The notes below the pieces were generated by a model. The model did no database searches and had not been told where the DNA came from. It saw only the letters and a list, made by a program, of their open reading frames with translations. Made by a program: the position numbers and the translations under genes. From a virus, in the IMG/VR virus record IMGVR_UViG_3300008459_000033, positions 1 through 64,000 of that record: a DNA stretch of 64,000 nucleotides; one strand, written 5' to 3'. Numbering within the stretch: the stretch's first letter is position 1; each line of letters starts with the position of its first letter. Positions 1 through 64,000 of this stretch are shown piece after piece.

Positions 1-9
1 CAAGAAGTA

Positions 10-342
10 ATGAAAATGTTGAACACTAAACCAGAGTTTAGCGAAGAAGCCAAATACAAAGTTGAGCTACAGGTCAAAGGTGTTGATGTTATTGCTGACT
101 TGTTAGAGACAACTGAGTGGGCAGGTAATCCGCTGACTACCCGAATCAATCTTGACTACAAAGTTGTTGACAAAGACGATAACGGAGAGGACGGATACGA
201 TTGGGAAAATGTTCGATTCTCCAACACTGACTTGAAACAGGTTGATCCAGTTACCAGCAAGTTTGTGTTTATGAATGACAGCGGTGAACGGCTAGTGTTG
301 ACTAAGGTCAAAGAAAAAGCTTTTCACTATGATGCTTTTTAA
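10..342 (+). CDS. Small phage protein of unknown function
   Basis: A 110-residue acidic protein. The ATG at 10 follows a purine-rich AAGAAG, but the frame is open to the left edge, so a longer upstream start cannot be excluded. I recognise no domain, signal peptide or membrane segment. It is the first of a run of co-directional small genes, and the next gene starts 11 nt downstream. Confidence 0.6.
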   Translation: MKMLNTKPEFSEEAKYKVELQVKGVDVIADLLETTEWAGNPLTTRINLDYKVVDKDDNGEDGYDWENVRFSNTDLKQVDPVTSKFVFMNDSGERLVLTKVKEKAFHYDAF

Positions 343-353
343 CTAATGCTTAT

Positions 354-821
354 ATGGATCACAACGCATTGATCAAAGAAATTAAAGGCATTCGCCGTGT
401 TGTGATCAATACTGTTCACGGCGGATTTGGTCTCAGTCACGAGGGTATACTTGCATATCTAGACAAGTGTGGTACGCCTGTATGGACTGAGGCCAATGAT
501 AAGTTTGGCGGAATAATTCCGTTCAACTACTATCTAGTACCTCCAGAGGAACGAATAGAAAGCGATCCTGCAAACTGGCATGACATGACTCTTGCAGAGC
601 GTCAAGCACACAATGCTGCCTACAGCAATACAGTTTTCCATGATCGCGATCTTGAGCGTGACGATCCTTACCTAGTACAGGTGATTCAAGAACTGGGCGC
701 AAAAGCAGCCGGAAGGCATGCAGAGTTAAAAGTTGTTGAGATTCCTTCAGATGTAGAGTGGCAGATAAGCGAGTATGACGGCAACGAGTGGGTAGCAGAA
801 AAACACAGAACTTGGTCATGA
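354..821 (+). CDS. Conserved phage protein ('GGFGLS...EWVAEKHRTW' family)
   Basis: A 155-residue soluble protein. The N-terminal 'VVINTVHGGFGLS', a central 'RDDPYLVQVIQELG' and the C-terminal 'EYDGNEWVAEKHRTW' match a family I recognise from many tailed phages, always as a hypothetical protein. Its function is unknown. It has no membrane segment or catalytic motif I can name. It lies in the early-type small-gene block and is followed after 4 nt by the first member of the LKW-motif family. Confidence 0.75.
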   Translation: MDHNALIKEIKGIRRVVINTVHGGFGLSHEGILAYLDKCGTPVWTEANDKFGGIIPFNYYLVPPEERIESDPANWHDMTLAERQAHNAAYSNTVFHDRDLERDDPYLVQVIQELGAKAAGRHAELKVVEIPSDVEWQISEYDGNEWVAEKHRTWS

Positions 822-825
822 TTGG

Positions 826-1071
826 ATGGCTGGAAACAAAATAGCCACACTGGATGCAATCTTAGTGACTCGTGCTAAGATTAAATTCCCATACCGTATA
901 AACTTTGATAACATTACACACAATCAAATTGAAGAAATGGCTGTTTGGTGTATTAATAACTGCACAGACCTATGGCGAGAAGAACACTATCATGCCTTAT
1001 ACTTTCAATTTGCAGATGAACGAGATGCTATGATGTTTATGTTGAAGTGGGGCGGTGTTGGCAGAACATAA
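826..1071 (+). CDS. Short LKW-motif family protein (member 1)
   Basis: An 81-residue protein ending in 'FQFADERDAMMFMLKWGG'. This C-terminal pattern (aromatic-x-F, acidic stretch, DA, hydrophobic run, K/R-W) recurs in the next several genes and again at 53078. I infer a small paralogous family of unknown function. The motif looks like one beta strand followed by an amphipathic helix. No catalytic residues are obvious. Confidence 0.7.
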   Translation: MAGNKIATLDAILVTRAKIKFPYRINFDNITHNQIEEMAVWCINNCTDLWREEHYHALYFQFADERDAMMFMLKWGGVGRT

Positions 1072-1078
1072 AACATAT

Positions 1079-1306
1079 ATGAAAAATAATACCGACGATA
1101 CAGTAATTGCTTTAAATAATGCCTACCAACAATGGAAGAAAGAACCAAAGACTGGCAGCAAATATGCTCACTTTGATAGAATGGTTGAGGAGTGCTTTGG
1201 TATTAAATTGATTAAGTTCAACGACCATCCCAGCGGTTGGACCTACAAAGAACTTAAAATTGTCAATCAAGAAATGTACAGTATGTTTCTATTCAAATAC
1301 CTATGA
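1079..1306 (+). CDS. Short protein, diverged LKW-motif family member
   Basis: A 75-residue protein from ATG 1079, placed just after the upstream stop. An in-frame start at 1055 would overlap that gene by 17 nt. The C-terminus 'VNQEMYSMFLFKYL' sits where the neighbours have 'DA..F.LKW', so it may be a diverged member. The stop overlaps the next start as ATGA. Function unknown. Confidence 0.6.
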   Translation: MKNNTDDTVIALNNAYQQWKKEPKTGSKYAHFDRMVEECFGIKLIKFNDHPSGWTYKELKIVNQEMYSMFLFKYL

Positions 1307-1569
1307 CAAGAAAAACAATCGTTAGCCATTGGAGATTTGAAGATGGCAAGACCTGTCCTAATCCCGGAAGTCAATGGGAAATGGAACCGCCGCCTCGCGG
1401 CTGGTACTGTTGGGTATATCCTAGCGACGATCAAGCGTTTGCAGAGTGGATGAAACTTACTTGTCCTACAACAGATATTTGTCATCGTTTTAACAGCGGT
1501 GATCCTATGTGGACTGTTTATATCAAAGACGACATCGAAGCAACTGTATTTCAGTTGATGTGGTTATGA
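1303..1569 (+). CDS. Short LKW-motif family protein (member 2)
   Basis: An 88-residue Trp- and Pro-rich protein that begins at the ATGA overlap with the gene before it. It ends in 'VYIKDDIEATVFQLMWL', the family's C-terminal motif with MW in place of KW. The N-terminal half shares nothing obvious with the other members, so the common element is confined to the last 20 residues. Function unknown. Confidence 0.65.
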   Translation: MTRKTIVSHWRFEDGKTCPNPGSQWEMEPPPRGWYCWVYPSDDQAFAEWMKLTCPTTDICHRFNSGDPMWTVYIKDDIEATVFQLMWL

Positions 1570-1976
1570 GTCCAGTAAAAATACAACCATGGCAGTATCG
1601 TATGTTAGATAAAATGCAAGGTATCAAAAAAGGTCAGCTGTCTATGATGATTGCTGGTCGTCAATTTGGAAAGAGTGTACTTAGTAGCCAAGCATTTAAA
1701 CGACTGTGGGAAGACCTACATGCTCGCCCCGTAGAAAACATGGTGCTCAGTGAAGGCACAGTCTACGGCAGTCGTTACTATACAGTGGAACCCGTGGGCG
1801 GTTATTGGCCAGATATGGAAGTATGGTGTCATGAAACATTCGGCGAAACTGGCAGTATCTGGGCCGAGACTAAGAATCTAACACCGACACCTCACAAGCG
1901 ATGGTATGCTAACAATCGTAAGTTTTGGTTTAAAAACGAAGCCGACAGGTTGATGTTTATATTGAGATGGCGATGA
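1566..1976 (+). CDS. Walker A-containing LKW-motif protein (terminase-like N-terminus)
   Basis: A 136-residue protein; the ATG at 1566 forms an ATGA overlap with the previous stop. Residues 30-37 read 'AGRQFGKS', a Walker A/P-loop resembling the ATPase motif of phage large terminases, preceded by 'IQPWQYRMLD' as in terminase adenine-binding regions. Residues 118-136 are the 'FWFKNEADRLMFILRW' family motif. It is far too short for a terminase (normally above 400 residues) and shows no Walker B or nuclease domain. It is either a terminase fragment reused in this family or a small P-loop protein. Confidence 0.7.
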   Translation: MSPVKIQPWQYRMLDKMQGIKKGQLSMMIAGRQFGKSVLSSQAFKRLWEDLHARPVENMVLSEGTVYGSRYYTVEPVGGYWPDMEVWCHETFGETGSIWAETKNLTPTPHKRWYANNRKFWFKNEADRLMFILRWR

Positions 1977-2209
1977 TTCAGGATGACACTTGGCCTCCGC
2001 CAGCAAACTGGACTCAAGTTTTTATTCCGTGGGAACAGATGCTCGAACAACGACCTAACTGTTTAGAGTTAACTAATTGGGTAGAGAAAGAATATCAAGG
2101 AATTGGTAGATATCAACTACGTGGTCCAGATTGGGCACCAACAGCAGGTTTTTTATTTTATTTTGAGAATGATAAAGATGCTGCAATTTTTATACTTAAA
2201 TGGGCATGA
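1973..2209 (+). CDS. Short LKW-motif family protein (member 4)
   Basis: A 78-residue protein. The ATG at 1973 gives an ATGA overlap. Another ATG at 1967 lies inside the RW codons of the upstream gene. The C-terminus 'FYFENDKDAAIFILKW' is the clearest example of the family motif. The N-terminus is Trp- and Pro-rich. Function unknown. Confidence 0.65.
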   Translation: MIQDDTWPPPANWTQVFIPWEQMLEQRPNCLELTNWVEKEYQGIGRYQLRGPDWAPTAGFLFYFENDKDAAIFILKWA

Positions 2210-2463
2210 ATATACAAGACGAAATACTAAACAGGGCCGGCGAGGAATTAGCTCGAGAAATTGATCGAGAAGTACTTTGGGGCATGCTAGTTGGCATAGG
2301 ATGGCACCGTGTTATGATTGACCGCCTACAAGACAACAATCACGCCATAGACATTACTATATGGTTAACAGAATATTGCACAGGTGCATATGAACGTAAT
2401 GGTAGAGACTTCCTCTTTGAAGATAGCAAAGATGCAACTATGTTTATAATGAAATGGCTATAA
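2206..2463 (+). CDS. Short LKW-motif family protein (member 5)
   Basis: An 85-residue protein from ATG 2206 (ATGA overlap; 2200 is an in-frame alternative inside the upstream KW codons). The N-terminal half 'AGEELAREIDREVLWGML' is a charged amphipathic helix resembling helices in phage capsid or scaffold proteins, though this is only a resemblance. It ends in 'FEDSKDATMFIMKWL', the family motif. Confidence 0.65.
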   Translation: MNIQDEILNRAGEELAREIDREVLWGMLVGIGWHRVMIDRLQDNNHAIDITIWLTEYCTGAYERNGRDFLFEDSKDATMFIMKWL

Positions 2464-2837
2464 GAAAAGACCACTCGGGCGCAATTGATCAATTTTTAGC
2501 CGACTCGTATTTCCAACATCATAATCCCTACACTCACAGACCGCCTCAATATAAGTACAACGTAGTGCAACATGAAGGAGAACAACGAGTGGAAGAATGT
2601 AGAGAACTAGTTATACATGAGTTTACCATGGGTGACGTTGACGACCCAGACCTATATGCTGCACAGCCTTTGTACGAGTGGGAAAAAAGTGATTTTGGAC
2701 AATGGGTTATGAAACATGCAGCGGATACACCTACTTGGCATCGTATGGCAGATAATCTAAGCTACGGATATCGTTACACAATCACAGCAAAATTTATGGG
2801 GCCAGCACTAACAGAGATGCTGCTTAGAAAAAGCTAA
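2454..2837 (+). CDS. Conserved phage protein of unknown function
   Basis: A 127-residue protein. Its ATG at 2454 is embedded in the AAATGG codons for the conserved Lys-Trp of the upstream gene. Residues 90-127 ('FGQWVMKHAADTPTW' onward) look like the tail of a conserved phage family. The LKW motif itself is absent. It ends in TAATG, coupling it to the next gene. Confidence 0.6.
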   Translation: MAIRKDHSGAIDQFLADSYFQHHNPYTHRPPQYKYNVVQHEGEQRVEECRELVIHEFTMGDVDDPDLYAAQPLYEWEKSDFGQWVMKHAADTPTWHRMADNLSYGYRYTITAKFMGPALTEMLLRKS

Positions 2838-3088
2838 TGGGTACAGCACCAGTTGCAATGATGAAAGCTCCAAAGCGAGAGTATCATCCAAATGAAGAAC
2901 TTATGTCAGTGCTTGAGCAATATCACGTTGTTAGAGTAGAGGACAGTGAGTTTAATCAAAAGCTAGTATGGTGTCTAGCAAATTGCCAAAAGAAGTTTAG
3001 AGACTTATCGGATAGAAATTGCAGGGCATGGTACTTTGAACATGAACAAGATGCTATAATGTTTGCAATGCGCTGGGGCAGCGATTGA
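2837..3088 (+). CDS. Short LKW-motif family protein (member 6)
   Basis: An 83-residue protein that starts in the TAATG overlap and ends in 'YFEHEQDAIMFAMRWGSD', the family motif. It is the last member of the tandem array and is followed by a consensus sigma70 promoter whose -35 begins four bases before this gene's end. Function unknown. Confidence 0.65.
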   Translation: MGTAPVAMMKAPKREYHPNEELMSVLEQYHVVRVEDSEFNQKLVWCLANCQKKFRDLSDRNCRAWYFEHEQDAIMFAMRWGSD

Positions 3089-3113
3089 CATTCTTAGACT
3101 TTGATTGTATAAT
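3085..3113 (+). promoter_or_regulatory. Sigma70-type promoter, perfect consensus
   Basis: TTGACA at 3085-3090, a 17-nt spacer and TATAAT at 3108-3113, 30 nt upstream of the gene at 3143. Both hexamers and the spacer match the bacterial housekeeping consensus exactly, implying transcription by unmodified host RNA polymerase. Confidence 0.85.
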
Positions 3114-3142
3114 AAAGTTATTAACATACTTAGGTAAACAAA

Positions 3143-3547
3143 ATGAAAATCGGATTTAGTTTGGGTCGTTGTGTTCGTGACATTGTCAACGGTGATATTG
3201 GACTCGACGAAGTTGCTTTTATTATTACTGCAACATCTATTTCATCAGTAGAACAACTAGACGGTGTTATTCAAACTTATTTGTATGAGCCGAATTATCT
3301 GTTGGGCTACGATCGACAGGAATGCATAGATGTTGCAAGAGCACTATGGGATACTAATCGACTTTTGCAGCCACGCCGTCAAGGTCTGCATCGTCACATG
3401 CAACCAGAAAATAGTCTTTGGGTAGACATGTTCCCCACTGCACTCAGCGAAAATCAAAGTGTTAAAACTGCATGGGATGCATATCGCTTTATGTTGCACA
3501 TGGTTGAAAATGTTGAAAATGAAGCATTGGATACATTCAAGCAATGA
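3143..3547 (+). CDS. Conserved phage protein ('MKIGFSLGRCVRDIV')
   Basis: A 134-residue soluble protein and the first gene after the consensus promoter. The N-terminus 'KIGFSLGRCVRDIVNG' is a pattern I associate with conserved hypothetical proteins of aquatic phages. No catalytic motif is visible. It overlaps the next gene by ATGA, so the two are probably co-translated. Confidence 0.65.
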   Translation: MKIGFSLGRCVRDIVNGDIGLDEVAFIITATSISSVEQLDGVIQTYLYEPNYLLGYDRQECIDVARALWDTNRLLQPRRQGLHRHMQPENSLWVDMFPTALSENQSVKTAWDAYRFMLHMVENVENEALDTFKQ

Positions 3548-3816
3548 TCAGCTTTAATTTTAATCTACGTAACCCGTGGAGTAATACGTTTAAGAATCTG
3601 TGGAATCGTGTCTACAAAACTCCATTTAAAAACAAGTTTATCGAACTAGAAGTTACTAGAGATTTTACACTTGTGTCTGTTATGTTTAATTGGACTATGC
3701 GACAAAGTCACGCTGGATTAGATATTGAACTAGGATTATTTGGTTATTGTTTTCGCTTTAATTTCTATGACAATCGTCATTGGAGTCAAATTACCAACGA
3801 ATGGGACACTATATGA
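3544..3816 (+). CDS. Conserved phage protein of unknown function
   Basis: A 90-residue protein rich in Phe, Asn and Trp, ending 'FYDNRHWSQITNEWDTI'. The alternating aromatic pattern suggests a small beta-rich fold. No known domain is recognised. It is coupled by ATGA overlaps to both neighbours. Confidence 0.6.
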   Translation: MISFNFNLRNPWSNTFKNLWNRVYKTPFKNKFIELEVTRDFTLVSVMFNWTMRQSHAGLDIELGLFGYCFRFNFYDNRHWSQITNEWDTI

Positions 3817-4178
3817 TAGATACAATTTTCATAGTATTAACACTGCTAACCCTTAAGCACTTCTTCTGCGATTTTGTAATTCAGTTCCACTACATGGTTC
3901 TTGAAAAAGGAACCTACGGTGCAATAGGTGGAATTCATCACAGCGCATTTCACGGTTTGTTTACACTCCTTATTCTATTGTTTTTTGCACCGCAATATGC
4001 AATCTGGTTGGCCTTTGTAGATTTTGTAGTCCATTATCATATAGATTGGGCTAAAATGAATATTAATCGTATCAAGAACTATACTCCAAAAGACGACGGA
4101 TTTTGGCTTTGGTTAGGCATTGACCAATTAGCACACAGTCTAACCTATCTAGGAATCGTGTATTTTATTTTTCGTTGA
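3813..4178 (+). CDS. DUF3307-type integral membrane protein
   Basis: A 121-residue protein from ATG 3813 (ATGA overlap). Three or four hydrophobic segments are visible, near residues 4-20, 45-62, 65-78 and 100-120. The His-rich pattern 'GGIHHSAFHGL' followed by 'VHYHIDWAK' matches the DUF3307 membrane family found in bacteria and phages. Its biochemical role is unknown; the conserved histidines could bind a metal. Confidence 0.75.
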   Translation: MIDTIFIVLTLLTLKHFFCDFVIQFHYMVLEKGTYGAIGGIHHSAFHGLFTLLILLFFAPQYAIWLAFVDFVVHYHIDWAKMNINRIKNYTPKDDGFWLWLGIDQLAHSLTYLGIVYFIFR

Positions 4179-4206
4179 ATATCAAGTACTTTTAGATAAG
4201 TACTAA

Positions 4207-4212
4207 TATAAT
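4207..4212 (+). promoter_or_regulatory. Putative -10 element upstream of the ClpP-like gene
   Basis: TATAAT at 4207-4212, with an imperfect -35 near 4184 and a repeated AAGTACT around it. A CGGAG ribosome-binding site lies 8 nt before the GTG start at 4229. Confidence 0.45.
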
Positions 4213-4228
4213 ACAACGGAGCCATTGT

Positions 4229-4786
4229 GTGAAAAAGATTGACGAATTTAATGCTCAAGACCGTATAGACCTAAAGCTACTTGAAAATTCAGTTCATTTT
4301 CTCACAGGTGAAATCTGCGAAGAAAACATAGCCGCAGCTATAAAATGGGTCTTATACGAAAATTTAGAATCCAAAGATAAAGTCCTTACCCTGTACATAA
4401 ACAGTACCGGTGGAGATTTGTACTCTGCATTTGCCCTTATTGATGTAATAGGCAATAGCCGTCATCCTATTAGAACTATAGGAATTGGTGCTGTAATGAG
4501 TGCAGCATTTTTGATATTTGCAGCAGGCTCAAAGGGGCAAAGATATGCTGCCGCTAATACTAGCTTTATGTGTCATCAGTTCACTGAAAGCATGGAAAGT
4601 AAATATCACGATCTCAAAGCCACAATGAAAGGCAACGAGCTGTGCAATGTTAACATGGTTGATTTTCTTAAATCGGCCACTGGGTTGTCAGCATCTGTTG
4701 TCAAGCGTAAACTTCTACCTGCAAGTGATGTATATCTAAGCTCTGCAGAAGTTTTAGAACTTAACGTAGCCGATCACATTTTATAA
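4229..4786 (+). CDS. ClpP-like serine protease
   Basis: A 185-residue protein with a GTG start and a good CGGAG site. The ClpP triad is present in order and spacing: Ser91 in 'GAVMSAAF', His116 in 'SFMCHQF' and Asp167 in 'PASDVYLS'. The 'NSTGGDLYSA' oxyanion strand lies at 58-67. Length matches the ClpP family. In phages such proteins act as head-maturation proteases or self-assembling chambered proteases. No capsid gene is nearby, so the substrate is unclear. Confidence 0.88.
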   Translation: MKKIDEFNAQDRIDLKLLENSVHFLTGEICEENIAAAIKWVLYENLESKDKVLTLYINSTGGDLYSAFALIDVIGNSRHPIRTIGIGAVMSAAFLIFAAGSKGQRYAAANTSFMCHQFTESMESKYHDLKATMKGNELCNVNMVDFLKSATGLSASVVKRKLLPASDVYLSSAEVLELNVADHIL

Positions 4787-4789
4787 ATA
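4782..4789 (+). promoter_or_regulatory. T4-late-type promoter box TATAAATA
   Basis: TATAAATA at 4782-4789, overlapping the end of the ClpP-like gene and 36 nt upstream of the ATG at 4825. It is identical to the T4 late promoter core. Confidence 0.55.
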
Positions 4790-4824
4790 CGTCAGTGGGG
4801 CTAGTGTGCCTTTGGAGTAGACGT

Positions 4825-5481
4825 ATGCAAAATTTGTTTACAGACAATGATATTATTGACCCCAACAGGGTTATTTCGTGTTTATCGGAAAAGTTAAATC
4901 GCACAGAGTATCTAAGTACAGAAGATCTAATAAAAATTGTACGAATGATACTGCCTAGAAAATCCGGGATAAAAATAACATTTCAACGAGCCAGATCCGC
5001 AAAGGATTGTTTTATGGTCAACGGTTATTTTGATTCAGAAGTTCCTAAAGACATCGAACTTCAAATCTGCTGTTCGAGTTATAAAAAGCGTTTTCCGCTA
5101 ACTCCCGGACTGAAGAAATTTATAATAGAAGATATTGCAGACACACTGTGTCACGAAAGCATACACAGAAAACAGTTTAAACTTCGCGGTAAAGAGTCGT
5201 CAACAACTGACACGGGCATTGCTGAGAGAGACTATTATCTTGACCCCGATGAAATGTTTGCATTCTCAGTAAACATAGCACATAATCTACATCGAAAGTT
5301 TGGAAAAACTGCTGTTAAAAAACTCAGCAATGTAAAGCGAGTAATTAAAGTTGACAGCTACCTAGCAGACTATTATTTTTGGTTTTATAACGATCAGCCG
5401 TTTAGACGTATGCTCAAGCTAATTTTCCAAAATCTACAGGCCATTGAGAAAGGACGAGTCTGTCACCGTTCTTTAATTTGA
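4825..5481 (+). CDS. Putative HESIH zinc metallopeptidase-like protein
   Basis: A 218-residue protein. The ATG at 4825 has GGAG nine bases upstream; a GTG at 4795 is a less likely longer start. 'TLCHESIHRKQF' holds an HExxH zinc motif near residue 110, and 'DPDEMFAFS' about 30 residues later could supply the third ligand, as in gluzincin-type peptidases. No signal peptide or membrane segment. The substrate could be a virion protein or peptidoglycan crosslink; neither is established. Confidence 0.6.
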   Translation: MQNLFTDNDIIDPNRVISCLSEKLNRTEYLSTEDLIKIVRMILPRKSGIKITFQRARSAKDCFMVNGYFDSEVPKDIELQICCSSYKKRFPLTPGLKKFIIEDIADTLCHESIHRKQFKLRGKESSTTDTGIAERDYYLDPDEMFAFSVNIAHNLHRKFGKTAVKKLSNVKRVIKVDSYLADYYFWFYNDQPFRRMLKLIFQNLQAIEKGRVCHRSLI

Positions 5482-5486
5482 TCTTC

Positions 5487-5494
5487 GATAAATA
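5487..5494 (+). promoter_or_regulatory. T4-late-type promoter box GATAAATA
   Basis: GATAAATA, 26 nt upstream of the fibre-like gene at 5521. The same octamer precedes the fibre genes at 56068 and 59351. Confidence 0.6.
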
Positions 5495-5520
5495 CACTAT
5501 CAAATAATGGATTTTAAACT

Positions 5521-6408
5521 ATGAGCCAAATTCAAATCGCTATGTCCGGAGTTACCGCTGGAAAATACGGAAACAGCAAGCAAATTCCTACCTTTACTGT
5601 AGATGCTAGAGGACGAATGACTTGGGCAGCTGATTTAGATATCGAAACTACGGTGACTGTAAAAGCTGGAAATTACAACAAATCAATAAATCTAAATGTA
5701 GATACACTAAATTTCAACGACAGCGACACTGTATCTTTTGCACACACCGATGACGGTATTGTTGCAAATGTGAATCCAACAATCTATAGTAAATCAAAAT
5801 TAGAATCTGCAGGGGCGTTGTTAAAGAACGACTACGGCGTTATACCCGGTGATCTTAGAGTAGAGAATAAATTACTCGCCTTTGGTGTTGATGCCGGATC
5901 TGCATCAATTACTGAATTAAAAGTAGACACTGTTAAATCAGCGTCTAATGAAATAGATTTTAAAATTAAACAAATAAATCTACTTGCCGGCGAATCTACA
6001 GCCACTGGACCATTTGGAAATTCATTTGCTGGAATTTCATTGCTTCGATCACGAGGTAGTAACGATGCTCCAATAAATGTTGAAGATCAAGATTGTCTTC
6101 ATACTGTAGATTTTCGAGGATTTCAAGGCGAAGGTTATAAATCATTTGGTGGAATATCTTGCAAAATATTTTCATACAACAATCAACTTACAGGTAATAC
6201 ATATCTTTATTCAATGGATGCCCAATTGAAATTAACCACCGCGGGGCTACTTGGACCAGTATTCATAGCTCCTTTGTTTTCATCATCGGGGTTAACAGAA
6301 GAAGAAAAATTAGCCGTACCACAAATGCCAGGACATATTGTCTATAATAAAACACTAGACAAATTCCAAGGATATACAAAGAATTCTGGTTGGGTAGATT
6401 TGAGTTAA
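5521..6408 (+). CDS. Tail-fibre-like structural protein
   Basis: A 295-residue protein. The N-terminal 'IPTFTVDARGRMT' repeat is typical of long tail fibres of T4-like phages. The segment 'ASITELKVDTVK' resembles 'ASITNLKVETVK' in the protein at 59351, so the two share a module. It has no membrane or enzymatic motif. A late-type box precedes it. It is probably a short fibre or accessory receptor-binding component, and it is the last structural gene before the enzyme island. Confidence 0.7.
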   Translation: MSQIQIAMSGVTAGKYGNSKQIPTFTVDARGRMTWAADLDIETTVTVKAGNYNKSINLNVDTLNFNDSDTVSFAHTDDGIVANVNPTIYSKSKLESAGALLKNDYGVIPGDLRVENKLLAFGVDAGSASITELKVDTVKSASNEIDFKIKQINLLAGESTATGPFGNSFAGISLLRSRGSNDAPINVEDQDCLHTVDFRGFQGEGYKSFGGISCKIFSYNNQLTGNTYLYSMDAQLKLTTAGLLGPVFIAPLFSSSGLTEEEKLAVPQMPGHIVYNKTLDKFQGYTKNSGWVDLS

Positions 6409-6671
6409 TGAATACTATCAAAGATTATAATGCCAAATACACTGTTTTACAAAACGGTGAGGTAATTAGAAAATTTGAAGCTAATCTATATGCATGGCAA
6501 GAAACGTTTAGACAGGTGTTTGGTCCCGGATCACATGCTGATAGTATGATACAAGAGTGGAATGGAAAAAATCAAATTTTTGTAGATCCCGTACATTGGG
6601 ATAATCCAACTTGTTGTGCTTCTTGTAAAGAAGAAGCTAAAAAAATTATCGAAAAGGCAAATCAATCTTAA
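6408..6671 (+). CDS. Small protein with CCxxC motif
   Basis: An 87-residue protein starting in the TAATG overlap with the fibre-like gene. 'TCCASCKEEA' near the C-terminus could bind a metal or form a disulphide. I recognise no family. Tight coupling suggests a fibre-associated or assembly role. It ends 5 nt from the convergent gene at 6677. Confidence 0.55.
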   Translation: MNTIKDYNAKYTVLQNGEVIRKFEANLYAWQETFRQVFGPGSHADSMIQEWNGKNQIFVDPVHWDNPTCCASCKEEAKKIIEKANQS

Positions 6672-6676
6672 ACTAA

Positions 6677-7408
6677 TCACAGGGGTGGATTATTTTTATG
6701 TCCCCACCAGTGGAGTTTAGTTTTTTCTTTTATAACATCCCAATCGATGTACAACGGTTTTTCTTCTCCAGTGTCTACAGTCATTACTTGTTTATGATGA
6801 ACTATTCTACGCATTTGTTCTTTTAGAAATTCATTTTTATCTGTTTGACTAAACTTCCAATTATTAGGTCCAAAGATAGGACAACAATACACATTATCAG
6901 AATCTGGATCTTTTAAAAATTTCATTATATTAATTGCATCATCGGGATATGGAAGATTTAAAGAATCTAATGTGTTGATAATAAATTCAATGGATTTAAT
7001 ATAATATAGCATATACTCAGTATCGACACTTTCAAATGCCCAGAATGGAATAGCGGGCTTGTTACTAGGATATGAAAAACGCAAATACATATAATCCTTT
7101 CCGGCAACCTGTATAATGTTGTGTTCCATTAATTGATAAAATTTATAAGGAGATGAAATAGAAATTTCATACAACTCATTATAAATTATTGGATCATTAT
7201 CTGTAAAATGATCAGACAGTGATACTACAGATCCGTCATTTCCATAAAATTTTGCATATTTGTTGCTATAGATATAGATTCCATCATCTGCATATTCTTG
7301 GATAAAACTACTCTTATCTTCAAATACCGGAATCTCTGCTCCGTGCGTGTACTCAGTTAGCTTATCCTTAGACCAGCTTTCTATTTTTTGTTTTAACTGT
7401 TCTTTCAT
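6677..7408 (-). CDS. Unknown protein in operon with sulfotransferase
   Basis: A 243-residue Tyr- and Trp-rich soluble protein with no recognised domain. It overlaps the sulfotransferase by 4 nt and is expressed after it from the divergent promoter at about 8020. 'PFWAFESVDTEYMLYYIKSI' and the C-terminal 'LHWWGHKNNPPL' are its most distinctive stretches. It may be a substrate-presenting partner of the sulfotransferase, but this is a guess from position. Confidence 0.55.
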   Translation of the reverse strand: MKEQLKQKIESWSKDKLTEYTHGAEIPVFEDKSSFIQEYADDGIYIYSNKYAKFYGNDGSVVSLSDHFTDNDPIIYNELYEISISSPYKFYQLMEHNIIQVAGKDYMYLRFSYPSNKPAIPFWAFESVDTEYMLYYIKSIEFIINTLDSLNLPYPDDAINIMKFLKDPDSDNVYCCPIFGPNNWKFSQTDKNEFLKEQMRRIVHHKQVMTVDTGEEKPLYIDWDVIKEKTKLHWWGHKNNPPL

Positions 7409-8016
7409 GTTGGATATGTGTACTTTAAAAAATCTAAATCTCTTTCAAACATTCTTGCTATTGTTTTTTTACTTTTTGTACTAAAATATTTCCAGTGCTC
7501 GTTATGATCAAACTCAGTTAAATCTGGTAACTCAACATTGCAATTCAAATATTCTTGAACTATTTTAAAATCAGTTTCTAATTGTTCGGCTTTTAAAATA
7601 AAATCAACACATTCATTATTATAATTTAAAAAATCTATCTGGCAATGAAATCGATTAAACCACCTAGGAAAGTCAAATACTATTTCTGGATTAGCATAGT
7701 CTTCTATCCAATCATCAAAGGGTTTTAAATCCATTAGTGATTGATCATTCCAATCTAACCAATACCCTTCAGAAGAAATTTTTCTATAAAAACTCCATAC
7801 CCTTGCCCATGGATTGCGAACAACACTAACAGTCTTTCCAGTTGGGATATGATCCCTAACCATTTTTAAATTAGGATGATCGATCATCCAACTGTCGGTG
7901 TCATTTACTATGAAGTTGGGTTTAAGCCAAGATGAAATAATTTTTTTCATTCCCATGCCAGTGCGGGGAATATGAATGTAGCTTAGTTGCGGATCTTGAA
8001 TGTGGAACGTTCCCAT
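7405..8016 (-). CDS. PAPS-dependent sulfotransferase
   Basis: A 203-residue protein. 'IHIPRTGMGM' (residues 14-23) is the 5'-phosphosulfate-binding loop and 'VVRNPWARVWSFY' (65-77) the 3'-phosphate-binding motif of the sulfotransferase superfamily. It would transfer sulfate from PAPS to a hydroxyl or amine, usually on a carbohydrate. The ATG at 8016 is preferred over an upstream TTG because TATAAATA lies four bases before it, matching the arrangement at the divergent gene. Confidence 0.85.
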   Translation of the reverse strand: MGTFHIQDPQLSYIHIPRTGMGMKKIISSWLKPNFIVNDTDSWMIDHPNLKMVRDHIPTGKTVSVVRNPWARVWSFYRKISSEGYWLDWNDQSLMDLKPFDDWIEDYANPEIVFDFPRWFNRFHCQIDFLNYNNECVDFILKAEQLETDFKIVQEYLNCNVELPDLTEFDHNEHWKYFSTKSKKTIARMFERDLDFLKYTYPT

Positions 8017-8020
8017 GAAA

Positions 8021-8028
8021 TATTTATA
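8021..8028 (-). promoter_or_regulatory. T4-late-type box TATAAATA, minus strand, abutting ATG
   Basis: On the minus strand TATAAATA is followed by TTTC and then the ATG of the sulfotransferase. If transcription starts where T4 late promoters do, the mRNA has almost no leader. Confidence 0.65.
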
Positions 8029-8043
8029 CGTCAATTTAACTAG

Positions 8044-8050
8044 GTAAATA
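8044..8050 (+). promoter_or_regulatory. Late-type box GTAAATA abutting ATG
   Basis: GTAAATA at 8044-8050, four bases before the ATG at 8055. It mirrors the minus-strand box in the same inverted repeat. Confidence 0.55.
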
Positions 8051-8054
8051 TTTC

Positions 8055-8891
8055 ATGAACATTTTTGATCTTAGAAAGTTACAGTTATCTGGTCCCACAG
8101 ATGTTATGTCTGCATTGCGTAGTATTGTTATAAATCCTATCGAAACTTGTAATCGAGTCTGCGTATTTTGTCCTAGAAGTACTGTATCAGTTGACACTTC
8201 TAAACAATATAAAATTAATTTAGATTTAATAACAAAAATAGCCAATGACTTAAGAAATATAAATTATAACGGCCGCATTGGTCTAAACGGATTTGGCGAA
8301 CCATTATTACACGACGACATAGACCAATGTGTAAGAATCTTAAAAGATAATATTCCCAAATTAACGTGGTTAGAAATACAGACCAACGGCGATAACTTAA
8401 CTAGAAATAAAGTGCAACAACTTGCTGATGCTGGGTGTAATACTCTTTCCATAAGCATGTATGACGACGATCAATCTGAGAAATTTAAATCTATGTGTTG
8501 GGATATTAATATCGAATTGGTTCTAAGACATCACTATGATAAAAGTAAAAATTATAATCTCAATCTTATCAATAGACTAGATTTAGTTAAATTAGAATCA
8601 CAAGAACTTAATATTGAAAAACAATGTTATTTGCCATTTTATAAATTTTTTATTGACTGGGATGGTAAAGTTTTGTTGTGTAATAATGATGTTGGTAAGT
8701 TTACTAACATGGGAAATGTTTATAATGAAACTATACAAGACATTTGGTTAGGTGAAAAATTCAATGTTTACAGAAAACATCTACTAGCTGGAGATAGAAA
8801 AAGTTGCAGCCCATGCAATAGATGTAATATTCAAGGTACATTACTAGGGAAAGAGAGTTTCGATATATTTGAAAAAACTCTAACATGCTAA
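8055..8891 (+). CDS. Radical SAM/SPASM-type protein 1
   Basis: A 278-residue protein. C32-x3-C36-x2-C39 is the [4Fe-4S] SAM-cleaving motif, and 'GFGEPL' at 79-84 is the SAM-contacting GGEP variant. The C-terminal cysteines C191, C209, C251, C254 and C257, with 'IDWDGKVLLC' and 'GNVYNETIQDIW', match a SPASM auxiliary-cluster domain. SPASM enzymes usually modify peptides or activate protein radicals. First gene of a four-gene coupled unit. Confidence 0.88.
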   Translation: MNIFDLRKLQLSGPTDVMSALRSIVINPIETCNRVCVFCPRSTVSVDTSKQYKINLDLITKIANDLRNINYNGRIGLNGFGEPLLHDDIDQCVRILKDNIPKLTWLEIQTNGDNLTRNKVQQLADAGCNTLSISMYDDDQSEKFKSMCWDINIELVLRHHYDKSKNYNLNLINRLDLVKLESQELNIEKQCYLPFYKFFIDWDGKVLLCNNDVGKFTNMGNVYNETIQDIWLGEKFNVYRKHLLAGDRKSCSPCNRCNIQGTLLGKESFDIFEKTLTC

Positions 8892-9430
8892 ACTCTAGAA
8901 TAATAATAGACCCGTGGCAACACTGGTTAGTTGATGACTTTTTATCTTCAAACTGTTTGGCAGAAGTCAAACAGATAGGCAGTGCCCACGAACAGCAAGT
9001 TTACGGAAAACGATCGGGCAGTGTGCGAATGTTTATAACCGACAAACATCAAGATACCTATCCTAATCTTTATAACCTATATCAAAGCTTACATCAGGGA
9101 GAGTATCGAGATTTTTTTGAGAAACAGACTAATCAGTCATTTGAGGGATTGTTTCCTAGAGTGGAGGTTATCAGTGACTACGGTCAATTCTATCTGCATC
9201 CACACACTGATCGAACCGAAAAAAAATTAACAGCAATTGTATACACCGACTACAAAAAATTGTATCCGGGAACTGCACTCAGCGATGATTATAGAATACC
9301 AGCAGCTGACAATAGATGTTTTTTCTTTGTGCCAAGTCAAGATACTGTTCACAGTTATCCATTAACTAATTTTACTGAAATTAGAAGATGCTTACAAATT
9401 AATTATTGGACATATTATGAAGAACATTAA
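8885..9430 (+). CDS. Fe(II)/2-oxoglutarate oxygenase-like protein 1
   Basis: A 181-residue protein. The facial triad is H107-T-D109 and H156, with R167/R168 placed to bind the 2OG carboxylate: prolyl-4-hydroxylase-like topology. It overlaps the upstream radical SAM gene by 7 nt and the next gene by 14 nt. It is predicted to hydroxylate a side chain or small molecule; the substrate is unknown. Confidence 0.78.
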   Translation: MLNSRIIIDPWQHWLVDDFLSSNCLAEVKQIGSAHEQQVYGKRSGSVRMFITDKHQDTYPNLYNLYQSLHQGEYRDFFEKQTNQSFEGLFPRVEVISDYGQFYLHPHTDRTEKKLTAIVYTDYKKLYPGTALSDDYRIPAADNRCFFFVPSQDTVHSYPLTNFTEIRRCLQINYWTYYEEH

Positions 9431-10250
9431 AAATTTTATAATTAATCAATTTATTCCATTACATTCAAATCACATGACCGATAGTAGTGACTTAAATTCT
9501 AATTGGGATTTTTGCAAAGACTTCTATGGAAAATTTTCTTTACAATTAATTAATTTTAAAAAAAATGATCACCGAGTGCATTTACCATCCAAAACTGCAT
9601 TTAGAAAAATATTTTTAAATTATCTCAACGATCCCGACAATTCTTCGCACTTTTTTAAAACACAATGGGTACTAAGTGAGTACTTGACTGTGGGATGGAA
9701 ATATCCAGTACAGGCAGTATGGAATTCTCGTATGCGTTGGTGGGAAATACATCCCGGATATTTAAGAGGATTAATTTATAATTTACTCGAAGTGGAAGAA
9801 TGGACCGCATGGTATCAACCAACTAGCAATAGAGTAGTTTCGTCTTTCAACGAATTTACATCCCCGGATGAAATTACTAGTTATTTTTTAGACAGCCATC
9901 ATGTCTCAACACATGTGGTAAATTATTTTAATAAACCGTTAATGGCGATTTGCATTCATGTATCTGATAACGGTGATAGTACTCAAATACATAAAAATAT
10001 ATTTCAACAGAATGTTCAACGTGGGATAAACATCAAGGGCACTGATGACATAATTCAGCAAGTTAAAAATGAAGTTGCTAATTGGCCAAATAGTTATATC
10101 AAGAATCAAGTAGTATACAATCAAGATTCTTTTCCATCACTAACAATAGAAAAATTTGATAAAAATAATTTTTATGCTGGCCTTTATTTGTTTGGTAGTA
10201 AAGTTATAAATTTTCAACAGCTAAATTTAAATTATAGGAATGTTAAATGA
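9417..10250 (+). CDS. Unknown protein ('WEIHPGYLRGL' motif)
   Basis: A 277-residue protein rich in Asn, Tyr and Trp. 'WNSRMRWWEIHPGYLRGL' in the middle is the only motif-like stretch; its His-Pro-Gly and Arg could form a binding site. No cysteine cluster or H-x-D triad. Coupled by overlaps to the oxygenase before it and the SGNH hydrolase after it. Function unknown. Confidence 0.55.
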   Translation: MKNIKNFIINQFIPLHSNHMTDSSDLNSNWDFCKDFYGKFSLQLINFKKNDHRVHLPSKTAFRKIFLNYLNDPDNSSHFFKTQWVLSEYLTVGWKYPVQAVWNSRMRWWEIHPGYLRGLIYNLLEVEEWTAWYQPTSNRVVSSFNEFTSPDEITSYFLDSHHVSTHVVNYFNKPLMAICIHVSDNGDSTQIHKNIFQQNVQRGINIKGTDDIIQQVKNEVANWPNSYIKNQVVYNQDSFPSLTIEKFDKNNFYAGLYLFGSKVINFQQLNLNYRNVK

Positions 10251-10888
10251 AAATAGGATTCTTTGGAGATAGTTTTTGTGCATACCTATACGGTATTGAT
10301 GGCAAACCAATGCCATACAAGACTTACATAGAAAAATTAAAAGATCATTATGACGCAGAAATAACACATCTAGGTCAACCTGGGTCTAGCATATGGGATA
10401 CAATACTTTTACAATTTCCAGATTTTATCGAATCTCCTCCTGACATCTGTATTTTTGCATGGACAAACCCGGATAGATTTTTTGATAGGGTAGTACGGAA
10501 GATTAAACCTACATACATCGGTGGCAAATATTCTGATCCAAATGTTTGGAACGCTGTTGATATGTATTACAAATATTTGTATGACGAAGAAAAAGTAGTT
10601 GCCGAAGCAGCAGCAGCCGTGAGATACTTTGACGAAGCAGTTTTATCAAAGATAAATTCTAAGATATTTCATGCATGGTGTTTTCCGGTTGACTGGAAAT
10701 TTAAGAATGCTGATTACACCTACAAATTTAAACACGGGTTTGAACTAGATTACCCGTTGGGATATTTTTCTCATGTATCGGGTAGCAAAGGAACTAATTC
10801 TCCAAACCACATAGGCGGAGATGAATATAATCAAAAACTGTTTGAGATTATTCGGGATGCTGTTGATGCTCAGCGTTTAATTAGCTGA
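10247..10888 (+). CDS. SGNH/GDSL hydrolase-like protein
   Basis: A 213-residue protein. Block I is 'GDSF' (Ser9), block II Gly46 in 'GQPGSS', and block III is probably 'AWTNPDR' (Asn74). The C-terminal block reads 'SPNHIGG', keeping His but lacking the usual Asp at -3, so catalysis may be impaired or use another acid. Such proteins are esterases or acyltransferases, often on glycans. It ends convergently with the desaturase, overlapping by 19 nt. Confidence 0.7.
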   Translation: MKIGFFGDSFCAYLYGIDGKPMPYKTYIEKLKDHYDAEITHLGQPGSSIWDTILLQFPDFIESPPDICIFAWTNPDRFFDRVVRKIKPTYIGGKYSDPNVWNAVDMYYKYLYDEEKVVAEAAAAVRYFDEAVLSKINSKIFHAWCFPVDWKFKNADYTYKFKHGFELDYPLGYFSHVSGSKGTNSPNHIGGDEYNQKLFEIIRDAVDAQRLIS

Positions 10889-11637
10889 ATAAGACGACCC
10901 ATTAAATCCCACTCCCACCATTTTTCTCCACTATGACTGTTACCACTTTTAGCATGATGGTTATTGTGCCACCCATCGCCTAAACTCACAATATTAGCAA
11001 TCCAGCTATTGGTACTTTGATCTCTAGTATCATATGTTCGATATCCGTGACGATGACCAAATACATTGACGACTCCAATTAAATGAACTGTCATACTAGC
11101 TGGAACTACATAGACAAACAACCATAATACTGGATCATACAAAATTATTATTAAAGAAAATGCAAATATTATTTTAAAGTAATTTTGAAAAATAAATTTG
11201 TGTGTTTTATCTTTTATAAGATCCTTGACGTAACCTATGGGAATATTAGGAATTTGCCAATCATACCCTAACCACACCTTAACCGCTTGTACAAAATTAA
11301 ACTTTCCGTTGATATACGGGCTATGCGGATCACCTTCTCTATCGGAGGTTGCGTGATGTTGTCGATGTAATGCAACCCAACTGATTGTAGGACCTACTGT
11401 TGAGATTACACTAATATAACTCAACACTTTTTCTAGCCATTCATAGGTTTTAAAACTTCGATGTGTTAACAACCTATGCAAGGTAATAACACTGCTGATA
11501 GGACCAATTATTAACCAAGATATAAATGCAATCGCAAATAGATAATGTTGTTGTGTATAGATAGCATAGACAATAGCAGGAATGGTTGCTAAGTGATTGA
11601 ACGTTTGTAATAATCTAACTTTGTTATTTAAATTCAT
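10870..11637 (-). CDS. Membrane fatty acid desaturase (delta-9 type)
   Basis: A 255-residue membrane protein. The three histidine boxes are present: HRLLTH (54-59), HRQHH (91-95) and HNNHH (224-228), flanked by hydrophobic segments near 16-55, 70-90, 155-180 and 183-193. This is the di-iron acyl-CoA/acyl-lipid desaturase fold. It would introduce a double bond into host membrane acyl chains, or act as a hydroxylase of the same family. Coupled by 4 nt to the gene upstream on the same strand. Confidence 0.9.
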   Translation of the reverse strand: MNLNNKVRLLQTFNHLATIPAIVYAIYTQQHYLFAIAFISWLIIGPISSVITLHRLLTHRSFKTYEWLEKVLSYISVISTVGPTISWVALHRQHHATSDREGDPHSPYINGKFNFVQAVKVWLGYDWQIPNIPIGYVKDLIKDKTHKFIFQNYFKIIFAFSLIIILYDPVLWLFVYVVPASMTVHLIGVVNVFGHRHGYRTYDTRDQSTNSWIANIVSLGDGWHNNHHAKSGNSHSGEKWWEWDLMGRLIQLIKR

Positions 11638-12245
11638 ATACCTTCAGGCATTGCTGCCCAGCCCTCGTCATTAATTATTGCAGGATTCCATTCTGCAAAC
11701 TTCCCCGGAACTGCTTCGTAGTAAACATAATTTTGCCAACACTTCTGTACCTGTGCGTTGCAGGTTTGAATGTATCCGGAACCCAACGACCATTTACTAT
11801 TACTAGCAATGCTCATATGTTTAACCCAAGCATCCCACCAACGTTTGCCGCCACGCGGCCTATTTTGCATAGTAATCAAATATACATCATACGAATTTAC
11901 TTTTTCTAATGCATCGATTAAACTACAGGTAACCCTAAACCCATCAGTCATATCGGTATGCTTCATACGAAATTCGGGAAACGTGTAGAGTCGATTAATC
12001 TGCTTGGCTATATTTTTTGGATATCGCCCGTCATTAAACACTCCCCCCATTACCATAGGCTTACCAGTTGACTTTTGATAGACCACTCCGTAGCCTGTGT
12101 GTTGCTCTACCAATAAGTTTTCTTTGGTATAGTTACTACGTAACCAATTATTTTCTTCCAGGCAGATGTTTCGTACGGATTCAAACTCCGGACTTGATTC
12201 GTAGTATATTTTAATTTCGGTATTGGATAGATCGTATCTGTACAT
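11634..12245 (-). CDS. Unknown protein, possibly acyltransferase (GNAT)-like
   Basis: A 203-residue soluble protein. 'GYGVVYQKSTGKPMVMGGVF' followed by 'LYTFPEFR' resembles central strands of a GNAT fold, but the usual Q/RxxGxG/A acetyl-CoA loop is not evident. The later 'LITMQNRPRGGKRWWDAW' is distinctive. First gene of the two-gene minus-strand unit with the desaturase. The GNAT idea is weak; treat as unknown. Confidence 0.5.
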   Translation of the reverse strand: MYRYDLSNTEIKIYYESSPEFESVRNICLEENNWLRSNYTKENLLVEQHTGYGVVYQKSTGKPMVMGGVFNDGRYPKNIAKQINRLYTFPEFRMKHTDMTDGFRVTCSLIDALEKVNSYDVYLITMQNRPRGGKRWWDAWVKHMSIASNSKWSLGSGYIQTCNAQVQKCWQNYVYYEAVPGKFAEWNPAIINDEGWAAMPEGI

Positions 12246-12276
12246 TTTTTATAGTAGCAGTTTATTTACTTAAATA
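12246..12276. promoter_or_regulatory. Divergent late-type promoter region
   Basis: Plus strand: TTAAATA at 12270-12276, directly before ATGATG at 12278. Minus strand: CTATAAAAA at 12254-12246, against the ATG at 12245, and a further GTAAATA slightly upstream. This 32-nt gap therefore serves both directions. Confidence 0.5.
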
Positions 12277-12277
12277 T

Positions 12278-12901
12278 ATGATGATAGAAAATATTCTAAC
12301 CAAATTAAATTTTAATGTTGACATCAAAGAACTGCATGAATATTATAATACACTCAACACTAGATTTCAACATTTAGATTGGAGTTGGAGTAAGTGTGGA
12401 GATACTGTTGTTAAACAATGGCGAGATGCTGCTCATGCAGATCCTGCCAATCTGCTCACCCATGGTTGGGCCATACAAAGCAATTTAAAAGATATAACAT
12501 TACCTTGTCCGCCTTGGAATATCAGTACATTAGAAACTGTGGAATATAGAAACACCGAATTAGTGTTTGGTATCGTCGAAAGATTACAGGCAGCAATACC
12601 ATATGCGTATCGTTGGGCAGTGAGTGTTCAGCCGCCGGGTGGCAAAGTAAGTCTGCATTCAGATCAAGAAGATGAGTGTACAGTATGGATTCCAATTTTT
12701 ACTAACGGAGTTGCTATTACCTTTGTTACAGATAACAAGGACACTGCTTATTGTTTAGACTGTGACGGTAGTGTCTACTTACTAGATACTACGATTCCGC
12801 ATTTTACATACAATGCTTCTGAACAAGATCGTGTTGCTATTATTTTTAGAATAAAACAAACAAGCTTGCCTGAATTATTAAAGGCAACGGGCACATTATG
12901 A
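12278..12901 (+). CDS. Fe(II)/2OG oxygenase-like protein 2 (Asp/Asn hydroxylase type)
   Basis: A 207-residue protein. H127-S-D129, H175 and an Arg at 185 or 191 form the expected cupin triad, with 'VQPPGGKVSLHSD' before and 'LDTTIPHFTYNAS' around the distal His, as in aspartyl/asparaginyl hydroxylases. First gene of a four-gene unit that begins at a late-type box. Confidence 0.78.
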   Translation: MMIENILTKLNFNVDIKELHEYYNTLNTRFQHLDWSWSKCGDTVVKQWRDAAHADPANLLTHGWAIQSNLKDITLPCPPWNISTLETVEYRNTELVFGIVERLQAAIPYAYRWAVSVQPPGGKVSLHSDQEDECTVWIPIFTNGVAITFVTDNKDTAYCLDCDGSVYLLDTTIPHFTYNASEQDRVAIIFRIKQTSLPELLKATGTL

Positions 12902-13545
12902 AATTAGCATACGTACCAATCGACATTCCAGTTAAGATACCCGACGAAACAAAAGTCTTAGAATGGTTTGAAGCTCATAAATTAACAGATACTGACTATT
13001 GGGAATATAAACAAGGGCGGCATGCGTGGGCTATGATATCAACTTGCAAACAACCAAAAGACTGGCGCAGGTATGATCCAGCTATGTGGGAGAATCGTAG
13101 AGTGGAAGGCGAGAACGAAGGAGTACTATTTCATCCCGGCTTTGAAGAAGCATTTCCAGAAATTGCTAACTGCATAAAACAACTGCCATTTAAACAATTA
13201 ACTGTCAGTGGTATGTTGTATCAACTAAACGAAATACCTGCTCACCAAGATACACTCGATCCTAATAATCCTACCGAACCTAGGCGCTACACTATATACT
13301 TAACTGCTCCAGAACATAATACATTTTATGTTTCTAAAACACCTGACAGTGAAAAAATCATAGTTAAGGTAAATCCAGAGTATTCGTGTTTTGTTTTCAA
13401 CAATTTTGATTGTTGGCACGGGGCACTAAAAAATGATCGTCCTAAAATTATTTTAACTGCTGCAGGAATTTTAGATAACGAAAAGCACAATGCATTATTA
13501 GCAAGAAGTTTAGAAAAATTTAAAGACCAAGCGATATACCTATGA
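12898..13545 (+). CDS. Fe(II)/2OG oxygenase-like protein 3
   Basis: A 215-residue protein with H116-Q-D118, H174 and R181. It is a clear paralogue of the protein at 35205: both share 'YTPIDIP'-like starts, 'PRRYxIxLTxPEHNTF' and 'FNNxDxxHG'. ATGA overlaps on both sides. The conserved 'PEHNTF' segment looks specific to this subfamily. Substrate unknown. Confidence 0.78.
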   Translation: MKLAYVPIDIPVKIPDETKVLEWFEAHKLTDTDYWEYKQGRHAWAMISTCKQPKDWRRYDPAMWENRRVEGENEGVLFHPGFEEAFPEIANCIKQLPFKQLTVSGMLYQLNEIPAHQDTLDPNNPTEPRRYTIYLTAPEHNTFYVSKTPDSEKIIVKVNPEYSCFVFNNFDCWHGALKNDRPKIILTAAGILDNEKHNALLARSLEKFKDQAIYL

Positions 13546-14231
13546 AGTATGATTATTATTGGAACGATATACCCGGCGTAGGATTGTCAAGAAACAATCT
13601 CATTTATACCAGCCTTATATCCGAAGATAAAAAAACATTTGTTCAATGGTATTTCAACGATGTAAATTATCACAAAGATCAGAACGAGATTGTCGACTCT
13701 AATAAAATGGAATTAAAATGGTTGCGAGAAGTTAACTACCTTACGCAGATGAGAAACAATTACCCTAACTTAGTTCCTACAATTAAAAATATTGACCTTG
13801 ATAACAGAAAATTGTATTTAGAAATTGACGGACTAGATTTTTGGAACCGTGCAGGATGCCTAACGGAAAACTATGATAGGGTGTTACCTGATTGGCAAGA
13901 ACAGATGTTAAACATTATTCAAACACATCGCAATTTAGGGTGGTATAAATTCAGTATGCATCCTAGCAGTTATTTTATAGTAGATGGCAAATTAAAAAGT
14001 ATTAACTACTTTTTTACATATCGTGAAAACGAAGGACCTATTAGCATAGCAGATCATAGCAGCCACATTCACAGTCAACGGCAAGAAATTATGCGTAAGC
14101 AAGTGGAGGCAATGGGATTAGACTGGAATGCCCCTCAACCACTAGGTAAACTACAAGAATTATGTTTTGAAAGTTTTAGAACAAATTATCCTGCAGACTT
14201 TATAGAAAAGGCAAAAGCAATTTATGATTAA
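13542..14231 (+). CDS. Unknown, degenerate kinase-like fold
   Basis: A 229-residue protein. 'HRNLGWYKFSMHPSSYFIVDGKLKSINYF' (about residues 128-156) has the spacing of a kinase catalytic loop and DFG strand, but the HRD Asp and DFG Asp are replaced (KFSMHPS, INY). If the fold is right it would be a pseudokinase or an aminoglycoside-kinase-like binder. I saw no clear N-lobe Lys or Gly loop. Coupled between two oxygenase-like genes. Confidence 0.45.
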   Translation: MKYDYYWNDIPGVGLSRNNLIYTSLISEDKKTFVQWYFNDVNYHKDQNEIVDSNKMELKWLREVNYLTQMRNNYPNLVPTIKNIDLDNRKLYLEIDGLDFWNRAGCLTENYDRVLPDWQEQMLNIIQTHRNLGWYKFSMHPSSYFIVDGKLKSINYFFTYRENEGPISIADHSSHIHSQRQEIMRKQVEAMGLDWNAPQPLGKLQELCFESFRTNYPADFIEKAKAIYD

Positions 14232-15021
14232 AGGTATTAACAATCAGCCATATATCGATATGACCCCATTTCTTGATATGAATACGTTCGATCAATTGCA
14301 ACCCGAAATATTTCGAGGCTTTGCAGATGCTCGCGAATTTGCTAAAGAAGGCACCTGGATGAAGCCCGCTTTTAAAATAGAAGATATGAGTTACATTCCT
14401 AATTGGAAACCTATCTATAAAGCAATAGAAGAATTCTTAGACTTGCCAGACGACAATCCCATTAAGCAGGGCGGCATTGACTTATACAGAGACTTTCAAG
14501 ATTTTACAGTACGCAATAAATTTACTCGATATATTAAAATGGCCATGGGAGCATACGATCCTTACATTTATTACTTCCTATGGGAACAAGGTAGTTGGGA
14601 TGATCGAAGTGCTACTAGAAAACTCACACCCGAAGCTGCACACTTTCCAGGAACAGTTGCATGGGTAGAAAATTTAATTACCTCAGGTATATTTGAAAAT
14701 ATAGGACGAGTAATATTCTTCCATTGTGAAGCCGGGGGAATTCCGTTTGAACACAGAGACTTAGACGGTGAAAGAGGATTGCAAGAGGGATACACTGAAA
14801 ATATAAACGAGTTTATACACATTCGACCTAATACAAAAAAACCGTTTTATTTGTGGGACCCAGAAACTAGAAATCATACATACATCAATAGTCGTGCTGC
14901 GTGGTGGAATGATCAAGATTGGCACGGTGGTAATGCCACTATGGAACAAAGCTACGGGTTACGTATTGATGGTAAGTTTACAGAAGCATTCAAATTACTT
15001 ATAGCCAGTAAAGGTCAATAG
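14224..15021 (+). CDS. Fe(II)/2OG oxygenase-like protein 4
   Basis: A 265-residue protein. 'IPFEHRDLDGE' supplies H177-R-D179, 'QDWHGGNAT' H234 and 'YGLRIDG' R247. It is longer than its neighbours through an N-terminal helical extension. It overlaps the kinase-like gene by 8 nt. Its 3' end overlaps the convergent gene at 14995 by 27 nt, so the two transcripts are antisense to each other there. Confidence 0.72.
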   Translation: MIKGINNQPYIDMTPFLDMNTFDQLQPEIFRGFADAREFAKEGTWMKPAFKIEDMSYIPNWKPIYKAIEEFLDLPDDNPIKQGGIDLYRDFQDFTVRNKFTRYIKMAMGAYDPYIYYFLWEQGSWDDRSATRKLTPEAAHFPGTVAWVENLITSGIFENIGRVIFFHCEAGGIPFEHRDLDGERGLQEGYTENINEFIHIRPNTKKPFYLWDPETRNHTYINSRAAWWNDQDWHGGNATMEQSYGLRIDGKFTEAFKLLIASKGQ

Positions 15022-15540
15022 AAACTTAGGTGCCAGTCCAACATTAGAACCTGCATGCCAGGAATGTAAATCGGCATATTGATATATGGCACCTTGCTGT
15101 TCCATATAATATGCATCGTCGGCTGTGACAAATATATGTCCTGCGGCTGGCTTACTTAAAAAACAAAAATATCTTACAAGCGTACCTAGTTGTTCGTGTT
15201 CTTTTTCCTGGGGGTTAATGTCCCAATGCCATGGTGTACATTTTCCCGGACGTATTTCACTAACCCAACACATTAGCGGTTTGGCATTAACTGCCATGCC
15301 AATGACAAGTTCATAATTTTTATGAAAATGTATGCCGGATTGATAGTGACGATATTCTACAGTATGTTCGTCGTATCCTACAGATTTTAATATCTCAGTC
15401 TGATTAAGATAATCTTTATAGTATGGATTATCTTTGGGTAGTTCCATATGCCCGTGACTAGGTTCGACTATGTGAGTGCTAAGTTCTTTAATTAGACCTT
15501 CACAAACTTCTTTGCCGAGTGTAGCTATATGATGTTTCAT
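14995..15540 (-). CDS. Fe(II)/2OG oxygenase-like protein 5
   Basis: A 181-residue protein. H105-W-D107 ('CTPWHWDINP') and H162 ('HSWHAGSNVG') are clear; the 2OG-binding Arg position is K172 ('APKFLLT'), a substitution tolerated in some family members. The 'HAGSNVG..PKF' stretch resembles 'HGAANIGFTPRV' in the protein at 25984. Second gene of a two-gene minus-strand unit. Confidence 0.75.
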   Translation of the reverse strand: MKHHIATLGKEVCEGLIKELSTHIVEPSHGHMELPKDNPYYKDYLNQTEILKSVGYDEHTVEYRHYQSGIHFHKNYELVIGMAVNAKPLMCWVSEIRPGKCTPWHWDINPQEKEHEQLGTLVRYFCFLSKPAAGHIFVTADDAYYMEQQGAIYQYADLHSWHAGSNVGLAPKFLLTFTGYK

Positions 15541-16202
15541 ACTAGTTTAAACTCCGTGGGCAACATATTTTTTAAAACTTCAAATTCTAATCTCTCACAA
15601 TCAAACATTATAACTCCATCAACGTAGTTAAATTTATCAATCTTACCTTGTTTAATAGTTCTATTCATCCAAGGACTAATTAAATCGTCAAACTGGTATC
15701 TTGCTTCATCGAGGTCAGTGATAGTAGATACTATCTTAACCGATACTCTATCGTATAATTTGTTACGTGGCAATAATTTTCTAACAACTAATTGATATCT
15801 ATCACGATTTCCAAAATTTGCAGCAGTATGTCTAACCCCAGCATCCATCTCGTACCATGTCCCATCACATATTGTAGGATACAGTGTATGTGAATCTAAG
15901 TCAATTAAAAAACTTTTACTACCTGTTAAGTTTAAATGATACCTATCATCGGTGTCGGCATGACTAAAATAAGATTCATTGCCTTTTAAACGAATGACTC
16001 TTGCCTCACCAATTATCGGTGGCAGTGAATGTAGTATTTGTTCCCACGGTGTTCCTATAAACTCTTGTTTAATTGCCCAAGGACTGTAGAAAAAATCTCC
16101 AACGGGTTCATTTAACGATGTCTTGAAATCAAAAGTGTGTACTGATGCTAGTGCATTATTAATTAAATCCAAATTTACTGTATATGGTGTTTTAACAATC
16201 AT
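15537..16202 (-). CDS. Fe(II)/2OG oxygenase-like protein 6
   Basis: A 221-residue protein. H81-A-D83 ('YFSHADTDD'), H125 ('VRHTAANFG') and R135 ('RDRYQLVVR') complete the triad in an Asp/Asn-hydroxylase-like layout. A C-terminal extension of about 75 residues has no match I can name. It overlaps the next gene by 4 nt and begins at a late-type box shared with the divergent gene at 16242. Confidence 0.75.
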   Translation of the reverse strand: MIVKTPYTVNLDLINNALASVHTFDFKTSLNEPVGDFFYSPWAIKQEFIGTPWEQILHSLPPIIGEARVIRLKGNESYFSHADTDDRYHLNLTGSKSFLIDLDSHTLYPTICDGTWYEMDAGVRHTAANFGNRDRYQLVVRKLLPRNKLYDRVSVKIVSTITDLDEARYQFDDLISPWMNRTIKQGKIDKFNYVDGVIMFDCERLEFEVLKNMLPTEFKLV

Positions 16203-16207
16203 AACTC

Positions 16208-16236
16208 TATTTACATAATAATCTGCGCACTAAATA
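16208..16236. promoter_or_regulatory. Divergent late-type promoter region
   Basis: Minus strand: GTAAATA at 16214-16208, five bases before the ATG at 16202. Plus strand: CTAAATA at 16230-16236, five bases before the ATG at 16242. It has the same architecture as the regions at 8014-8057 and 12246-12276. Confidence 0.55.
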
Positions 16237-16241
16237 TTTTC

Positions 16242-16907
16242 ATGAATATCATAGAACAGGCAACAGAGATTTTACGGAAACCAATTGGCTGGCTTGAACT
16301 AGATATTAGTTTTGATTTATCTATATGGCAAGAAGAAGCCAAATTAGTCAAAGACTACTTTGTCGATCATAGAGAAGACGGCGGCCACAAAGGTTGGCGG
16401 AGTTGTTGTATACACGGAATATCGGTTGATAAAACTGGCCATTGGCAAAAATATGCCAACGCTGAAAATGAAATTAACTATCAGTGGACAAGCCTATCCG
16501 AGATTACTCCAACAATAACAAAATTTTGGAAAGGATTTCCTTGTGAAAAATTTGCAAGATTGCGTTTTATGGAACTTGAACCCGGAGGCTTTGTAATGCC
16601 GCATTGCGATGCCCCCAATGGTATTAAAAATACCGAGTTTGATATGATGGACCATATAATCCCTATCAATGTTGCTATCAGTCATCCTGAGGGCTGTTAT
16701 ATGGATATCGAAAATCACGGTAAGGTGCCTTGGAGTGAAGGCAAGGCATTTATAGTAAACATAACTAACACACATGCTGTATATAATCCTACTCCATTAT
16801 TTAGAACACACTTAATTGCTCATTGTATAATTGGAAATAAAAAAGAAGAGTTTGCTGAATTAGTTGTAAAAAGTTATAATAAACAATATGAACATAGTCG
16901 AGTATAA
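16242..16907 (+). CDS. Fe(II)/2OG oxygenase-like protein 7 (Asp/Asn hydroxylase type)
   Basis: A 221-residue protein. 'LEPGGFVMPHCD' gives H121-C-D123; H178 ('TNTHAVYNP') and R188 ('LFRTHLIAH') follow, a textbook aspartyl/asparaginyl beta-hydroxylase arrangement. First gene of a five-gene plus-strand unit ending at 20944. It overlaps the next gene by 20 nt. Confidence 0.8.
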   Translation: MNIIEQATEILRKPIGWLELDISFDLSIWQEEAKLVKDYFVDHREDGGHKGWRSCCIHGISVDKTGHWQKYANAENEINYQWTSLSEITPTITKFWKGFPCEKFARLRFMELEPGGFVMPHCDAPNGIKNTEFDMMDHIIPINVAISHPEGCYMDIENHGKVPWSEGKAFIVNITNTHAVYNPTPLFRTHLIAHCIIGNKKEEFAELVVKSYNKQYEHSRV

Positions 16908-18096
16908 GATTTCCAAAAGCCCAATAGCATTTTGTATGGTTGATGACTCTCACACATATCAAAGTTCTTGGACTACGGAACTTGTTAAAAATATAGCAGA
17001 CTTAACTATCACTAACATTCATTCAAAGGGATACGATATACTTCAAGGTCAAGACGAAGATATTTTGTTGAACTATGCTGCCAATACCGGATATAGTTTT
17101 GCTGTTGTATTCTCTATTGGAACAGAATTTATCAACGGAAAAAAGTTCTTTGAAGAAATAGAAAAACTTAGTCATCATGACTTATTTTTAGCAGGGCATA
17201 TATTAGATCGTAGCGATGCATACTATGAGTTGCATCATCAATGCTATTTTATTAATTTAAACAAATTTAAAGAATTAAGTTATCCAGAGATTGGTCAGCA
17301 GAAACTCGGTGCAATACATACTCAAGATGTTCCTTGGCGAAGTCGTGAAAACTGGCACGACGACTATACTCCTAAGACAATCAGCGGTGGAGATCAGGTT
17401 AAGCAATATAATCATAAGTGCCACGGGTGGAACATTTTAAAAGTGGCGTTTGAAAACGATTTGCCTGTATTAGTATTTGATAACGATATAAGAAATAATA
17501 AAAAACATTACTATCCAGAAAATCAAACAGAATTTTTAAAACATTCTCAATGGGCCTATATGCGGCATAGCTATTGTGCTGATGAGTTTGTACATACAAG
17601 TAATACTGAGTATGGGATATTTGAAAACACAGATTTTGAACAAGTATTTGTTCCAGCTAGCGGATTGTGGTGGACTGAAATAATAAACAAAATAAAACCA
17701 GTTAAGGTAGTAATGTATGATTATAATCAAAAAGCATTAGACTATTGGAAAAATAATGTCCCAACAATTAATAACGTATCCTACGAATTTGTTAAAATAG
17801 ACCTGTTAACACAATCTTACAGTTTTGATCATTTTAATAAATCTTTATCGATTATGATTATTTTGTCAAACATATTTGCCTACGAAGGAACTGGATTTTT
17901 ATATAGTTTAGAATATCGCCTTGAAAAAGAAAATGAAATATTAAAAACAATTAAAAATACATTTACAGACTATTACGTCTCAACTTCTGCAAGAGCATCT
18001 ACGGGTTTTGCTGATTTACAATTAGCAGGAAAGTTAGAACCAATCGATATAAAATATCTGCAAAAACCTACATGGCATTCGAGGGACTGGTTATGA
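16888..18096 (+). CDS. Two-domain protein: glycosyltransferase-like plus methyltransferase-like
   Basis: A 402-residue protein. The N-terminal 230 residues ('VVFSIGTEFINGKKFFEEI', 'FLAGHILDR', 'CYFINLNKF') resemble a nucleotide-sugar transferase-like fold seen in uncharacterised marine proteins. The C-terminal part ('FVPASGLWWTEII' then 'VKVVMYDYNQKALDYW') has the look of a SAM-dependent Rossmann methyltransferase motif I and acidic loop. Neither activity is proven. Upstream partner of the PP-loop protein by an ATGA overlap. Confidence 0.6.
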   Translation: MNIVEYKISKSPIAFCMVDDSHTYQSSWTTELVKNIADLTITNIHSKGYDILQGQDEDILLNYAANTGYSFAVVFSIGTEFINGKKFFEEIEKLSHHDLFLAGHILDRSDAYYELHHQCYFINLNKFKELSYPEIGQQKLGAIHTQDVPWRSRENWHDDYTPKTISGGDQVKQYNHKCHGWNILKVAFENDLPVLVFDNDIRNNKKHYYPENQTEFLKHSQWAYMRHSYCADEFVHTSNTEYGIFENTDFEQVFVPASGLWWTEIINKIKPVKVVMYDYNQKALDYWKNNVPTINNVSYEFVKIDLLTQSYSFDHFNKSLSIMIILSNIFAYEGTGFLYSLEYRLEKENEILKTIKNTFTDYYVSTSARASTGFADLQLAGKLEPIDIKYLQKPTWHSRDWL

Positions 18097-18812
18097 TCGA
18101 GGCAGTTAATATTCCCTTTGACTCAAGTTGGAAAAATGTTGCTATCAGTCTAAGCGGCGGTGCGGACTCGGCGCTGTTAGCATATCTTATTTGCGAGCTT
18201 GCTAAAGACCAAGATGTCACTGTGCATATAATTACTCATGTGCGTATGTGGAAAACTCGCCCCTGGCAACAACATGATGCCGGCAGTGTATATAAATGGT
18301 TATTCCAAAGATTTTATCATACTAAATTTAAAAGACATATTAATTTTATTGCACCGGATATCGAATACGGTAACATCGGTCCTAGCTTAACTGACGAGTA
18401 CGGCAAACAAGTAAGCGGAGACAATATACAGCAACGTGCTTATGCAGAGTTTGTATGTTATAACAATAATGTAGATGCATACTATAACGCAGTTACACAT
18501 AATCCTAGACTAGCATCGTTTAGCGGTATGCAAGAACGCAACATCGAACGCAACGAAGAAACAAAACACTTGGAATACATGATACACATGGATAAAGTTG
18601 TTAGTCATCCGTTTAGATTTGTCGATAAGGCATGGGTAGTTAACAAATATAAAGAGTTAGGTATTATGGATTTGTTTAATATTACAAGAAGTTGCGAAGG
18701 CGAGTTTGAAAACATCAACTATAAAACATATACTCCAGGACAAGATGTTCCAATTTGTGGACATTGTTTCTGGTGCAAAGAAAGAGAGTGGGCAATTGAA
18801 CAATCAAAGTAA
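18093..18812 (+). CDS. QueC-like PP-loop ATPase
   Basis: A 239-residue protein from ATG 18093. 'SGGADS' at 21-26 is the PP-loop of N-type ATP pyrophosphatases. C201 and C222-x2-C225-x2-C228 ('CGHCFWC') form a zinc site as in QueC, the 7-cyano-7-deazaguanine synthase. QueC would make preQ0, but the other queuosine enzyme here, QueD-like, is 44 kb away and no QueE or FolE is recognised. It may instead adenylate a carboxylate in the island's own pathway. Confidence 0.75.
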   Translation: MIEAVNIPFDSSWKNVAISLSGGADSALLAYLICELAKDQDVTVHIITHVRMWKTRPWQQHDAGSVYKWLFQRFYHTKFKRHINFIAPDIEYGNIGPSLTDEYGKQVSGDNIQQRAYAEFVCYNNNVDAYYNAVTHNPRLASFSGMQERNIERNEETKHLEYMIHMDKVVSHPFRFVDKAWVVNKYKELGIMDLFNITRSCEGEFENINYKTYTPGQDVPICGHCFWCKEREWAIEQSK

Positions 18813-20058
18813 AACATTTTGTATGCATCCTTTTACAGGATTAGCAACACGCGAAGACGGAGCAGTTAAAGTCTGCTGTCGTAGTGCAGCCGTTGGCAAC
18901 ATACAATGCCAAAGTTTAGAAGAAATTTGGAACAATAATACAATGCGCAGAATTCGCAAGCAGGTACTTGCGGGCGAGCGTCCTCTTGAATGTGCTCCAT
19001 GCTTTAATCTAGAGGATCAGGGTGTAGAAAGTCTAAGACAACGGCACATCACTGGAAACATTCCAGAGGCACGTATTAACTTATATCCTAATGCACTAGA
19101 TAATCTAGCAGAAGATTATACCATGCCGTTTGAGATTCCTACTATGGAAATTAAACTTAATAATCTTTGCAATTTAAAATGCCGCATGTGTAATCCAACT
19201 GACAGCACTAGCTGGAACGATTGGGAAGAAGTAGAGGAATTCTATACAAAAGAAAATAACTTTGTTGTGCAGTCAATTAAAGATCTTAATTTACTAAAAA
19301 AGCCGTATCTAGACAAATTTGACGATACAGATAACTGGTGGACAAGTTTCGAAAAACTGTTACCATACTTTAGACGTGTGGAGTTTGCAGGTGGAGAGCC
19401 ATTAATGGATCCACAGCATTATCGTATATTAGATATGCTTGTACCCTATGGTAATAACATAGAAATTAAATACGCAACTAATTTAACTACCTTGGGAAAA
19501 AGCAATCGCACTATCTGGGAGTATTGGCCTAAGTTTAAATCTGTAGCTGTTAACGTAAGCATTGATGGTATCGGTGATAGCTATGAATACGTCCGTGGTA
19601 ATGCCTCTTGGGCCGAGCTCGTAAATAATATTAGACAAATACAAACCATTCCAAATGTTAGTCGAATTGTAGGAGCAGTTGCTATTCAAGTTAGTAATGC
19701 ACTTGTATTAGATAAAATGATCAAATATTTTTTAGATGATATAGGAATAGTGTTTTATACAAACATGGTACAATATCCCAATGCATTATCTATACAGGTT
19801 TTACCTAACGACTTAAAAATACTCACCATTAACAAACTAAGAGCTGTTAGAGAATTAGTTCCCAGTTTTAAATTAGTGAAAAAACATCCAATGTTAGAGG
19901 ATCTAACGTATAAGCAAATTGACGGCATAATTAATTTTATACTAGCCAAAGATAACAGCTATCTCTGGAATGACTGTATAGAATTTAATCGTAGATTAGA
20001 TATAACACGTGGTCAGAGTTTCTTTGATGTGACTCCGGAATTTAAAAATTATGCATAA
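18796..20058 (+). CDS. Twitch-domain radical SAM protein (A)
   Basis: About 420 residues. The TTG at 18796 is the likely start, since the conserved 'FCMHPFTGLATREDG' begins seven residues later; it overlaps the PP-loop gene by 17 nt. An N-terminal SPASM/twitch-like Cys set (C9, C27, C28, C66, C69) precedes the radical SAM motif C125-x3-C129-x2-C132 and GGEP near 199. This inverted order (auxiliary domain first) recurs at 22446. Proteins annotated as twitch-domain radical SAM share it; substrates are unknown. Confidence 0.83.
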   Translation: MNNQSKTFCMHPFTGLATREDGAVKVCCRSAAVGNIQCQSLEEIWNNNTMRRIRKQVLAGERPLECAPCFNLEDQGVESLRQRHITGNIPEARINLYPNALDNLAEDYTMPFEIPTMEIKLNNLCNLKCRMCNPTDSTSWNDWEEVEEFYTKENNFVVQSIKDLNLLKKPYLDKFDDTDNWWTSFEKLLPYFRRVEFAGGEPLMDPQHYRILDMLVPYGNNIEIKYATNLTTLGKSNRTIWEYWPKFKSVAVNVSIDGIGDSYEYVRGNASWAELVNNIRQIQTIPNVSRIVGAVAIQVSNALVLDKMIKYFLDDIGIVFYTNMVQYPNALSIQVLPNDLKILTINKLRAVRELVPSFKLVKKHPMLEDLTYKQIDGIINFILAKDNSYLWNDCIEFNRRLDITRGQSFFDVTPEFKNYA

Positions 20059-20944
20059 AATTACCAGTGCATGGCCTCATCAGGATCAAATCAAAGTAGA
20101 GTGGAATCTTGGTAAGCGATGCAACTACGATTGTACATATTGTCCTAGTAGCATACATGATAACTTTAGTCCGCATACCGATATAAATGTAATAGAAAAA
20201 GCAGTAGATCAACTAGTGGCATTAGATAAGCCCATACGCATAAGTCTTACCGGCGGCGAGCCTGCTGTACATCCGGATATTGAAGACATACTAGAATACT
20301 TTAAACGCAAGGGCATATTTTGGGTCAACTTAACCACAAATGGCACAAGACCGAGTAGATGGTACTTACAGCACGAGATGTTTTTTAATCACCTAGTTTT
20401 TAGTCTACACTTCGAACACGACTGGCGTAGAGTACTTACTACAATATTAGAATATTATGACGGAACTCAAACTGACTTTTTTGTCAATGTAATGGCCCAT
20501 CACGAATACATGGAAGATGTTAAATTTGTTGTTAAGAAATTTAAAGAAATAGGTATTAAGTTTGCAGTAAGACGTATACGTTGGACAGAAGGCGATCATA
20601 ATGTATTTGATGACATGAGATATGACGGCAAAGATCTGGAGTGGTTATTACAACAAGACGCAACAGTAAAACCAAACTGTAGTATTGATGATAATCGAAC
20701 ATTGCATGCCAACGATATTATTAAAACACATATGAATCAATTTAAGGGCTGGCAATGTAATGCAGGATTAGAAAGCCTTATGATCAACTGGGATGGGGAA
20801 GTTCATCGTGCCACTTGCCGTGTGGGCGGCAGTCTAGGTAACATATATCAGGATACGTTTATTGTACCTAAGGATCCAGTTATTTGTACACGAGATTGGT
20901 GTACGTGTGCTGCAGATATTCCGTTAACTAAAATTAGCTCGTGA
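20051..20944 (+). CDS. Radical SAM protein 3
   Basis: A 297-residue protein. C24-x3-C28-x2-C31 and GGEP at 68-71 define the core. The C-terminal 'WQCNAGLESLMINWDGEVH', then 'CRVGGSLGNIY' and 'CTRDWCTC', gives an auxiliary cluster like that of the proteins at 21514 and 35869. Last gene of its unit; it overlaps the convergent SGNH gene by 21 nt. Confidence 0.87.
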   Translation: MHKITSAWPHQDQIKVEWNLGKRCNYDCTYCPSSIHDNFSPHTDINVIEKAVDQLVALDKPIRISLTGGEPAVHPDIEDILEYFKRKGIFWVNLTTNGTRPSRWYLQHEMFFNHLVFSLHFEHDWRRVLTTILEYYDGTQTDFFVNVMAHHEYMEDVKFVVKKFKEIGIKFAVRRIRWTEGDHNVFDDMRYDGKDLEWLLQQDATVKPNCSIDDNRTLHANDIIKTHMNQFKGWQCNAGLESLMINWDGEVHRATCRVGGSLGNIYQDTFIVPKDPVICTRDWCTCAADIPLTKISS

Positions 20945-21526
20945 TATAATATAATCAGCACACATCTTAGTAGCTATAGGTCCAGGGTGCATTCCGTCGT
21001 TGGCATAATCGGTATCAGTTGCATGTCCTAACAATTGATCGCAGTTTAAGATAGTCTGCGTTGGCCTAAAAAATGTTGCTTCATAATACGGAATTTCTTT
21101 CCACAACGCTTTACTCGACTGCTGTATCATTAGAGCATGGACCTCCGCATTGCTATTATCTCTTGTCCATAAATCACCAAAGTTATTCTTTTCTATATCC
21201 CATGGGCCATAATTTACTACCTGATCAGATTTAAAATAAGGAATCCTAGAATATTCTGTCCAAATATTAATCACTGCTTTAGGCTGAGATATATTTTTCA
21301 ACACCATTTGATTGTATAGAGAAAAATACATAGAAGATCCAATAACTCCCATGTTGACCACCGGAACATTTAGTTGTTTGTTTATATGATAAGGAATCGT
21401 ATCTTCTAATTCCAACCCTGCCCCGTATACCATAGAACATCCAAAAATAACAATAGATTCTTTCCAATCTGTATTTTCAAGATCAGTTCTATAATTATAA
21501 GGTAAAAAGTTTTTTAAATTATACAT
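20924..21526 (-). CDS. SGNH hydrolase-like protein
   Basis: A 200-residue protein. 'FGCSMVYG' (Ser31) replaces the usual GDS, 'MGVIGSS' gives block II, 'NIWTEYSR' occupies block III, and 'DGMHPG' (Asp177, His180) is an intact block V. It is probably an esterase or acyltransferase. It overlaps the upstream radical SAM gene by 13 nt on the same strand and is the last gene of a five-gene minus-strand run starting at 25968. Confidence 0.72.
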   Translation of the reverse strand: MYNLKNFLPYNYRTDLENTDWKESIVIFGCSMVYGAGLELEDTIPYHINKQLNVPVVNMGVIGSSMYFSLYNQMVLKNISQPKAVINIWTEYSRIPYFKSDQVVNYGPWDIEKNNFGDLWTRDNSNAEVHALMIQQSSKALWKEIPYYEATFFRPTQTILNCDQLLGHATDTDYANDGMHPGPIATKMCADYIISRANFS

Positions 21527-22449
21527 TTAGTTATATGTGTATCGGGTTGGCAGGTACAATCGGCATTGGAGCAAACAACAGGTTTGACACTATTTAGTTT
21601 AACTCCACAAGAACTTTTAATTATTCCGTCGTGTGTTATTACTATTGATTCGGCTCCAACCATACACTGCCATCCTAGAAATTTATTCCAGTCATTTAAA
21701 ATAATAGTATGTGGCCTTGCTGCTTCGGCAGTGTTGTTGTCAAATAATACAACACTTTGATGTAATTTAATATCATCAATTTGCTTTAATAATTTATCGC
21801 TTGACGGAATTCTTTTAATACTGTCGTCTATATATTTTTTTTGTTCTTCGGAGTATACATCCATTCCGTGACCCGGCGCATCAACAATTTCCTTGGTTTG
21901 TATATACCAAGGATGTTTACTAGAAAGCATTGTGTTGACAGAGGTCACACACCTGTCCCAATTTTTAAAATCCATTAGTACAAGAGTTGTTACCTTAAGT
22001 TCTTTCTCGTAAAGAAAATCAGCAATATCACAATGATGCTGTATATTAGCATATTCATGATGAAAACTTAAAGTAACGTCATCAAAATAATGATAATTAT
22101 TTGTCCACCATTCTAGAGTTCTGGATCCATTAGAAACAAGGGTAATAAAAACATCATGACTTTCTTTTAATCCTTTGCAAAAATCTTCTAATCGCGGCCA
22201 TAGTGTGGGCTCGCCACCTCCGGAAATAATTAGATGAAATTTTGTTTTTCCTAGTTGCTTATACTGATCAAAGATATTTCTAAAATTAGCCAACGTTGAT
22301 ACAAGGTCTTTGGGATATCTAAAATTTCCATCATGAGAACCTGGAAAGCAATAAGAGCAATTAAAATTACAAATATCAGTGGGCCAGAATCTTACCTGTA
22401 ACAAATCTTGTTCTTGAGTAGAGACAATTCTAATAGGAAACTTTTTCAT
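21514..22449 (-). CDS. Radical SAM protein 4
   Basis: A 311-residue protein with C27-x3-C31-x2-C34 ('CNFNCSYC') and 'SGGGEPTLW' near residue 77. The C-terminal 'WQCMVGAESIVITHDGIIK' and 'CSNADCTC' parallel the protein at 20051, so the two appear homologous on opposite strands. ATGA overlap with the twitch-type gene upstream. Confidence 0.87.
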   Translation of the reverse strand: MKKFPIRIVSTQEQDLLQVRFWPTDICNFNCSYCFPGSHDGNFRYPKDLVSTLANFRNIFDQYKQLGKTKFHLIISGGGEPTLWPRLEDFCKGLKESHDVFITLVSNGSRTLEWWTNNYHYFDDVTLSFHHEYANIQHHCDIADFLYEKELKVTTLVLMDFKNWDRCVTSVNTMLSSKHPWYIQTKEIVDAPGHGMDVYSEEQKKYIDDSIKRIPSSDKLLKQIDDIKLHQSVVLFDNNTAEAARPHTIILNDWNKFLGWQCMVGAESIVITHDGIIKSSCGVKLNSVKPVVCSNADCTCQPDTHITKCII

Positions 22450-23744
22450 AATGTTAACTCTGGAAAAGTTTCTTTAAAATTTGAACCTCTTGTATCATCG
22501 CAGACATTGAGATAATCTAATAGTGTAGGAATTTTATTAGACCAATCTTCTGCCATCATATAATGGACAAGTCCTTGCCAGCGTTTTAACCCATAGGGGT
22601 TAGACATAAATTCGTTGTTGTTAATTTTTTGAGAACAAAAATAATCAACTTGTTTTACTACCTTATCCTTTAAATGTTTTGGAAGTACTCTTACATTTAA
22701 ATAACTTGGCAAATATACTAAGTGCGTTCCTATTAATCCAGCACCGTACGGTGGGAGGTTAATCTTTTTAAAATTTCTACTTTCCTTCCAGTGTACTAAG
22801 TCGGGTATAGTTAACACATTTAAAATTTGTACAGCACAGGCAATGTTCACAGTGATGTTATTAGGAGTATCATCTAGCCTTTCTAAATTAGCAACTACAT
22901 TACTCCATTTACTTGGATACCTAATATAATCATTGCGTTCCCCAACAGCGTCTACACTAAAATTAAATTTAACTTCTTTAAAATGATTCCACAGTTCGAA
23001 GAGCTTTTCTGGAAGCTCAAGACCGTTAGAATTATAACGCAAGACGCATAACTTAGCAGCACCGGTTTCGATCATGAACTCTAATATCTTGTAATGTTCA
23101 GGTATTAACAATGGTTCGCCACCAGCAAAATAAAGTTCACGAATGTTATATGCGTTTGAACGCATATCTTCTAAGAATGTGCTTTTCTGATACCATGTAT
23201 AATCAAAGTTACTATCCCATCTTTGATCTGTTTTTAATTCAACAGTTTTATATTTCGGATACTGCAATTTCCATTCTTTAATCCAACTACTGCTATCGTG
23301 TGGGCTACACATGACACATTTAAGTTGACACATATTTCCCAATCGTAAATCAAAGTATGGAATATTAACAGGTAAACTACCATCAACAGTAGTACTATCG
23401 ACAATAGATTTGATATCCAGTCGTTCTTTCCACACAACTGTTTCCCATTGACGTTTACTTACTATACCGCTTGATTCTTCTTCAAAGCATTTAGTACAAC
23501 TATTAGGAGTTTCGTTGTTCAACATCTGCAGTCTAGTAGACTTCATGTAGTCACTATTCCATACTTCTGTCAATGTGCTGGTCTGTAGATTCATAGTAAC
23601 ACCATTATTAGTCACTAGTCCTACTTCTTTGCTATCGTTTTCACCAGCACCACTAGCATTGGCCGTACAACACACTCTAACATCACCGTTGGGGCGTGTG
23701 GCTAAGTGTATCCAGGGCAGTGGACAAAATGTTTTACTAATCAT
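22446..23744 (-). CDS. Twitch-domain radical SAM protein (B)
   Basis: A 432-residue protein organised like that at 18796: N-terminal C7 ('FCPLPWIHLATRPNG'), C25, C26, C83 and C86, then C139-x3-C143-x2-C146 and 'FAGGEPLLIPEHYKILEFM'. Each twitch-type gene sits directly upstream of a radical SAM of the 20051/21514 type, suggesting a functional pair in duplicate. Confidence 0.84.
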   Translation of the reverse strand: MISKTFCPLPWIHLATRPNGDVRVCCTANASGAGENDSKEVGLVTNNGVTMNLQTSTLTEVWNSDYMKSTRLQMLNNETPNSCTKCFEEESSGIVSKRQWETVVWKERLDIKSIVDSTTVDGSLPVNIPYFDLRLGNMCQLKCVMCSPHDSSSWIKEWKLQYPKYKTVELKTDQRWDSNFDYTWYQKSTFLEDMRSNAYNIRELYFAGGEPLLIPEHYKILEFMIETGAAKLCVLRYNSNGLELPEKLFELWNHFKEVKFNFSVDAVGERNDYIRYPSKWSNVVANLERLDDTPNNITVNIACAVQILNVLTIPDLVHWKESRNFKKINLPPYGAGLIGTHLVYLPSYLNVRVLPKHLKDKVVKQVDYFCSQKINNNEFMSNPYGLKRWQGLVHYMMAEDWSNKIPTLLDYLNVCDDTRGSNFKETFPELTL

Positions 23745-24832
23745 TCAGCTAATTTTATAACGTTAATAAATTGATCTCTAGGCTTACTGATCTCAGTTTC
23801 TTTAAACTTACCGCAGAATCTAGCACAGGTCATTAGCTTATGTTCTTCCCAAGAATTGTACCACACTGATTGATATTCTTTACTTTCTACGATTTCTTTT
23901 ATAGTTTTATTAACAGTGTTAAGATTAACTGCACCGCCAAGGTCTTCTACCAATTGATGATATTCCTCTAACATTTTATGTCTAACAGGAGCAGCATAAT
24001 CATCTGGCTCTATATGATTGTACGGAATTGTTGCCAACCAACAGCATGGCATTAGATTTTTATATGAGTCAATAAACACTTCTTTTACGCTGTCTGCGTA
24101 ACAATGTATTTCGGATTCTTTTGTTAATTTTTCTGCATTATCAATGACTGCTTTACTGATAAATTTCATCTCAGTGTCAGTGGATGGTTCTAGGTAATGT
24201 GTTGTTAACCCCTTAGTGTCAACAACTTTATACTTAGGAACATCTATAAATCTTGAACTATTCTTAATTGTAAATTCTTGAAAGCCCAAGGCATTTGCCA
24301 TACGCTGTGCTTCTTCAACTTGATGCTCGTTGTGTTTAAATTTAATAAAAGTCCAATTTGCTCTTCCACCTGCTGCAATAAATGCCTTGGCATTTTCAAT
24401 TATCTTTTCAAAACTTGTACCTATTCTATATAGACTATGAGTATCTGTCAGCCCATCCAATGCAAACACAACAATGTGGTTATCAGGTAATGCTGTTGCA
24501 AGAGAAGACCACCAATCTGTGTTTCGTGCACCGCCGTTGGTATGAACAGAAACTTTGAGATGTGGTGCGTTTTGAGTTGTGTACCTGCACATCTCTATGA
24601 AATCATTGTTTAATATGGGATCTCCAAAATTACCACAATAATAATACTCACTAATTTGATCAAGAATTTCCTGATTCATTATTGTTTTAAATTCTTTAAG
24701 ACTCCAATTTTGAATTTTAATTAAAGGATTTACTAAACCGCCGTGAACATTTCGAACACACATAGGGCAACTTGCCTGACAGTTATTTGATATTTCTAGA
24801 TGTACAGATCTGAGTTCTGAAAATTTAAACAC
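23741..24832 (-). CDS. Radical SAM/SPASM-like protein 6 (tandem duplicate A)
   Basis: A 363-residue protein with a GTG start. C18-x3-C22-x2-C25 ('NNCQASCPMC') is the core. The C-terminal 'CYADSVKEVFID', 'MPCCWLA' and 'CARFCGKF' supply auxiliary-cluster cysteines. It is closely related over its full length to the next gene at 24895, so a recent tandem duplication is likely. A late-type box, TATAAGTA, lies about 40 nt upstream. Confidence 0.87.
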   Translation of the reverse strand: MFKFSELRSVHLEISNNCQASCPMCVRNVHGGLVNPLIKIQNWSLKEFKTIMNQEILDQISEYYYCGNFGDPILNNDFIEMCRYTTQNAPHLKVSVHTNGGARNTDWWSSLATALPDNHIVVFALDGLTDTHSLYRIGTSFEKIIENAKAFIAAGGRANWTFIKFKHNEHQVEEAQRMANALGFQEFTIKNSSRFIDVPKYKVVDTKGLTTHYLEPSTDTEMKFISKAVIDNAEKLTKESEIHCYADSVKEVFIDSYKNLMPCCWLATIPYNHIEPDDYAAPVRHKMLEEYHQLVEDLGGAVNLNTVNKTIKEIVESKEYQSVWYNSWEEHKLMTCARFCGKFKETEISKPRDQFINVIKLAE

Positions 24833-24869
24833 TATTATTTGCTCGAGTTGAATTTGCTATTATTTTAAA

Positions 24870-24877
24870 TACTTATA
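24870..24877 (-). promoter_or_regulatory. Late-type box TATAAGTA, minus strand
   Basis: TATAAGTA on the minus strand between the two duplicated radical SAM genes, 38 nt upstream of the GTG at 24832. The same octamer precedes the histone-like gene at 50090. Confidence 0.45.
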
Positions 24878-24894
24878 GTGAAATTTTTAGACAA

Positions 24895-25968
24895 TCATCG
24901 AAGCTGAGTATATGATTCCACAAACTCTTCCATCTGTTTAGGCATTGGTGTATTCTTTCCGCAGGCATCTACACATTTAATTAACCCACTTTCTTTCCAA
25001 GCATCATCGAAAGAATTTTTCCAAGCTTGAGAATTGAGAATTTCTTCTAGGCTCGATGTCAACGCATTAATGTCGCCTATCTTATCTACAATCACATTCA
25101 ATTGATCTAACATTCTACTATGGATACCCGAAGTGTATTCTGGATCATACACTATTGGTAAGTAGCCCAACCAACAGCAGGGATAAACATTTTTATGAGC
25201 ATCGATGTAAATTTCTTTGTGGTTATCTGCAAAGCATTGAATTCCAGTAGATTCAGTTACAATTTTGTCAATGGTATCTACCATTTGTTTAGTATAGAAT
25301 TTTACCGGTGTAACTGTTGGTGGAGAGATCGAATAAAGAATATTTCCAGATGCATCCATTACCGGTTTATCTTTACTATCAAAAAATCTTGAACTATGTT
25401 TTACTTCAAAATTACAAAATCCCAATTCTTTAGAAAGAGCCCTAGCTGTTTCTAACTGATGCTCGTTATGTTTAAAAACTAAAAAACTCCACTGGGCCTT
25501 GCCACCTGCATTAATAAAGGCCTTGGCATTTTCTATGGCTTTTTCAAATCTTACGCCTACTCGATGAATATGATTAGTATCTTCTAACCCGTCAATTCCA
25601 AAAATAAGAATGTGCTTTTCGGGGAGGCATTCAACTAAGTCTTCCCACCAGCTAGCATTCCGCATTCCGCCGTTGGTATGAATTTTTATTTTTGTCGACG
25701 GATTGACTTTTTTAACATACTTGCACATTTCCGGAAGATCGTTGTTCATTGGCGCATCACCGGAGTTTCCTAGAAAATTTAAAACTGTGAGTTGAGACAA
25801 CACTTCTGGATTTATAATTTTTTGAAATTCTTCTAAAGACCAATTTTCTATTTTAATCAACGGATTTGTTATTCCGCTGTTATAGTTACGCAAACACCAA
25901 GGGCAACTTGCCTGACAGTTATTTGATATTTCGAGGTGTATCTGTCGTAATTGAGAAAAATTAAACAT
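24895..25968 (-). CDS. Radical SAM/SPASM-like protein 7 (tandem duplicate B)
   Basis: A 357-residue protein with C18-x3-C22-x2-C25 ('NNCQASCPWC'). The first 50 residues differ from the 23741 product at only about a third of positions. C-terminal cysteines 'CFADNHKEIYID', 'YPCCWLG' and 'CVDACGKN' are conserved in place. First gene of the minus-strand run; TATAAATA lies about 35 nt upstream of its ATG. Confidence 0.87.
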   Translation of the reverse strand: MFNFSQLRQIHLEISNNCQASCPWCLRNYNSGITNPLIKIENWSLEEFQKIINPEVLSQLTVLNFLGNSGDAPMNNDLPEMCKYVKKVNPSTKIKIHTNGGMRNASWWEDLVECLPEKHILIFGIDGLEDTNHIHRVGVRFEKAIENAKAFINAGGKAQWSFLVFKHNEHQLETARALSKELGFCNFEVKHSSRFFDSKDKPVMDASGNILYSISPPTVTPVKFYTKQMVDTIDKIVTESTGIQCFADNHKEIYIDAHKNVYPCCWLGYLPIVYDPEYTSGIHSRMLDQLNVIVDKIGDINALTSSLEEILNSQAWKNSFDDAWKESGLIKCVDACGKNTPMPKQMEEFVESYTQLR

Positions 25969-25975
25969 GTGGTTG

Positions 25976-26010
25976 TTAAATATATGGCTTTAATTGATGA
26001 GGTATTTATA
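25976..26010. promoter_or_regulatory. Divergent late-type promoter region
   Basis: Plus strand: TTAAATA at 25976-25982, one base before the ATG at 25984. Minus strand: TATAAATA at 26010-26003, driving the gene that starts at 25968. The minus-strand box lies inside the plus-strand coding region, so the two units interlock. Confidence 0.55.
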
Positions 26011-26517
26011 GTGAATTTTTTAGGCAATTTTAAAAACTGGTTAGACCCATTGTGGTTAAAACAAGTCCTAAATTCTAGAGGGGCAGGAAGGCCTAAAGAA
26101 GGTCAAACACCAAATTCAAAAAGAATGGAAGAAGAGTACGCCAGAGCTAGAGAGGCTGGATACAGTGAAGATGCTATATATTTTTGGATGTTTGACAAAG
26201 ACAACGTTAACTTCGATATTCCGCAACCGCCTTTTATCGATGGAAAATTCCATTGGTGGATTACCAAAATGATGCCGGGCAACTTCATGCCCATGCATGT
26301 TGATCCACATACAACTTATCAAAAAAATAGTCAACGTTATTGGATTCCGTTGCAGGATTGGGAACCTGGCCATATTTTTATATATGAAAATAGTATGATG
26401 GCAGATTATAAAGCAGGCGATATTTGGATGTATACTGATTCAGCAGCATTGCATGGTGCTGCAAATATTGGGTTTACTCCTAGGGTAGTATTGCAGATAA
26501 GTACTTATGATGAATAA
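25984..26517 (+). CDS. Fe(II)/2OG oxygenase-like protein 8
   Basis: A 177-residue protein from ATG 25984, chosen because a late-type box abuts it; the open frame extends farther upstream. 'FMPMHVDPHT' gives H105-V-D107, and 'LHGAANIGFTPRVV' H157 and R167. Related to the protein at 14995. It overlaps the halogenase start by 11 nt, so the two are probably made together. Confidence 0.78.
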   Translation: MALIDEVFIVNFLGNFKNWLDPLWLKQVLNSRGAGRPKEGQTPNSKRMEEEYARAREAGYSEDAIYFWMFDKDNVNFDIPQPPFIDGKFHWWITKMMPGNFMPMHVDPHTTYQKNSQRYWIPLQDWEPGHIFIYENSMMADYKAGDIWMYTDSAALHGAANIGFTPRVVLQISTYDE

Positions 26518-28123
26518 AAAATTAAAAATTGTTATAGTTGGTGGTGGCACAGCGGGATGGTTCTCAGCCGGATATCTTATTAAAAAAATTAAAGATTGCG
26601 AAATCACATTAATTGAATCTCCAGGAATTCCTAAGATAGGTGTAGGGGAAAGCATTACCCCGCATATTGCTAGCTTTTTTGCTGAAATGGGAATAAAGAC
26701 TAAAGACTGGATGTATAATACTGGAGCAATATATAAATTTGCAAATAAGTTTGTTGGGTGGCGAGAAGGCCTCGATGCCGAAGAAGAACATTTTAGTTTT
26801 AGCTTTACTGCTGATAACAGCAGCCTATACAAAGAACCACCAGAAGTCACTGACCAAAAACTTTGGCCGGAATCGGATGTATCTAGGACCACTGACATTT
26901 TAATTAAGATGTATAATGATGGAGAGATCGATAAATTCGATCAGTATTTTAATTCACAATATCATTATATGAAGAAAAATGTAGCTCCGTTCAACGGAAC
27001 TGAGTACATGCTAAATCCACTATGGAGTTGGAGTCAACACATAAACGCCGAAAAAGCTGGTGACTATATTAGAGACACAGTTGCAATACCTAGCGGTGTA
27101 AAGCACATACAACAAAAAGTAACTCGAGTAGTTTATAAAGACAATACGCAAGTTGATGAATTGATATTAGAAAATAATGAAAAAATTACAGGCGACTTGT
27201 TTATAGATGCCTCTGGATTTCATCGACTAATTGTTAAACAGTTGGGCTGGAAAGAAAAGATCTACGACTGTGCTCCTGTTCGTTCTGCCTGGGTATGTCA
27301 GTTAGACTACGAGGATCACGAAAAAGAAATGGTCAACTATACACAAAGCATCGCTAAACCGCATGGTTGGATGTTTAAAATTGGTCTATGGCATAGAATG
27401 GGCACTGGATATTGTTATGCTCCGGATTATATTAGCGACCAAGATGCATTAGATGAATATATGCAAATGATTGACAATAGAAGAATGGAGCCTAGAAATA
27501 TAAAATGGACTCCTAGTAGACTAGAAAAAATGGGGCAGGGCAACGTAGTAGCAATCGGACTAAGTGCAGGCTTTGTTGAACCAATGGAGGCCAATGCTTT
27601 ATACATCATAATGAATACTATTCGTAGACTGTGTGAAGTTATATGGGATAGAAAATCAAACAATGAATTTAATTTTGATACTTTTAACGAAAAAATTTCT
27701 TATTCTATAGATGATATAGCTGATTTTATCAAGGTTCATTATACATTAAGCTCGAGGACTGATACAAAATTTTGGCGAGACATGCGAGAAATAGGTATTA
27801 AAGAAAAGCACGAAGAGATGTTGTTACAAAAATATAACGATCCTAGAAATTCAATGGCGTCCACTACCAAGGGTTGGTCATTGTTTCCAGATTACATGTG
27901 GGCACAACTAGCAATAGCCTGGGGAATTGACACAAAGCACTGGGTAAAAAACTTAGATAATACAACATACGAACTCGGAAAACTGCATTTTAAAACTTTA
28001 GAAAAAAGACATTCGATTATTAGTGATACAAAAACAAATAATTATTCTTGGTTGAAACAACACATTTACGATTTAGATTCCGCGTCTTGGGAACATGAAT
28101 TTACATCAGGGATTCATAAATGA
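26507..28123 (+). CDS. Flavin-dependent (tryptophan-type) halogenase
   Basis: A 538-residue protein. 'GGGTAGW' (12-18) binds FAD, and 'IGVGESITPH' (44-53) is the second flavin motif. 'YKFANKFVGW' (76-85) carries Lys77 at the position of the catalytic halogenase Lys. 'GWMFKIGL' (287-294) stands for GWxWxIP, and 'GFVEPMEANAL' (355-365) contains the conserved Glu. Family length is 500-540. It would use FADH2, O2 and a halide to halogenate an arene or enol, and needs a flavin reductase not seen here. The cyanophage Syn10 halogenase VirX1 is a known phage precedent. Confidence 0.9.
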   Translation: MMNKKLKIVIVGGGTAGWFSAGYLIKKIKDCEITLIESPGIPKIGVGESITPHIASFFAEMGIKTKDWMYNTGAIYKFANKFVGWREGLDAEEEHFSFSFTADNSSLYKEPPEVTDQKLWPESDVSRTTDILIKMYNDGEIDKFDQYFNSQYHYMKKNVAPFNGTEYMLNPLWSWSQHINAEKAGDYIRDTVAIPSGVKHIQQKVTRVVYKDNTQVDELILENNEKITGDLFIDASGFHRLIVKQLGWKEKIYDCAPVRSAWVCQLDYEDHEKEMVNYTQSIAKPHGWMFKIGLWHRMGTGYCYAPDYISDQDALDEYMQMIDNRRMEPRNIKWTPSRLEKMGQGNVVAIGLSAGFVEPMEANALYIIMNTIRRLCEVIWDRKSNNEFNFDTFNEKISYSIDDIADFIKVHYTLSSRTDTKFWRDMREIGIKEKHEEMLLQKYNDPRNSMASTTKGWSLFPDYMWAQLAIAWGIDTKHWVKNLDNTTYELGKLHFKTLEKRHSIISDTKTNNYSWLKQHIYDLDSASWEHEFTSGIHK

Positions 28124-28665
28124 TTGTAGATCAAAGTCAATTTAAATTTACAGATTATGTTTTGTCATTTCAGCAAACACTGATTAGCGAGTGGCTGAAT
28201 GATCAGGATGTTAGGAATTGGTCTTCAATGAATGCTATGTCAGACGATCTTGGAAAATCTAATGTTGAACAAGGGTATACTTGGAAAACATCACCTCATA
28301 AAAACATGGGCTATAGAATATATCCCGATGCTATAAAAAGATATCCAAAGGCTTGGGAAATGGTTTCTCATTTTGGTCACATCTCTTGGTGCGCTGGATA
28401 CAGTTTCTTAGATGCTAACAGCAAGATAGATACCCATCAAGATCACGATAACACAGGAAAAAATGTAAGAATTCATATTCCGTTAGTATTGCCCGATGCC
28501 GACACAGCACATCTAGGATTACGTGTTAACGGAGTTGATACAACTTGGGAAAAAGACAAATTATTAATTTTTGACAATAGTCTTCCCCATAGTGCCTGGA
28601 ATTTTACCGATAATATTCGAGTGATTTACCTCTTTGATTTGCCAAAGGATTATTGTCTATTATGA
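28120..28665 (+). CDS. Fe(II)/2OG oxygenase-like protein 9 (Asp/Asn hydroxylase)
   Basis: A 181-residue protein. 'IDTHQDHDNTGKNVRIHIPL' gives H106-Q-D108, 'LPHSAWNFT' H157 and 'NIRVIYLFD' R167, a very typical Asp/Asn/Pro hydroxylase. ATGA-coupled to the halogenase, so hydroxylation and halogenation of one substrate is plausible. Confidence 0.85.
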   Translation: MIVDQSQFKFTDYVLSFQQTLISEWLNDQDVRNWSSMNAMSDDLGKSNVEQGYTWKTSPHKNMGYRIYPDAIKRYPKAWEMVSHFGHISWCAGYSFLDANSKIDTHQDHDNTGKNVRIHIPLVLPDADTAHLGLRVNGVDTTWEKDKLLIFDNSLPHSAWNFTDNIRVIYLFDLPKDYCLL

Positions 28666-29162
28666 TTAGTTATAATATAGCCATTACTGGTACAAATAAT
28701 GCTCTGGGTAATATTATTAAAATGGCGTTACCGGCAAAAACCATAAAAGAATTTAACAACGTTTCTGATATATCGAATATTATAGAAGAAACCAAAGACA
28801 TAGAAATATTTGTTAACTACGAATACAATAATAATTTACAATTAGAAATTACTAAAAAGTGGTTTGAAGTACATCAAAATAAAAAACATCTTATCATAAA
28901 CATACTGTGGGCTCAATCACACGCAATGGCCGATAGTGAATGGTCTAAATATTTTCAAGCAAAAAAAGATCTAAATGAATTCAGTTGGGAAGTTAATTTA
29001 GCTGAAAAGGATTGTCTTTGTATTTTAATATCTCCCGGATTAGAAGATAACTTGATGGACAATGATGATAGAGCAAAAAGATTTAAAGAAAGTAACTTAG
29101 ATATATCAAAAGAAATTGTTGATATTATTAACTGGACAATTAAAAAATTCTATGAAGTTTAA
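28662..29162 (+). CDS. Degenerate SDR-like Rossmann protein
   Basis: A 166-residue protein from ATG 28662 (ATGA overlap). 'IAITGTNNALGNIIK' retains the shape of the TGxxxGxG dinucleotide-binding loop, and the gene lines up with its downstream neighbour ('IFVNYEYNN' against 'IFINNAYYE'). The YxxxK active site is replaced ('KYFQAKKDL'). It looks like an inactive or regulatory partner that arose by duplication of the adjacent SDR. Confidence 0.62.
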   Translation: MISYNIAITGTNNALGNIIKMALPAKTIKEFNNVSDISNIIEETKDIEIFVNYEYNNNLQLEITKKWFEVHQNKKHLIINILWAQSHAMADSEWSKYFQAKKDLNEFSWEVNLAEKDCLCILISPGLEDNLMDNDDRAKRFKESNLDISKEIVDIINWTIKKFYEV

Positions 29163-29745
29163 AAAAATAGCAATAACAGGTCATACCAAAGGCATTGGTA
29201 ATGGATTACACACGTATTTTTCGGATCATTCCGTTGAAGTTGTCGGATTTAGCAGAACTAACAACTACGATATCTCTAATATAGACGTTATAGATAAAAT
29301 TATAGACGAAACTATGGACTGTGAAATTTTTATCAATAATGCATATTATGAAAATCACCAATCAATCATTGCATCAAAATGGTTTGAAAAACATAAAAAT
29401 CACAATCACTTGTTAGTTAATATCAGTAGTATTGCGCCGATTGCTAATCAATATATTGATAAAAAATTCGTTCATATTAAATACGGCAAGTTTAAATCTG
29501 CTCTAGATAAAGTAAGTTGGGATATAAATTTCTCTAATTGTGCAGCAAGGTGCATTAGCATCAATCCGGCACTAGTGGAAACTGATATGGCACACCCTGG
29601 ATACATAGAAAAATTTAAGAAAAATGAAACTGTTATCAGTGTTAAAGAAATTAGCAATCTTACTGTTGATTTAATAAATTTGTACTTCAACAATCGATGG
29701 TATATTCCCCAGGTGTATCTAATTAATAACGATAATTTTACTTGA
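29152..29745 (+). CDS. Short-chain dehydrogenase/reductase
   Basis: A 197-residue protein from ATG 29152. 'TGHTKGIGNGL' is the NAD(P) loop and 'INNAYYE' stands for NNAG. 'NISSIAP' supplies the Ser, and 'YGKFK' the Y-x3-K active site. 'INPALVETDM' follows as usual. It would oxidise or reduce a hydroxyl/keto group. Last gene of the halogenase unit, ending convergently with the gene at 29738. Confidence 0.82.
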   Translation: MKFKKIAITGHTKGIGNGLHTYFSDHSVEVVGFSRTNNYDISNIDVIDKIIDETMDCEIFINNAYYENHQSIIASKWFEKHKNHNHLLVNISSIAPIANQYIDKKFVHIKYGKFKSALDKVSWDINFSNCAARCISINPALVETDMAHPGYIEKFKKNETVISVKEISNLTVDLINLYFNNRWYIPQVYLINNDNFT

Positions 29746-30367
29746 AATTAAACATGCTCAAAGTAAGAGAAAATCTTCTTTCAGCTGGATTTAAATTTTC
29801 AACACTGTGTATCTCATCAACTTTCAATTGATGCCATTTATTTTTAGGAAATACAATTGAATCCGTTTCTTGAATTCGTTCATACGGGATAAAAGTTCTT
29901 GGTGCAATTGTATAACTCTTAAATTCATCTTTTGGTTTATAGAATACCGTTCTAACTTCCTCGCCACCGGTATCTATTAGATAATTGTATGCCACATTCC
30001 TCATAAGATCGATGTGCGGAATAAAAAAATCACCCTCGACAAATTCCTGTAAACTAGCATGCCAACCAGTGACTGGAATGTTTTTTTCTAACCAAGTGTT
30101 TACAAATGCAGGCGACGGTATTATTCTAAACAAACATACGTTTGGAAACTGATTAGCAGCAACACTCGTAGGATATCCTAAAGAATTTTCAACATTGCCA
30201 GTAAGTGGATGTGTTTTTTCTATCTCTGCCCTGGCCTGAGGCATTACCATAAAGTGTTTAAAATTTTCTATTGGCACTAATAGTGGTCTACATTTTTCAA
30301 AATGTGCAGTCATGTCGTCGATCAATGACTGGGGAATCTGGGGGAAGGCTGGGTATGAGTAATACAT
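29738..30367 (-). CDS. Fe(II)/2OG oxygenase-like protein 10
   Basis: A 209-residue protein. 'FFIPHIDLMRN' gives H118-I-D120, and 'DEIHSVENLNPAERRFSLTL' H187 and R197/R198. It is a single-gene minus-strand unit starting at its own late-type box (CATAAATA), with an 8-nt tail overlap with the SDR. Confidence 0.73.
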   Translation of the reverse strand: MYYSYPAFPQIPQSLIDDMTAHFEKCRPLLVPIENFKHFMVMPQARAEIEKTHPLTGNVENSLGYPTSVAANQFPNVCLFRIIPSPAFVNTWLEKNIPVTGWHASLQEFVEGDFFIPHIDLMRNVAYNYLIDTGGEEVRTVFYKPKDEFKSYTIAPRTFIPYERIQETDSIVFPKNKWHQLKVDEIHSVENLNPAERRFSLTLSMFNFK

Positions 30368-30373
30368 GAGTAA

Positions 30374-30403
30374 TATTTATGACTTTTTTGTACCCGCTAA
30401 ATA
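30374..30403. promoter_or_regulatory. Divergent late-type promoter region
   Basis: Minus strand: CATAAATA at 30381-30374, six bases before the ATG at 30367. Plus strand: CTAAATA at 30397-30403, one base before an ATG that opens a four-codon frame (Met-Thr-Thr-stop, 30405-30416). The true downstream start is at 30434, so this unit may carry a minimal leader. Confidence 0.5.
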
Positions 30404-30433
30404 TATGACTACTTAATTAACTATACTTATATT

Positions 30434-31924
30434 ATGCCACATGCATTAATTTTCGGAGGAGCAGTCCGTATTAACGGAGTCGGAAACACTCAATTAATAC
30501 GATTGGGCGGTTCTCACAAAATCGCTACCTGGCTACGGTCACAGGACTGGGATGTTGAGGTAGTGGATTATTTTTTCGGATGGACTTTAGAAGAATTACA
30601 AGAATTTTGTAAATTAAAAATTAATGAAGGCACTATTTTTATTGGATACAGTGCTACATTTGCAGCAGATGACATTCGCTTAACTAATTTTATTTCTTGG
30701 TTTAGGTCTGCATATCCAGCAATAAAAATTATTGCAGGCGGTCAAGATGTTATTCTTACAAAAATCGATGCTGACTATTATTTAGATGGTTATAGTGAGT
30801 ACGCCATTGATGCTGTGATTAATCATATAAGAAAAAAAGAAAAATTAAATTACACACTTTGGAATAATGGAAAATTAATTAAAGCTAATATAAGTTATCC
30901 TGCGTATCCAATGGCAACTTTACCGATACGATATGAAGATCGAGATTATATCAGTCCATATGAAACACTACCAGTCGAACTAAGTCGAGGTTGTAAATTT
31001 AAATGTGCTTTCTGCAATTATCCTATTTTAGGAGTAAAAGGTGACTATTCAAGAGATGCATTAGATTTTAAAGAAGAATTAACATTTCTTTATGAAAAAT
31101 TTGGAGTTACTAAATTTAATATTGCCGACGAAACCATTAATGATCGAACAGAAAAATTAGAAAAATTTGCAAATGTAGTTCAACAATTAGATTATACTCC
31201 GTGGCTCAACGGATTTATTAGATTTGATTTGTTAGTATCTAGAAGACAAGATTGGGATTTAGTTGCAGGAATGAATTTATTTGGCCATCATTATGGGATA
31301 GAAACATTAAACTGGGAATCGGGCAAGGCGGTTGGCAAAGGGATGAATCCCGATAAGATCAAAGAAGGACTACTTGCCGTAAGAAAACACTTTAAAGAAC
31401 AGGGTAACTATAGAGGACTTATTACGCTAATTGCCGGATTGCCTCATGAAACTAAAGATACCCTATCGCAGACACTGGATTGGATGGCCACGAATTGGGC
31501 GGGGGAAGGAATACGAGCATTTCCATTAGGTATACCAAAGATGGACGGAATTGTTACAACCTCTACAATTTCTAACACATATAAAGAATTAGGATACAGT
31601 GAAATGAGTTCGGAAGAATTAGAAGTTGCTGGAATTACGCAATCGAAGTTAGGGCAATTAAATTTTGCTATAAAGGATAATATATTGTTTTGGAAAAACG
31701 AACACATGAATTTTTTTGAAGCTGAACAAATAACAAACAAGTGGCATAAAACAAACTCCGACAAGTTTCTTATCGGTGGATGGAATGTTGGAGAATTAGC
31801 GCAGATAAAAAAAGAGCCACTTGAAGAACTTTTAAAATTTGGCGGCGACGATGTTATGTCTGATGAAGAGCGTAATCCAATAATTAGAAAATATATCGAT
31901 TCTAAATTAGGATATTCGAAATGA
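30434..31924 (+). CDS. B12-binding-type radical SAM protein (duplicate A)
   Basis: A 496-residue protein. Residues 1-130 resemble a cobalamin-binding-like Rossmann domain ('FIGYSATFAADDI', 'IIAGGQDVILTKIDADYYLDGYSE') but lack the DxHxxG base-on motif. C187-x3-C191-x2-C194 ('SRGCKFKCAFC') follows. Class B radical SAM enzymes with this layout methylate unreactive carbons or rearrange substrates. Paralogous to the next gene, to which it is coupled by ATGA. Confidence 0.85.
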   Translation: MPHALIFGGAVRINGVGNTQLIRLGGSHKIATWLRSQDWDVEVVDYFFGWTLEELQEFCKLKINEGTIFIGYSATFAADDIRLTNFISWFRSAYPAIKIIAGGQDVILTKIDADYYLDGYSEYAIDAVINHIRKKEKLNYTLWNNGKLIKANISYPAYPMATLPIRYEDRDYISPYETLPVELSRGCKFKCAFCNYPILGVKGDYSRDALDFKEELTFLYEKFGVTKFNIADETINDRTEKLEKFANVVQQLDYTPWLNGFIRFDLLVSRRQDWDLVAGMNLFGHHYGIETLNWESGKAVGKGMNPDKIKEGLLAVRKHFKEQGNYRGLITLIAGLPHETKDTLSQTLDWMATNWAGEGIRAFPLGIPKMDGIVTTSTISNTYKELGYSEMSSEELEVAGITQSKLGQLNFAIKDNILFWKNEHMNFFEAEQITNKWHKTNSDKFLIGGWNVGELAQIKKEPLEELLKFGGDDVMSDEERNPIIRKYIDSKLGYSK

Positions 31925-33405
31925 AACATGCGTTAATTTTTAACATACACACAATCAATATTAGACGCCCCGGTGGCGCATATCGTATTGCTTCTTTTTT
32001 AAGAGAACACGGTTGGGATATCGAAGTAATAGAATGGACCATGCACTGGACCCAGGAAGAACTACAAGAATTATGCAGATCTAGGATTACAGATAACACG
32101 GTGTTTGTAGGATATAGTTGTTTCTTTAGTGAATGGAATACTCATGTCGAGGACCTAGCACAGTTTATAAGAAAAGACTATCCGGAAGTCAAACAAATAA
32201 CCGGAAGTCAAAGCAAACCTAGAATGGAATCAACTGCTGTGGATTATTATCTCACTGGCTTTGGTGAGTATGCTATATTAGAATTGTTAAAATATATTAC
32301 TGGCAACGGCCCTGCTCCTAGTTTTGATCCTAAATATTTTGGATCTAAAAAAGTAATTACAGCTAATCATTTTTATCCAGCATTTCCTATGAAGAGTTTA
32401 ATGGTAAAGTATGAAGACCGAGATTTTTTAGAACCAACAGATTGGTTAACTATGGAATTTAGTCGAGGTTGTAAATTTAAATGTTTGTATTGCAATTTCC
32501 CGGTGCTAGGTGTTAAGGGCGATTACACCAGAGATGCAGATGATTATTATGTTCAAATGATGGATGCATATGATCGCTTTGGCATTACTAACTACTATGC
32601 CAGTGATGAAACATTCAATGACCGATCAGAAAAAATAACAAAGTTTGCAGATGTTACTAGAAAGATGCCATTCAAACCCTGGTTCAGTGGATTTATACGA
32701 GGCGATTTGTTAGTATCAAGAAAACAGGATTGGGAGCCATTAGCAGAACTAGGATTCCTAGGGCAGTTCTATGGTATAGAAAGTATGAATCATGAGACTG
32801 CAAAAGCCATCGGAAAGGGAATGCATCCAGATAAACTGTTGCCGGGTTTGTTAGAAGCAAGAAATTATTTTAAAACACACCATAGAAAATTATATAGAGG
32901 TGTGATTGCACTGATGGTTGGGCTACCTTATGAATCTAAAGACTCCGTTAATAAGTCTCTGGACTGGTTAGTTAATAATTGGCAAGGTGAAGCCTTCGAA
33001 CTATGGCCTTTAGAAATTCCCATAGACTATAAAACCGATGTGCTGTCGACGCTGTCAGTTAATTGGGAAAAATACGGGTATCGAGAAATAAAGTTTGACA
33101 ATTTGCCTAAATTAAAAAATAGATTTGCTGAAGTAAAACACGGAATTTCTAATCTACATTGGGAAAATGATTATATGAACTTTGACGAGGCTCGACATAT
33201 TTCTGACAATTTTAGATCCAAGGCTAACAAAGAATATAAATTTACAATTAATTCATATGGATTAGATAATTTTATTCAATTAGGTATGACTATAGATGAA
33301 GCATTGGAGTATAGAGAAGAACCATCAACTCCCCATTATGCTAATTTACAAAAAATAATGGATGAACGAATTAATGATTACAAACATAAGAAGTTAAGTA
33401 TATGA
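31921..33405 (+). CDS. B12-binding-type radical SAM protein (duplicate B)
   Basis: A 494-residue protein with C184-x3-C188-x2-C191 ('SRGCKFKCLYC'). Shared blocks with the upstream gene include 'RSEKITKFADV'/'RTEKLEKFANV', 'FIRGDLLVSRKQDW'/'FIRFDLLVSRRQDW' and 'AIGKGMHPDKL'/'AVGKGMNPDKI'. Divergence is greatest in the N-terminal domain, so the two may have different substrates or form a heterodimer. Confidence 0.85.
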   Translation: MKHALIFNIHTINIRRPGGAYRIASFLREHGWDIEVIEWTMHWTQEELQELCRSRITDNTVFVGYSCFFSEWNTHVEDLAQFIRKDYPEVKQITGSQSKPRMESTAVDYYLTGFGEYAILELLKYITGNGPAPSFDPKYFGSKKVITANHFYPAFPMKSLMVKYEDRDFLEPTDWLTMEFSRGCKFKCLYCNFPVLGVKGDYTRDADDYYVQMMDAYDRFGITNYYASDETFNDRSEKITKFADVTRKMPFKPWFSGFIRGDLLVSRKQDWEPLAELGFLGQFYGIESMNHETAKAIGKGMHPDKLLPGLLEARNYFKTHHRKLYRGVIALMVGLPYESKDSVNKSLDWLVNNWQGEAFELWPLEIPIDYKTDVLSTLSVNWEKYGYREIKFDNLPKLKNRFAEVKHGISNLHWENDYMNFDEARHISDNFRSKANKEYKFTINSYGLDNFIQLGMTIDEALEYREEPSTPHYANLQKIMDERINDYKHKKLSI

Positions 33406-34028
33406 AATATGCAGTGCTTACTGATTTTCAAATGCTAACTCCGGAAATTAGTAACGGAATAATTGAGCTAGCATCCGACGTTGAACATTTAAAAAAGAAT
33501 GTGTTCATATCCAACGGATACGCTATTAGACAATCCGCAAGCAAAGAAGAAAAATTATTGGGCGAGTATAGAACATATCAAGATGAGAGACTAAATGGCG
33601 GAGATGGATATTTTGCTGTGGCAAATCTTACAAAAGATCTAGAACAATTAATCATAAAACAGATTCCTAAATGCTTGCAACACCTCGGGATACCTAGAAT
33701 TAGATTTCAAGTTTTAAAAGATTTTATATTATTTCCGCATATCGACCAAGGAAGAAAAACTTCGCTATTTACTATGGTAACTGATAATCGAGGAATTGAC
33801 TGTGTATTTTGGGAAAAAACAAAAGAGCATGAGCTCTTTGAAAATCATCTACCGGATCCCAGTCTTATAAAACAAAAATTAAATTTTAGTGTTAATCAAG
33901 GAGAGACATGTTTGTTCGATCACGATTGCATTCATGGTACATTAACAAAATCTAGTCAACCTCGCATAACTCTCAACTTGAGTTATCAACTTACTATCCC
34001 CGAAATGCTTAAAGAGATTTACAAATGA
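33402..34028 (+). CDS. Fe(II)/2OG oxygenase-like protein 11
   Basis: A 208-residue protein. 'FILFPHIDQGRK' gives H113-I-D115, and 'DHDCIHGTLTKSSQPRITL' H178 and R188. ATGA overlaps on both sides place it between the duplicated B12-type radical SAM genes and the Tes-like radical SAM. Confidence 0.76.
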   Translation: MKYAVLTDFQMLTPEISNGIIELASDVEHLKKNVFISNGYAIRQSASKEEKLLGEYRTYQDERLNGGDGYFAVANLTKDLEQLIIKQIPKCLQHLGIPRIRFQVLKDFILFPHIDQGRKTSLFTMVTDNRGIDCVFWEKTKEHELFENHLPDPSLIKQKLNFSVNQGETCLFDHDCIHGTLTKSSQPRITLNLSYQLTIPEMLKEIYK

Positions 34029-35230
34029 ACATTACTATCAAGAATATCAATCAATTTAAAGATCAGCATATAGAACAATTGTTAGATTCAATTAGAATGA
34101 TTGGAGGAACGCTGTTGTCGCCAACGGTGAGCCTGTGTCATTGTTGCTATCGACACATACCGGGATGGAGATATCATCAAGATAATAAAGTATATCTAGC
34201 AAAAAATTGTTCGTTGCACGGAATTACGCATCATATGATAGAAAGTGATTACGAATTTTATTCAAATCTTTTCTATACTCAAGAAACTAAGAAGTATAAT
34301 TTTAATTCATCACTGCTAATGGAAGGCAGTGATCGTTGTAATCTAGAATGTCCGCATTGTTATCATTTGCCCGATAATCAAATAACAGATATTCCTAAAG
34401 ATCAGTTTTTAGCTAGGATCAAAGAACATCCAATTGGAGAAGATGAAATACAACGGATAGTTTTGTCTGGTGCGGAATCAACATTGCGACCAGATTTTTG
34501 CGAATTAGTAGCTGATATTAGATCAATGAATCTGTATCCTATAGTTATGACCAACGGTATACGATTTGGCGATGTGCAGTTTTCTAGAGAAGCAGCAGCG
34601 GCTGGCCTAATTGGAGCAAACATTGGATTAAACCATCCCGAATACAATAACTACGAAGTAGTTCGTAAAAAACAAATTAGAGCAATAGAAACAATGCATC
34701 AAGAAAATGTTGCTGTGGGATATATTTCTTATACTATGATCGATCTCAATGAATTAGATTATATTTTAAAAGAAATAACATCGAGTACATGGACTCCTAA
34801 TACATTTAGAGTAAGAGCTGGCAGCGAAATTGGTCGTAATTCAACGGAAGGTAGAGTATATTTGAGTGATATATTTAAGACTGCTAGAAAATGGGCTGAG
34901 GATAATAATAAATCATTTAAAGTAATAGGTGAAGCAGACGACAACATCTATCATATTATGGTAGATATAGAAGGAAAAGAAATAAGATTAATTCAGTGGT
35001 GTGATATTACAGATATCGACATGGAAGAATTAAGAGCAGGGCCGTGGTGCGATTTTGTTCCGGACGGTATAACAAATTTCCTACATCAAATTATTCGTCG
35101 AGATATTTTAAAGAATCAAAATAAAATATTACCCGATGTTCCGCCTTCGCGATATATGTATAACAGAAATATAACTAAAGAGCCATTGGATTTTTCAAAA
35201 TTATATGCCGACGTACACACAAGAAAATAA
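34025..35230 (+). CDS. Tes/MJ0619-like radical SAM protein
   Basis: A 401-residue protein. The N-terminal Cys/His block (C38, C40, C41, C62 in 'KNCSLHG', then 'ESDYEFYSNL') resembles the zinc-ribbon-like domain of MJ0619/Tes radical SAM proteins, which include the archaeal tetraether lipid synthase. C105-x3-C109-x2-C112 is the core; GGEP is replaced by 'SGAEST'. Lipid or lipoyl-type C-C chemistry is a candidate role. That fits the desaturase elsewhere in the island but is unproven. Confidence 0.72.
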   Translation: MNITIKNINQFKDQHIEQLLDSIRMIGGTLLSPTVSLCHCCYRHIPGWRYHQDNKVYLAKNCSLHGITHHMIESDYEFYSNLFYTQETKKYNFNSSLLMEGSDRCNLECPHCYHLPDNQITDIPKDQFLARIKEHPIGEDEIQRIVLSGAESTLRPDFCELVADIRSMNLYPIVMTNGIRFGDVQFSREAAAAGLIGANIGLNHPEYNNYEVVRKKQIRAIETMHQENVAVGYISYTMIDLNELDYILKEITSSTWTPNTFRVRAGSEIGRNSTEGRVYLSDIFKTARKWAEDNNKSFKVIGEADDNIYHIMVDIEGKEIRLIQWCDITDIDMEELRAGPWCDFVPDGITNFLHQIIRRDILKNQNKILPDVPPSRYMYNRNITKEPLDFSKLYADVHTRK

Positions 35231-35882
35231 AAAATTAATTTACACACCGATTGATATTCCTATAATCTTACCAGACGTGGAAGACATGAAGGATTTTCAT
35301 TTTACCCACGGCGTTATAAACAAAGACTACGAAGATATTATACAAAATAGACACGACTATACTGTAGCGTGTAGTCGATATTCAGTAGAAGATTGGAGAA
35401 TTTTACCTACTGCAAAGTATATGGACAAGGGAGATTGGAAGAAAACTGGTAATGAATATGAGTTAAACTGGAATCCAGAGTTTGTAAAAAGATTTCCAAC
35501 GCTAGTAGATGCTATTTTGGCAGCTCCATTTAAAGAAATCGCATTCGCAGGGTGGATGAGACAGATCAGTTCGTACCCTGCACACACTGATAGTCATGAT
35601 CCAATGCAACCAATAGAGCCTAGACGATACAATATTCTATTAACAGAACCGGAACATAACACTTTTTGGTTAGAAGATGATGCTGGCCAAACACTTATTC
35701 CTGTTAGTCATAGAGACTATCCAATGTTTGCATTTAATAACGCTGATGTAAAACACGGAACTAACCCAATTACTAAATTTAAACTAATGATGGGCATTGT
35801 TGGAATCATTGATCCTGACAAACATCTAGAATTAATCAATAGAAGCGTTAATAAATTTCCTAATAGTACTATTTGGATTTAG
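35205..35882 (+). CDS. Fe(II)/2OG oxygenase-like protein 12
   Basis: A 225-residue protein, paralogue of that at 12898. H127-T-D129 ('YPAHTDSHD') and H184 ('DVKHGTNP') are conserved; the 2OG anchor is Lys (191 or 193) instead of the Arg in the paralogue. It overlaps the upstream gene by 26 nt and its convergent neighbour by 14 nt. Confidence 0.76.
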   Translation: MPTYTQENKKLIYTPIDIPIILPDVEDMKDFHFTHGVINKDYEDIIQNRHDYTVACSRYSVEDWRILPTAKYMDKGDWKKTGNEYELNWNPEFVKRFPTLVDAILAAPFKEIAFAGWMRQISSYPAHTDSHDPMQPIEPRRYNILLTEPEHNTFWLEDDAGQTLIPVSHRDYPMFAFNNADVKHGTNPITKFKLMMGIVGIIDPDKHLELINRSVNKFPNSTIWI

Positions 35883-36846
35883 GAATCTTACTATCAGCTG
35901 AACTCACGCAGCTAGGCGTAATGCACTGCTGTGGTGTCTTAAACAAGTCAAAGCTTTCTAGAGTACCTAGTGCAGTATCGTGGCAACTGTAGCTACGTTT
36001 TACTTCATTACCCCTAATAATAACGCTTTGATAGCCTGCATTACAGATCCAATCTTTGAATTTGTTAAATCCAAAGGCATTAAATCGTTCTGCTTGATCA
36101 AACAAGTATTCGATACCTGCTGCATCGTACAAGGCGATCTGATATAACTCTTCTCCGTTGGCACGTTGAGGAAATCCAGTCTGCATTTTGTTGATCATAT
36201 CCTCGGTGTATCCGTCAACGATGCCGCTGGCAGTTGGATCGCTCATGGGTTTGAGTGTTACGTTGATTCCACGTTTGTGAAATCGCTCCATGCGAGCATA
36301 TAGTTCGTCAAACTTTTCGGGCACCATTACTTGATTGATGGTAACGTGTACTAGTTCGTACATCAACTGTAAACACTTATCGCCAAACTCTTGTTCTTTA
36401 GCGAACTCATCATGGAAGCTGGCTGTTATACTTCTACGCTGTAACAACTCTGTGTTCTTACACCAAGTGTTCCACCACTTGCTTCCTGGACTTAGGTTAG
36501 TGGTCATGTGTATACTTTGGTATGAACTTTCTAAATCATCTTGTAGATGCTTGACAAGTTCATTCAATTGCTTGTATGCTGTGGGCTCACCTCCGCTGAA
36601 CGACCAATGGAACTGGTTAAACCCATTGACTCGTGCTTGACGTTTAATCTCGTCTACAGTAGATTTATATACTTCAAGCGGTTGGTGATCCGGAGTACTA
36701 CTATTTGCGTAAGGCCAACAGTAGCTACACTTGTAATTACAAAACCTACCCAAGATCCAGCTAGTGGAGAACAACGTGTTAGCGAGCATTGTTCGTTGAC
36801 CGAACTTTACTATTTGCTCAAAAGGTATTGTTTGAAATTGTGTCAT
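35869..36846 (-). CDS. Radical SAM protein 11
   Basis: A 325-residue protein with C36-x3-C40-x2-C43 ('CNYKCSYC') and 'SGGEPTAYKQ' at 84-93. The C-terminal 'WICNAGYQSVIIRGNEV', 'SYSCHDTALGTL' and 'CITPSCVSS' match the auxiliary region of the proteins at 20051 and 21514. It closes the island and is a single-gene unit with a minus-strand CTAAATA-like box about 20 nt upstream. Confidence 0.87.
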   Translation of the reverse strand: MTQFQTIPFEQIVKFGQRTMLANTLFSTSWILGRFCNYKCSYCWPYANSSTPDHQPLEVYKSTVDEIKRQARVNGFNQFHWSFSGGEPTAYKQLNELVKHLQDDLESSYQSIHMTTNLSPGSKWWNTWCKNTELLQRRSITASFHDEFAKEQEFGDKCLQLMYELVHVTINQVMVPEKFDELYARMERFHKRGINVTLKPMSDPTASGIVDGYTEDMINKMQTGFPQRANGEELYQIALYDAAGIEYLFDQAERFNAFGFNKFKDWICNAGYQSVIIRGNEVKRSYSCHDTALGTLESFDLFKTPQQCITPSCVSSADSKIPKSK

Positions 36847-36865
36847 GTATAAATAGTTGTGTGAT

Positions 36866-36873
36866 ATTTAGTG
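36866..36873 (-). promoter_or_regulatory. Late-type box ACTAAATA, minus strand
   Basis: ACTAAATA on the minus strand, 19 nt before the ATG at 36846. A TATAAATA on the plus strand at 36848-36855 lies in the same gap. Confidence 0.4.
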
Positions 36874-36940
36874 GCCAGCGGTAAGGCAACAAATATTTTC
36901 AAATGATTCAAAATTGCCACATATGAAGGTGGTATTTTTG

Positions 36941-36969
36941 TTGACAACTAAATAAACATACACTATAAT
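36941..36969 (+). promoter_or_regulatory. Sigma70-type promoter, perfect consensus (upstream copy)
   Basis: TTGACA at 36941-36946, a 17-nt spacer and TATAAT at 36964-36969. It is the first of two tandem promoters that read into the tRNA region. Confidence 0.82.
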
Positions 36970-37011
36970 AATTGCATGTGTTAAATATTTTGCCAAAAGA
37001 CTTAATAGTGG

Positions 37012-37040
37012 TTGACAAGATAGATAACAGGTGTTATAGT
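37012..37040 (+). promoter_or_regulatory. Sigma70-type promoter (downstream copy)
   Basis: TTGACA at 37012-37017, a 17-nt spacer and TATAGT at 37035-37040. It drives the 51-codon gene at 37087. Confidence 0.82.
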
Positions 37041-37048
37041 TAAGACAT

Positions 37049-37065
37049 GCTGCAACAGTTGCAGC
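37049..37065 (+). promoter_or_regulatory. Palindrome just downstream of the promoter
   Basis: GCTGCAAC-A-GTTGCAGC, a perfect 8-bp inverted repeat around one base, beginning nine bases after the -10. Its position suits a repressor operator or a 5' mRNA-stabilising hairpin. Confidence 0.6.
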
Positions 37066-37086
37066 GTTTAAGGAAACGAAAACAAA

Positions 37087-37242
37087 ATGAACGCAATTTG
37101 TAATTTTAGACAATTTAAAACGATAGCCAAACAGGCTGTGCCGATGCACGGGTCTTGGTTAGCGATTAATAGTCTATCATCAGATCGCACACCAGAGGGC
37201 TATAATAGCTCGGGGTTCTTAGAAGGGGCAGGTTACGCTTAA
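37087..37242 (+). CDS. 51-residue peptide, leader or small effector
   Basis: ATG 37087 follows AAGGAAACG. The 51-residue product starts MNAICNFRQF and ends 'SSGFLEGAGYA'; it has one Cys and one Trp and matches nothing I know. It is bracketed by a strong promoter and a terminator-like hairpin 30 nt after the stop, so it is either a short stand-alone gene or a leader peptide controlling the genes beyond the hairpin. A modified-peptide precursor is a further, speculative reading given the adjacent radical SAM island. Confidence 0.6.
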   Translation: MNAICNFRQFKTIAKQAVPMHGSWLAINSLSSDRTPEGYNSSGFLEGAGYA

Positions 37243-37271
37243 ACAGCACCAAGTAACTTACAAACTTTAGG

Positions 37272-37307
37272 AACCCTAGGATTAAAAACCCTGGGGTTTT
37301 TTGTTTT
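37272..37307 (+). terminator. Rho-independent terminator or attenuator
   Basis: A 9-bp stem AACCCTAGG (37272-37280) pairs with CCTGGGGTT (37290-37298), followed by T6-G-T5. It lies between the 51-codon gene and the gene at 37321. Confidence 0.75.
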
Positions 37308-37320
37308 TACAAAGGAAGAA

Positions 37321-37485
37321 ATGGAAAAGAAAGATTACGAAAAGTTAAATGAACGTATTGTCGAACAAGCTTATGAAGCAGTTCTTACAAAAGAGCAACT
37401 TCAAAAACTTATTCAAGATAAGTTTGATCGTGCTACAGTATATCACCGATCGCTGGCTAAACAGCCAACGTTTAGTGTAAACTAA
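37321..37485 (+). CDS. Small helical protein of unknown function
   Basis: A 54-residue protein with a strong AAGGAAG site. It is highly charged ('KKDYEKLNERIVEQAYEAVL') and predicted to be mostly alpha-helical. It lies directly after the terminator-like hairpin, so its expression may depend on read-through. No family recognised. Confidence 0.6.
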   Translation: MEKKDYEKLNERIVEQAYEAVLTKEQLQKLIQDKFDRATVYHRSLAKQPTFSVN

Positions 37486-37488
37486 TAG

Positions 37489-37735
37489 TGCAAAGTGTGA
37501 ATAACAGGAAACGAGGTCCTGGCAGCGCACTTAAAACATGCTGTAAACGGGCGGCCTGTAGGATGGAACACTTCTTCTAGTGTGAAAAATTACAGCGTAT
37601 TAAAGCATACTGAACAGACATATCCGCCGTAAGACGTGGAAGCATGGTGGTGATGACAGTATGCTTTAATACACACTTTCCCATAGCGCCTTGAAAGCGC
37701 CGGAACCGACATAGTCTGGAGAGTGTTTAATTTTT
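37489..37735 (+). ncRNA. Structured non-coding stretch before the first tRNA
   Basis: It contains several hairpins. A perfect 16-bp stem joins 37597-37612 with 37657-37672. A 9-bp stem (one G-U) joins 37673-37681 with 37718-37726. Smaller stems lie at 37568-37583 and near 37497. No coding frame is supported. The arms lead up to the tRNA at 37736, suggesting a processed precursor spacer or independent small RNA. Confidence 0.6.
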
Positions 37736-37810
37736 GGGCTGATAGTGATAATGGGAGCACACTGGTTTTGCATATCGGTAGTTGGGGTTCGATCCCCCAT
37801 CGGTCCACCA
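37736..37810 (+). tRNA. tRNA-Ala (UGC)
   Basis: Acceptor GGGCTGA/TCGGTCC with G3-U70, the alanine identity pair; loop TTTGCAT gives anticodon UGC. T arm TGGGG-TTCGATC-CCCCA; CCA encoded. Confidence 0.8.
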
Positions 37811-37816
37811 AAATAT

Positions 37817-37891
37817 ATCCTGCTAGATTACTGGCTAGATCAATACCCTTTCAAGGTATAGGAACGGGATCGATACCCGTGCAGGATGCCA
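37817..37891 (+). tRNA. tRNA with anticodon UUC (Glu)
   Basis: Acceptor ATCCTGC/GCAGGAT, anticodon stem ATACC/GGTAT with loop CTTTCAA, CCA encoded. The acceptor is A1-U72 with an unusual D arm, unlike the second Glu tRNA at 39587. Confidence 0.7.
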
Positions 37892-37899
37892 AAGTTTAT

Positions 37900-37974
37900 A
37901 TACCGCTAGTGTTAACGGCAGCACGACAGTCTCCAAAACTGCTAGTGGGGGTTCAAATCCCTCGCGGTATGCCA
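37900..37974 (+). tRNA. tRNA-Trp (CCA)
   Basis: Acceptor ATACCGC/GCGGTAT, loop CTCCAAA giving anticodon CCA, standard T arm, CCA end encoded. Confidence 0.85.
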
Positions 37975-37981
37975 TTTTTAT

Positions 37982-38057
37982 CTCTCATTGGGCTAGCGGC
38001 TATGCCTCCTTGTTTGGAACGAGGAAATCGAAGGTTCGAGTCCTTCATGGGAGACCA
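37982..38057 (+). tRNA. tRNA-Pro (UGG), copy 1
   Basis: Acceptor CTCTCAT/ATGGGAG, anticodon loop TTTGGAA, T arm GAAGG-TTCGAGT-CCTTC, CCA encoded. A second UGG tRNA lies at 44726. Confidence 0.8.
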
Positions 38058-38059
38058 AG

Positions 38060-38285
38060 TTTTGTAAGTGTCAGCAAGTGAAGTCACGCTAATAAGGTTT
38101 CTTCGAAGGACCGAGTTAGTAAAAGGTTAATGGGTTCAACTCCCACCCGCGGGGAACTGCGGAGGTCCGTAACGGGGACTATACTGGACGGATCCCAAGT
38201 GATATCCATCGCGTGTCGAGGTCAGGCTAGGCGGCCGGTAAGTCCTGAATAAATCTACGATAAATGTTGACGTAGGCTTACAAAT
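38060..38285 (+). ncRNA. Structured non-coding segment
   Basis: TTTGTAAG at 38061-38068 pairs with CTTACAAA at 38277-38284, enclosing about 200 nt with internal stems such as CCGC/GCGG and GGACC/GGTCC and a T-arm-like ATGGG-TTCAACT-CCCAC. No full tRNA or gene is found. Confidence 0.5.
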
Positions 38286-38312
38286 TCATTTTATGTTGTT
38301 TACCAAAATATG

Positions 38313-38340
38313 TTGACAGCAGCAAAAACGATGTTATAGT
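38313..38340 (+). promoter_or_regulatory. Sigma70-type promoter
   Basis: TTGACA at 38313-38318, a 16-nt spacer and TATAGT at 38335-38340, reading into the structured segment at 38394. Confidence 0.75.
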
Positions 38341-38393
38341 ATACGCATGTTAAGCAATTAACATATGTTCATTAAAAATTTAAGTATAAGAAG

Positions 38394-38506
38394 TTCTTAT
38401 ACACATACACACAACAGCGTAGGCCACGCTTATGTAGTGGATAACAGCCTTGTTTTGATGCATGGTTGGCAGGTTCGATTCCTGTAAGTGTGTAGTTGTA
38501 TAAGAA
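38394..38506 (+). ncRNA. tRNA-like element with a very long closing stem
   Basis: The arms 38394-38417 and 38482-38506 pair over more than 20 bp with few mismatches. They enclose a T-arm-like GCAGG-TTCGATT-CCTGT, but I cannot fold a standard anticodon arm. It looks like a tRNA-like structure or a degraded tRNA inside an RNase III-type stem. Confidence 0.55.
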
Positions 38507-38989
38507 TTAAGGGGAGTTTAATCTCCAGGACAGTATGGTTCGCCCAGCTGGACAAAAGATAAGCTAGGTGACTAGCCCAAAGCAGACGAGTCCTACACTC
38601 CTGCGCCAGCAATGGTCTGTTTAAGCAAGCCTGCTCACTACCGCGAGGTAGCGTTCACTGATAAGACCGGTGGATGTAACAGCAAAGCTGATGTATGGGG
38701 AAGAACATTGTTCGACGTGCCGCAAGGAACACGGGGCAATGAAAAGTAACAGGTGGTGCTGACTTCCATACGAAACCAATCAGTTAGTTGGTATGAGAAA
38801 GGGTAGTGTATTGGTTCGAAGGGTCGCACCTAAGAGCTCGTATGCAATGTCAATGGTTAGTGGGCTGTAGTAATACAGTACACCGATCGTGAAACATCAC
38901 TGAGTAGCTCGCGAGGCAAAAGGTATGTGGTGAGTTGTATTGGGTAGTTCAAAAGATTATTCAGCAACTGAGTCAGCTCATCGCGGTAG
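38507..38989 (+). ncRNA. Large structured non-coding RNA, 5' part (GOLLD-like candidate)
   Basis: About 480 nt without a credible gene but rich in short hairpins with GNRA-type loops, for example CTACC-GCGA-GGTAG near 38640 and a GCC-GCAA-GG stem near 38720. It is continuous with the embedded tRNA-Asn and the next structured part. Location in a phage tRNA array and size recall GOLLD RNA, a large phage-associated RNA; the class assignment is tentative. Confidence 0.5.
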
Positions 38990-39061
38990 GTTGTTATAGG
39001 CTAATGGTAGGCCATTTCTCTGTTAAAGAAACGACTGTGGGTTCGATCCCCACTAACATTT
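38990..39061 (+). tRNA. tRNA-Asn (GUU), atypical copy embedded in the structured RNA
   Basis: Anticodon stem TTTCT/AGAAA with loop CTGTTAA gives GUU. T arm GTGGG-TTCGATC-CCCAC is perfect, but the acceptor GTTGTTA/TAACATT has a mismatch and no CCA is encoded. A regular tRNA-Asn lies at 42887. Confidence 0.55.
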
Positions 39062-39486
39062 AAAATGCAAAGACTGACTCGGTCGTGTGTGAAAAGCATC
39101 TAATACTTGGGGCGCAAGCTAACCAAGTCAGACGTAACTCGCAAGGTGAAATCTGTTTATGCAGGAAGTTTCGTAACTGTTTAGCGACAGTGAATGGCTC
39201 TAAAGGTCAACGGAGTAGAAAGCGTAGAATAGCACACGATGTCAAGACTAATGCCTGTCTTTAAACGGCGATGCTGCAAGTAGACGTGGATACCTAGCAA
39301 TAGGGCTGCGTGGAAGTCGGAAGAAAGAGTGCTCGCAAGGTGCTCAATAATGTCCGAGGTACTTGTAGGTTAGGATGTATTCTCAGTCCGCCACTTATAT
39401 AAAAGCACATTGACGTGTGACTGCGTCATTGGTAACAGTGAGAGGCCTACTAAAGCTGTAGGACATTAGTGTGTTTCTATATAAAT
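39062..39486 (+). ncRNA. Large structured non-coding RNA, 3' part (GOLLD-like candidate)
   Basis: A gene-free 425 nt with repeated GCAA-capped hairpins (near 39110, 39140 and 39328) and long-range complementarity typical of a folded RNA. It runs to the tRNA-Tyr. A covariance-model search would be needed to name the class. Confidence 0.5.
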
Positions 39487-39572
39487 GGAGTTGTAGGAAA
39501 ATTGGTAACCCCAGTGGACTGTAAATCCGCCGCCCTTGTGCATTGTTGGTTCAAGTCCAACCGGCTCCACCA
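39487..39572 (+). tRNA. tRNA-Tyr (GUA)
   Basis: Acceptor GGAGTTG/CGGCTCC, loop CTGTAAA, long class II variable arm as in bacterial tRNA-Tyr, A73 and CCA. Confidence 0.88.
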
Positions 39573-39586
39573 TAGTTTTTTAACTT

Positions 39587-39661
39587 GCTCGGTTCGTCTA
39601 TCGGTCAGGACACCCGCCTTTCACGCAGGTAAGAGGGGTTCGATTCCCCTACCGAGTACCA
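39587..39661 (+). tRNA. tRNA-Glu (UUC), copy 2
   Basis: Acceptor GCTCGGT/ACCGAGT, loop CTTTCAC, T arm AGGGG-TTCGATT-CCCCT, closely resembling bacterial tRNA-Glu; CCA encoded. Confidence 0.85.
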
Positions 39662-39668
39662 ACGTAAC

Positions 39669-39745
39669 GCACAGGTACCAGAGCGACTAATGGCGCGGAT
39701 TGCAAATCCGTTGATTCGTGGGTTTGAGTCCCACCCTGTGCTCCA
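39669..39745 (+). tRNA. tRNA-Cys (GCA)
   Basis: Acceptor GCACAGG/CCTGTGC, loop TTGCAAA, discriminator U73 as required for Cys, CCA encoded. Confidence 0.88.
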
Positions 39746-39753
39746 GGAATATT

Positions 39754-40215
39754 ATGAGACAACAATTTTATCAGTCGTTAAAGATCGGTGAAGCTTGGGA
39801 AACTACCATGGAACAGTGGATGGCAAAATATTTTGCCAAGACTAAGTGGGTAGTTGAAGATGCACGACATGTTCATAGAGACGAGGACGGAGATCAATTC
39901 CCGGACTATGTTTTAGTGAACACTGAAACCGATAAGTTTTGTTTTATCGATGCAAAGAAACGCAATGCCTATGCCTGGAATGAACAAAGGTATTTCGGCT
40001 TTGATGAAAGATTTTTTAATAGCTATACCAACATAGCTAAGAAACACAACACAAAAGTATATGTAGGGTTTAATGATCCTGCGTTTGATCCCAATCACGT
40101 TTATATTCTAGACGTAAGTCAACCGCACGATTGGAAACCTTATTTTAGCAACGTGCATGGCTCTAGTCATGCTTATCGTTGGAAAGTCGAACACCTAGTT
40201 CGTCTTGAAATGTAA
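39754..40215 (+). CDS. Putative PD-(D/E)XK nuclease-like protein
   Basis: A 153-residue protein from ATG 39754, with AGGA just after the tRNA-Cys CCA end. 'DQFPDYVLVN' followed by 'FCFIDAKKRNAY' has the PD...D-x-K spacing of the PD-(D/E)XK nuclease core, and an N-terminal helix carries Glu. Such small nucleases act in recombination or as homing-type elements. It sits alone between tRNA genes, which fits a mobile or tRNA-linked nuclease. No DNA-binding domain seen. Confidence 0.55.
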   Translation: MRQQFYQSLKIGEAWETTMEQWMAKYFAKTKWVVEDARHVHRDEDGDQFPDYVLVNTETDKFCFIDAKKRNAYAWNEQRYFGFDERFFNSYTNIAKKHNTKVYVGFNDPAFDPNHVYILDVSQPHDWKPYFSNVHGSSHAYRWKVEHLVRLEM

Positions 40216-40218
40216 TAT

Positions 40219-40306
40219 GGAAGTTTGGTCGAGTGGTCTATGGCTCTAGTCTTGAAAACTAGCGAATCGAAAGGTTCCGTGAGTTCGAATCTCACAGCTT
40301 CCGCCA
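40219..40306 (+). tRNA. tRNA-Ser (UGA)
   Basis: Acceptor GGAAGTT/AGCTTCC, loop CTTGAAA, class II variable arm, G73, CCA encoded. Confidence 0.88.
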
Positions 40307-40310
40307 TATT

Positions 40311-40386
40311 GCTTCGTTAGCTCAATTGGGAGAGCGCGACACTGTCACTGTCGAGGTAAGGGGATCGAAACCCCTACGAGGCGCCA
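40311..40386 (+). tRNA. tRNA-Asp (GUC)
   Basis: Acceptor GCTTCGT/ACGAGGC, anticodon stem CGACA/TGTCG with loop CTGTCAC, G73 as in Asp, CCA encoded. Confidence 0.88.
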
Positions 40387-40644
40387 AGAACGTTCTAGCT
40401 AATCACTAGATATTGTGACCCGCAAGATGAGAAGTGCTGTGATAAGCACGGGTGGTAGTCTTTAAACCGAAAGGCCGCTGGCAATGCGAGAACGGAACCT
40501 GTCGTGGAGAGGGTGGAGGCCGTATGTGATGGTATTGGGGGTTCCCGGTGCCTGATGCGGTATAATTACCTCCGGGGTTCGCAGAGCATTTTTTAATTTT
40601 AAAAGGAGATCTGTCATGAATAGTGACAAGAGTGATAAGATGTC
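40387..40644 (+). ncRNA. Structured spacer between tRNA-Asp and tRNA-Lys
   Basis: A 258-nt stretch without a convincing gene. Hairpins such as GTGCT/AGCAC near 40428 and several G-rich stems are visible. At 40616 an ATG preceded by AAGGAGATCTGTC opens a 12-codon frame (MNSDKSDKMSGV) that stops inside the tRNA-Lys. Confidence 0.4.
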
Positions 40645-40654
40645 GGGGGTATAA
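40616..40654 (+). CDS. 12-residue leader-type mini-ORF
   Basis: A strong AAGGAG site six bases before ATG 40616 opens MNSDKSDKMSGV, ending in TAA at 40652-40654 within the D-arm side of tRNA-Lys. Translation here would compete with tRNA folding. It could be regulatory or chance. Confidence 0.3.
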   Translation: MNSDKSDKMSGV

Positions 40655-40719
40655 CTTAACGGCTAAAGTAGCGGGCTTTTAACCCGCAAATCAGAGTTCG
40701 ATTCTCTGTGCCCCTACCA
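40645..40719 (+). tRNA. tRNA-Lys (UUU)
   Basis: Acceptor GGGGGTA/TGCCCCT, anticodon stem GCGGG/CCCGC with loop CTTTTAA, A73, CCA encoded. Confidence 0.88.
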
Positions 40720-40805
40720 TATGTAAACACATTCAAAAATCTAAACATAGTTTAGCTAACGGTTAGCTCGCCGGACATCGAAGAGCACGAGTGTGTTTTC
40801 ATATG
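40718..40805 (+). ncRNA. Inter-tRNA long-stem hairpin element A
   Basis: Arms 40718-40734 and 40789-40805 pair over 17 bp (two non-Watson-Crick positions). The left arm begins in the CCA of tRNA-Lys and the right arm ends on the first base of tRNA-Met. The interior holds CTAAAC-ATA-GTTTAG and CTAAC/GTTAG hairpins. Confidence 0.7.
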
Positions 40806-40879
40806 GTAACGTAGCATAATGGTCGTGCACCTCCTTCATACGGAGCAAGGTATTGGTTCGAATCCAATCGTTACCACCA
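40805..40879 (+). tRNA. tRNA-Met (CAU)
   Basis: Acceptor GGTAACG/CGTTACC fully paired (elongator-like), loop TTCATAC, CCA encoded. A lysidine-modified Ile2 cannot be excluded from the anticodon alone. Confidence 0.8.
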
Positions 40880-40889
40880 ATCATTTAAT

Positions 40890-40964
40890 ACCTGTGTAGC
40901 TCAGTGGTAGAGCACCGTCTTGATAAGGCGGGTGTCGGTGGATCGTTCCCACCCACAGGTACCA
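40890..40964 (+). tRNA. tRNA-Ile (GAU)
   Basis: Acceptor ACCTGTG/CACAGGT, loop TTGATAA, T arm GGTGG-ATCGTTC-CCACC, A73, CCA encoded. Confidence 0.86.
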
Positions 40965-40975
40965 GGTTATTCTGT

Positions 40976-41049
40976 TGGACTATGGTGTAATGGTAACACA
41001 ACTGACTTTGACTCAGTCGTTCCAGGTTCGAGCCCTGGTAGTCCTGCCA
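40976..41049 (+). tRNA. tRNA-Gln (UUG)
   Basis: Anticodon stem ACTGA/TCAGT with loop CTTTGAC. Acceptor TGGACTA/TAGTCCT has an unpaired U1-U72, compatible with the weak first pair used by glutaminyl-tRNA synthetase. G73, CCA encoded. Confidence 0.85.
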
Positions 41050-41055
41050 AGTTTT

Positions 41056-41130
41056 GCCCCGTTCGTATAATGGATCATATACAAAGCTACGAACTTTGAG
41101 ATGGTGGTTCGATTCCATCACGGGGCTCCA
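41056..41130 (+). tRNA. tRNA-Arg (ACG)
   Basis: Acceptor GCCCCGT/ACGGGGC, anticodon stem CAAAG/CTTTG with loop CTACGAA. Decoding CGN needs A34 to inosine editing by host TadA. Confidence 0.87.
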
Positions 41131-41132
41131 GT

Positions 41133-41206
41133 GTTGTTCCTAGTGTAGTGGCTGCACACCTGTCTGTGAAACAGGTAGAGAGGGTTCGATTCCCCGGTTC
41201 AACCCA
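41133..41206 (+). tRNA. tRNA-His (GUG)
   Basis: Anticodon stem CCTGT/ACAGG with loop CTGTGAA. An eight-pair acceptor GTTGTTCC/GGTTCAAC can place the extra G-1 opposite C73, the histidine identity element, though two U-U mismatches occur. CCA encoded. Confidence 0.8.
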
Positions 41207-41210
41207 AGAT

Positions 41211-41301
41211 TATATTCAAGCACACTTCGGTCTAGGCATAGCCTAGGCATAAGGCAAGAAGACCTCTGTGATTAGAAACATTCCAAGTGTGCTTGAATAT
41301 A
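41211..41301 (+). ncRNA. Inter-tRNA long-stem hairpin element B
   Basis: A perfect 17-bp stem: TATATTCAAGCACACTT (41211-41227) with 41285-41301. It fills the gap between tRNA-His and tRNA-Phe. The interior holds TAGGC-ATA-GCCTA and a GGTCT/AGACC stem. Confidence 0.78.
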
Positions 41302-41303
41302 TT

Positions 41304-41379
41304 GCCGATGTAGCTCAGGTGGTAGAGCAGCGGATTGAAAATCCGTGTGTCACTGGTTCAACCCCAGTCTTCGGCACCA
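41304..41379 (+). tRNA. tRNA-Phe (GAA)
   Basis: Acceptor GCCGATG/CTTCGGC (one mismatch), loop TTGAAAA, A73, CCA encoded. Confidence 0.87.
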
Positions 41380-41397
41380 AATTTAAAGGAGCTCAAT

Positions 41398-41583
41398 ATG
41401 AAAGCCATTACGTTCAAGAACAAATTAAATAGCGAACAGGTAATATGTGAAAACATACGTGCCGTTGAAGTGATAGATGGCATTGAGTATCTAGTTGTCC
41501 ATCGAAAAGAAAACAACAGAATGTTTTTAATGCGAAAAGATGTCTTAGAAAAAATCAACACAACCGTTGACAAAGCTAAGTAA
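41398..41583 (+). CDS. Small conserved phage protein
   Basis: A 61-residue protein from ATG 41398 with a strong AAAGGAG site. 'ENIRAVEVIDGIEYLVVHR' and 'MFLMRKDVL' form a beta-rich pattern I have seen in conserved small phage proteins. Function unknown. Its 3' end contains the -35 of the promoter for the next tRNA. Confidence 0.65.
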   Translation: MKAITFKNKLNSEQVICENIRAVEVIDGIEYLVVHRKENNRMFLMRKDVLEKINTTVDKAK

Positions 41584-41595
41584 ACACACTATAAT
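41567..41595 (+). promoter_or_regulatory. Sigma70-type promoter, perfect consensus
   Basis: TTGACA at 41567-41572, a 17-nt spacer and TATAAT at 41590-41595, 13 nt before tRNA-Leu. Confidence 0.85.
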
Positions 41596-41608
41596 AGATT
41601 TAAGAAAT

Positions 41609-41692
41609 GCGCAAGTGGTGGAATGGTATACACGGTGGTCTTAGAAGCCACTGCCGAGAGGATTGAGAGTTCGAGTCTCTCCTTGCGCACCA
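41609..41692 (+). tRNA. tRNA-Leu (UAG)
   Basis: Acceptor GCGCAAG/CTTGCGC, loop CTTAGAA, class II variable arm, A73, CCA encoded. Confidence 0.88.
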
Positions 41693-41703
41693 AAGGATAT
41701 AGA

Positions 41704-41916
41704 ATGGAAGATATTAATATTTACGAGTTCGGCGAGTCGATGAAATACTTTGAAGAAAAGTTAGAAGGTATCGACTTTGTCATTGAACAGGTAGAAGGTC
41801 CAACTGAAGAAGAAGATTTGTGGTGTTTGGAAATTTTTGATCAAAAGATCCATTTTCAAACATTGGATGAAGTAAAGAAACATTTGCACAGTATTATCGA
41901 TAGTCGAATACCGTGA
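41704..41916 (+). CDS. Small acidic phage protein
   Basis: A 70-residue protein from ATG 41704 (AAAGGA upstream), lying between tRNA-Leu and tRNA-Val. It is very acidic ('EKLEGIDFVIEQVEGPTEEED'), with an alternating strand/helix pattern. No known family. Confidence 0.6.
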   Translation: MEDINIYEFGESMKYFEEKLEGIDFVIEQVEGPTEEEDLWCLEIFDQKIHFQTLDEVKKHLHSIIDSRIP

Positions 41917-41925
41917 TATAAAGTT

Positions 41926-42000
41926 GCCTGGTTAGCTCAGGGGTAGAGCGTCTCCTTTACACGGAGAGGGTCCGCGGTTCGAAACCGTGACCAGGTACCA
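41926..42000 (+). tRNA. tRNA-Val (UAC)
   Basis: Acceptor GCCTGGT/ACCAGGT, anticodon stem TCTCC/GGAGA with loop TTTACAC, A73, CCA encoded. Confidence 0.87.
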
Positions 42001-42008
42001 AAGTTTTT

Positions 42009-42100
42009 ACCTCCATAGTTTAATGGTAAAACGGCGGATTTATATCCCGTAAGCAACAGATAATTGGTTCATGTGGGTTCGACTCCCGCTGGAGGTACCA
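42009..42100 (+). tRNA. Class II tRNA with anticodon read as UAU
   Basis: Acceptor ACCTCCA/TGGAGGT, T arm GTGGG-TTCGACT-CCCGC and CCA are clear. The anticodon stem GCGGA/CCCGT has an A-C closing mismatch and loop TTTATAT, read as UAU (Ile). A 22-nt variable arm like that of the next Ser tRNA is unusual for Ile, so the isotype is uncertain. Confidence 0.6.
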
Positions 42101-42110
42101 ATAAGTTTTT

Positions 42111-42200
42111 GGAGCGTGGGCCGGATGGTAAGGCAGCGGTTTGCTAAACCGTAGAACAGGTAAAATGGTTCACAGGGTTCGACTCCCTGACGCTCCGCCA
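42111..42200 (+). tRNA. tRNA-Ser (GCU)
   Basis: Acceptor GGAGCGT/ACGCTCC, loop TTGCTAA, class II variable arm, G73, CCA encoded. Confidence 0.88.
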
Positions 42201-42221
42201 AGTTAATTGAAAAGGAAATAT

Positions 42222-42425
42222 ATGTTAAAACCAGGTAAGACATTTAATTTAAGCAAGCAAACAAAGCGTTTCATGGCAACATTTGTCAACGCTGAAGATC
42301 GAAATCATTTTAAGCGTATGATGATTCAAGCAGAATTAGCAGCAGCTATTGTACCGAAGCGTGAAAAACGTCCACAGGGCAATGCAGGTTATACACAGAC
42401 TGCTACTTCGGCAACTGCGGATTAA
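42222..42425 (+). CDS. Small basic protein of unknown function
   Basis: A 67-residue protein from ATG 42222 with AAAGGA ten bases upstream. It is Lys/Arg-rich ('KPGKTFNLSKQTKRFMATF'), then helical, with a Thr/Ala-rich tail. It could bind nucleic acid; no family recognised. Followed after 2 nt by the CDGSH-like gene. Confidence 0.6.
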   Translation: MLKPGKTFNLSKQTKRFMATFVNAEDRNHFKRMMIQAELAAAIVPKREKRPQGNAGYTQTATSATAD

Positions 42426-42427
42426 TA

Positions 42428-42706
42428 ATGAGTGGAAAGTGGCATGGGGGCAAAGGCAGTGCGCAACGCAAGGCATTAGTTCCACAGTCTCAAGTTGATA
42501 GTAATTGGGATACAATTTTTAAAAAGAAGGACCAAGGCATGCAAATAAGAGTCAAAGAAGATCCGGAAGAATTTGGTAAGTGTGGTTGTGGTCGTAGTCC
42601 AACTGGTAAGTGTATTGGTTGGCACGTTCTAAGTGAAGAAATGTATCAGCATCAAAAAATGCTTTGGTTAGAAGATGAACTTCGTAAAGACAACGAAGTT
42701 AAGTAA
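42428..42706 (+). CDS. CDGSH-like iron-sulfur or zinc-binding small protein
   Basis: A 92-residue protein. 'CGCGRSPTGKCIGWH' (about residues 52-66) follows the CDGSH pattern C-x-C-x2-S...C-x-G-x-H, one residue shorter in the middle. CDGSH proteins bind a [2Fe-2S] cluster through three Cys and one His, all present here. The rest is charged and helical. The role in phages is unknown; the cluster assignment is an inference. Confidence 0.55.
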   Translation: MSGKWHGGKGSAQRKALVPQSQVDSNWDTIFKKKDQGMQIRVKEDPEEFGKCGCGRSPTGKCIGWHVLSEEMYQHQKMLWLEDELRKDNEVK

Positions 42707-42712
42707 TAACGT

Positions 42713-42788
42713 GGGGGTGTAGCTCATTTGGGAGAGCGCCTGCTTTGCAAGCAGGATGTAGCAAGTTCGATCCTTGTCACCTCCACCA
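42713..42788 (+). tRNA. tRNA-Ala (UGC), copy 2
   Basis: Acceptor GGGGGTG/CACCTCC with G3-U70, anticodon stem CCTGC/GCAGG with loop TTTGCAA, CCA encoded. Confidence 0.88.
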
Positions 42789-42806
42789 AGTTTTTAAGTA
42801 AGTATT

Positions 42807-42880
42807 GCCCTATTAGTTTAATGGTAAAACAACGGTTTTGTAATCCGTGGCTGGGAGTTCGATTCTCTCATGGGGCACCA
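42807..42880 (+). tRNA. tRNA-Thr (UGU)
   Basis: Acceptor GCCCTAT/ATGGGGC, loop TTTGTAA, T arm GGGAG-TTCGATT-CTCTC, A73, CCA encoded. Confidence 0.84.
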
Positions 42881-42886
42881 AAATAT

Positions 42887-42962
42887 TCCGCAGTAGCTCA
42901 GTCGGTAGAGTAGATGACTGTTAATCATTTGGTCGGTGGTTCGAGCCCACCCTGTGGAGCCA
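42887..42962 (+). tRNA. tRNA-Asn (GUU), regular copy
   Basis: Acceptor TCCGCAG/CTGTGGA, anticodon stem GATGA/TCATT with loop CTGTTAA, G73, CCA encoded. Confidence 0.87.
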
Positions 42963-42978
42963 ATAATATTAAAAAGAC

Positions 42979-43006
42979 TTGACATTAAGTTTTTTTCGTA
43001 TATAAT
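42979..43006 (+). promoter_or_regulatory. Sigma70-type promoter for the omega-like gene
   Basis: TTGACA at 42979-42984, a 16-nt spacer and TATAAT at 43001-43006. It starts a roughly 270-nt leader before the gene at 43281. Confidence 0.82.
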
Positions 43007-43012
43007 AAGTTT

Positions 43013-43280
43013 TGTTGTGTAGCAATACACAACCGGCGATGTAAAAGGTAGATGAGAGTAGACGATTGTTATCGCTACATGCGATGACAAAACTTAATGG
43101 CTGGACTAATCCTCCAACCTCGTAAGTTAGTGCTCCGGGTATAAACATAGAAAATCTGTTCTTTGCTATCCGGTAATATTAACTTCTCTGCTCGTTGAAT
43201 TTTGTACATTGTGCTTTGCACTTTGTTCGGTCTATTACTTGACCTTTTACAGGACCGTTTTTAACTAACTAAGGTACTCA
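43013..43280 (+). promoter_or_regulatory. Long structured 5' leader with attenuator-like end
   Basis: It begins with TTGTGTA-GCAA-TACACAA (43015-43032). AAGTTTTGT at 43007-43015 is complementary to 43087-43095. Near the end CGGTC (43228-43232) can pair with GACCG (43253-43257) followed by TTTTT, a terminator shape, or GGTC can instead pair with the nearer GACC at 43241-43244. The mutually exclusive hairpins suggest regulated read-through into the omega-like gene. Confidence 0.5.
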
Positions 43281-43529
43281 ATGGCTCGATACACATCAGA
43301 AAAAGCAGCACAAATGTTTGGCAATAATCGTTTTAACCTAGTGTTAGGCGCAAGTCAACGTGCAAGAGAACTTAAGAATGGTTCTATGCAACGTGTAGAG
43401 GGCAAAGATGCAACTACCGTAGTCACCGCACTTCGTGAAATTGAAGAAGGCAAGTATACAGTAAAAGAATGGCTAGATAAAATCCCAAAGAAAAGGAAAG
43501 GCAATCGTGATGAATATAACCCTACGTAA
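43281..43529 (+). CDS. rpoZ: RNA polymerase omega subunit-like protein
   Basis: An 82-residue protein, the usual omega length. 'NRFNLVLGASQRARELKNG' (16-34) and 'TALREIEEGKY' (49-59) match the two conserved blocks of bacterial RpoZ that contact beta-prime. In bacteria omega assists assembly and forms part of ppGpp site 1. A phage copy could replace host omega on RNA polymerase. It has its own promoter and a long leader. Confidence 0.78.
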   Translation: MARYTSEKAAQMFGNNRFNLVLGASQRARELKNGSMQRVEGKDATTVVTALREIEEGKYTVKEWLDKIPKKRKGNRDEYNPT

Positions 43530-44082
43530 GGCAAATGTAGTTCAGAACTCTGTTAACGATGCAATCAAAGCGATTGACATCAGTGTTAATGTTGAGATCA
43601 GCGAATTCCAAGATATTGATGCAGTGATTGCATCAGCACAAAAGAAATTAGCAGACAACGATCACCGTCGTGATCGCTTGCTGGTTACCTTGTATAACAT
43701 TCGTGGCCTAGTTGGTCAAGCGAATGCTGAAAGTGGCATCGACCTAGCATTGGCTCGTGCAGCATACATTGACAAGCGACTTGGTCAATTGGCTGAACTT
43801 GCAAGTGCAGCCGTTATCACTGACATGTCTGTGATCAAAGGCAAGATTGACAAGATCAAGAACAGCAAAGACGAAGGTCGTCGTAGCCTGTATGGTTATA
43901 GCGATGGAGTGACAACTTCGGTGTTGACACAAGAAAAGATTGACCAGATTAAGAACGAAGTAAAAGTTCTTAAGAAACAGAAGCAAAAGCTCAACGATGA
44001 AATCCTTGAGTTGAATATCAAAACAGATATTCCACTTAGCGATGATGCAGTGGCAATTTTGCAGGCTGAAGGTCTAATCTAA
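43510..44082 (+). CDS. Helical/coiled-coil protein downstream of omega
   Basis: A 190-residue protein overlapping the omega-like gene by 20 nt (ATG 43510; GTG 43507 also possible). Long heptad-rich helices are visible, especially 'KIDQIKNEVKVLKKQKQKL' near residues 140-160. The product looks like an elongated helical phage protein. No known domain. Coupling suggests it is made together with omega, perhaps as an RNA polymerase-associated or virion factor. Confidence 0.6.
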   Translation: MNITLRKANVVQNSVNDAIKAIDISVNVEISEFQDIDAVIASAQKKLADNDHRRDRLLVTLYNIRGLVGQANAESGIDLALARAAYIDKRLGQLAELASAAVITDMSVIKGKIDKIKNSKDEGRRSLYGYSDGVTTSVLTQEKIDQIKNEVKVLKKQKQKLNDEILELNIKTDIPLSDDAVAILQAEGLI

Positions 44083-44285
44083 CAGACCCCGGTTTACGCT
44101 TTTACGTTAGAAAAGTGCGTGATTGCTGATACGAGAGAGGCACGGTGCATTGGATCTACCGCAAGGTTCTCTTTAGGAACGACTTGAGAAATCACAAAGG
44201 TAGGGACGCTATCCTGTCTAAATAGAAAAGAACGTGGACAGAGTAACCGCTCAGTCCGGGGCTCATGTGGTGTGAGTAGCCGGAC
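44083..44285 (+). ncRNA. Structured non-coding segment
   Basis: About 200 nt with GC-rich short stems and a GCAA-capped hairpin near 44161, similar in texture to the structured RNA around 38.5-39.5 kb. No gene is supported. Confidence 0.4.
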
Positions 44286-44370
44286 ACTTTATTAAAATAT
44301 TTTAGTCACAGCTGAGAATTATAGACTTCAGATTGCATAGCAATGTGTCATTAAAGTATTTTAATAAAGT
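44286..44370 (+). ncRNA. Long-stem hairpin element C before tRNA-fMet
   Basis: Arms 44286-44303 and 44353-44370 pair over 18 bp with one G-U. The interior includes ATTGC-ATA-GCAAT, the same ATA-capped hairpin type as in elements A and B. The right arm ends three bases before the tRNA. Confidence 0.7.
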
Positions 44371-44373
44371 TAT

Positions 44374-44447
44374 CGCGGGATAGAGAAAGGGCATCTCAGA
44401 AGTCTCATAAGCTTCAGTTCTTGGTTCGAATCCAGGTCCCGCAACCA
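44374..44447 (+). tRNA. Initiator-like tRNA-fMet (CAU)
   Basis: Anticodon stem GAAGT/GCTTC with loop CTCATAA. Acceptor CGCGGGA/TCCCGCA leaves C1 opposite A72, the mismatch that marks bacterial initiator tRNA. The three G-C pairs usual in initiator anticodon stems are absent, so initiator status is likely but not certain. Confidence 0.75.
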
Positions 44448-44454
44448 AATTCAA

Positions 44455-44703
44455 ATGATAGATTACCTAACAACATTTTTTGCTATATTTTTACTTGATA
44501 TTGTTTATACATATTATCTAAGATGTGTGGCAAATGACAATGTATTAGGAGCAAGCTTTTGGTCTGTGGCTTGTTATGTTTTAGGAAGTGTAGCAGTTAT
44601 AAATTACACGTCTAATCATTGGTTAATGATTCCAGCAATGGCAGGTGCGTTTTGTGGCACCTATGTTGGCATGAAGATTAGAAAAAAACAATTCGGAGTG
44701 TAG
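44455..44703 (+). CDS. Small membrane protein
   Basis: An 82-residue protein with hydrophobic segments near residues 5-20, 32-48 and 55-72 and a basic C-terminus 'KIRKKQFGV'. No family recognised. It starts seven bases after the fMet tRNA without an obvious ribosome-binding site. Confidence 0.6.
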   Translation: MIDYLTTFFAIFLLDIVYTYYLRCVANDNVLGASFWSVACYVLGSVAVINYTSNHWLMIPAMAGAFCGTYVGMKIRKKQFGV

Positions 44704-44714
44704 CGCCGAGTCTG

Positions 44715-45245
44715 TTAAAATTTTTCCGGGTGTAGCTTAGTCTGGCTTAAAGCGCCTGCTTTGGGAGCAGGAGATCGTGAGTTCGAATCCCACTTCCCGG
44801 ACCAATCTAACTTATTACCTTTTTGTCTATTTTGACTCATAGGTAAGTATTGAAGATTATCTTGATGATGTAGTCCACCTTTACTAACGGGTATGATGTG
44901 ATCTACTTCAAACCCTATAGGACATTCTTCATAGATTTTTTGTATTAGTTTTAAATCTGCATCAGGTGGTGTTTGAGCTTTTTGTTTAGCGTGGTATCTT
45001 TGCCAGGCTTCATTAGCAATAGCTCGTTTATGTTTATAGTGAGCTTCATCCTTTTCGACTCGGCTCGCTAATTGAGCACATTTATGTGAACAATATTGAT
45101 TAGTGGATGTGTGCCTAAATATTTTTTCGGCACCACAATGCTTACAGTTAAAAATTCGCTTAGGTTTACCGCAATACTTTGTATGCATCGTTAAACCTTG
45201 CGTGTTTTTAAACTCTGATTTACAGTTGGGACATTCGTGTTTCAT
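44715..45245 (-). CDS. HNH endonuclease with zinc-finger N-terminus
   Basis: A 176-residue protein from the ATG at 45245. Zinc-finger-like Cys/His sets (C5, C8, C25; C34, C37, C52, C56) are followed by the HNH core 'GFEVDHIIPVSKGG' with Asn130 and later Asn residues. It is antisense to the array, and its last 25-30 codons run through the complement of tRNA-Pro (44726-44804). Small HNH genes of this type behave as free-standing homing endonucleases; a decayed tRNA lies directly upstream. Confidence 0.78.
   Translation of the reverse strand: MKHECPNCKSEFKNTQGLTMHTKYCGKPKRIFNCKHCGAEKIFRHTSTNQYCSHKCAQLASRVEKDEAHYKHKRAIANEAWQRYHAKQKAQTPPDADLKLIQKIYEECPIGFEVDHIIPVSKGGLHHQDNLQYLPMSQNRQKGNKLDWSGKWDSNSRSPAPKAGALSQTKLHPEKF
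44726..44804 (+). tRNA. tRNA-Pro (UGG), copy 2
   Basis: Acceptor CCGGGTG/TTCCCGG (mismatch near the base), anticodon stem CCTGC/GCAGG with loop TTTGGGA, CCA encoded. It overlaps the HNH gene on the other strand. Confidence 0.78.
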
Positions 45246-45319
45246 ATAAGTATTTATCAGTCTGGTAGCGCAGAATAGAAACATAGGCGTACAAGGTTCG
45301 AATCCTTGTACTCCGACCA
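45246..45319 (+). pseudogene. Decayed tRNA (intact T arm and CCA end)
   Basis: CAGTCTGGTAGCGC resembles a D arm, and CAAGG-TTCGAAT-CCTTG plus TACTCCG-A-CCA is an intact 3' half. The 5' acceptor pairs at only four positions and no anticodon stem forms. It abuts the start of the HNH gene, consistent with damage caused by its insertion. Confidence 0.55.
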
Positions 45320-45376
45320 AAAACTCTCCCTGACATGCGGAGTATAATGTGATAAGTAGTATGTCAAAAATTTAAT

Positions 45377-45452
45377 GCGGGCGTAGCTCAGTTGGTAGAG
45401 CATTACCTTGCCAAGGTAAATGTCGTCGGTTCGAACCCGATCGCCCGCTCCA
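45377..45452 (+). tRNA. tRNA-Gly (GCC)
   Basis: Acceptor GCGGGCG/CGCCCGC, anticodon stem TTACC/GGTAA with loop TTGCCAA, U73, CCA encoded. Confidence 0.9.
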
Positions 45453-45462
45453 AAGGACAATT

Positions 45463-45858
45463 ATGTTAGAATGTTTGATTCTAGGTGACAGTATTGCAGT
45501 TGGTACAGCTAATATTCGTACTGAGTGTGTTTCATATTCACATGGTGGATGGAACTCGTGGCAGTGGAATAAGAAGTATAAAGACACTCCCGTTGCAGCA
45601 AAGACAGTAATTATCAGTTTAGGCAGCAATGATCATAAAGGTGTTAGAACTCTTTGGGAGTTACAACAACTGCGTGATAGAACAAAAGCAGATAGAGTCT
45701 ATTGGATCCTTCCTGCAATTAAACCAGACATCCAAGAGATGGTCAAATTAGTTGCCAAGGATCATAACGATGTCGTGTTACCTATTACACGATTACAAAA
45801 AGATGGAGTTCATCCTTCCTGGGCAGGTTATAAAGAGCTTGCAGATAAATCAAGGTGA
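45463..45858 (+). CDS. SGNH hydrolase (compact)
   Basis: A 131-residue protein with all four SGNH blocks: 'ILGDSIAVG' (Ser10), 'HGGWNSW' (Gly29), 'SLGSNDHKG' (Asn56) and 'DGVHPSW' (Asp114, His117). It is short for the family, so it is a minimal esterase. Unlike the island's SGNH proteins it lies between tRNA genes. Substrate unknown. Confidence 0.82.
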   Translation: MLECLILGDSIAVGTANIRTECVSYSHGGWNSWQWNKKYKDTPVAAKTVIISLGSNDHKGVRTLWELQQLRDRTKADRVYWILPAIKPDIQEMVKLVAKDHNDVVLPITRLQKDGVHPSWAGYKELADKSR

Positions 45859-45867
45859 TGCTATAAT
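45839..45867 (+). promoter_or_regulatory. Sigma70-type promoter
   Basis: TTGCAG at 45839-45844, a 17-nt spacer and TATAAT at 45862-45867, 17 nt before tRNA-Gly(UCC). Confidence 0.65.
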
Positions 45868-45884
45868 AAGTTTATAGTTAGTAT

Positions 45885-45958
45885 GCGGGGTTAGTTTAAT
45901 GGCAAAACAGCAGATTTCCAATCTTCGGTCGAGAGTTCGATTCTCTCACTCCGCTCCA
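45885..45958 (+). tRNA. tRNA-Gly (UCC)
   Basis: Acceptor GCGGGGT/ACTCCGC, loop TTTCCAA, T arm GAGAG-TTCGATT-CTCTC, U73, CCA encoded. Confidence 0.86.
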
Positions 45959-45965
45959 AATATAT

Positions 45966-46040
45966 CTGGCGTTCGTTCAATGGATAGGACATGATTCTTC
46001 TAAAGTCATTATGGAGGTTCGATTCCTCCACGCCGGGCCA
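45966..46040 (+). tRNA. tRNA-Arg (UCU)
   Basis: Acceptor CTGGCGT/ACGCCGG, anticodon stem TGATT/AGTCA with loop CTTCTAA, G73, CCA encoded. Confidence 0.86.
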
Positions 46041-46058
46041 ATAACAATAAGGTAGATA

Positions 46059-46244
46059 ATGGGTAAGAAAGAAGAACAAGAAGCAACCGATGCCGCTGTT
46101 GCAGAATTTTTAGCAGGCGGTGGAATCATTCAACAAATTCCAATGGGTAAGAGTGGTCGCGTCGAGGGAGAAAGTTATAACCCTTGGGGCAAGAAGAAAA
46201 CCACAGCACCTAGCCCACTAGCAGAACTTCCAGAAGAAGATTAA
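46059..46244 (+). CDS. Small hydrophilic protein of unknown function
   Basis: A 61-residue protein starting MGKKEEQEATD, with a Gly-rich centre and a disordered, Pro-rich acidic tail. Its stop codon is directly followed by the first base of tRNA-Thr. No family recognised. Confidence 0.6.
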   Translation: MGKKEEQEATDAAVAEFLAGGGIIQQIPMGKSGRVEGESYNPWGKKKTTAPSPLAELPEED

Positions 46245-46319
46245 GCTCTTATAGTATAATGGCTATTATGCTGTCTTGGTATGACAGAGATCGTAGTTCA
46301 ATTCTACGTTAGAGCACCA
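46245..46319 (+). tRNA. tRNA-Thr (GGU)
   Basis: Acceptor GCTCTTA/TTAGAGC, anticodon stem CTGTC/GACAG with loop TTGGTAT, A73, CCA encoded. Confidence 0.86.
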
Positions 46320-46324
46320 AGTAT

Positions 46325-46408
46325 GCGAGTGTGGTGGAATGGTATACACAGCAGACTTAAAATCTGCCGCTTAATTGATTGAGGGTTCAAGTCCCTCCAC
46401 TCGTACCA
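46325..46408 (+). tRNA. tRNA-Leu (UAA)
   Basis: Acceptor GCGAGTG/CACTCGT, anticodon stem GCAGA/TCTGC with loop CTTAAAA, class II variable arm, A73, CCA encoded. Confidence 0.88.
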
Positions 46409-46416
46409 CGAACAAA

Positions 46417-46497
46417 GCCCCGGTAGACAAATTGGCAAAGTCGTCTCTCTCAAAAAGAGAAATTTAAATGCGGGTTCAACTCCCGCCCGGGGTACCA
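46417..46497 (+). tRNA. tRNA-Leu (CAA)
   Basis: Acceptor GCCCCGG/CCGGGGT, anticodon stem TCTCT/AGAGA with loop CTCAAAA, A73, CCA encoded. Last tRNA of the main array. Confidence 0.86.
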
Positions 46498-46526
46498 TTG
46501 ACAAACACAGTGTTTGATCGTATCAT
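46498..46526 (+). promoter_or_regulatory. Sigma70-type promoter
   Basis: TTGACA at 46498-46503, beginning just after the tRNA CCA end, a 17-nt spacer and TATCAT at 46521-46526. Confidence 0.7.
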
Positions 46527-46532
46527 AATAGA

Positions 46533-46766
46533 ATGTATAAAGTAATAAGCAAATCGGGACTCCCACTTAACTCATGTCCTACACTAAACGAAGCTATGGC
46601 ATTTGCCAAAACTGTAGGTATGTTTGTAACTATCAGCGGCCCGGATTTTGAAGTGTGCGGTATATTTGGAGTTGATAGTGTTGAAGATGGTCTATGTCCA
46701 GATGGTGTAGCTTACACATGGAACAAAGCTAGCCGTATAGGACGAATTAAAAAAGAGAGAGTATAA
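46533..46766 (+). CDS. Conserved phage protein ('GIFGVDSV...WNKASRIGR')
   Basis: A 77-residue protein. 'FEVCGIFGVDSV' and 'YTWNKASRIGRIK' match a small family I have seen in many tailed phages. Function unknown. The ATG lies seven bases after the -10, so the mRNA would be nearly leaderless. Coupled by TAATG to the phosphatase gene. Confidence 0.7.
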   Translation: MYKVISKSGLPLNSCPTLNEAMAFAKTVGMFVTISGPDFEVCGIFGVDSVEDGLCPDGVAYTWNKASRIGRIKKERV

Positions 46767-47260
46767 TGCCCTGGATTGAAAATGTATCATTAGGAGATAT
46801 TCCCAAAGGTCGACATCACAACGCCGGAGAGAACTCTATGCTGATTCAAATTGTTGATCCGGACATGGAGTTTCCTGTGCCAATGCACAAGTTTAAATCT
46901 ACTCATCAGTTTAAGTTTCTTGATTTAGAAAAAACCGATGACACAATAAATGACCAATGGAAAATTCAAGACGAACAAGCTGAAGAATTAGTTCGCTTGT
47001 TGCAACACGCTCTAGAACATCGCATGAACGTTGTTGTGCATTGTGTAGCAGGTGTATGCCGTAGTGGGGCTGTATGTGAAGTAGGAACCATATTAGGCTT
47101 TGACGATACTGAAGTATTTCGTAGCCCCAATCTTCTTGTCAAACACAAGATGATGAAAGTGCTAGGAATGACCTACGATGAAAGCGAACCACACACAATT
47201 AATGGTGTAACTACTGATTGGGGATTTGTTATTCCAAAGAATCGCGAAGGCGATATCTAA
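46766..47260 (+). CDS. Protein-tyrosine/dual-specificity phosphatase-like protein
   Basis: A 164-residue protein with the CX5R signature: His92-Cys93 to Arg99-Ser100 in 'VVHCVAGVCRSGAV'. A general-acid Asp in 'DLEKTDD' or nearby is possible. Fold and length suit a dual-specificity phosphatase. It may act on protein or on nucleic acid 5' phosphates, as some members do; in this operon an RNA-end role is conceivable. Confidence 0.75.
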   Translation: MPWIENVSLGDIPKGRHHNAGENSMLIQIVDPDMEFPVPMHKFKSTHQFKFLDLEKTDDTINDQWKIQDEQAEELVRLLQHALEHRMNVVVHCVAGVCRSGAVCEVGTILGFDDTEVFRSPNLLVKHKMMKVLGMTYDESEPHTINGVTTDWGFVIPKNREGDI

Positions 47261-47282
47261 CCGTAGTAATTCTACAACAAAA

Positions 47283-47310
47283 GAAAGCCCTGTTACTATG
47301 CAGGGCTTTC
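47283..47310 (+). terminator. Strong hairpin between two operons
   Basis: GAAAGCCCTG (47283-47292) pairs perfectly with CAGGGCTTTC (47301-47310) around an 8-nt loop. No U tract follows on the plus strand, so termination may be weak or Rho-assisted, or the hairpin may protect RNA ends. Confidence 0.55.
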
Positions 47311-47319
47311 GCACGATGT

Positions 47320-47325
47320 TATAAT
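47320..47325 (+). promoter_or_regulatory. Putative -10 for the RNA-repair operon
   Basis: TATAAT at 47320-47325, directly after the hairpin and 19 nt before the ATG at 47344. The -35 region is poor. GAGGAAA provides the ribosome-binding site. Confidence 0.45.
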
Positions 47326-47343
47326 GTATATAGAGGAAATAAA

Positions 47344-47889
47344 ATGAAAACATGGATCACTAGCGATTTACATTTCGGTCACAAGAACATAATGAAGTTT
47401 TGCCCGATCACGCGAGCAAGATTCCGCGACGATGTTAGCTACATGAACGAAGCCATGATTAAGGAATGGAACGATTTAATCGAGCCAGAAGACACTGTTT
47501 ACATCTTAGGTGATGTAGCATTTATGTCAGGCAGCGATGCTGGAAGAACTGTGAATCGTTTAAACGGCTCAAAGATCTTAGTTGAAGGAAATCACGATCG
47601 TAAAACGTTACAGGATGCCACATTCCGTAATGCGTTTAAAGAAGTACACAAGTATTTGGATGTTACCTATGACGGTCATAAGATTGTTATGTTTCACTAT
47701 CCAATCAGCGAGTGGGATCAAATGCACAGAGGTTCCTTACATTTCTTTGGTCACGTACATGGTGGCGACAGCGGTATGGAAAAATATCGTTGTAGAGATG
47801 TAGGTATGGATGCCACAGGCATGATAGCTGTGTCAATGGAATGGGCAATTGCCAATGTTAAGAACAATGAAATAAAAGGACATCACTAA
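47344..47889 (+). CDS. Calcineurin-like metallophosphoesterase
   Basis: A 181-residue protein from ATG 47344 (GAGGAAA upstream). The binuclear metal motifs are complete: 'SDLHFGH' (Asp8, His10), 'GDVAF' (Asp57), 'GNHD' (82-85), 'FHYP' (His118) and 'GHVHGG' (136-141). It belongs to the YfcE/phage metallophosphoesterase type. Next to kinase and ligase genes it could supply the phosphatase step of RNA end-healing, as the metallophosphoesterase module of bacterial Pnkp does. Confidence 0.85.
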   Translation: MKTWITSDLHFGHKNIMKFCPITRARFRDDVSYMNEAMIKEWNDLIEPEDTVYILGDVAFMSGSDAGRTVNRLNGSKILVEGNHDRKTLQDATFRNAFKEVHKYLDVTYDGHKIVMFHYPISEWDQMHRGSLHFFGHVHGGDSGMEKYRCRDVGMDATGMIAVSMEWAIANVKNNEIKGHH

Positions 47890-48401
47890 TGGATATCGTA
47901 GAAAAAGCTCGCATCTTTGCAACTGCTGCTCATGCTGCTGTCGATCAGCGCCGTAAGTATACCAACGAACCCTATATTGTTCATCCTAAACAAGTTGCCG
48001 ACTTTGTAGCCAACGTCCCCGGTGCCACACCCGAGATGATTGCTGCTGCTTGGTTGCATGATGTTGTTGAAGATACTAAAGTAACCAACGAAGACATTGC
48101 TCGAGAGTTTGGTGACAAAGTTGGTGAGTATGTAGGCTGGGTAACTGACATTAGTCGTCCTGAGTATGGCAATCGTGCATTCCGTAAAGAAATGGATCGT
48201 AATCATATTGCAGGAGCACCTGGAGAAGCGCAGACAATTAAGTTGGCTGACATCATCAGTAACTGCTCTAGTATCATGATTCACGATGAAGACTTTGCTA
48301 AAGTTTACTTTGAAGAAAAACGATTGTTGTTAGAAGTCTTAACAAAAGGCGATTCTGGATTGTATAACTATGCATCTAATTTAGTATTGGACGAAGAATG
48401 A
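47889..48401 (+). CDS. SpoT/Mesh1-type HD hydrolase
   Basis: A 170-residue protein. 'RRKYTNEPYIVHP' (His32), 'WLHDVVEDT' (His57, Asp58, Glu61, Asp62) and 'IKLADIISN' (Asp121) follow the (p)ppGpp hydrolase HD pattern, including the ED pair specific to that group. No synthetase or TGS domain, so it is a small alarmone hydrolase. Predicted role: removing ppGpp or a related nucleotide during infection. Coupled by start/stop overlaps on both sides. Confidence 0.8.
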   Translation: MDIVEKARIFATAAHAAVDQRRKYTNEPYIVHPKQVADFVANVPGATPEMIAAAWLHDVVEDTKVTNEDIAREFGDKVGEYVGWVTDISRPEYGNRAFRKEMDRNHIAGAPGEAQTIKLADIISNCSSIMIHDEDFAKVYFEEKRLLLEVLTKGDSGLYNYASNLVLDEE

Positions 48402-48793
48402 AACTGTTATTAGTACGTGGCTTGCCAGGATCTGGCAAGTCCACTATTGCAAAAAACTTAATTGGTTACTACTATCATGTAGAAACTGATATGTTCTGGA
48501 TGCAGGACGGTGAGTATAAGTGGGATGCTAGTCGACTAGGCGAAGCTCACGCATGGTGTTTGAATCGCACTCGCGAACTTATGACCACAGGATTCTCACC
48601 TGTTGTTAGCAACACGTTTACTACTATCAAAGAAATGCGCCCGTATTTTGATCTTGCCAAAGAATTTGATATTGTTCCAACTGTAATAGTTGTACAAAAT
48701 GAATGGGGCAATGTGCATAATGTTCCGGAAGAAACTTTGGCTAAAATGAAGGCACGATTCCAATTTGATATCTCGGAGTTATTCAATGTTTAA
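48398..48793 (+). CDS. Polynucleotide 5'-kinase-like protein
   Basis: A 131-residue protein. 'GLPGSGKST' (8-16) is the Walker A motif; 'ETDMFW' carries the Asp that activates the 5'-OH in T4 Pnkp-type kinases, and 'VVSNTFTT' follows. The C-terminal phosphatase domain of T4 Pnkp is missing. It overlaps the RNA ligase gene by 8 nt. Together they would phosphorylate and seal cleaved RNA. Confidence 0.8.
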   Translation: MKLLLVRGLPGSGKSTIAKNLIGYYYHVETDMFWMQDGEYKWDASRLGEAHAWCLNRTRELMTTGFSPVVSNTFTTIKEMRPYFDLAKEFDIVPTVIVVQNEWGNVHNVPEETLAKMKARFQFDISELFNV

Positions 48794-49673
48794 AGATGAG
48801 TTAAAAGAATATGTAGAAACTAGCGGCTTAGTCAACATGCGAGAGTGTGGCGATGGTATCTACGTACTGAAGTACAAGAAGAGAGTGTTCTACGATAACT
48901 TGTGGAACGAGTACATTGCTGAATGCCGCGGTAGTATTGTAGACAAGGATTTCAACTTGGTTGCTTATCCATTCACAAAGATCTACAACTACGGCATTGA
49001 AAAGGAAGCACCAGTGCTTACCCCAGATACCAAGGTAACTGCTTTCCGCAAAGTCAACGGCTTCATGGTTGCTTGTACATTGCATAACGGTAAACTGTTA
49101 GTGTCTACTACTGGTAGCACAGACAGCGACTATGTTAACATGGCACGTGAGCTAATTGACGAAGCAAAGTATCTAGACCTGTGCTCACGCTGGAAAGGGT
49201 ATACTTTTATGTTTGAGTGCGTTCACAAAAACGACCCACATATCGTTCCTGAAAAGGAAGGTATGTATATTCTAGGATATCGCGAAAACAAATGGAACAC
49301 ACATGTTGAACATGATCCATTCATGTTAATGGAAATGGGTCGTGTGCTCGATTGCTTTGTGCCAGAAAGTGTAACAACTAACATGGCACGAGTAGAACAA
49401 ATGGCCAAAGAATGTAGTCACGAAGGTTATGTATTCTATACCAACGAAGGTGTAAGTGCTAAGATCAAGTCACCATACTACTTGACTTCAAAGTGGGTCG
49501 CTCGCAATCCGCGGACAGATAAGTTAGTAGACTTGAATAAAGACATCAAGCACAACATTGACGAAGAGTACTATCCACTAATTGATGCAATTCGTGCTAA
49601 CATTGTTGAGTATACTGCCATGAATGAACAGGCTCGCTTGTCATGGGTTCGAAACTATTTGGAGGATGTATGA
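48786..49673 (+). CDS. T4 Rnl1-like RNA ligase
   Basis: A 295-residue protein from ATG 48786. 'FRKVNGFM' places the adenylated Lys89 in motif I (KxNG). 'YTFMFECVH' (motif III), 'EGYVFY' (213-218, motif IV) and 'AKIKSP' (225-230, motif V) follow, with 'ECRGSIVD' upstream as in Rnl1. It is shorter than T4 Rnl1 (374 residues), mainly at the C-terminus that gives tRNA specificity. It would repair tRNAs cut by host anticodon nucleases. Confidence 0.87.
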   Translation: MFKDELKEYVETSGLVNMRECGDGIYVLKYKKRVFYDNLWNEYIAECRGSIVDKDFNLVAYPFTKIYNYGIEKEAPVLTPDTKVTAFRKVNGFMVACTLHNGKLLVSTTGSTDSDYVNMARELIDEAKYLDLCSRWKGYTFMFECVHKNDPHIVPEKEGMYILGYRENKWNTHVEHDPFMLMEMGRVLDCFVPESVTTNMARVEQMAKECSHEGYVFYTNEGVSAKIKSPYYLTSKWVARNPRTDKLVDLNKDIKHNIDEEYYPLIDAIRANIVEYTAMNEQARLSWVRNYLEDV

Positions 49674-49855
49674 TTGATGAAAGTCATTTACCTGTAGCAG
49701 AACAAAGTCTAGTCTTTCGTTTGCGTAAGCGAGCAGAGATTCGTAGACAAAACAAAGATCGCAAAAGTGTTCAAGAGGGTGCCAACGATCGCATCTCAGA
49801 CCTTCTAGAAGAAGCGGCCAACGAAATTGATAAATTAAACAGTAGATTGGAATAA
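49670..49855 (+). CDS. Small conserved phage protein
   Basis: A 61-residue protein starting in the ATGA overlap with the ligase. 'RLRKRAEIRRQ' and 'NDRISDLLEEAANEID' are a conserved phage pattern, probably two helices. Function unknown. Followed within 3 nt by a strong terminator. Confidence 0.68.
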   Translation: MIDESHLPVAEQSLVFRLRKRAEIRRQNKDRKSVQEGANDRISDLLEEAANEIDKLNSRLE

Positions 49856-49857
49856 TA

Positions 49858-49884
49858 ATAGGGCCTTATGGGCCCTATTTTTTT
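49858..49884 (+). terminator. Rho-independent terminator
   Basis: An 8-bp stem (ATAGGGCC, 49858-49865, with GGCCCTAT, 49871-49878), a 5-nt loop and a run of T ending at 49884. It closes the RNA-repair operon. Confidence 0.88.
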
Positions 49885-49911
49885 GACTTTAATTTATTAC
49901 ACATATATAAT
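49883..49911 (+). promoter_or_regulatory. Sigma70-type promoter directly upstream of a tRNA-like gene
   Basis: TTGACT at 49883-49888, a 17-nt spacer and TATAAT at 49906-49911. The expected start site, about 7 nt after the -10, coincides with the first base of the tRNA-like acceptor at 49918. Confidence 0.82.
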
Positions 49912-49917
49912 AACAAT

Positions 49918-50028
49918 GTGGCCGTGAGTGGAATTGGTAGACCTCCCGCTAGTCCCATAGACTAGAGTGGGGCTGGGGCAAAGTCGTAGACAGCGCCTTT
50001 GTAGGTTCGAAACCTACCGGCCATACCA
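49918..50028 (+). tRNA. Aberrant 111-nt tRNA-like gene
   Basis: Acceptor GTGGCCG/CGGCCAT, a class II-like D arm, T arm GTAGG-TTCGAAA-CCTAC and encoded CCA are clear. The middle is too long: a CTAGT-CCCATAG-ACTAG arm (CAU-like, but with C instead of U33) is flanked by CTCCC and GTGGGG that also pair, then a long variable region. It may be an expanded anticodon arm, an insertion or a non-decoding tRNA mimic. Confidence 0.55.
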
Positions 50029-50055
50029 CATTTTCTATTTGTAGACTAGGTTGTC

Positions 50056-50063
50056 TATAAGTA
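50056..50063 (+). promoter_or_regulatory. Late-type box TATAAGTA
   Basis: TATAAGTA, 26 nt upstream of the histone-like gene; an AAGGA site follows. It is the same octamer as at 24870-24877. Confidence 0.45.
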
Positions 50064-50089
50064 AAAAACATAACTAAGGAACATATAAT

Positions 50090-50284
50090 ATGTCAAATAC
50101 AGTAGAACAACTAAAAGCAGCAATGGAAGCATTCCTTGCAGAAGATAATAAATTCGTAGCAGGTAACGCAGCCGCTGGTACTCGCGCTCGTAAAGCTCTC
50201 CAAGAAGTTGCTAAATTAGTTAAAACTCGTCGCACAGAAATTACAGACGAAAAGAACGCTCGTAAAGAAGCCAAGGCGGCCTAA
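50090..50284 (+). CDS. Histone H1-like (Hc1-type) DNA-binding protein
   Basis: A 64-residue basic helical protein. 'NAAAGTRARKALQEVAKL' matches the core of bacterial/chlamydial histone H1-like Hc1 proteins, followed by a charged 'VKTRRTEITDEKNARK' helix. Likely binds and condenses DNA, perhaps during packaging or host nucleoid takeover. Preceded by a late-type box. Confidence 0.75.
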   Translation: MSNTVEQLKAAMEAFLAEDNKFVAGNAAAGTRARKALQEVAKLVKTRRTEITDEKNARKEAKAA

Positions 50285-50285
50285 C

Positions 50286-50756
50286 ATGAGCCAAGACAAG
50301 ATCGATTACTCCATCGATCTTGGTGATTACGATACCACCAGCTATGCACTTAGTAGCAGTGGTATCGATACAATCACCTTAGATCCTAATACATTTTCAT
50401 CTATAACAAGTTCAACTATTTCGGTCAGTCCAAATTATAATTGGTCAGGAACTAATGGCACGGGCATTTATACAACTACCGGTACTAGCCCTTACATAAT
50501 TAGTAATGGTGGTGGCTACTCAATCAATACTACAACTCCTAGTATACAGGTTAAGGGTGATGCTGAGTTTGATGGTGACATTAAAATGCAAGGTAAGAGT
50601 TTAAATGCCTGGATGGAAATCATGGAACAACGTCTTGCAATACTTGTACCAGATCCAAAGAAACTAGAAAAATTTGAAGCCTTGAAAAAAGCCTATGAAC
50701 ACTACAAAACAATGGAAAGTCTTTGTTTTGAAGAAGAAGTGAAAGAATCTAAATAA
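50286..50756 (+). CDS. Conserved phage structural-type protein
   Basis: A 156-residue protein. The first 90 residues are Ser/Thr/Asn-rich and low-complexity, as in fibre or decoration proteins. The C-terminal 'DIKMQGKSLNAWMEIMEQRL' to 'YEHYKTMESLCF' is a helix pair seen in conserved proteins of aquatic phages. Probably virion-associated; the exact role is unknown. Confidence 0.6.
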   Translation: MSQDKIDYSIDLGDYDTTSYALSSSGIDTITLDPNTFSSITSSTISVSPNYNWSGTNGTGIYTTTGTSPYIISNGGGYSINTTTPSIQVKGDAEFDGDIKMQGKSLNAWMEIMEQRLAILVPDPKKLEKFEALKKAYEHYKTMESLCFEEEVKESK

Positions 50757-51442
50757 TGAATGTACAATTACTCAGCTACAGCCAACCAACAAAACAATTT
50801 GCAGACATGGGCATCGACGATGCACAAGAACTCATCGCGTATTGCGCCCGTGTCTCCAACCCAAGCAACCAACTCAATACAGAGACATCAGAGAAGCTTA
50901 TACGATATCTTGTTAAACACGCACACTGGAGTCCCTTGGAAATGGTTTCAGCCTGTGTTGAAATCACCACAACCAGAGACATTGCCCGACAAATCCTTAG
51001 ACACAGAAGTTTTGCCTTCCAAGAGTTTAGTCAACGATACGCTGACCCTACACAGGATCTTAACTTCGTCACTAGAGAAGCACGATTGCAGGACACCAAA
51101 AACAGACAAAATTCTGTTGAACTGGATCTCACAGACGCTAGCCAAAGAGAGCTTGCACGTTTATGGGAAGAAAAACAACAAGGTGTTATTAGAGCCGCTC
51201 GAGAAGCCTACACTTGGGCTGTCAGTAACGGTCTAGCCAAAGAGCAAGCTCGTGTTGTACTTCCAGAAGGTAATACAGAAAGTCGTGTTTACATGAACGG
51301 AACACTGCGTTCGTGGGTTCACTTTATTGAATTACGTTCGGCAAACGGTACACAAAAAGAACATCAGCTGGTTGCTCTAGCATGTGCCAAAGCCATTGCT
51401 GAAATTTTTCCAATGGCAGAATCACTAACCAATCATGGATGA
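50756..51442 (+). CDS. thyX: Flavin-dependent thymidylate synthase ThyX
   Basis: A 228-residue protein. 'RHRSFAFQEFSQRY' (82-95) is the ThyX signature (RHRxxS...SQRY). 'HWSPLEMV' near the N-terminus and the C-terminal 'LRSWVHFIELR' are also diagnostic. It makes dTMP from dUMP using methylene-tetrahydrofolate and FAD, boosting nucleotide supply for replication. Common in marine phages. Confidence 0.95.
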   Translation: MNVQLLSYSQPTKQFADMGIDDAQELIAYCARVSNPSNQLNTETSEKLIRYLVKHAHWSPLEMVSACVEITTTRDIARQILRHRSFAFQEFSQRYADPTQDLNFVTREARLQDTKNRQNSVELDLTDASQRELARLWEEKQQGVIRAAREAYTWAVSNGLAKEQARVVLPEGNTESRVYMNGTLRSWVHFIELRSANGTQKEHQLVALACAKAIAEIFPMAESLTNHG

Positions 51443-51815
51443 TAATCTCAAAGACTTCTGTAACAATTACGAAGTCAAAGTTGTAAATGATACCCAGCGT
51501 TATGCTAGATATCGCCGTCCTACTTTTTTTTCTTACGAACACGATGCTAGTTTAATTCGTAATGATTTGATGGATCTTCAAACTGAAAAATTGTATACAG
51601 TTCAAATTCCAGAAAGTAGACTAAAAACATTAGTCGAAATGGAAAAACGTTTTATGAATCACCGAGACGATCCCGGCATTAGAGACATGTTTGAAACTCT
51701 AATGGATAAAGAACGTGAAGAAGCCCATTACAGGCATACCAACGAAGCTGTTAAAAAAGCCTATGAGCAGTATAGTATCATGTTAAATCTAGCAGGCTAT
51801 CAAAGGAAATTTTAA
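51435..51815 (+). CDS. Conserved phage protein of unknown function
   Basis: A 126-residue soluble protein overlapping thyX by 8 nt. Helical C-terminal half ('MFETLMDKEREEAHYRHTNE'). No domain recognised. It ends in TAATG. Confidence 0.6.
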   Translation: MDDNLKDFCNNYEVKVVNDTQRYARYRRPTFFSYEHDASLIRNDLMDLQTEKLYTVQIPESRLKTLVEMEKRFMNHRDDPGIRDMFETLMDKEREEAHYRHTNEAVKKAYEQYSIMLNLAGYQRKF

Positions 51816-52165
51816 TGAATAGCGTACAGATATTATCTGCTTGTCTAGCATGGCTAGTTTTAATAGGGTTAGTATATCGTCATATTACCTTTACTAAAAT
51901 TAAAGAATGCTATAGCATGTGGTTTACAAAGGAATACTGGACCGACTACAATATTGTAGAGTTTGCTAGTTGGGCGGCTAAGGCCATAATCATTGTTCCT
52001 GGCTTGATATTTGGTATACAAATTTGGTGGCTGTACTTCTTTACACTGGCAACTAGTCTTACACTTATTTGGGCCAGTGAAAAGAAACTATTACCGACGT
52101 TAGTGGGATTCAACACCATTTGGGTTTGGATTAGTTGCATGGTACTAGCCCAGCATCTTGTTTAA
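51815..52165 (+). CDS. Integral membrane protein, 3-4 segments
   Basis: A 116-residue protein with hydrophobic helices near residues 3-20, 52-70, 72-86 and 93-113. No conserved motif that I can name. Last gene of the thyX unit, followed by a consensus promoter. Confidence 0.65.
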   Translation: MNSVQILSACLAWLVLIGLVYRHITFTKIKECYSMWFTKEYWTDYNIVEFASWAAKAIIIVPGLIFGIQIWWLYFFTLATSLTLIWASEKKLLPTLVGFNTIWVWISCMVLAQHLV

Positions 52166-52185
52166 TCATTCAAAAACCAACTGTA

Positions 52186-52214
52186 TTGACACATTTATAA
52201 ACAGATAGTATAAT
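52186..52214 (+). promoter_or_regulatory. Sigma70-type promoter, perfect consensus
   Basis: TTGACA at 52186-52191, a 17-nt spacer and TATAAT at 52209-52214. AAAGGA precedes the ATG at 52236. Confidence 0.87.
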
Positions 52215-52235
52215 TACATTTACAAAGGATTAGAA

Positions 52236-53087
52236 ATGAGTCGATCGCATTATTGGACATGCAGTAAGTTTGCAGACTGGCTTCGTGGTACTACTAAACT
52301 TAAATGTGGCACTAGCGAGGAATGGAACGAATGGGAAAAACGAGCAAAAGCAGATTATCCGGTTCGTTGGTGGCTGGCTGAAGAAGGGCTTGACTATCTA
52401 CAAAAGATAGTGTATTATCCCACAGATAAACTTTATGACGTTAAGTATTACATTAATAATCGCTGGATTACTCGTACTCATGCTCTTACGGCCCATCCTC
52501 GAGACATACAGCCTGGTCACTGGTGTGATGTTGGCAATCGCTTCCTTCCTTGTCTTTTCAATGAGCTTGTGGATTTTGTTGAAGTAGAACAAGCATGGAG
52601 TCACATTGCCTGGGGCAGTGAAGAAGATAAAGCAAAGTATAAGGCACCGTTCTGGGCAACTGGTTGGTTCCGTTGGAGAACATGGCGTTGTCCACAAGCT
52701 GGTCTAGACCATCTTAATTGGGCTATGACTTTGACTAATACTGATTGGTGTGAACCGGGCCACAAAGACTACGGCAAGCCAACTGGTCAAGCACTTAGAG
52801 CCAAGGAAATTAAAGAGCTGTATGTATGGTGGACTACCGTATATCCTAACCGCAAAGATCCACATGAGTTAAGCGGTTGGAACGAGTTTTGCGATCGACG
52901 TAGGCAAGCAGCCAAAGCAGATGGCAATGATAGTTTTTGGGCAAGTATGAACGACAAAACCCCAGCTGAGCGTAAAGAAAGTACTCGCATACTTAAACTG
53001 TGTCAGAAGATTGAAAAAGAACAAAGTGACGAAGATGAAGCTATGATGATCCGATTAATTAAAGCACGAGATTCGCTATGGACCTAA
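52236..53087 (+). CDS. Conserved Trp-rich phage protein
   Basis: A 283-residue protein starting 'SRSHYWTCSKFADWLRG'. It is rich in Trp and charged residues and resembles conserved hypothetical proteins of large aquatic phages. No catalytic motif recognised. First gene of a four-gene coupled unit expressed from a consensus promoter, hence probably early. Confidence 0.68.
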   Translation: MSRSHYWTCSKFADWLRGTTKLKCGTSEEWNEWEKRAKADYPVRWWLAEEGLDYLQKIVYYPTDKLYDVKYYINNRWITRTHALTAHPRDIQPGHWCDVGNRFLPCLFNELVDFVEVEQAWSHIAWGSEEDKAKYKAPFWATGWFRWRTWRCPQAGLDHLNWAMTLTNTDWCEPGHKDYGKPTGQALRAKEIKELYVWWTTVYPNRKDPHELSGWNEFCDRRRQAAKADGNDSFWASMNDKTPAERKESTRILKLCQKIEKEQSDEDEAMMIRLIKARDSLWT

Positions 53088-53281
53088 ACGTAGTAAAGGT
53101 TAAATGGAATCACGAACAAAGTAGCATTTGGTGGAATGAAACCTGCGCTATGATTTTAGAAAAATTTGGATTACCGGGTAATAGATACATAACTAAATCG
53201 ACTGAAAACGACATGGATTTTGTTTTTAATGATGTTAATGATGCTACAATGTGTAGATTATATATAAGCGAAAGACTATGA
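53078..53281 (+). CDS. Short conserved phage protein (LKW-family relative)
   Basis: A 67-residue protein. 'VKVKWNHEQSSIWWNETC' is a conserved N-terminus, and 'FVFNDVNDATMCRLYISE' at the C-terminus resembles the 'F.F...DA..F' motif of the small proteins at 826-3088. It overlaps both neighbours. Function unknown. Confidence 0.65.
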   Translation: MDLNVVKVKWNHEQSSIWWNETCAMILEKFGLPGNRYITKSTENDMDFVFNDVNDATMCRLYISERL

Positions 53282-53565
53282 AATCAATTAAAGAAAAAAC
53301 ATTTGAAGAACTAACATCTGATGATTGCAAAGAACTAAAGGTCGAGTTTGCACCTGGTTGTTTTGACACATTTGACGGCACCCAAGAAGAGCTAGATGGT
53401 CTTATTGCCGAAATACAAGCAGCAATTAAAGATGGATCTATTTTAGAAAATTCTCGTCCGCTTGATGTTGATAAACTAATGGACGAAGATCCGGAACTTG
53501 CATATCATATTGCTGCCACATTAGGTGCAATTGATGATAATACTCCTAAACGTACACTACAATGA
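53278..53565 (+). CDS. Conserved phage protein ('FAPGCFDTFDGTQEEL')
   Basis: A 95-residue acidic protein. The 'FAPGCFDTFDGTQEELDGL' block is a conserved pattern of aquatic phage hypothetical proteins. Coupled by ATGA to both neighbours. Function unknown. Confidence 0.65.
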   Translation: MKSIKEKTFEELTSDDCKELKVEFAPGCFDTFDGTQEELDGLIAEIQAAIKDGSILENSRPLDVDKLMDEDPELAYHIAATLGAIDDNTPKRTLQ

Positions 53566-54035
53566 AATCTGAAACTCCAGCAGAAGGTATTTTGAAACGC
53601 AGCGACTTCGGTGATAGTAAATTCTATCAAGTTGTCTGTGGCTGTGGTCAAGAGCATCACGACCATACAGTTGAAGTCGAAGCTGCTGATACAGGTATCA
53701 ACGTAAACATCTATGCTACAGCTAAAACAAATTATTGGTCAGAGACTTTTAAAAAGCGATTTGATATCGACAATAGTTGGCAACAAGAGTTTGATTGGTT
53801 CTGGAAAGATCTAGTCAACGGACTAGTTACTAGACTTAAAGTAACTTGGCAACTTTGGACAACAGGTGCTGTTAAAGTTGAAACAACTATTGCAATGTCA
53901 GAGCAGCAGGCTCTTAATTATGCAGAAATATTGAAATCTGCAATTAAAGATGTTAAACAATTTCAAAAAGAACGCACCTCCAGCGTTGAAAACAAACAGG
54001 CACTCAAAGCAGCAGCCAACCAAGACTGTGTCTAA
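53562..54035 (+). CDS. Phage protein of unknown function
   Basis: A 157-residue protein. The N-terminal 'VCGCGQEHHDHTVEVEA' could bind a metal, and the remainder looks like a beta sandwich followed by a helix. No family recognised. It overlaps the next gene's likely GTG start by 8 nt. Confidence 0.6.
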   Translation: MKSETPAEGILKRSDFGDSKFYQVVCGCGQEHHDHTVEVEAADTGINVNIYATAKTNYWSETFKKRFDIDNSWQQEFDWFWKDLVNGLVTRLKVTWQLWTTGAVKVETTIAMSEQQALNYAEILKSAIKDVKQFQKERTSSVENKQALKAAANQDCV

Positions 54036-54570
54036 TATTTCCAAGAGTCCGGACCGATATACCTTTCAAGCCGAAGGGTATCGCAAACGCATGGCAGAAG
54101 AAACTGATCCGGAAAAGATTAAGTCAGCACAACTCATGCTTGATTATTATGCAAAATGGAAAGAAGAAGCTGACGCAAGAACACTCGATCCATGTTGGCA
54201 AGAAGACAACATGGAGTATGATCTACGAACATGTGCGTGGATGCTGGACAAAGTTCGCGGCAGTGATAGATATGCTCAAAATCTCTATGCTGCAATATGT
54301 AACAATGACTTTCAAAAACATGCAGTAATTCCTATTCTTTCTAATAAGACCTGGAGTGCTAGCTGGCGTCATGCCGGAGGCATTGTAGCCGACATGCAAG
54401 GCAAAGGCGACTACATCGATTGGTATTGCAGTGGTATAGGTGAAGGGCTAGGCAACGGTGATCCTGAACGTGTCAAAGGATATGTCCCCGAAAGCGTTGT
54501 TACTGAGGAAGTAAAATTAGATTTAAAAGAGCTAGGCTGGTCAGTCATAGACTCTGATAGAGAAGATTAA
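54028..54570 (+). CDS. Conserved phage protein of unknown function
   Basis: A 180-residue protein. The GTG at 54028 is chosen because upstream in-frame sequence only shadows the previous gene. 'VKGYVPESVVTEEVKLDLKE' near the C-terminus is a conserved phage tail. The middle holds 'SWRHAGGIVADMQGKGDY'. Function unknown. Confidence 0.6.
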   Translation: MSNISKSPDRYTFQAEGYRKRMAEETDPEKIKSAQLMLDYYAKWKEEADARTLDPCWQEDNMEYDLRTCAWMLDKVRGSDRYAQNLYAAICNNDFQKHAVIPILSNKTWSASWRHAGGIVADMQGKGDYIDWYCSGIGEGLGNGDPERVKGYVPESVVTEEVKLDLKELGWSVIDSDRED

Positions 54571-54589
54571 GGAGATAAGGTAAACCAAA

Positions 54590-54784
54590 ATGACTTGGGA
54601 ATTCTACGAAGTATGGGCCGAGGACGAAGACGGCCACGAAGAACTAATTGAAACGACACAAAGTCGTACTGAAGCCGTGGCATTGGCAAAAAGCAGTCTC
54701 ACTGAAGATTTCATTTCGACTGTTGTATATCAAGAAAACGAAGATGGCGATTTAAAAGAAATAGAACGGATATATCGAGATTGA
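54590..54784 (+). CDS. Small acidic phage protein
   Basis: A 64-residue protein starting MTWEFYEVWAED, with a purine-rich AAGGAGATAAGG upstream. It is very acidic. Its stop overlaps the -35 of the next promoter. No family recognised. Confidence 0.6.
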   Translation: MTWEFYEVWAEDEDGHEELIETTQSRTEAVALAKSSLTEDFISTVVYQENEDGDLKEIERIYRD

Positions 54785-54809
54785 CAAATCTAAATCAACC
54801 ATGTTAAAG
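54781..54809 (+). promoter_or_regulatory. Sigma70-type promoter, weak -10
   Basis: TTGACA at 54781-54786, a 17-nt spacer and TTAAAG at 54804-54809, upstream of the gene at 54844. Confidence 0.6.
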
Positions 54810-54843
54810 TCTATTCAGTTACATACACTGACAGGAGAGCATT

Positions 54844-56019
54844 ATGGCAACAACAAAATCTAAAATAGCAATTCGTGAAAATTCAAAGCGTGATCCGAGC
54901 CCTGATTGGTCAGGACACGAAACATGGGATACAAATAAGTTTTTAAAACAATTCTATGTGTCCATGGAATGGTATCGTTTGGAAACTTCTGTAAAAGATC
55001 TAAAGCCTAAAGTTATTAATTGGATGGCAGCAAACGAATATACAAAAACAGAGATTGCTGAATTTAAGAAAACCAAAGATAATCGTTGTCCTCTTACTGT
55101 TGGTGCAATTGCAGCAAATCTTTTGCGAGGCATGCCTGTAGTTCGTGCAGATTGGAATCAGGGTCGAAGCACTGAAACATGGCTACGCAATGCAATTTCT
55201 AAAATTGTCGACGAAGGCAAGTATGATGCAGATGAGGCAGACGAAGCAGCAGTTGTTGATGCTAACAAGCCTGCAGTCTATGTTCCGTCAATTCAAGAAC
55301 GTGTTAAAGAAGCTAGTTTTAAAATGACCGAAGAGATCGAAACTGCACTAGAAGCATTTTCTGCAGATCCAGAGGCATTTGATCCCAAGGCGTTTAAGGT
55401 ACTTAATTTGCTTAAAGGTAAAGAAGCCAAAGCGGCTCATGCTCGCATTATCAAAGGCTGTTACGAAAGACAATACAACGAGTTAGTTGAAGTAGCTACT
55501 ACCAAAGACGAGCAATTAAAAGAAGGCTACAGTCACATAAGCAAAGTTAATCTAAAAAAGATTACAGCGTTTTATAATGAGATTTTAACAGCTTGTGACA
55601 TGCTGATGCAGGAAGCTAAGATTAATCGTGTTCCAAGAAAAACAAAAACAGTAAGTCGCGATAAGTTAGTTGCAAAACTCAAATATGCCAAAGCAAATGA
55701 ACCACTGAAGTTGGTCAGTATTAATCCGGTAGACATTATTGGTAGCAAAGAGCTTTGGGTGTTTAATACTAAATCTAGAAAATTAGGCAAATATATTGCC
55801 GGAGAGTTTCATGATTTGGGTGTTAAAGGAACTACAATTACTGGCTTTGACGAATTCAAAAGTGTACAAAAAACACTGCGTAAGCCAGAAGATCAGCTTA
55901 AAGAATTCAAAGCAGCAGGTAAGGTACAGTTGCGTAAGTTCTTAGAAGATATCAAAGCAGTGGATATCAAGCTAAATGGGCGTATTAGCGAAGAAGTGAT
56001 CCTGCTTAAAGCAGCATAA
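54844..56019 (+). CDS. Conserved phage protein, possibly virion-related
   Basis: A 391-residue soluble protein. The N-terminal 'DWSGHETWDTNKFLKQF' and later 'ELWVFNTKSRKLGKYI' are blocks I associate with conserved hypothetical proteins of T4-like aquatic phages. The central 150 residues are helical and charged. A strong GGAGAG site precedes the ATG. Function unknown. Confidence 0.65.
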   Translation: MATTKSKIAIRENSKRDPSPDWSGHETWDTNKFLKQFYVSMEWYRLETSVKDLKPKVINWMAANEYTKTEIAEFKKTKDNRCPLTVGAIAANLLRGMPVVRADWNQGRSTETWLRNAISKIVDEGKYDADEADEAAVVDANKPAVYVPSIQERVKEASFKMTEEIETALEAFSADPEAFDPKAFKVLNLLKGKEAKAAHARIIKGCYERQYNELVEVATTKDEQLKEGYSHISKVNLKKITAFYNEILTACDMLMQEAKINRVPRKTKTVSRDKLVAKLKYAKANEPLKLVSINPVDIIGSKELWVFNTKSRKLGKYIAGEFHDLGVKGTTITGFDEFKSVQKTLRKPEDQLKEFKAAGKVQLRKFLEDIKAVDIKLNGRISEEVILLKAA

Positions 56020-56037
56020 TCAATTCAAAAACGGGCG

Positions 56038-56045
56038 GATAAATA
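56038..56045 (+). promoter_or_regulatory. T4-late-type promoter box GATAAATA
   Basis: GATAAATA at 56038-56045, 22 nt before the large fibre gene, followed by a TAGGAG ribosome-binding site. Confidence 0.65.
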
Positions 56046-56067
56046 CTCTAAATAGGAGTGTTTATCC

Positions 56068-59000
56068 ATGCCTGATCTAGGGCGAGTAGCCGTTGCTGAT
56101 TCTTTTAGAAGAATCCTTCTCCAACCAAATAACGTAACAATTTCTGCAGACGATGTCGATGATGCATTGACATTAGTCGCCGGAAATTTTATGCAGTTCG
56201 TTCCCAATGAAGCAGGGGATCAAATTACCATCAATGCAGCTTCTACAATTTCTGCATCGTTTGATGGCGGAGATGTTGCCTTAGTTACCAATTTTCTAAG
56301 TACACAGGCTGCAACAAATACCGCAACCGGTGCTGTTAGAATATCCGGCGGTCTTGGTGTAGGTGGTGCAATCTATGCTAACAGTATTCAAAATACCCCA
56401 ATCGGTTCTAGTACCAAAGCAACTGGAGGATTTACATCTCTAACAGCCGTTGGTACAACAACTCTTGAGGGAATCGTGAACATCAACGGATTAGATGTTT
56501 CAACTTCTATCACTCCGTTAGGCACTGGCACAGTAACAATTAATCCAAATACTGCCGGTACCATTAATAAAATGAGCATTGGTGCTACTACTAGAAGCAC
56601 AGGTGCATTTACTACTCTTGCTGCAAATAGCACAACAACACTAATTGGTGCTGTTGATATAAACGGCAGCAATGTTAATACTGTAATATCTCCAACTGGA
56701 ACTGGTACTGTTACCATTCAGCCAGCTGGTGGATTAACTGTGAACCCAACTACCCTAGGAACAATTAATAATGTCAGCATTGGTGCTTCGACAAGAAGCA
56801 CAGGTGCATTTACAACACTGGCAGCAAATTCTGCAACTACGTTAACTGCTAACACAGCAAGTACAACAACCGGAACAGGCACATTAGTTGTCACTGGTGG
56901 TGTGGGTGTCAGCGGACAAGCAACAATTAACAACATTTCGATAACTGCTAATACTGCAAGTTCATCAACTGTAACAGGTGCATTAATTGTCACAGGTGGT
57001 GCAGGCATAGGCGGCGACATATATGCCGGAAGTATTCAGTCAACACCAATCGGCGCAACTACTAGAAGCACAGGTGCTTTTACTACCCTTGCTGCAAATA
57101 ACGATGTTACCTTTACCAAGAACGTTGAAAGCACAACAACAACATCTGGTACATTAGTTGTCACCGGCGGTGTTGGTGTAAGTGGAAATATTAATGCAGG
57201 TGGTGTTACATCAACAGGTACAGTATCGCTGAGTCCGGCTAACGCAAACGTAACTATAAGCCCTACAGGCACTGGAACAGTTACAATTAACCCTGTATCA
57301 GGTCTAACAATAAATCCCACTGCTCTAGGTACAATTAACAATACCAGCATTGGTGCTTCAACTAGAAGTACAGGTGCGTTTACAACATTGGGTGCAAACA
57401 GTACAGTATCGTTTGATACAACTACTAATAATCAAAGTTACACCAATACGGGTGCAGGTACAATCACAATAGATTCTGGAGCAACTGGTTCTATTAATAA
57501 TATGACCATTGGTGCTGTCGAAGAAGCTACAGGTCGATTCACTACGGTAACTTCAACAATTGCTCAAGGTACTGCTCCATTAACAGTGACTTCAACCACT
57601 GTGGTAGCAAATCTGCAGGCAGCAACCGCAGCAAAGTGGCATACTGCAAGAACATTAACCATAAGTGGTTATGTGTCTGGAAGTGGTAGCATTGACGGCA
57701 GCGGTGATGTGACTATTTCCACAACAGCCGCTACAGATGCAGTGACTTTAGGTGAGAGCACAATTGGTCAGTATGCATCTACTGTTGCAGTTAGTGGTAA
57801 CGGTTTAACAGCCACTACACCAAATGCAGACAATGGTACAGCGTATACTATTACATCAAATGCTACCAGTGCAAATACACCGGGCACTGTTGTTTATAGA
57901 GAAGCAGTAACTGGTAATTTTAGTGCTGGAACAATTAGTGGTGCTATCAGCGCATCGACTATTGCGGCAACAGGTGCTGTTACATTTAATCAAGTTAGTG
58001 CAAATATTTCAATCCAGCCAACTGGAACAGGTACAGTTACAATTAAACCGGCAACTGTTGGTGCATTAGATAATGTAATTATCGGTGCAACTGGAGCGGT
58101 CGCTGGAACATTTACTACACTAACATCTACAAATAATACGTCATTTAACGGAGCGAATATCACCGTTGAGATTAAACCAAGCGGTACTGGCACCGTTGCT
58201 ATTCGACCAAATACTGTAGGTGCAATTGACAACGTTAATATCGGAGCCAATGTTCCATGGATAGGATCGTTTACACAATTAACTACTTCTAGTACAGTGA
58301 ACATGGCCGGCAATGGCGCCATTATTACATTAAATCCAACTGGTAGTGGAACTGTTACTATTAATCCAGCTACTGAAGGTTCAATTAATAGAATGAGTAT
58401 TGGTGCTACTGCCAGAGCAGCAGGTAATTTTACAACTCTTGAATCTAACGGACAGACCAGATTCACCGCAGGTATTGCAAGTACTAACACAACAACCGGA
58501 ACATTAGTGGTAACTGGTGGAGTAGGAATCAGCGGAGCATTAAGAGTGGGCGGAGCAATTAATGGCGGTACCTCAATTAGTACATCTTCACTTAGTAGTG
58601 ATACATATACTTTTTCCAGCGGTGTTACCAGTGGATTAAGACAGGGCATTGCTGGATTCTCGGTTTTTGTCGATGCCTTCAATCAATTTAATACCGATAC
58701 TCAAACAGATTTTGATATCACTTCAGAATTATGGCCATTTAGTAACGGGTACAGCTTTGTAAGGATTAGTTGCATTGCCATATACGAAAATGATTTTGGT
58801 GCTCCTACAGCTAGATCAAGATTACATAAATCTTGGATCCAAGGACTTTGGTATAACGATGCAACCTCAACCTGGACTATTGAAGGCGCTGCATTAGAAC
58901 ACGGGGTATTTAATACAGACTCTACGAACTTTCCAGCAGGGTCAGTTAATGCTGGAAAAGCATTAATTGTAGTATCAGGAACTAGCGTAATATTAAGATT

Positions 59001-59076
59001 TATAAACAGAACCAGTCCATCAACTAATTCATTAACTCGGTGGTCATGGAGAGCGGAGGTATTCTATGCTTGGTAA
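56068..59076 (+). CDS. Large repetitive tail-fibre-like protein
   Basis: A 1002-residue protein almost without Cys. Three repeat types recur and shuffle: 'STGAFTTLAANS', 'TGTGTVTINP' and 'TGTLVVTGGVGVSG', over residues 70-870. A distinct 'AAKWHTARTLTISGYVSGSG' block near residue 525 is typical of phage fibre shafts. The last 150 residues ('FVDAFNQFNTDTQTDFDI' onward) are non-repetitive and probably form the tip. The repeats suit a trimeric beta-helical shaft. Late-type promoter upstream. Confidence 0.82.
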   Translation: MPDLGRVAVADSFRRILLQPNNVTISADDVDDALTLVAGNFMQFVPNEAGDQITINAASTISASFDGGDVALVTNFLSTQAATNTATGAVRISGGLGVGGAIYANSIQNTPIGSSTKATGGFTSLTAVGTTTLEGIVNINGLDVSTSITPLGTGTVTINPNTAGTINKMSIGATTRSTGAFTTLAANSTTTLIGAVDINGSNVNTVISPTGTGTVTIQPAGGLTVNPTTLGTINNVSIGASTRSTGAFTTLAANSATTLTANTASTTTGTGTLVVTGGVGVSGQATINNISITANTASSSTVTGALIVTGGAGIGGDIYAGSIQSTPIGATTRSTGAFTTLAANNDVTFTKNVESTTTTSGTLVVTGGVGVSGNINAGGVTSTGTVSLSPANANVTISPTGTGTVTINPVSGLTINPTALGTINNTSIGASTRSTGAFTTLGANSTVSFDTTTNNQSYTNTGAGTITIDSGATGSINNMTIGAVEEATGRFTTVTSTIAQGTAPLTVTSTTVVANLQAATAAKWHTARTLTISGYVSGSGSIDGSGDVTISTTAATDAVTLGESTIGQYASTVAVSGNGLTATTPNADNGTAYTITSNATSANTPGTVVYREAVTGNFSAGTISGAISASTIAATGAVTFNQVSANISIQPTGTGTVTIKPATVGALDNVIIGATGAVAGTFTTLTSTNNTSFNGANITVEIKPSGTGTVAIRPNTVGAIDNVNIGANVPWIGSFTQLTTSSTVNMAGNGAIITLNPTGSGTVTINPATEGSINRMSIGATARAAGNFTTLESNGQTRFTAGIASTNTTTGTLVVTGGVGISGALRVGGAINGGTSISTSSLSSDTYTFSSGVTSGLRQGIAGFSVFVDAFNQFNTDTQTDFDITSELWPFSNGYSFVRISCIAIYENDFGAPTARSRLHKSWIQGLWYNDATSTWTIEGAALEHGVFNTDSTNFPAGSVNAGKALIVVSGTSVILRFINRTSPSTNSLTRWSWRAEVFYAW

Positions 59077-59326
59077 TAAAAAAGATTTATTGTTTAGAAC
59101 TAATCAAAATATAAACGGAAAATCTATTGAAATAAGAAAATACAGTGAACGCACTGAAATTTATGTAATAAATCCTCTAGATCCAGGACACAAAATTTTA
59201 AAATCATTTGATCATTTTGAAAATCTTACAGAAGAAAATTGTGTTCAACTTTTATCTGCCGATCAGCAGGTTTTAGAATTTATAAACAAAGAACACCCTT
59301 CTTTTAACACGGTTAATCCTGAATAA
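59066..59326 (+). CDS. Small protein downstream of the fibre gene
   Basis: An 86-residue protein overlapping the fibre gene by 11 nt. Its position suits a fibre assembly or accessory role, but no family is recognised. Confidence 0.55.
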   Translation: MLGNKKDLLFRTNQNINGKSIEIRKYSERTEIYVINPLDPGHKILKSFDHFENLTEENCVQLLSADQQVLEFINKEHPSFNTVNPE

Positions 59327-59336
59327 AATATAGGTG

Positions 59337-59344
59337 GATAAATA
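59337..59344 (+). promoter_or_regulatory. T4-late-type box GATAAATA close to ATG
   Basis: GATAAATA at 59337-59344, six bases before the ATG at 59351. This spacing again predicts a nearly leaderless late mRNA. Confidence 0.6.
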
Positions 59345-59350
59345 TAAAAT

Positions 59351-60493
59351 ATGAGCAAACCTACCATAGATCAAGCGTTAGAACAGCTGGGTGCCGCAAT
59401 AAAAGTGCAGGCAGCAGCTACCATTGACGTAACACATTTCCTACAAAATTTACCAAAACGTTCGTTATCAGGAGATCATGTCTCCGGTGGCAAGATTGTA
59501 AACTTTTCAAGCGCAGGCATCGACGATAAAGCCAGTAAAACTCAAATTACATTAACTGACGATGCAGCATCTATAACAAATTTAAAGGTAGAAACTGTCA
59601 AAGACAACTTAAAAGTCGAGGGCAAAGTCATTGCAGACAGCATGGAAGTTGCAGGTCTACTTAAAGCCAATGTTTTAGAAGTCAGCGAAATTAGAGCTGA
59701 TGTAAAGTTAGAAAAATACAGTCCTTTGGAATTTAAGTCTACCGGCGAAGAATCAATCTACGGCAAAGGATTGTTATGGACAGGTACTGGCATTACCAAA
59801 CAACTTGTTATAGCAGCAAATCCAGACAGATTGTTTTCAACTGAGCATCTAGACATTGCCAAAGATAAAGTATTTTCAATAGGTAATGTTTCGGTGTTAT
59901 CTGAAAAAGAACTAGGCCCGAGTGTTATAAAAAGTAATATCAGAGAGCTAGGTAGATTACGCGGTCTTACAGTGGACGGTGACGTACAAATTAATCAGTA
60001 CATGTTTTATAGTGCAGAATCGGATAGACTAGGCCTAGGCACAGATCAACCACATGCTGCTCTAAGCGTTGCCGAAGATGCTATAGAAGTAGTGTTAGGT
60101 ACTAGAGAAAGCACAAGAGGCATGGTTGGCACATATGCAAGTATACCTTTTGACATAGTCACAGATAGTCGTCCTAGAATTTCCGTAGAGTCAAACGGAA
60201 ATATTAAACTAGGTAACATTGCCCAAGCACCTATTCAAGTTTCAATTCACGGAAAGCTAGCAATTAGAGTTAACAATCCAGATCCAGAAGTTGATCTACA
60301 CGTTAACGGTCCTATTCGTTATCACGGTCATATACATCAATATGCCGACACTCATCCAAGTACGGGCGAATTTATCAAGGGCGATGTAGTATGGAATACA
60401 AATCCGCAGGTCGGTTCTTATGCAGGCTGGATATGTACAATTAGCGGAAACCCAGGTCGTTGGGCTGCATTTGGAGCATTAGTTAATATATGA
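59351..60493 (+). CDS. Fibre-like structural protein (duplicate A)
   Basis: A 380-residue protein. It shares long blocks with the next gene ('KELGPSV', 'GRLRGL', 'DGDVQINQYMFY', 'DRLGLGTD', 'GTYAS') and the 'ASITNLKVETVK' module with the protein at 5521. The C-terminal 'GDVVWNTNPQVGSYAGWIC' is a fibre-tip type domain seen in T4-like phages. It is longer than its paralogue by an N-terminal 95 residues. Confidence 0.75.
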   Translation: MSKPTIDQALEQLGAAIKVQAAATIDVTHFLQNLPKRSLSGDHVSGGKIVNFSSAGIDDKASKTQITLTDDAASITNLKVETVKDNLKVEGKVIADSMEVAGLLKANVLEVSEIRADVKLEKYSPLEFKSTGEESIYGKGLLWTGTGITKQLVIAANPDRLFSTEHLDIAKDKVFSIGNVSVLSEKELGPSVIKSNIRELGRLRGLTVDGDVQINQYMFYSAESDRLGLGTDQPHAALSVAEDAIEVVLGTRESTRGMVGTYASIPFDIVTDSRPRISVESNGNIKLGNIAQAPIQVSIHGKLAIRVNNPDPEVDLHVNGPIRYHGHIHQYADTHPSTGEFIKGDVVWNTNPQVGSYAGWICTISGNPGRWAAFGALVNI

Positions 60494-61356
60494 GCAACGT
60501 AGAACAAAAAATCACAGCGGTAACTGATGCGTTAAAAATTTTACTAGACGAACAGTTTCAAGAAGTAAGCATTGCCAACATTCCACACATTGAATTTAAA
60601 GTAAGTGGCAATGGTAATCTAGTAGGTAAAGGGTTAATCTGGACAGGTGCAGGTGCAACCAAACAGTTTATCACAACTACAAATCCAGACAGAATTTATA
60701 GTTCAGAAACTATTGATCTTGCCAAAGATAAAAATATCTCAATTAATAATGTTCCTGTTATCAGCGAACGAGAATTAGGTCCAAGTGTTACTAAGAGTAA
60801 TCTAAAAGAACTAGGTCGACTACGTGGTTTAATTGTAGACGGTGATCTACAAATTAATCAGTACATGTTCTATGATTCTGCAACAGACAGACTAGGACTA
60901 GGAACCGATACACCAAATGCAATGTTTAGCATTTTAGAAAACGGTGTTGAGGTTATGTTAGGAACAACAGAGCATAGTCGAGGTGCAGTTGGAACATATG
61001 CATCAAACGATTTTGATATTGTCACCGATAATACTGCACGTATATCTGTTAGCGGTGGCGGTGATATCGAACTAGGGAATAGAAATTCTGGTCCTAGTAA
61101 AGTAACAGTTAATGGCAAATTAGGTATTAATGTATCACAACCAGACACAAGAGTTGACTTACATGTTGCAGGGGCTGTAAAATTTAACGATAAGTTACAC
61201 CTAAGTGGAACAGAACCCCCGAGTGGTGGATCACACACTGTAGGCGATATTGTTTGGAACTCTGCACCATCAACTAATAGCTTTATTGGTTGGGTATGTG
61301 TTCAAGCAGGCGCTCCTGGTCAGTGGTTACCATTCGGTCAAATACAGCCAAGATAA
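60490..61356 (+). CDS. Fibre-like structural protein (duplicate B)
   Basis: A 288-residue paralogue of the preceding gene, ATGA-coupled to it. It lacks the N-terminal shaft module. Shared C-terminal 'GDIVWNSAPSTNSFIGWVC' implies the same tip fold. The pair may form alternative or nested fibre components. Confidence 0.75.
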   Translation: MSNVEQKITAVTDALKILLDEQFQEVSIANIPHIEFKVSGNGNLVGKGLIWTGAGATKQFITTTNPDRIYSSETIDLAKDKNISINNVPVISERELGPSVTKSNLKELGRLRGLIVDGDLQINQYMFYDSATDRLGLGTDTPNAMFSILENGVEVMLGTTEHSRGAVGTYASNDFDIVTDNTARISVSGGGDIELGNRNSGPSKVTVNGKLGINVSQPDTRVDLHVAGAVKFNDKLHLSGTEPPSGGSHTVGDIVWNSAPSTNSFIGWVCVQAGAPGQWLPFGQIQPR

Positions 61357-61968
61357 ATGCAATCATTAGTTTTGGGCAACGGCGAAAGCCGTGGCTCTGT
61401 CAACATTTCAAAAGCATCATGCATCAAGTATGGATGTAATGCTATTCACCGTGACTACTTTGTAGAACATCTTGTATGCGTTGACACACGTATGGTAGAC
61501 GAAGCTCTTAAGAATCCAACAACACTCAATTCAAAAATATACACACGTACTAACTGGATACAGGAATACAATAAATGTTCAAATGTTTGCATTGTTCCCA
61601 GTCTTCCGTATACAGGCGAAGGACGGTCAGACGATCCGTGGCATTGGGGTAGTGGGCCGTATGCTGTATTAATAGCGGCACTGGAAAATACTGATGTGCA
61701 TATGATAGGATTTGATTTACATGGCAATGACCATCTAGTCAATAATGTCTACAAAGGCACTGCTAATTATTTGACTCCAGACAAACCAAAAGTAGATCCT
61801 AGCTATTGGGTCTATCAAATAGGCAAGGTTTTTGAATGCTTTCCTAATACTCAATTTACAATTTATAATGTTCACGGATGGCAGATGCCGAGAGAATGGA
61901 CATTGTCAAATGTTAATCTATTGAGCATAGCAGACTTCACAATGGCTGTGGCAGATTTGCAAACTTAA
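61357..61968 (+). CDS. DUF115/MptE-like conserved phage protein
   Basis: A 203-residue protein. 'LVLGNGESR', 'GCNAIHRDYF', 'VCVDTRMVDEA', 'HWGSGPYAVLIA' and 'MIGFDLHG' are blocks of a conserved phage family resembling the DUF115 Rossmann-like fold that includes MptE-type and sialyltransferase-like proteins. In fibre gene clusters such proteins may glycosylate fibres; this is inferred. Confidence 0.65.
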   Translation: MQSLVLGNGESRGSVNISKASCIKYGCNAIHRDYFVEHLVCVDTRMVDEALKNPTTLNSKIYTRTNWIQEYNKCSNVCIVPSLPYTGEGRSDDPWHWGSGPYAVLIAALENTDVHMIGFDLHGNDHLVNNVYKGTANYLTPDKPKVDPSYWVYQIGKVFECFPNTQFTIYNVHGWQMPREWTLSNVNLLSIADFTMAVADLQT

Positions 61969-61985
61969 TAAATATTCTTTATAAT
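61957..61985 (+). promoter_or_regulatory. Sigma70-type promoter
   Basis: TTGCAA at 61957-61962, a 17-nt spacer and TATAAT at 61980-61985, giving a leader of about 80 nt before the QueD-like gene. Confidence 0.7.
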
Positions 61986-61993
61986 ACACACAC

Positions 61994-62022
61994 AGCGGAC
62001 TTTTAACGTCATTCATCCCGCT
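61994..62022 (+). promoter_or_regulatory. Leader hairpin upstream of the QueD-like gene
   Basis: AGCGG (61994-61998) pairs with CCGCT (62018-62022), followed by ATATAAACT. The shape recalls a preQ1-I riboswitch (hairpin plus A-rich tail), but I could not satisfy the conserved loop residues, so this is only a candidate leader structure. Confidence 0.3.
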
Positions 62023-62074
62023 ATATAAACTCTGCATGTCGTCAAACTTGCTCATTCATTAAAGGAGACTAGAG

Positions 62075-62641
62075 ATGGCAAAATATCTTTCAACAAAAAC
62101 GTACGGCAACGACAGGGGTTTATCTTGTTGTTTTAGACAATGGCGTAGTCGCCACAGCCATTGTTCAACACTACACGGCTATTCAATCGGAATTAAATTA
62201 ATATTTGAATCTGAAACATTAGACGATCGTAACTGGGTCATGGACTTTGGCGGACTCAAAGCATTTAAAGAGTGGAGCGAATACATGTTCGATCATACTT
62301 TGGTAATTGCTGAAGATGACCCACATTTGAATTTCTTTAAACAGATGGCCAATTTAGGAGATCCTCCTACTAGCGGCACTGGAACAGGACCTGAAGGTGC
62401 CCCTCATGAACGTGGAGCAATATGTGATCTACGTATTGTAGAAGCGGTTGGTTGCGAAAAGTTTAGTGAAACTGCTTTTATGAAAATGAAAGATATTCTA
62501 GAAACATTCCAACGCGGAGAATCTTACACTTTAGAAAATGGTAAAATGTTTGAGTGCCGTTATCCTGTAGGCAAGGGTGTTAAACTTCGTTCAGTGGAAG
62601 TATTTGAACACCAAGCTAACTCCGCAAGTTATGAGGCATAA
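62075..62641 (+). CDS. queD: QueD-like 6-carboxytetrahydropterin synthase
   Basis: A 188-residue protein with AAAGGAGA upstream. 'RHSHCSTLHGYS' provides the zinc His residues and catalytic Cys30, with Tyr36 in place of the second His of LHGH, as in a known QueD-like subgroup. 'VMDFGGLK' (55-62) and 'MFDHTLV' (71-77) complete the active site. It would make the queuosine/7-deazaguanine precursor from dihydroneopterin triphosphate. A QueC-like protein is at 18093. Confidence 0.82.
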   Translation: MAKYLSTKTYGNDRGLSCCFRQWRSRHSHCSTLHGYSIGIKLIFESETLDDRNWVMDFGGLKAFKEWSEYMFDHTLVIAEDDPHLNFFKQMANLGDPPTSGTGTGPEGAPHERGAICDLRIVEAVGCEKFSETAFMKMKDILETFQRGESYTLENGKMFECRYPVGKGVKLRSVEVFEHQANSASYEA

Positions 62642-62800
62642 TTGCGTAGACTGTGGCACATTTGGGCAAAGGCCCTAGGAGAAAAAGCAGGTGCTACCGA
62701 TCAGGAAGCTGATATGGTAGCACTTGTTCGAACTCTTATAGTATTGTGCTATATAATTACTAACCTGTTTATTATAGCAGGCGTTATAAGGCACTGGTAA
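62642..62800 (+). CDS. Small single-pass membrane protein
   Basis: A 52-residue protein with a TTG start directly after the queD stop. 'RRLWHIWAKALGEKAG' and 'EADMVALVRTLIVLCYIITN' followed by a hydrophobic tail match a small conserved phage protein I recognise. One membrane helix (about residues 30-48). TAATG overlap with the next gene supports translation. Confidence 0.65.
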   Translation: MRRLWHIWAKALGEKAGATDQEADMVALVRTLIVLCYIITNLFIIAGVIRHW

Positions 62801-63495
62801 TGTTAAATGTAATATGCTTAAAACACGGTCAAAAGTATGGACCGGAATATGTAAACAATCTGTATAACATGATTCAGCGGCACTTAACTGTGCCACATAA
62901 TTTTATCTGTTTTACTGATGACTCAGCAGGATTAAATGAAAACGTTAATGTAAGAATGCTGCCACCTATGAACATTCAAGGATGGTGGTGGAAGCCTTTT
63001 ATTTTTAAACGTGGTCATTTTAGTCCAACAGATGTTAATCTGTTCTTTGACCTAGACATGGTCATTGTTCGTAACATCAATCACTTTGTTGATTATTTGC
63101 CCGGACAATTTGTAGGACTGGAAGATGTAGGCCGAGTATGGGGTCATCGTCCTCCTAAGTTAGGCAGTGCTGTTCTTCGCTGGCAAGGTGACGACTACGA
63201 CAAACTTTGGGCAACCATTGAAGCAGATCCAACAATAACTAGAAGATTCCAGGGCGATCAAGACTATATTTGGAATGTGTGTCGACAAGACATACAGTTC
63301 TTTCCTGCAGATTGGATTAGAAGTTATAAGTGGGAAATTCGTAAACAAGACGAGCTAGTTAGACAGCATAGCGGATATGTGTTTAGAGACGTTGCAGATC
63401 CAAAGGTTCCAAAATCAACAGCGGTACTAGCGTTCCACGGCACACCAAACCCACACGAAGTAAAAGATCCCATCATTGTTGACAACTGGAAATAA
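62800..63495 (+). CDS. GT8-like glycosyltransferase
   Basis: A 231-residue protein. 'FFDLDMVIV' carries the DxD metal/nucleotide-sugar motif; 'HNFICFTDD' and 'GWWWKPFIFK' precede it, and 'GDQDYIWN' and 'AFHGTPNPHE' follow, as in phage glycosyltransferases of this type. It would transfer a sugar to a glycan, DNA base or virion protein. Confidence 0.8.
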   Translation: MLNVICLKHGQKYGPEYVNNLYNMIQRHLTVPHNFICFTDDSAGLNENVNVRMLPPMNIQGWWWKPFIFKRGHFSPTDVNLFFDLDMVIVRNINHFVDYLPGQFVGLEDVGRVWGHRPPKLGSAVLRWQGDDYDKLWATIEADPTITRRFQGDQDYIWNVCRQDIQFFPADWIRSYKWEIRKQDELVRQHSGYVFRDVADPKVPKSTAVLAFHGTPNPHEVKDPIIVDNWK

Positions 63496-63543
63496 CAATG
63501 CTATACTAGCTTTTAATATTAATCCACCCGTTAAGGCTAGCTA

Positions 63544-63711
63544 ATGAAAATCCAGTTTAATAAAGATACAATGCCCGACGAGTTGTATAATGCACTGTTA
63601 AAGCATTTTGTAAACGAAGCAGTTGGACTAGGTATAGAAGTCAACAAATTCACTGAGTTTAATAATTGGATAGTTGAATGTACTGTAAATGAGAAAGCGG
63701 CGGTGCATTAA
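63544..63711 (+). CDS. Small phage protein
   Basis: A 55-residue protein from ATG 63544. It starts MKIQFNKDTM and reads as helix then strand, with no known motif. It ends in TAATG, coupling it to the UV endonuclease. Confidence 0.6.
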   Translation: MKIQFNKDTMPDELYNALLKHFVNEAVGLGIEVNKFTEFNNWIVECTVNEKAAVH

Positions 63712-64000
63712 TGATTAAGCGTATAGGCTTTGCCTGCAAACTCATCGACGGTCCTAGCCAAATTGATGGCATTAAACAAACCGATAACTGCAAACAATAT
63801 AATACCAGTACCACTACTGTTGCTTGGTTAAATAGACAATCGCGGGCCGTTGCTGAAGAAAAATTGTGGGAGTTGATGAAACACAATATCGAAGCATGTC
63901 GCCTGCTTGTTGAAAAGGTAGGCACGTTTGATGAAAATCTTAGAATGGTACGACTCAGTAGCGATATACTTCCTGTATATACTCAGCAGGATTGGAGCTG
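63711..64000 (+). CDS. uvsE: UV damage endonuclease UvsE/UVDE, 5' part
   Basis: 97 codons to the window edge. 'RIGFACKLIDG', 'TVAWLNRQSRAVAEEKLWEL', 'NIEACRLLVEKVG' and 'LRMVRLSSDILPVYT' are the N-terminal conserved blocks of UVDE, a TIM-barrel nuclease that nicks 5' of UV photoproducts. Complete proteins are about 280-300 residues, so two-thirds lies outside the window. Sunlit-water phages often carry it. Confidence 0.9.
   Translation, partial: MIKRIGFACKLIDGPSQIDGIKQTDNCKQYNTSTTTVAWLNRQSRAVAEEKLWELMKHNIEACRLLVEKVGTFDENLRMVRLSSDILPVYTQQDWS

What the first reader, a model, noticed from the sequence alone, without database searches (positions are those of the whole stretch)
6677..36846. 30-kb phage island with 11 radical SAM and 12 Fe(II)/2OG-type enzymes
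Eleven proteins carry C-x3-C-x2-C cores and twelve carry H-x-D...H...R/K triads. They are packed by ATGA-type overlaps with a halogenase, desaturase, sulfotransferase, SGNH hydrolases, SDR pair, QueC-like and kinase-like proteins. Each family occurs singly in aquatic phages; this density in one locus is, to my knowledge, exceptional. I infer a phage biosynthetic or macromolecule-decoration pathway combining C-H activation, hydroxylation, halogenation and sulfation. The substrate is unknown.
Basis: partly seen in the sequence, partly recalled or inferred. Interest (0 to 1): 0.95.

Follow-up and report, generated by a model that had tools for sequence, protein, structure and literature searches.

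The report
Phage island of radical and hydroxylating enzymes
A large, never-isolated T4-like phage carries a 30-kb block of 36 tightly packed genes, at least 23 of them radical-SAM or iron/2-oxoglutarate enzymes, behind late-phage-type start signals; reshuffled relatives of the block occur in many uncultured phages and its core also sits in chromosomes of predatory-type bacteria, so it is a real but undeciphered chemical tailoring pathway.

Summary
Pfam finds exactly 11 radical SAM (rSAM) proteins over cut-off, all inside 8,130-36,756. Twelve proteins carry an H-x-D...H...R/K triad; the triad is invariant in the families that can be aligned, and a no-Pfam-hit example (g12) folds as a 2OG oxygenase. 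The contig is viral (69-kb fragment; tail fibres, T4-type RNA ligase, 33 tRNAs). The island is not unique: 209 IMG/VR stretches encode g22 relatives, and 26 examined records carry 5-25 rSAMs. Isolated phages hold only remote homologues; nearest precedents are Campylobacter phages with 11-12 rSAMs and pelagimyophage host-recognition clusters. New here: (1) nearly all divergent operon heads carry a T4-late-like TAAATA (10/11, P about 1e-15; internal genes 1/24); (2) a core protein, g16, is a predicted GT-A glycosyltransferase-methyltransferase fusion; (3) the rSAM trio g22/g23/g36 is a conserved chromosomal cassette in Bdellovibrionota, beside GT-like and methyltransferase-like genes, sometimes within 14-17-rSAM islands lacking the phage start signal. 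Best reading: a late-expressed pathway tailoring a glycan or glycosylated protein, probably on the virion or envelope. Substrate unknown. A RiPP cluster is unlikely: about 230 non-coding bases, no precursor gene. New variant of a known kind.

The parts
6677..7408 (-). g1, unknown, 243 aa
   Evidence: ORF; only weak sub-cut-off Pfam hits, no PHROG hit
7405..8034 (-). g2, sulfotransferase-like by motif (HIPRTG, RNPWARVWS); likely ATG start near 8016, directly after TATAAATA
   Evidence: sequence; no Pfam or NCBIfam hit; TATAAATA at 8021 on the - strand, ATG 4 bases on
8055..8891 (+). g3, radical SAM/SPASM
   Evidence: PF04055 and PF13186 over cut-off
8885..9430 (+). g4, 2OG-Fe(II)-type by motif (HTD..H..R)
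   Evidence: PF13640 weak E 0.039; triad
9417..10250 (+). g5, unknown
   Evidence: no Pfam or PHROG hit
10247..10888 (+). g6, SGNH-hydrolase-like by motif (GDSF)
   Evidence: sequence only; no hit
10870..11637 (-). g7, membrane fatty-acid desaturase (DesA-like), three His boxes
   Evidence: PF00487 2e-20; NF049918 below its cut-off
11634..12245 (-). g8, unknown, conserved next to g7 in relatives
12278..12901 (+). g9, 2OG-Fe(II), AspH-like
   Evidence: PF05118 weak; triad
12898..13545 (+). g10, 2OG-Fe(II) by conserved triad
   Evidence: H116, D118, H174 invariant
13542..14231 (+). g11, protein-kinase-like fold, catalytic residues degenerate
   Evidence: profile A8 to solved TTK kinase, E 1e-4
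14224..15021 (+). g12, 2OG-Fe(II) oxygenase
   Evidence: H177, D179, H234, R247 invariant in 11 orthologues; fold Z 10.3-11.8 to 2OG oxygenases
14995..15540 (-). g13, 2OG-Fe(II)
   Evidence: H105, D107, H162 invariant in family A10
15537..16202 (-). g14, 2OG-Fe(II) beta-hydroxylase-like
   Evidence: profile to 7v4f E 5.5e-14; triad invariant
16242..16907 (+). g15, aspartyl/asparaginyl-hydroxylase-like 2OG enzyme
   Evidence: PF05118 5.1e-10 over cut-off
16888..18096 (+). g16, predicted GT-A glycosyltransferase domain (res 9-226) fused to class-I methyltransferase-like domain (about 213-383)
   Evidence: AlphaFold2 model pLDDT 75.7; VIA Z about 10.5 to LH3 GT and PBCV-1 capsid GT, Z 9.3-9.7 to EgtD and NodS
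18072..18812 (+). g17, PP-loop ATP-pyrophosphatase, QueC/TilS-like
   Evidence: PF06508 E 1e-3 sub-cut-off, TIGR02432 2e-4 sub-cut-off; SGGADS and C-x2-C-x2-C conserved
18706..20058 (+). g18, twitch-domain radical SAM (N_Twi_rSAM); first ATG inside at about 18745
   Evidence: NF033640 342 bits
20051..20944 (+). g19, radical SAM
   Evidence: PF04055 7.6e-16
20924..21526 (-). g20, SGNH-type esterase/acyltransferase-like
   Evidence: weak NF047474; SGNH motifs in sequence
21514..22449 (-). g21, radical SAM
   Evidence: PF04055
22446..23744 (-). g22, twitch-domain radical SAM, core gene
   Evidence: NF033640 422.6 bits; 209 viral relatives
23741..24832 (-). g23, radical SAM, core gene
   Evidence: PF04055
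24895..25968 (-). g24, radical SAM, paralogue of g23
   Evidence: PF04055
25951..26517 (+). g25, 2OG-Fe(II), AspH-like; likely ATG start about 25984 right after TTAAATAT
   Evidence: PF05118 1.9e-3; triad
26507..28123 (+). g26, flavin-dependent tryptophan-halogenase family; active-site Lys kept, W-x-W-x-I-P not exact
   Evidence: PF04820 1.7e-92; sequence
28120..28665 (+). g27, AspH/LpxO/OlsC-like 2OG hydroxylase
   Evidence: PF05118 2.7e-21; NF052565 OlsC 8.8e-16 sub-cut-off
28653..29162 (+). g28, Rossmann/SDR-like, paralogue of g29
   Evidence: clusters with g29
29116..29745 (+). g29, SDR-like
   Evidence: weak SDR hits
29738..30367 (-). g30, 2OG-Fe(II)-type by motif
   Evidence: triad only
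30434..31924 (+). g31, class-B-like radical SAM (PhpK / ladderane-type B12-rSAM relatives)
   Evidence: PF04055 over cut-off; TIGR04072 and TIGR04479 sub-cut-off
31921..33405 (+). g32, class-B-like radical SAM, paralogue of g31
   Evidence: PF04055, TIGR04479 sub-cut-off
33402..34028 (+). g33, 2OG-Fe(II)-type by motif
   Evidence: triad only
34025..35230 (+). g34, radical SAM with HMPTM zinc ribbon (Tes/MJ0619/TrsS-like)
   Evidence: PF23545 2.7e-11, PF04055 9.3e-10
35205..35882 (+). g35, 2OG-Fe(II), paralogue of g10
35869..36846 (-). g36, radical SAM, most conserved core gene
   Evidence: 50-85% identity across phages and Bdellovibrionota, many invariant columns
8008..36900 (.). T4-late-like TAAATA start signals at divergent operon heads (gaps near 8017-8054, 12246-12277, 16203-16241, 24833-24894, 25969-25983, 30368-30433; also upstream of g36)
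   Evidence: 10 of 11 heads versus 1 of 24 internal starts, P 7.7e-16

Best explanation
A late-expressed biosynthetic/tailoring island of a T4-superfamily phage that chemically remodels a macromolecule, most likely a glycan or glycosylated protein on the virion's host-recognition structures or the host envelope. Proposed order: 2OG enzymes hydroxylate C-H positions; the GT-A/methyltransferase fusion g16 adds and methylates a sugar-type unit; the rSAM trio g22/g23/g36 with g18/g19/g21 does dehydrogenation, epimerisation or C-C/C-methyl chemistry; g31/g32/g34, the halogenase-like enzyme, desaturase, sulfotransferase-like, SGNH and SDR proteins are variable end-tailoring cassettes. Shown: enzyme classes, conserved core, reshuffled periphery, late-type start signals, chromosomal counterpart in Bdellovibrionota. 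Inferred: that there is one pathway, the macromolecular substrate, and each reaction. 'Tailoring of a macromolecule' is about 0.5; a virion protein specifically about 0.3.
For: 11 rSAM and 12 2OG in one overlapping-gene block. Conserved core with swapped periphery in many phages. g16 = GT-A + MTase folds, nearest structures LH3 glycosyltransferase and the PBCV-1 capsid glycosyltransferase, Z about 10.5. GT-like (D-x-D) and MTase-like genes accompany the g22/g23/g36 trio in Bdellovibrionota and in phage G012. Sugar-nucleotide epimerase, DegT aminotransferase, AMP-ligase and class-III aminotransferase in sister islands. TAAATA at 10/11 operon heads, also before tail-fibre genes, and enriched in most other phage islands tested but not comparably in the Bdellovibrionota loci. 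In G019 the rSAM-rich region is followed by a tail-collar-domain gene. Precedent: rSAM cassettes in the pelagimyophage host-recognition cluster (PMC7029224).
Against: No substrate or product is known. Only g16 in this island is glycosyltransferase-like, and its model is moderate (pLDDT 76) with single-domain Z about 10. The 69-kb fragment lacks recognisable copies of the GT-like (X) and MTase-like (Y) partners. Desaturase, OlsC/LpxO-like g27 and Tes-like g34 could equally mean lipid chemistry. Late expression is inferred from a motif, not measured.
Confidence: 0.45

Rival explanations
1. A phage-borne secondary-metabolite cluster making a diffusible small molecule (antibiotic-, toxin- or signal-like), shared with predatory-lineage bacteria by gene exchange.
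For: Halogenase-family, desaturase, B12-type rSAM, aminotransferases, AMP-ligase and nitroreductase in this or sister islands. Chromosomal islands with about 14-17 rSAMs in Bdellovibrionota. g14/g13 resemble a nucleoside-antibiotic hydroxylase.
Against: No NRPS, PKS, carrier protein or exporter recognised in the Pfam scans; gene content is fluid, unlike a fixed product; phages are not generally known to make diffusible metabolites (own knowledge).
Confidence: 0.22
2. Host envelope (LPS or lipid) modification that blocks superinfection or keeps the infected cell alive.
For: g27's best NCBIfam relatives are lipid hydroxylases OlsC/LpxO (sub-cut-off), g7 is a DesA-type desaturase, g34 Tes-like and g31/g32 ladderane-type rSAM relatives. 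Pelagimyophage authors read similar clusters as O-chain modification (PMC7029224).
Against: Late-type start signals fit virion assembly better than early exclusion; no acyltransferase or lipid-linked sugar machinery recognised here.
Confidence: 0.2
3. A RiPP pathway: rSAM/SPASM and 2OG enzymes mature a ribosomal peptide, like proteusins.
For: SPASM/twitch rSAMs, 2OG hydroxylases and B12-type rSAMs are used together in known RiPP pathways (own knowledge); the N_Twi profile's best solved relative is SkfB, a sactipeptide maturase, 5.6e-8.
Against: About 231 non-coding bases in 30,170 and no small ORF left for a precursor; no RiPP maturase model passes its cut-off; no protease or exporter seen.
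Confidence: 0.07
4. Nucleic-acid (tRNA or DNA) modification: QueC-like g17, QueD at 62,075-62,641, 33 tRNAs and rSAMs form a deazaguanine or hypermodification pathway.
For: QueD-like gene, PP-loop g17, tRNA array.
Against: g17 is below the QueC cut-off, and up to three paralogues occur per island; QueE-type hits are generic and far below cut-off; the 2OG proteins that match a family are AspH-like; of the seven other records read, only G012 has tRNA genes.
Confidence: 0.06

Closest known systems
Interchangeable radical-SAM module of Campylobacter phages CP220/CPt10/CP21 (Firehammervirus)
   Same: Large T4-related phages with 11-12 rSAM proteins; a swapped five-rSAM module; unknown function (PMC2853527). 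CP21 has 11 rSAM matches and TAAATA at all four divergent heads in the stretch read.
   Different: rSAMs scattered over 183 kb, 5 in the module; no Asp_Arg_Hydrox match versus 5 in G000 with the same model; only remote homology (22% identity).
Host-recognition cluster (HRC) of pelagimyophages and cyanomyophages
   Same: Hypervariable island of a T4-like phage with gene cassettes including rSAM proteins, with tail fibres (PMC7029224).
   Different: HRC is described as glycosyltransferase-rich; here at least 23 of 36 genes are rSAM or 2OG. The VrlC/gp14 borders were not tested.
Chromosomal rSAM islands of Bdellovibrionota (e.g. G029 638-665 kb of a 936-kb contig)
   Same: Same core trio g22/g23/g36 (g22 45-51%, g36 46-52% identity), QueC-like, g32-like, many twitch rSAMs.
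   Different: Cellular surroundings (GatB, Rho, with an integrase nearby), little or no TAAATA signature, few 2OG genes seen.
Vibrio phages K566/VS1 rSAM cluster
   Same: Cluster of rSAM genes in about 250-kb phages.
   Different: 6 rSAM matches in K566, 22-25% identity, no Asp_Arg_Hydrox match.
NF033640 twitch-domain radical SAM family
   Same: g18 and g22 are members over cut-off.
   Different: The family name gives no reaction, so membership does not give a function.

Membership tests
Radical SAM superfamily (11 proteins) | PF04055 over cut-off and C-x3-C-x2-C | tested here: met
   11 of 11
Fe(II)/2OG oxygenase superfamily (12 proteins) | H-x-D...H facial triad plus distal R/K | tested here: met
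   12 of 12 by motif; conserved in families of g10/g35, g12, g13/g25, g14
Fe(II)/2OG oxygenase superfamily (g12) | double-stranded beta-helix fold | tested here: met
   by model
Fe(II)/2OG oxygenase superfamily (other 11 proteins) | double-stranded beta-helix fold | not tested
NF033640 N_Twi_rSAM (g18, g22) | score above 170 bits | tested here: met
   g18 342, g22 423 bits
Viperin | NF038283 above 180 bits | tested here: not met
   best 47 bits, g19
Tryptophan halogenase family (g26) | PF04820 over cut-off | tested here: met
   311 bits
Functional flavin-dependent halogenase (g26) | W-x-W-x-I-P signature | tested here: not met
   sequence reads GWMFKIG; active-site Lys region AIYKFANKF kept
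RiPP biosynthetic cluster | precursor peptide gene in the cluster | tested here: not met
   231 non-coding bases in the island, no spare small ORF
QueC (7-deazaguanine), g17 | PF06508 above 22 bits | tested here: not met
   19.1 bits
T4-superfamily phage | Gp23 major capsid protein | tested here: inconclusive
   absent from the 69-kb fragment, present in related records G012, G013, G019; T4-type RNA ligase/tail-fibre attachment gene in the window
CP220-like rSAM module | close homology of rSAM genes | tested here: not met
   22% identity for g36 to CP21; no CP-phage match listed for g18 or g22
Pelagimyophage HRC | island between VrlC and gp14 | not tested
   window is a fragment; borders not searched for
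GT-A glycosyltransferase (g16) | GT-A nucleotide-sugar fold | tested here: inconclusive
   model residues 9-226, Z about 10.5 to several GT-A chains, 4-12% identity, pLDDT 76

The most novel reading that the evidence does not exclude
A previously undescribed phage-encoded pathway, shared with predatory-lineage (Bdellovibrionota) bacteria, that builds an exotic radical- and oxygenase-tailored glycoconjugate on virions late in infection, with interchangeable tailoring cassettes acting as a combinatorial surface-chemistry generator that changes host recognition or evades host defence.
Probability: 0.25. Interest if true: 0.93.

Novelty: new variant of a known kind. Interest (0 to 1): 0.77.

Why it matters
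It is one of the richest concentrations of C-H-activating enzymes I could find in viruses, and it is recurrent rather than a one-off. The shared core with Bdellovibrionota chromosomes gives a tractable minimal cassette (three rSAMs plus GT-like and MTase-like genes) for finding the chemistry. The late-promoter signature makes the question of what phages do with radical SAM proteins, open since the 2010 Campylobacter phage genomes, directly testable.

Tried and rejected
Cellular contig or prophage artefact: rejected; viral record with tail fibres, head-protease-like, RNA ligase and tRNAs. Chance motif matches: rejected. RiPP cluster: no precursor space. Collagen-like substrate (suggested by LH3/ColGalT matches to g16): no Gly-X-Y runs of six or more in any gene called in the eight records. 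Viperin: below cut-off. g16 as a fusion of the bacterial X and Y genes: profile comparison found no relation, which does not exclude it. X and Y against solved structures: no useful match, so their GT-like and MTase-like labels rest on motifs. PHROGs knows none of ten island proteins. Isolate phages: no match for g12, g16, g27, g32, X or Y, only remote ones for g18, g22, g36. Host assignment: not settled; g36 occurs in 20 of 340 Bdellovibrionota genomes and 0 of 349 of the phylum of G043, a Lysobacterales MAG, but the first sample includes genomes already known to have it. Sigma-70 promoter and terminator scan: at chance level.
Full report
WHAT WAS CHECKED. The window is bases 1-64,000 of a 69,168-base IMG/VR record classed as linear, so probably a fragment. 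I called 36 genes, g1-g36, in 6,677-36,846. Pfam's radical SAM model rings 11 times in the record, always over the curated cut-off, always inside the island. The C-x3-C-x2-C motif occurs in all 11 and in none of 27 other window genes of at least 120 aa; shuffling the 11 proteins gives 0.08 hits per set. Twelve further proteins hold an H-x-D...H...R/K triad. Two pass the Asp_Arg_Hydrox cut-off, g9/g14/g25 match it weakly, g4 matches 2OG-FeII_Oxy_3 weakly, and g14 matches a solved beta-hydroxylase by profile (5.5e-14). For g12, which matches no Pfam family, the triad is invariant in 11 orthologues, and the predicted structure (pLDDT 78.8) resembles only 2OG oxygenases among the 50 listed chains (Z 10.3-11.8). 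g30 and g33 rest on the motif alone.

IS IT A PHAGE. The flanks hold a head-maturation-protease-like gene, thymidylate synthase, tail-fibre genes, the T4-type RNA ligase/tail-fibre attachment catalyst, a QueD-like gene and an endonuclease, and 33 tRNA genes. Three related records carry the T4 major capsid protein Gp23 (G012 and G013 about 1e-99, G019 truncated at its end). I read it as a T4-superfamily phage; the capsid gene itself is not in this fragment.

HOW COMMON. A scan with g22 gave 209 related stretches in IMG/VR, up to 82% identical. Their neighbourhoods keep a recognisable core, g36 - g23 - g22 - g21 against g19 - g18 - g17 - g16 - g15 - g14 - g13 - g12 - g11, while other genes come and go. 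Twenty-six records carry 5 to 25 rSAMs (G025, 76.8 kb: 25; G018: 22; G019, 170 kb: 21), and each of 21 of them searched also carries an AspH-type gene. In 50,697 phage records g12, g16, g27 and g32 have no match and g18, g22, g36 only remote ones.

WHAT ACCOMPANIES THE ENZYMES. g16, conserved in most islands and without family hits, is predicted as two domains: residues 9-226 like GT-A glycosyltransferases (LH3, PBCV-1 capsid glycosyltransferase, Z about 10.5) and about 213-383 like class-I methyltransferases (EgtD, NodS, Z 9.3-9.7). Model confidence is moderate and identity low, so this is a fold-level reading. g11 is kinase-like (1e-4). Sister islands add a sugar-nucleotide epimerase, a DegT-type aminotransferase, a class-III aminotransferase, an AMP-ligase and a nitroreductase.

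REGULATION. The island is 99.2% coding, with about 230 non-coding bases, and 29 of 35 junctions overlap. All but one of the gaps lie between divergent genes. There TAAATA, the core of the T4 late promoter TATAAATA (established knowledge), occurs at 10 of 11 operon heads against 1 of 24 internal starts (P 7.7e-16). The eleventh head, g25, has TTAAATAT directly before a likelier ATG start (sequence). Other phage islands show the same (11/16, 12/16, 6/6 heads in G019, G025, G008), and tail-fibre genes at 56,068 and 59,351 have it too. A minority of the shorter viral loci do not show it (L048, L069). The tested Bdellovibrionota loci, some equally AT-rich, show no comparable enrichment (the G029 island has 2 of 16, P 0.02). 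The P value is a simple binomial on motif density and the heads are not fully independent because divergent pairs share a gap, but the effect is very large and recurs. I infer late, phage-controlled expression; no RNA data exist.

A CHROMOSOMAL COUNTERPART. The one scan of bacterial genomes, with a g18/g22 profile, returned mainly Bdellovibrionota/Oligoflexia MAGs as closest (45-51% identity). There g22, g23 and g36 sit together, usually beside a D-x-D-containing protein X (glycosyltransferase-like by motif) and/or a methyltransferase-like protein Y. In L140 the neighbours are ordinary chromosomal genes. G029 holds a 27-kb island with about 14 rSAMs, X, Y, a QueC-like and a g32-like gene in a 936-kb contig, between GatB/Rho/TPR genes and an integrase. 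Phage G012 has X, g36, Y, g23 and g22 within about 6 kb. g36 is single-copy in all but one of the carriers searched and was found in 20 of 340 Bdellovibrionota genomes, 0 of 349 in the phylum of a Lysobacterales MAG. In trees the window's lineage falls with phages only, while G019-type phages nest among Bdellovibrionota sequences; the root is arbitrary, but the labels need more than one change, so at least one exchange between phage and bacterium beyond a single split is implied. A few hits labelled as other phyla (L143-L148) group with or next to phages and look like misbinned phage contigs. This suggests contact with Bdellovibrionota, perhaps as hosts, without proving it.

HOW IT MOST LIKELY WORKS. 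Shown: the enzyme classes, core/periphery structure, late-type signals, chromosomal counterpart. Inferred: a tailoring line in which a sugar-type unit is transferred and methylated (g16; X and Y in the minimal form), remodelled by radical chemistry (g22, g23, g36, g18, g19, g21) and hydroxylated by AspH-like enzymes, with exchangeable finishing cassettes. Late timing and tail-region neighbours in relatives favour a virion or envelope product over early host takeover. Rivals are a diffusible metabolite, envelope-lipid modification, a RiPP and nucleic-acid modification; the third is disfavoured by the lack of any precursor gene, the fourth by sub-cut-off QueC and QueE matches.

COMPARISON WITH WHAT IS KNOWN. 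Campylobacter phages CP220 and CPt10 were reported in 2010 with 11 and 12 rSAM proteins and an interchangeable five-rSAM module (PMC2853527); CP21 and Vibrio phage K566 have 11 and 6 rSAM matches and no Asp_Arg_Hydrox match. Pelagimyophages have rSAM cassettes in a hypervariable host-recognition cluster (PMC7029224). My literature searches found no description of a combined rSAM/2OG island, its late-type signals or its Bdellovibrionota counterpart, within an open-access library only. Hence: new variant of a known kind, high interest, mechanism open.

Noticed in passing
window 37736-46497: 33 tRNA genes (one with a four-base anticodon call, 38425-38493) in about 9 kb right after the island; G012 has 47, the other records read in full or part have none.
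   Followed up: partly
window 62075-62641: QueD-like 6-pyruvoyl-tetrahydropterin synthase near the tail fibres; possible deazaguanine pathway in this phage.
   Followed up: no
window 8008-36900: TAAATA lies so close to many start codons (e.g. TATAAATATTTCATG for g2) that late transcripts may be leaderless or nearly so.
   Followed up: partly
window 56068-59076: 1002-aa Thr/Ser/Asn-rich repeat protein (GTGTVTINP...GAFTTL repeats) between a conserved phage gene and tail fibres; a plausible adhesin and possible substrate.
   Followed up: no
L111:16276-19185 (G025) and G019 81679-83787: Protein with several degenerate repeats of about 110 aa followed by the glycosyltransferase-like X domain; bacterial versions have the X domain alone.
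   Followed up: partly
G029 C15 638-665 kb (L207, L208): Chromosomal island of about 14 rSAMs in a Bdellovibrionia MAG with a phage-type integrase gene at 668.7 kb; possibly a mobile element.
   Followed up: partly
L143, L144, L145, L146, L147, L148: Contigs binned as Neisseriaceae, Planctomycetota, Thermoplasmata, Gammaproteobacteria, Acidimicrobiaceae and Chloroflexi carry phage-like rSAM genes and group with or next to phages; probably misbinned phage DNA.
   Followed up: partly
L155 and G041 C275: Bdellovibrionales contig with about 17 rSAMs in 40 kb, three QueC-like genes and a g16-like gene.
   Followed up: no
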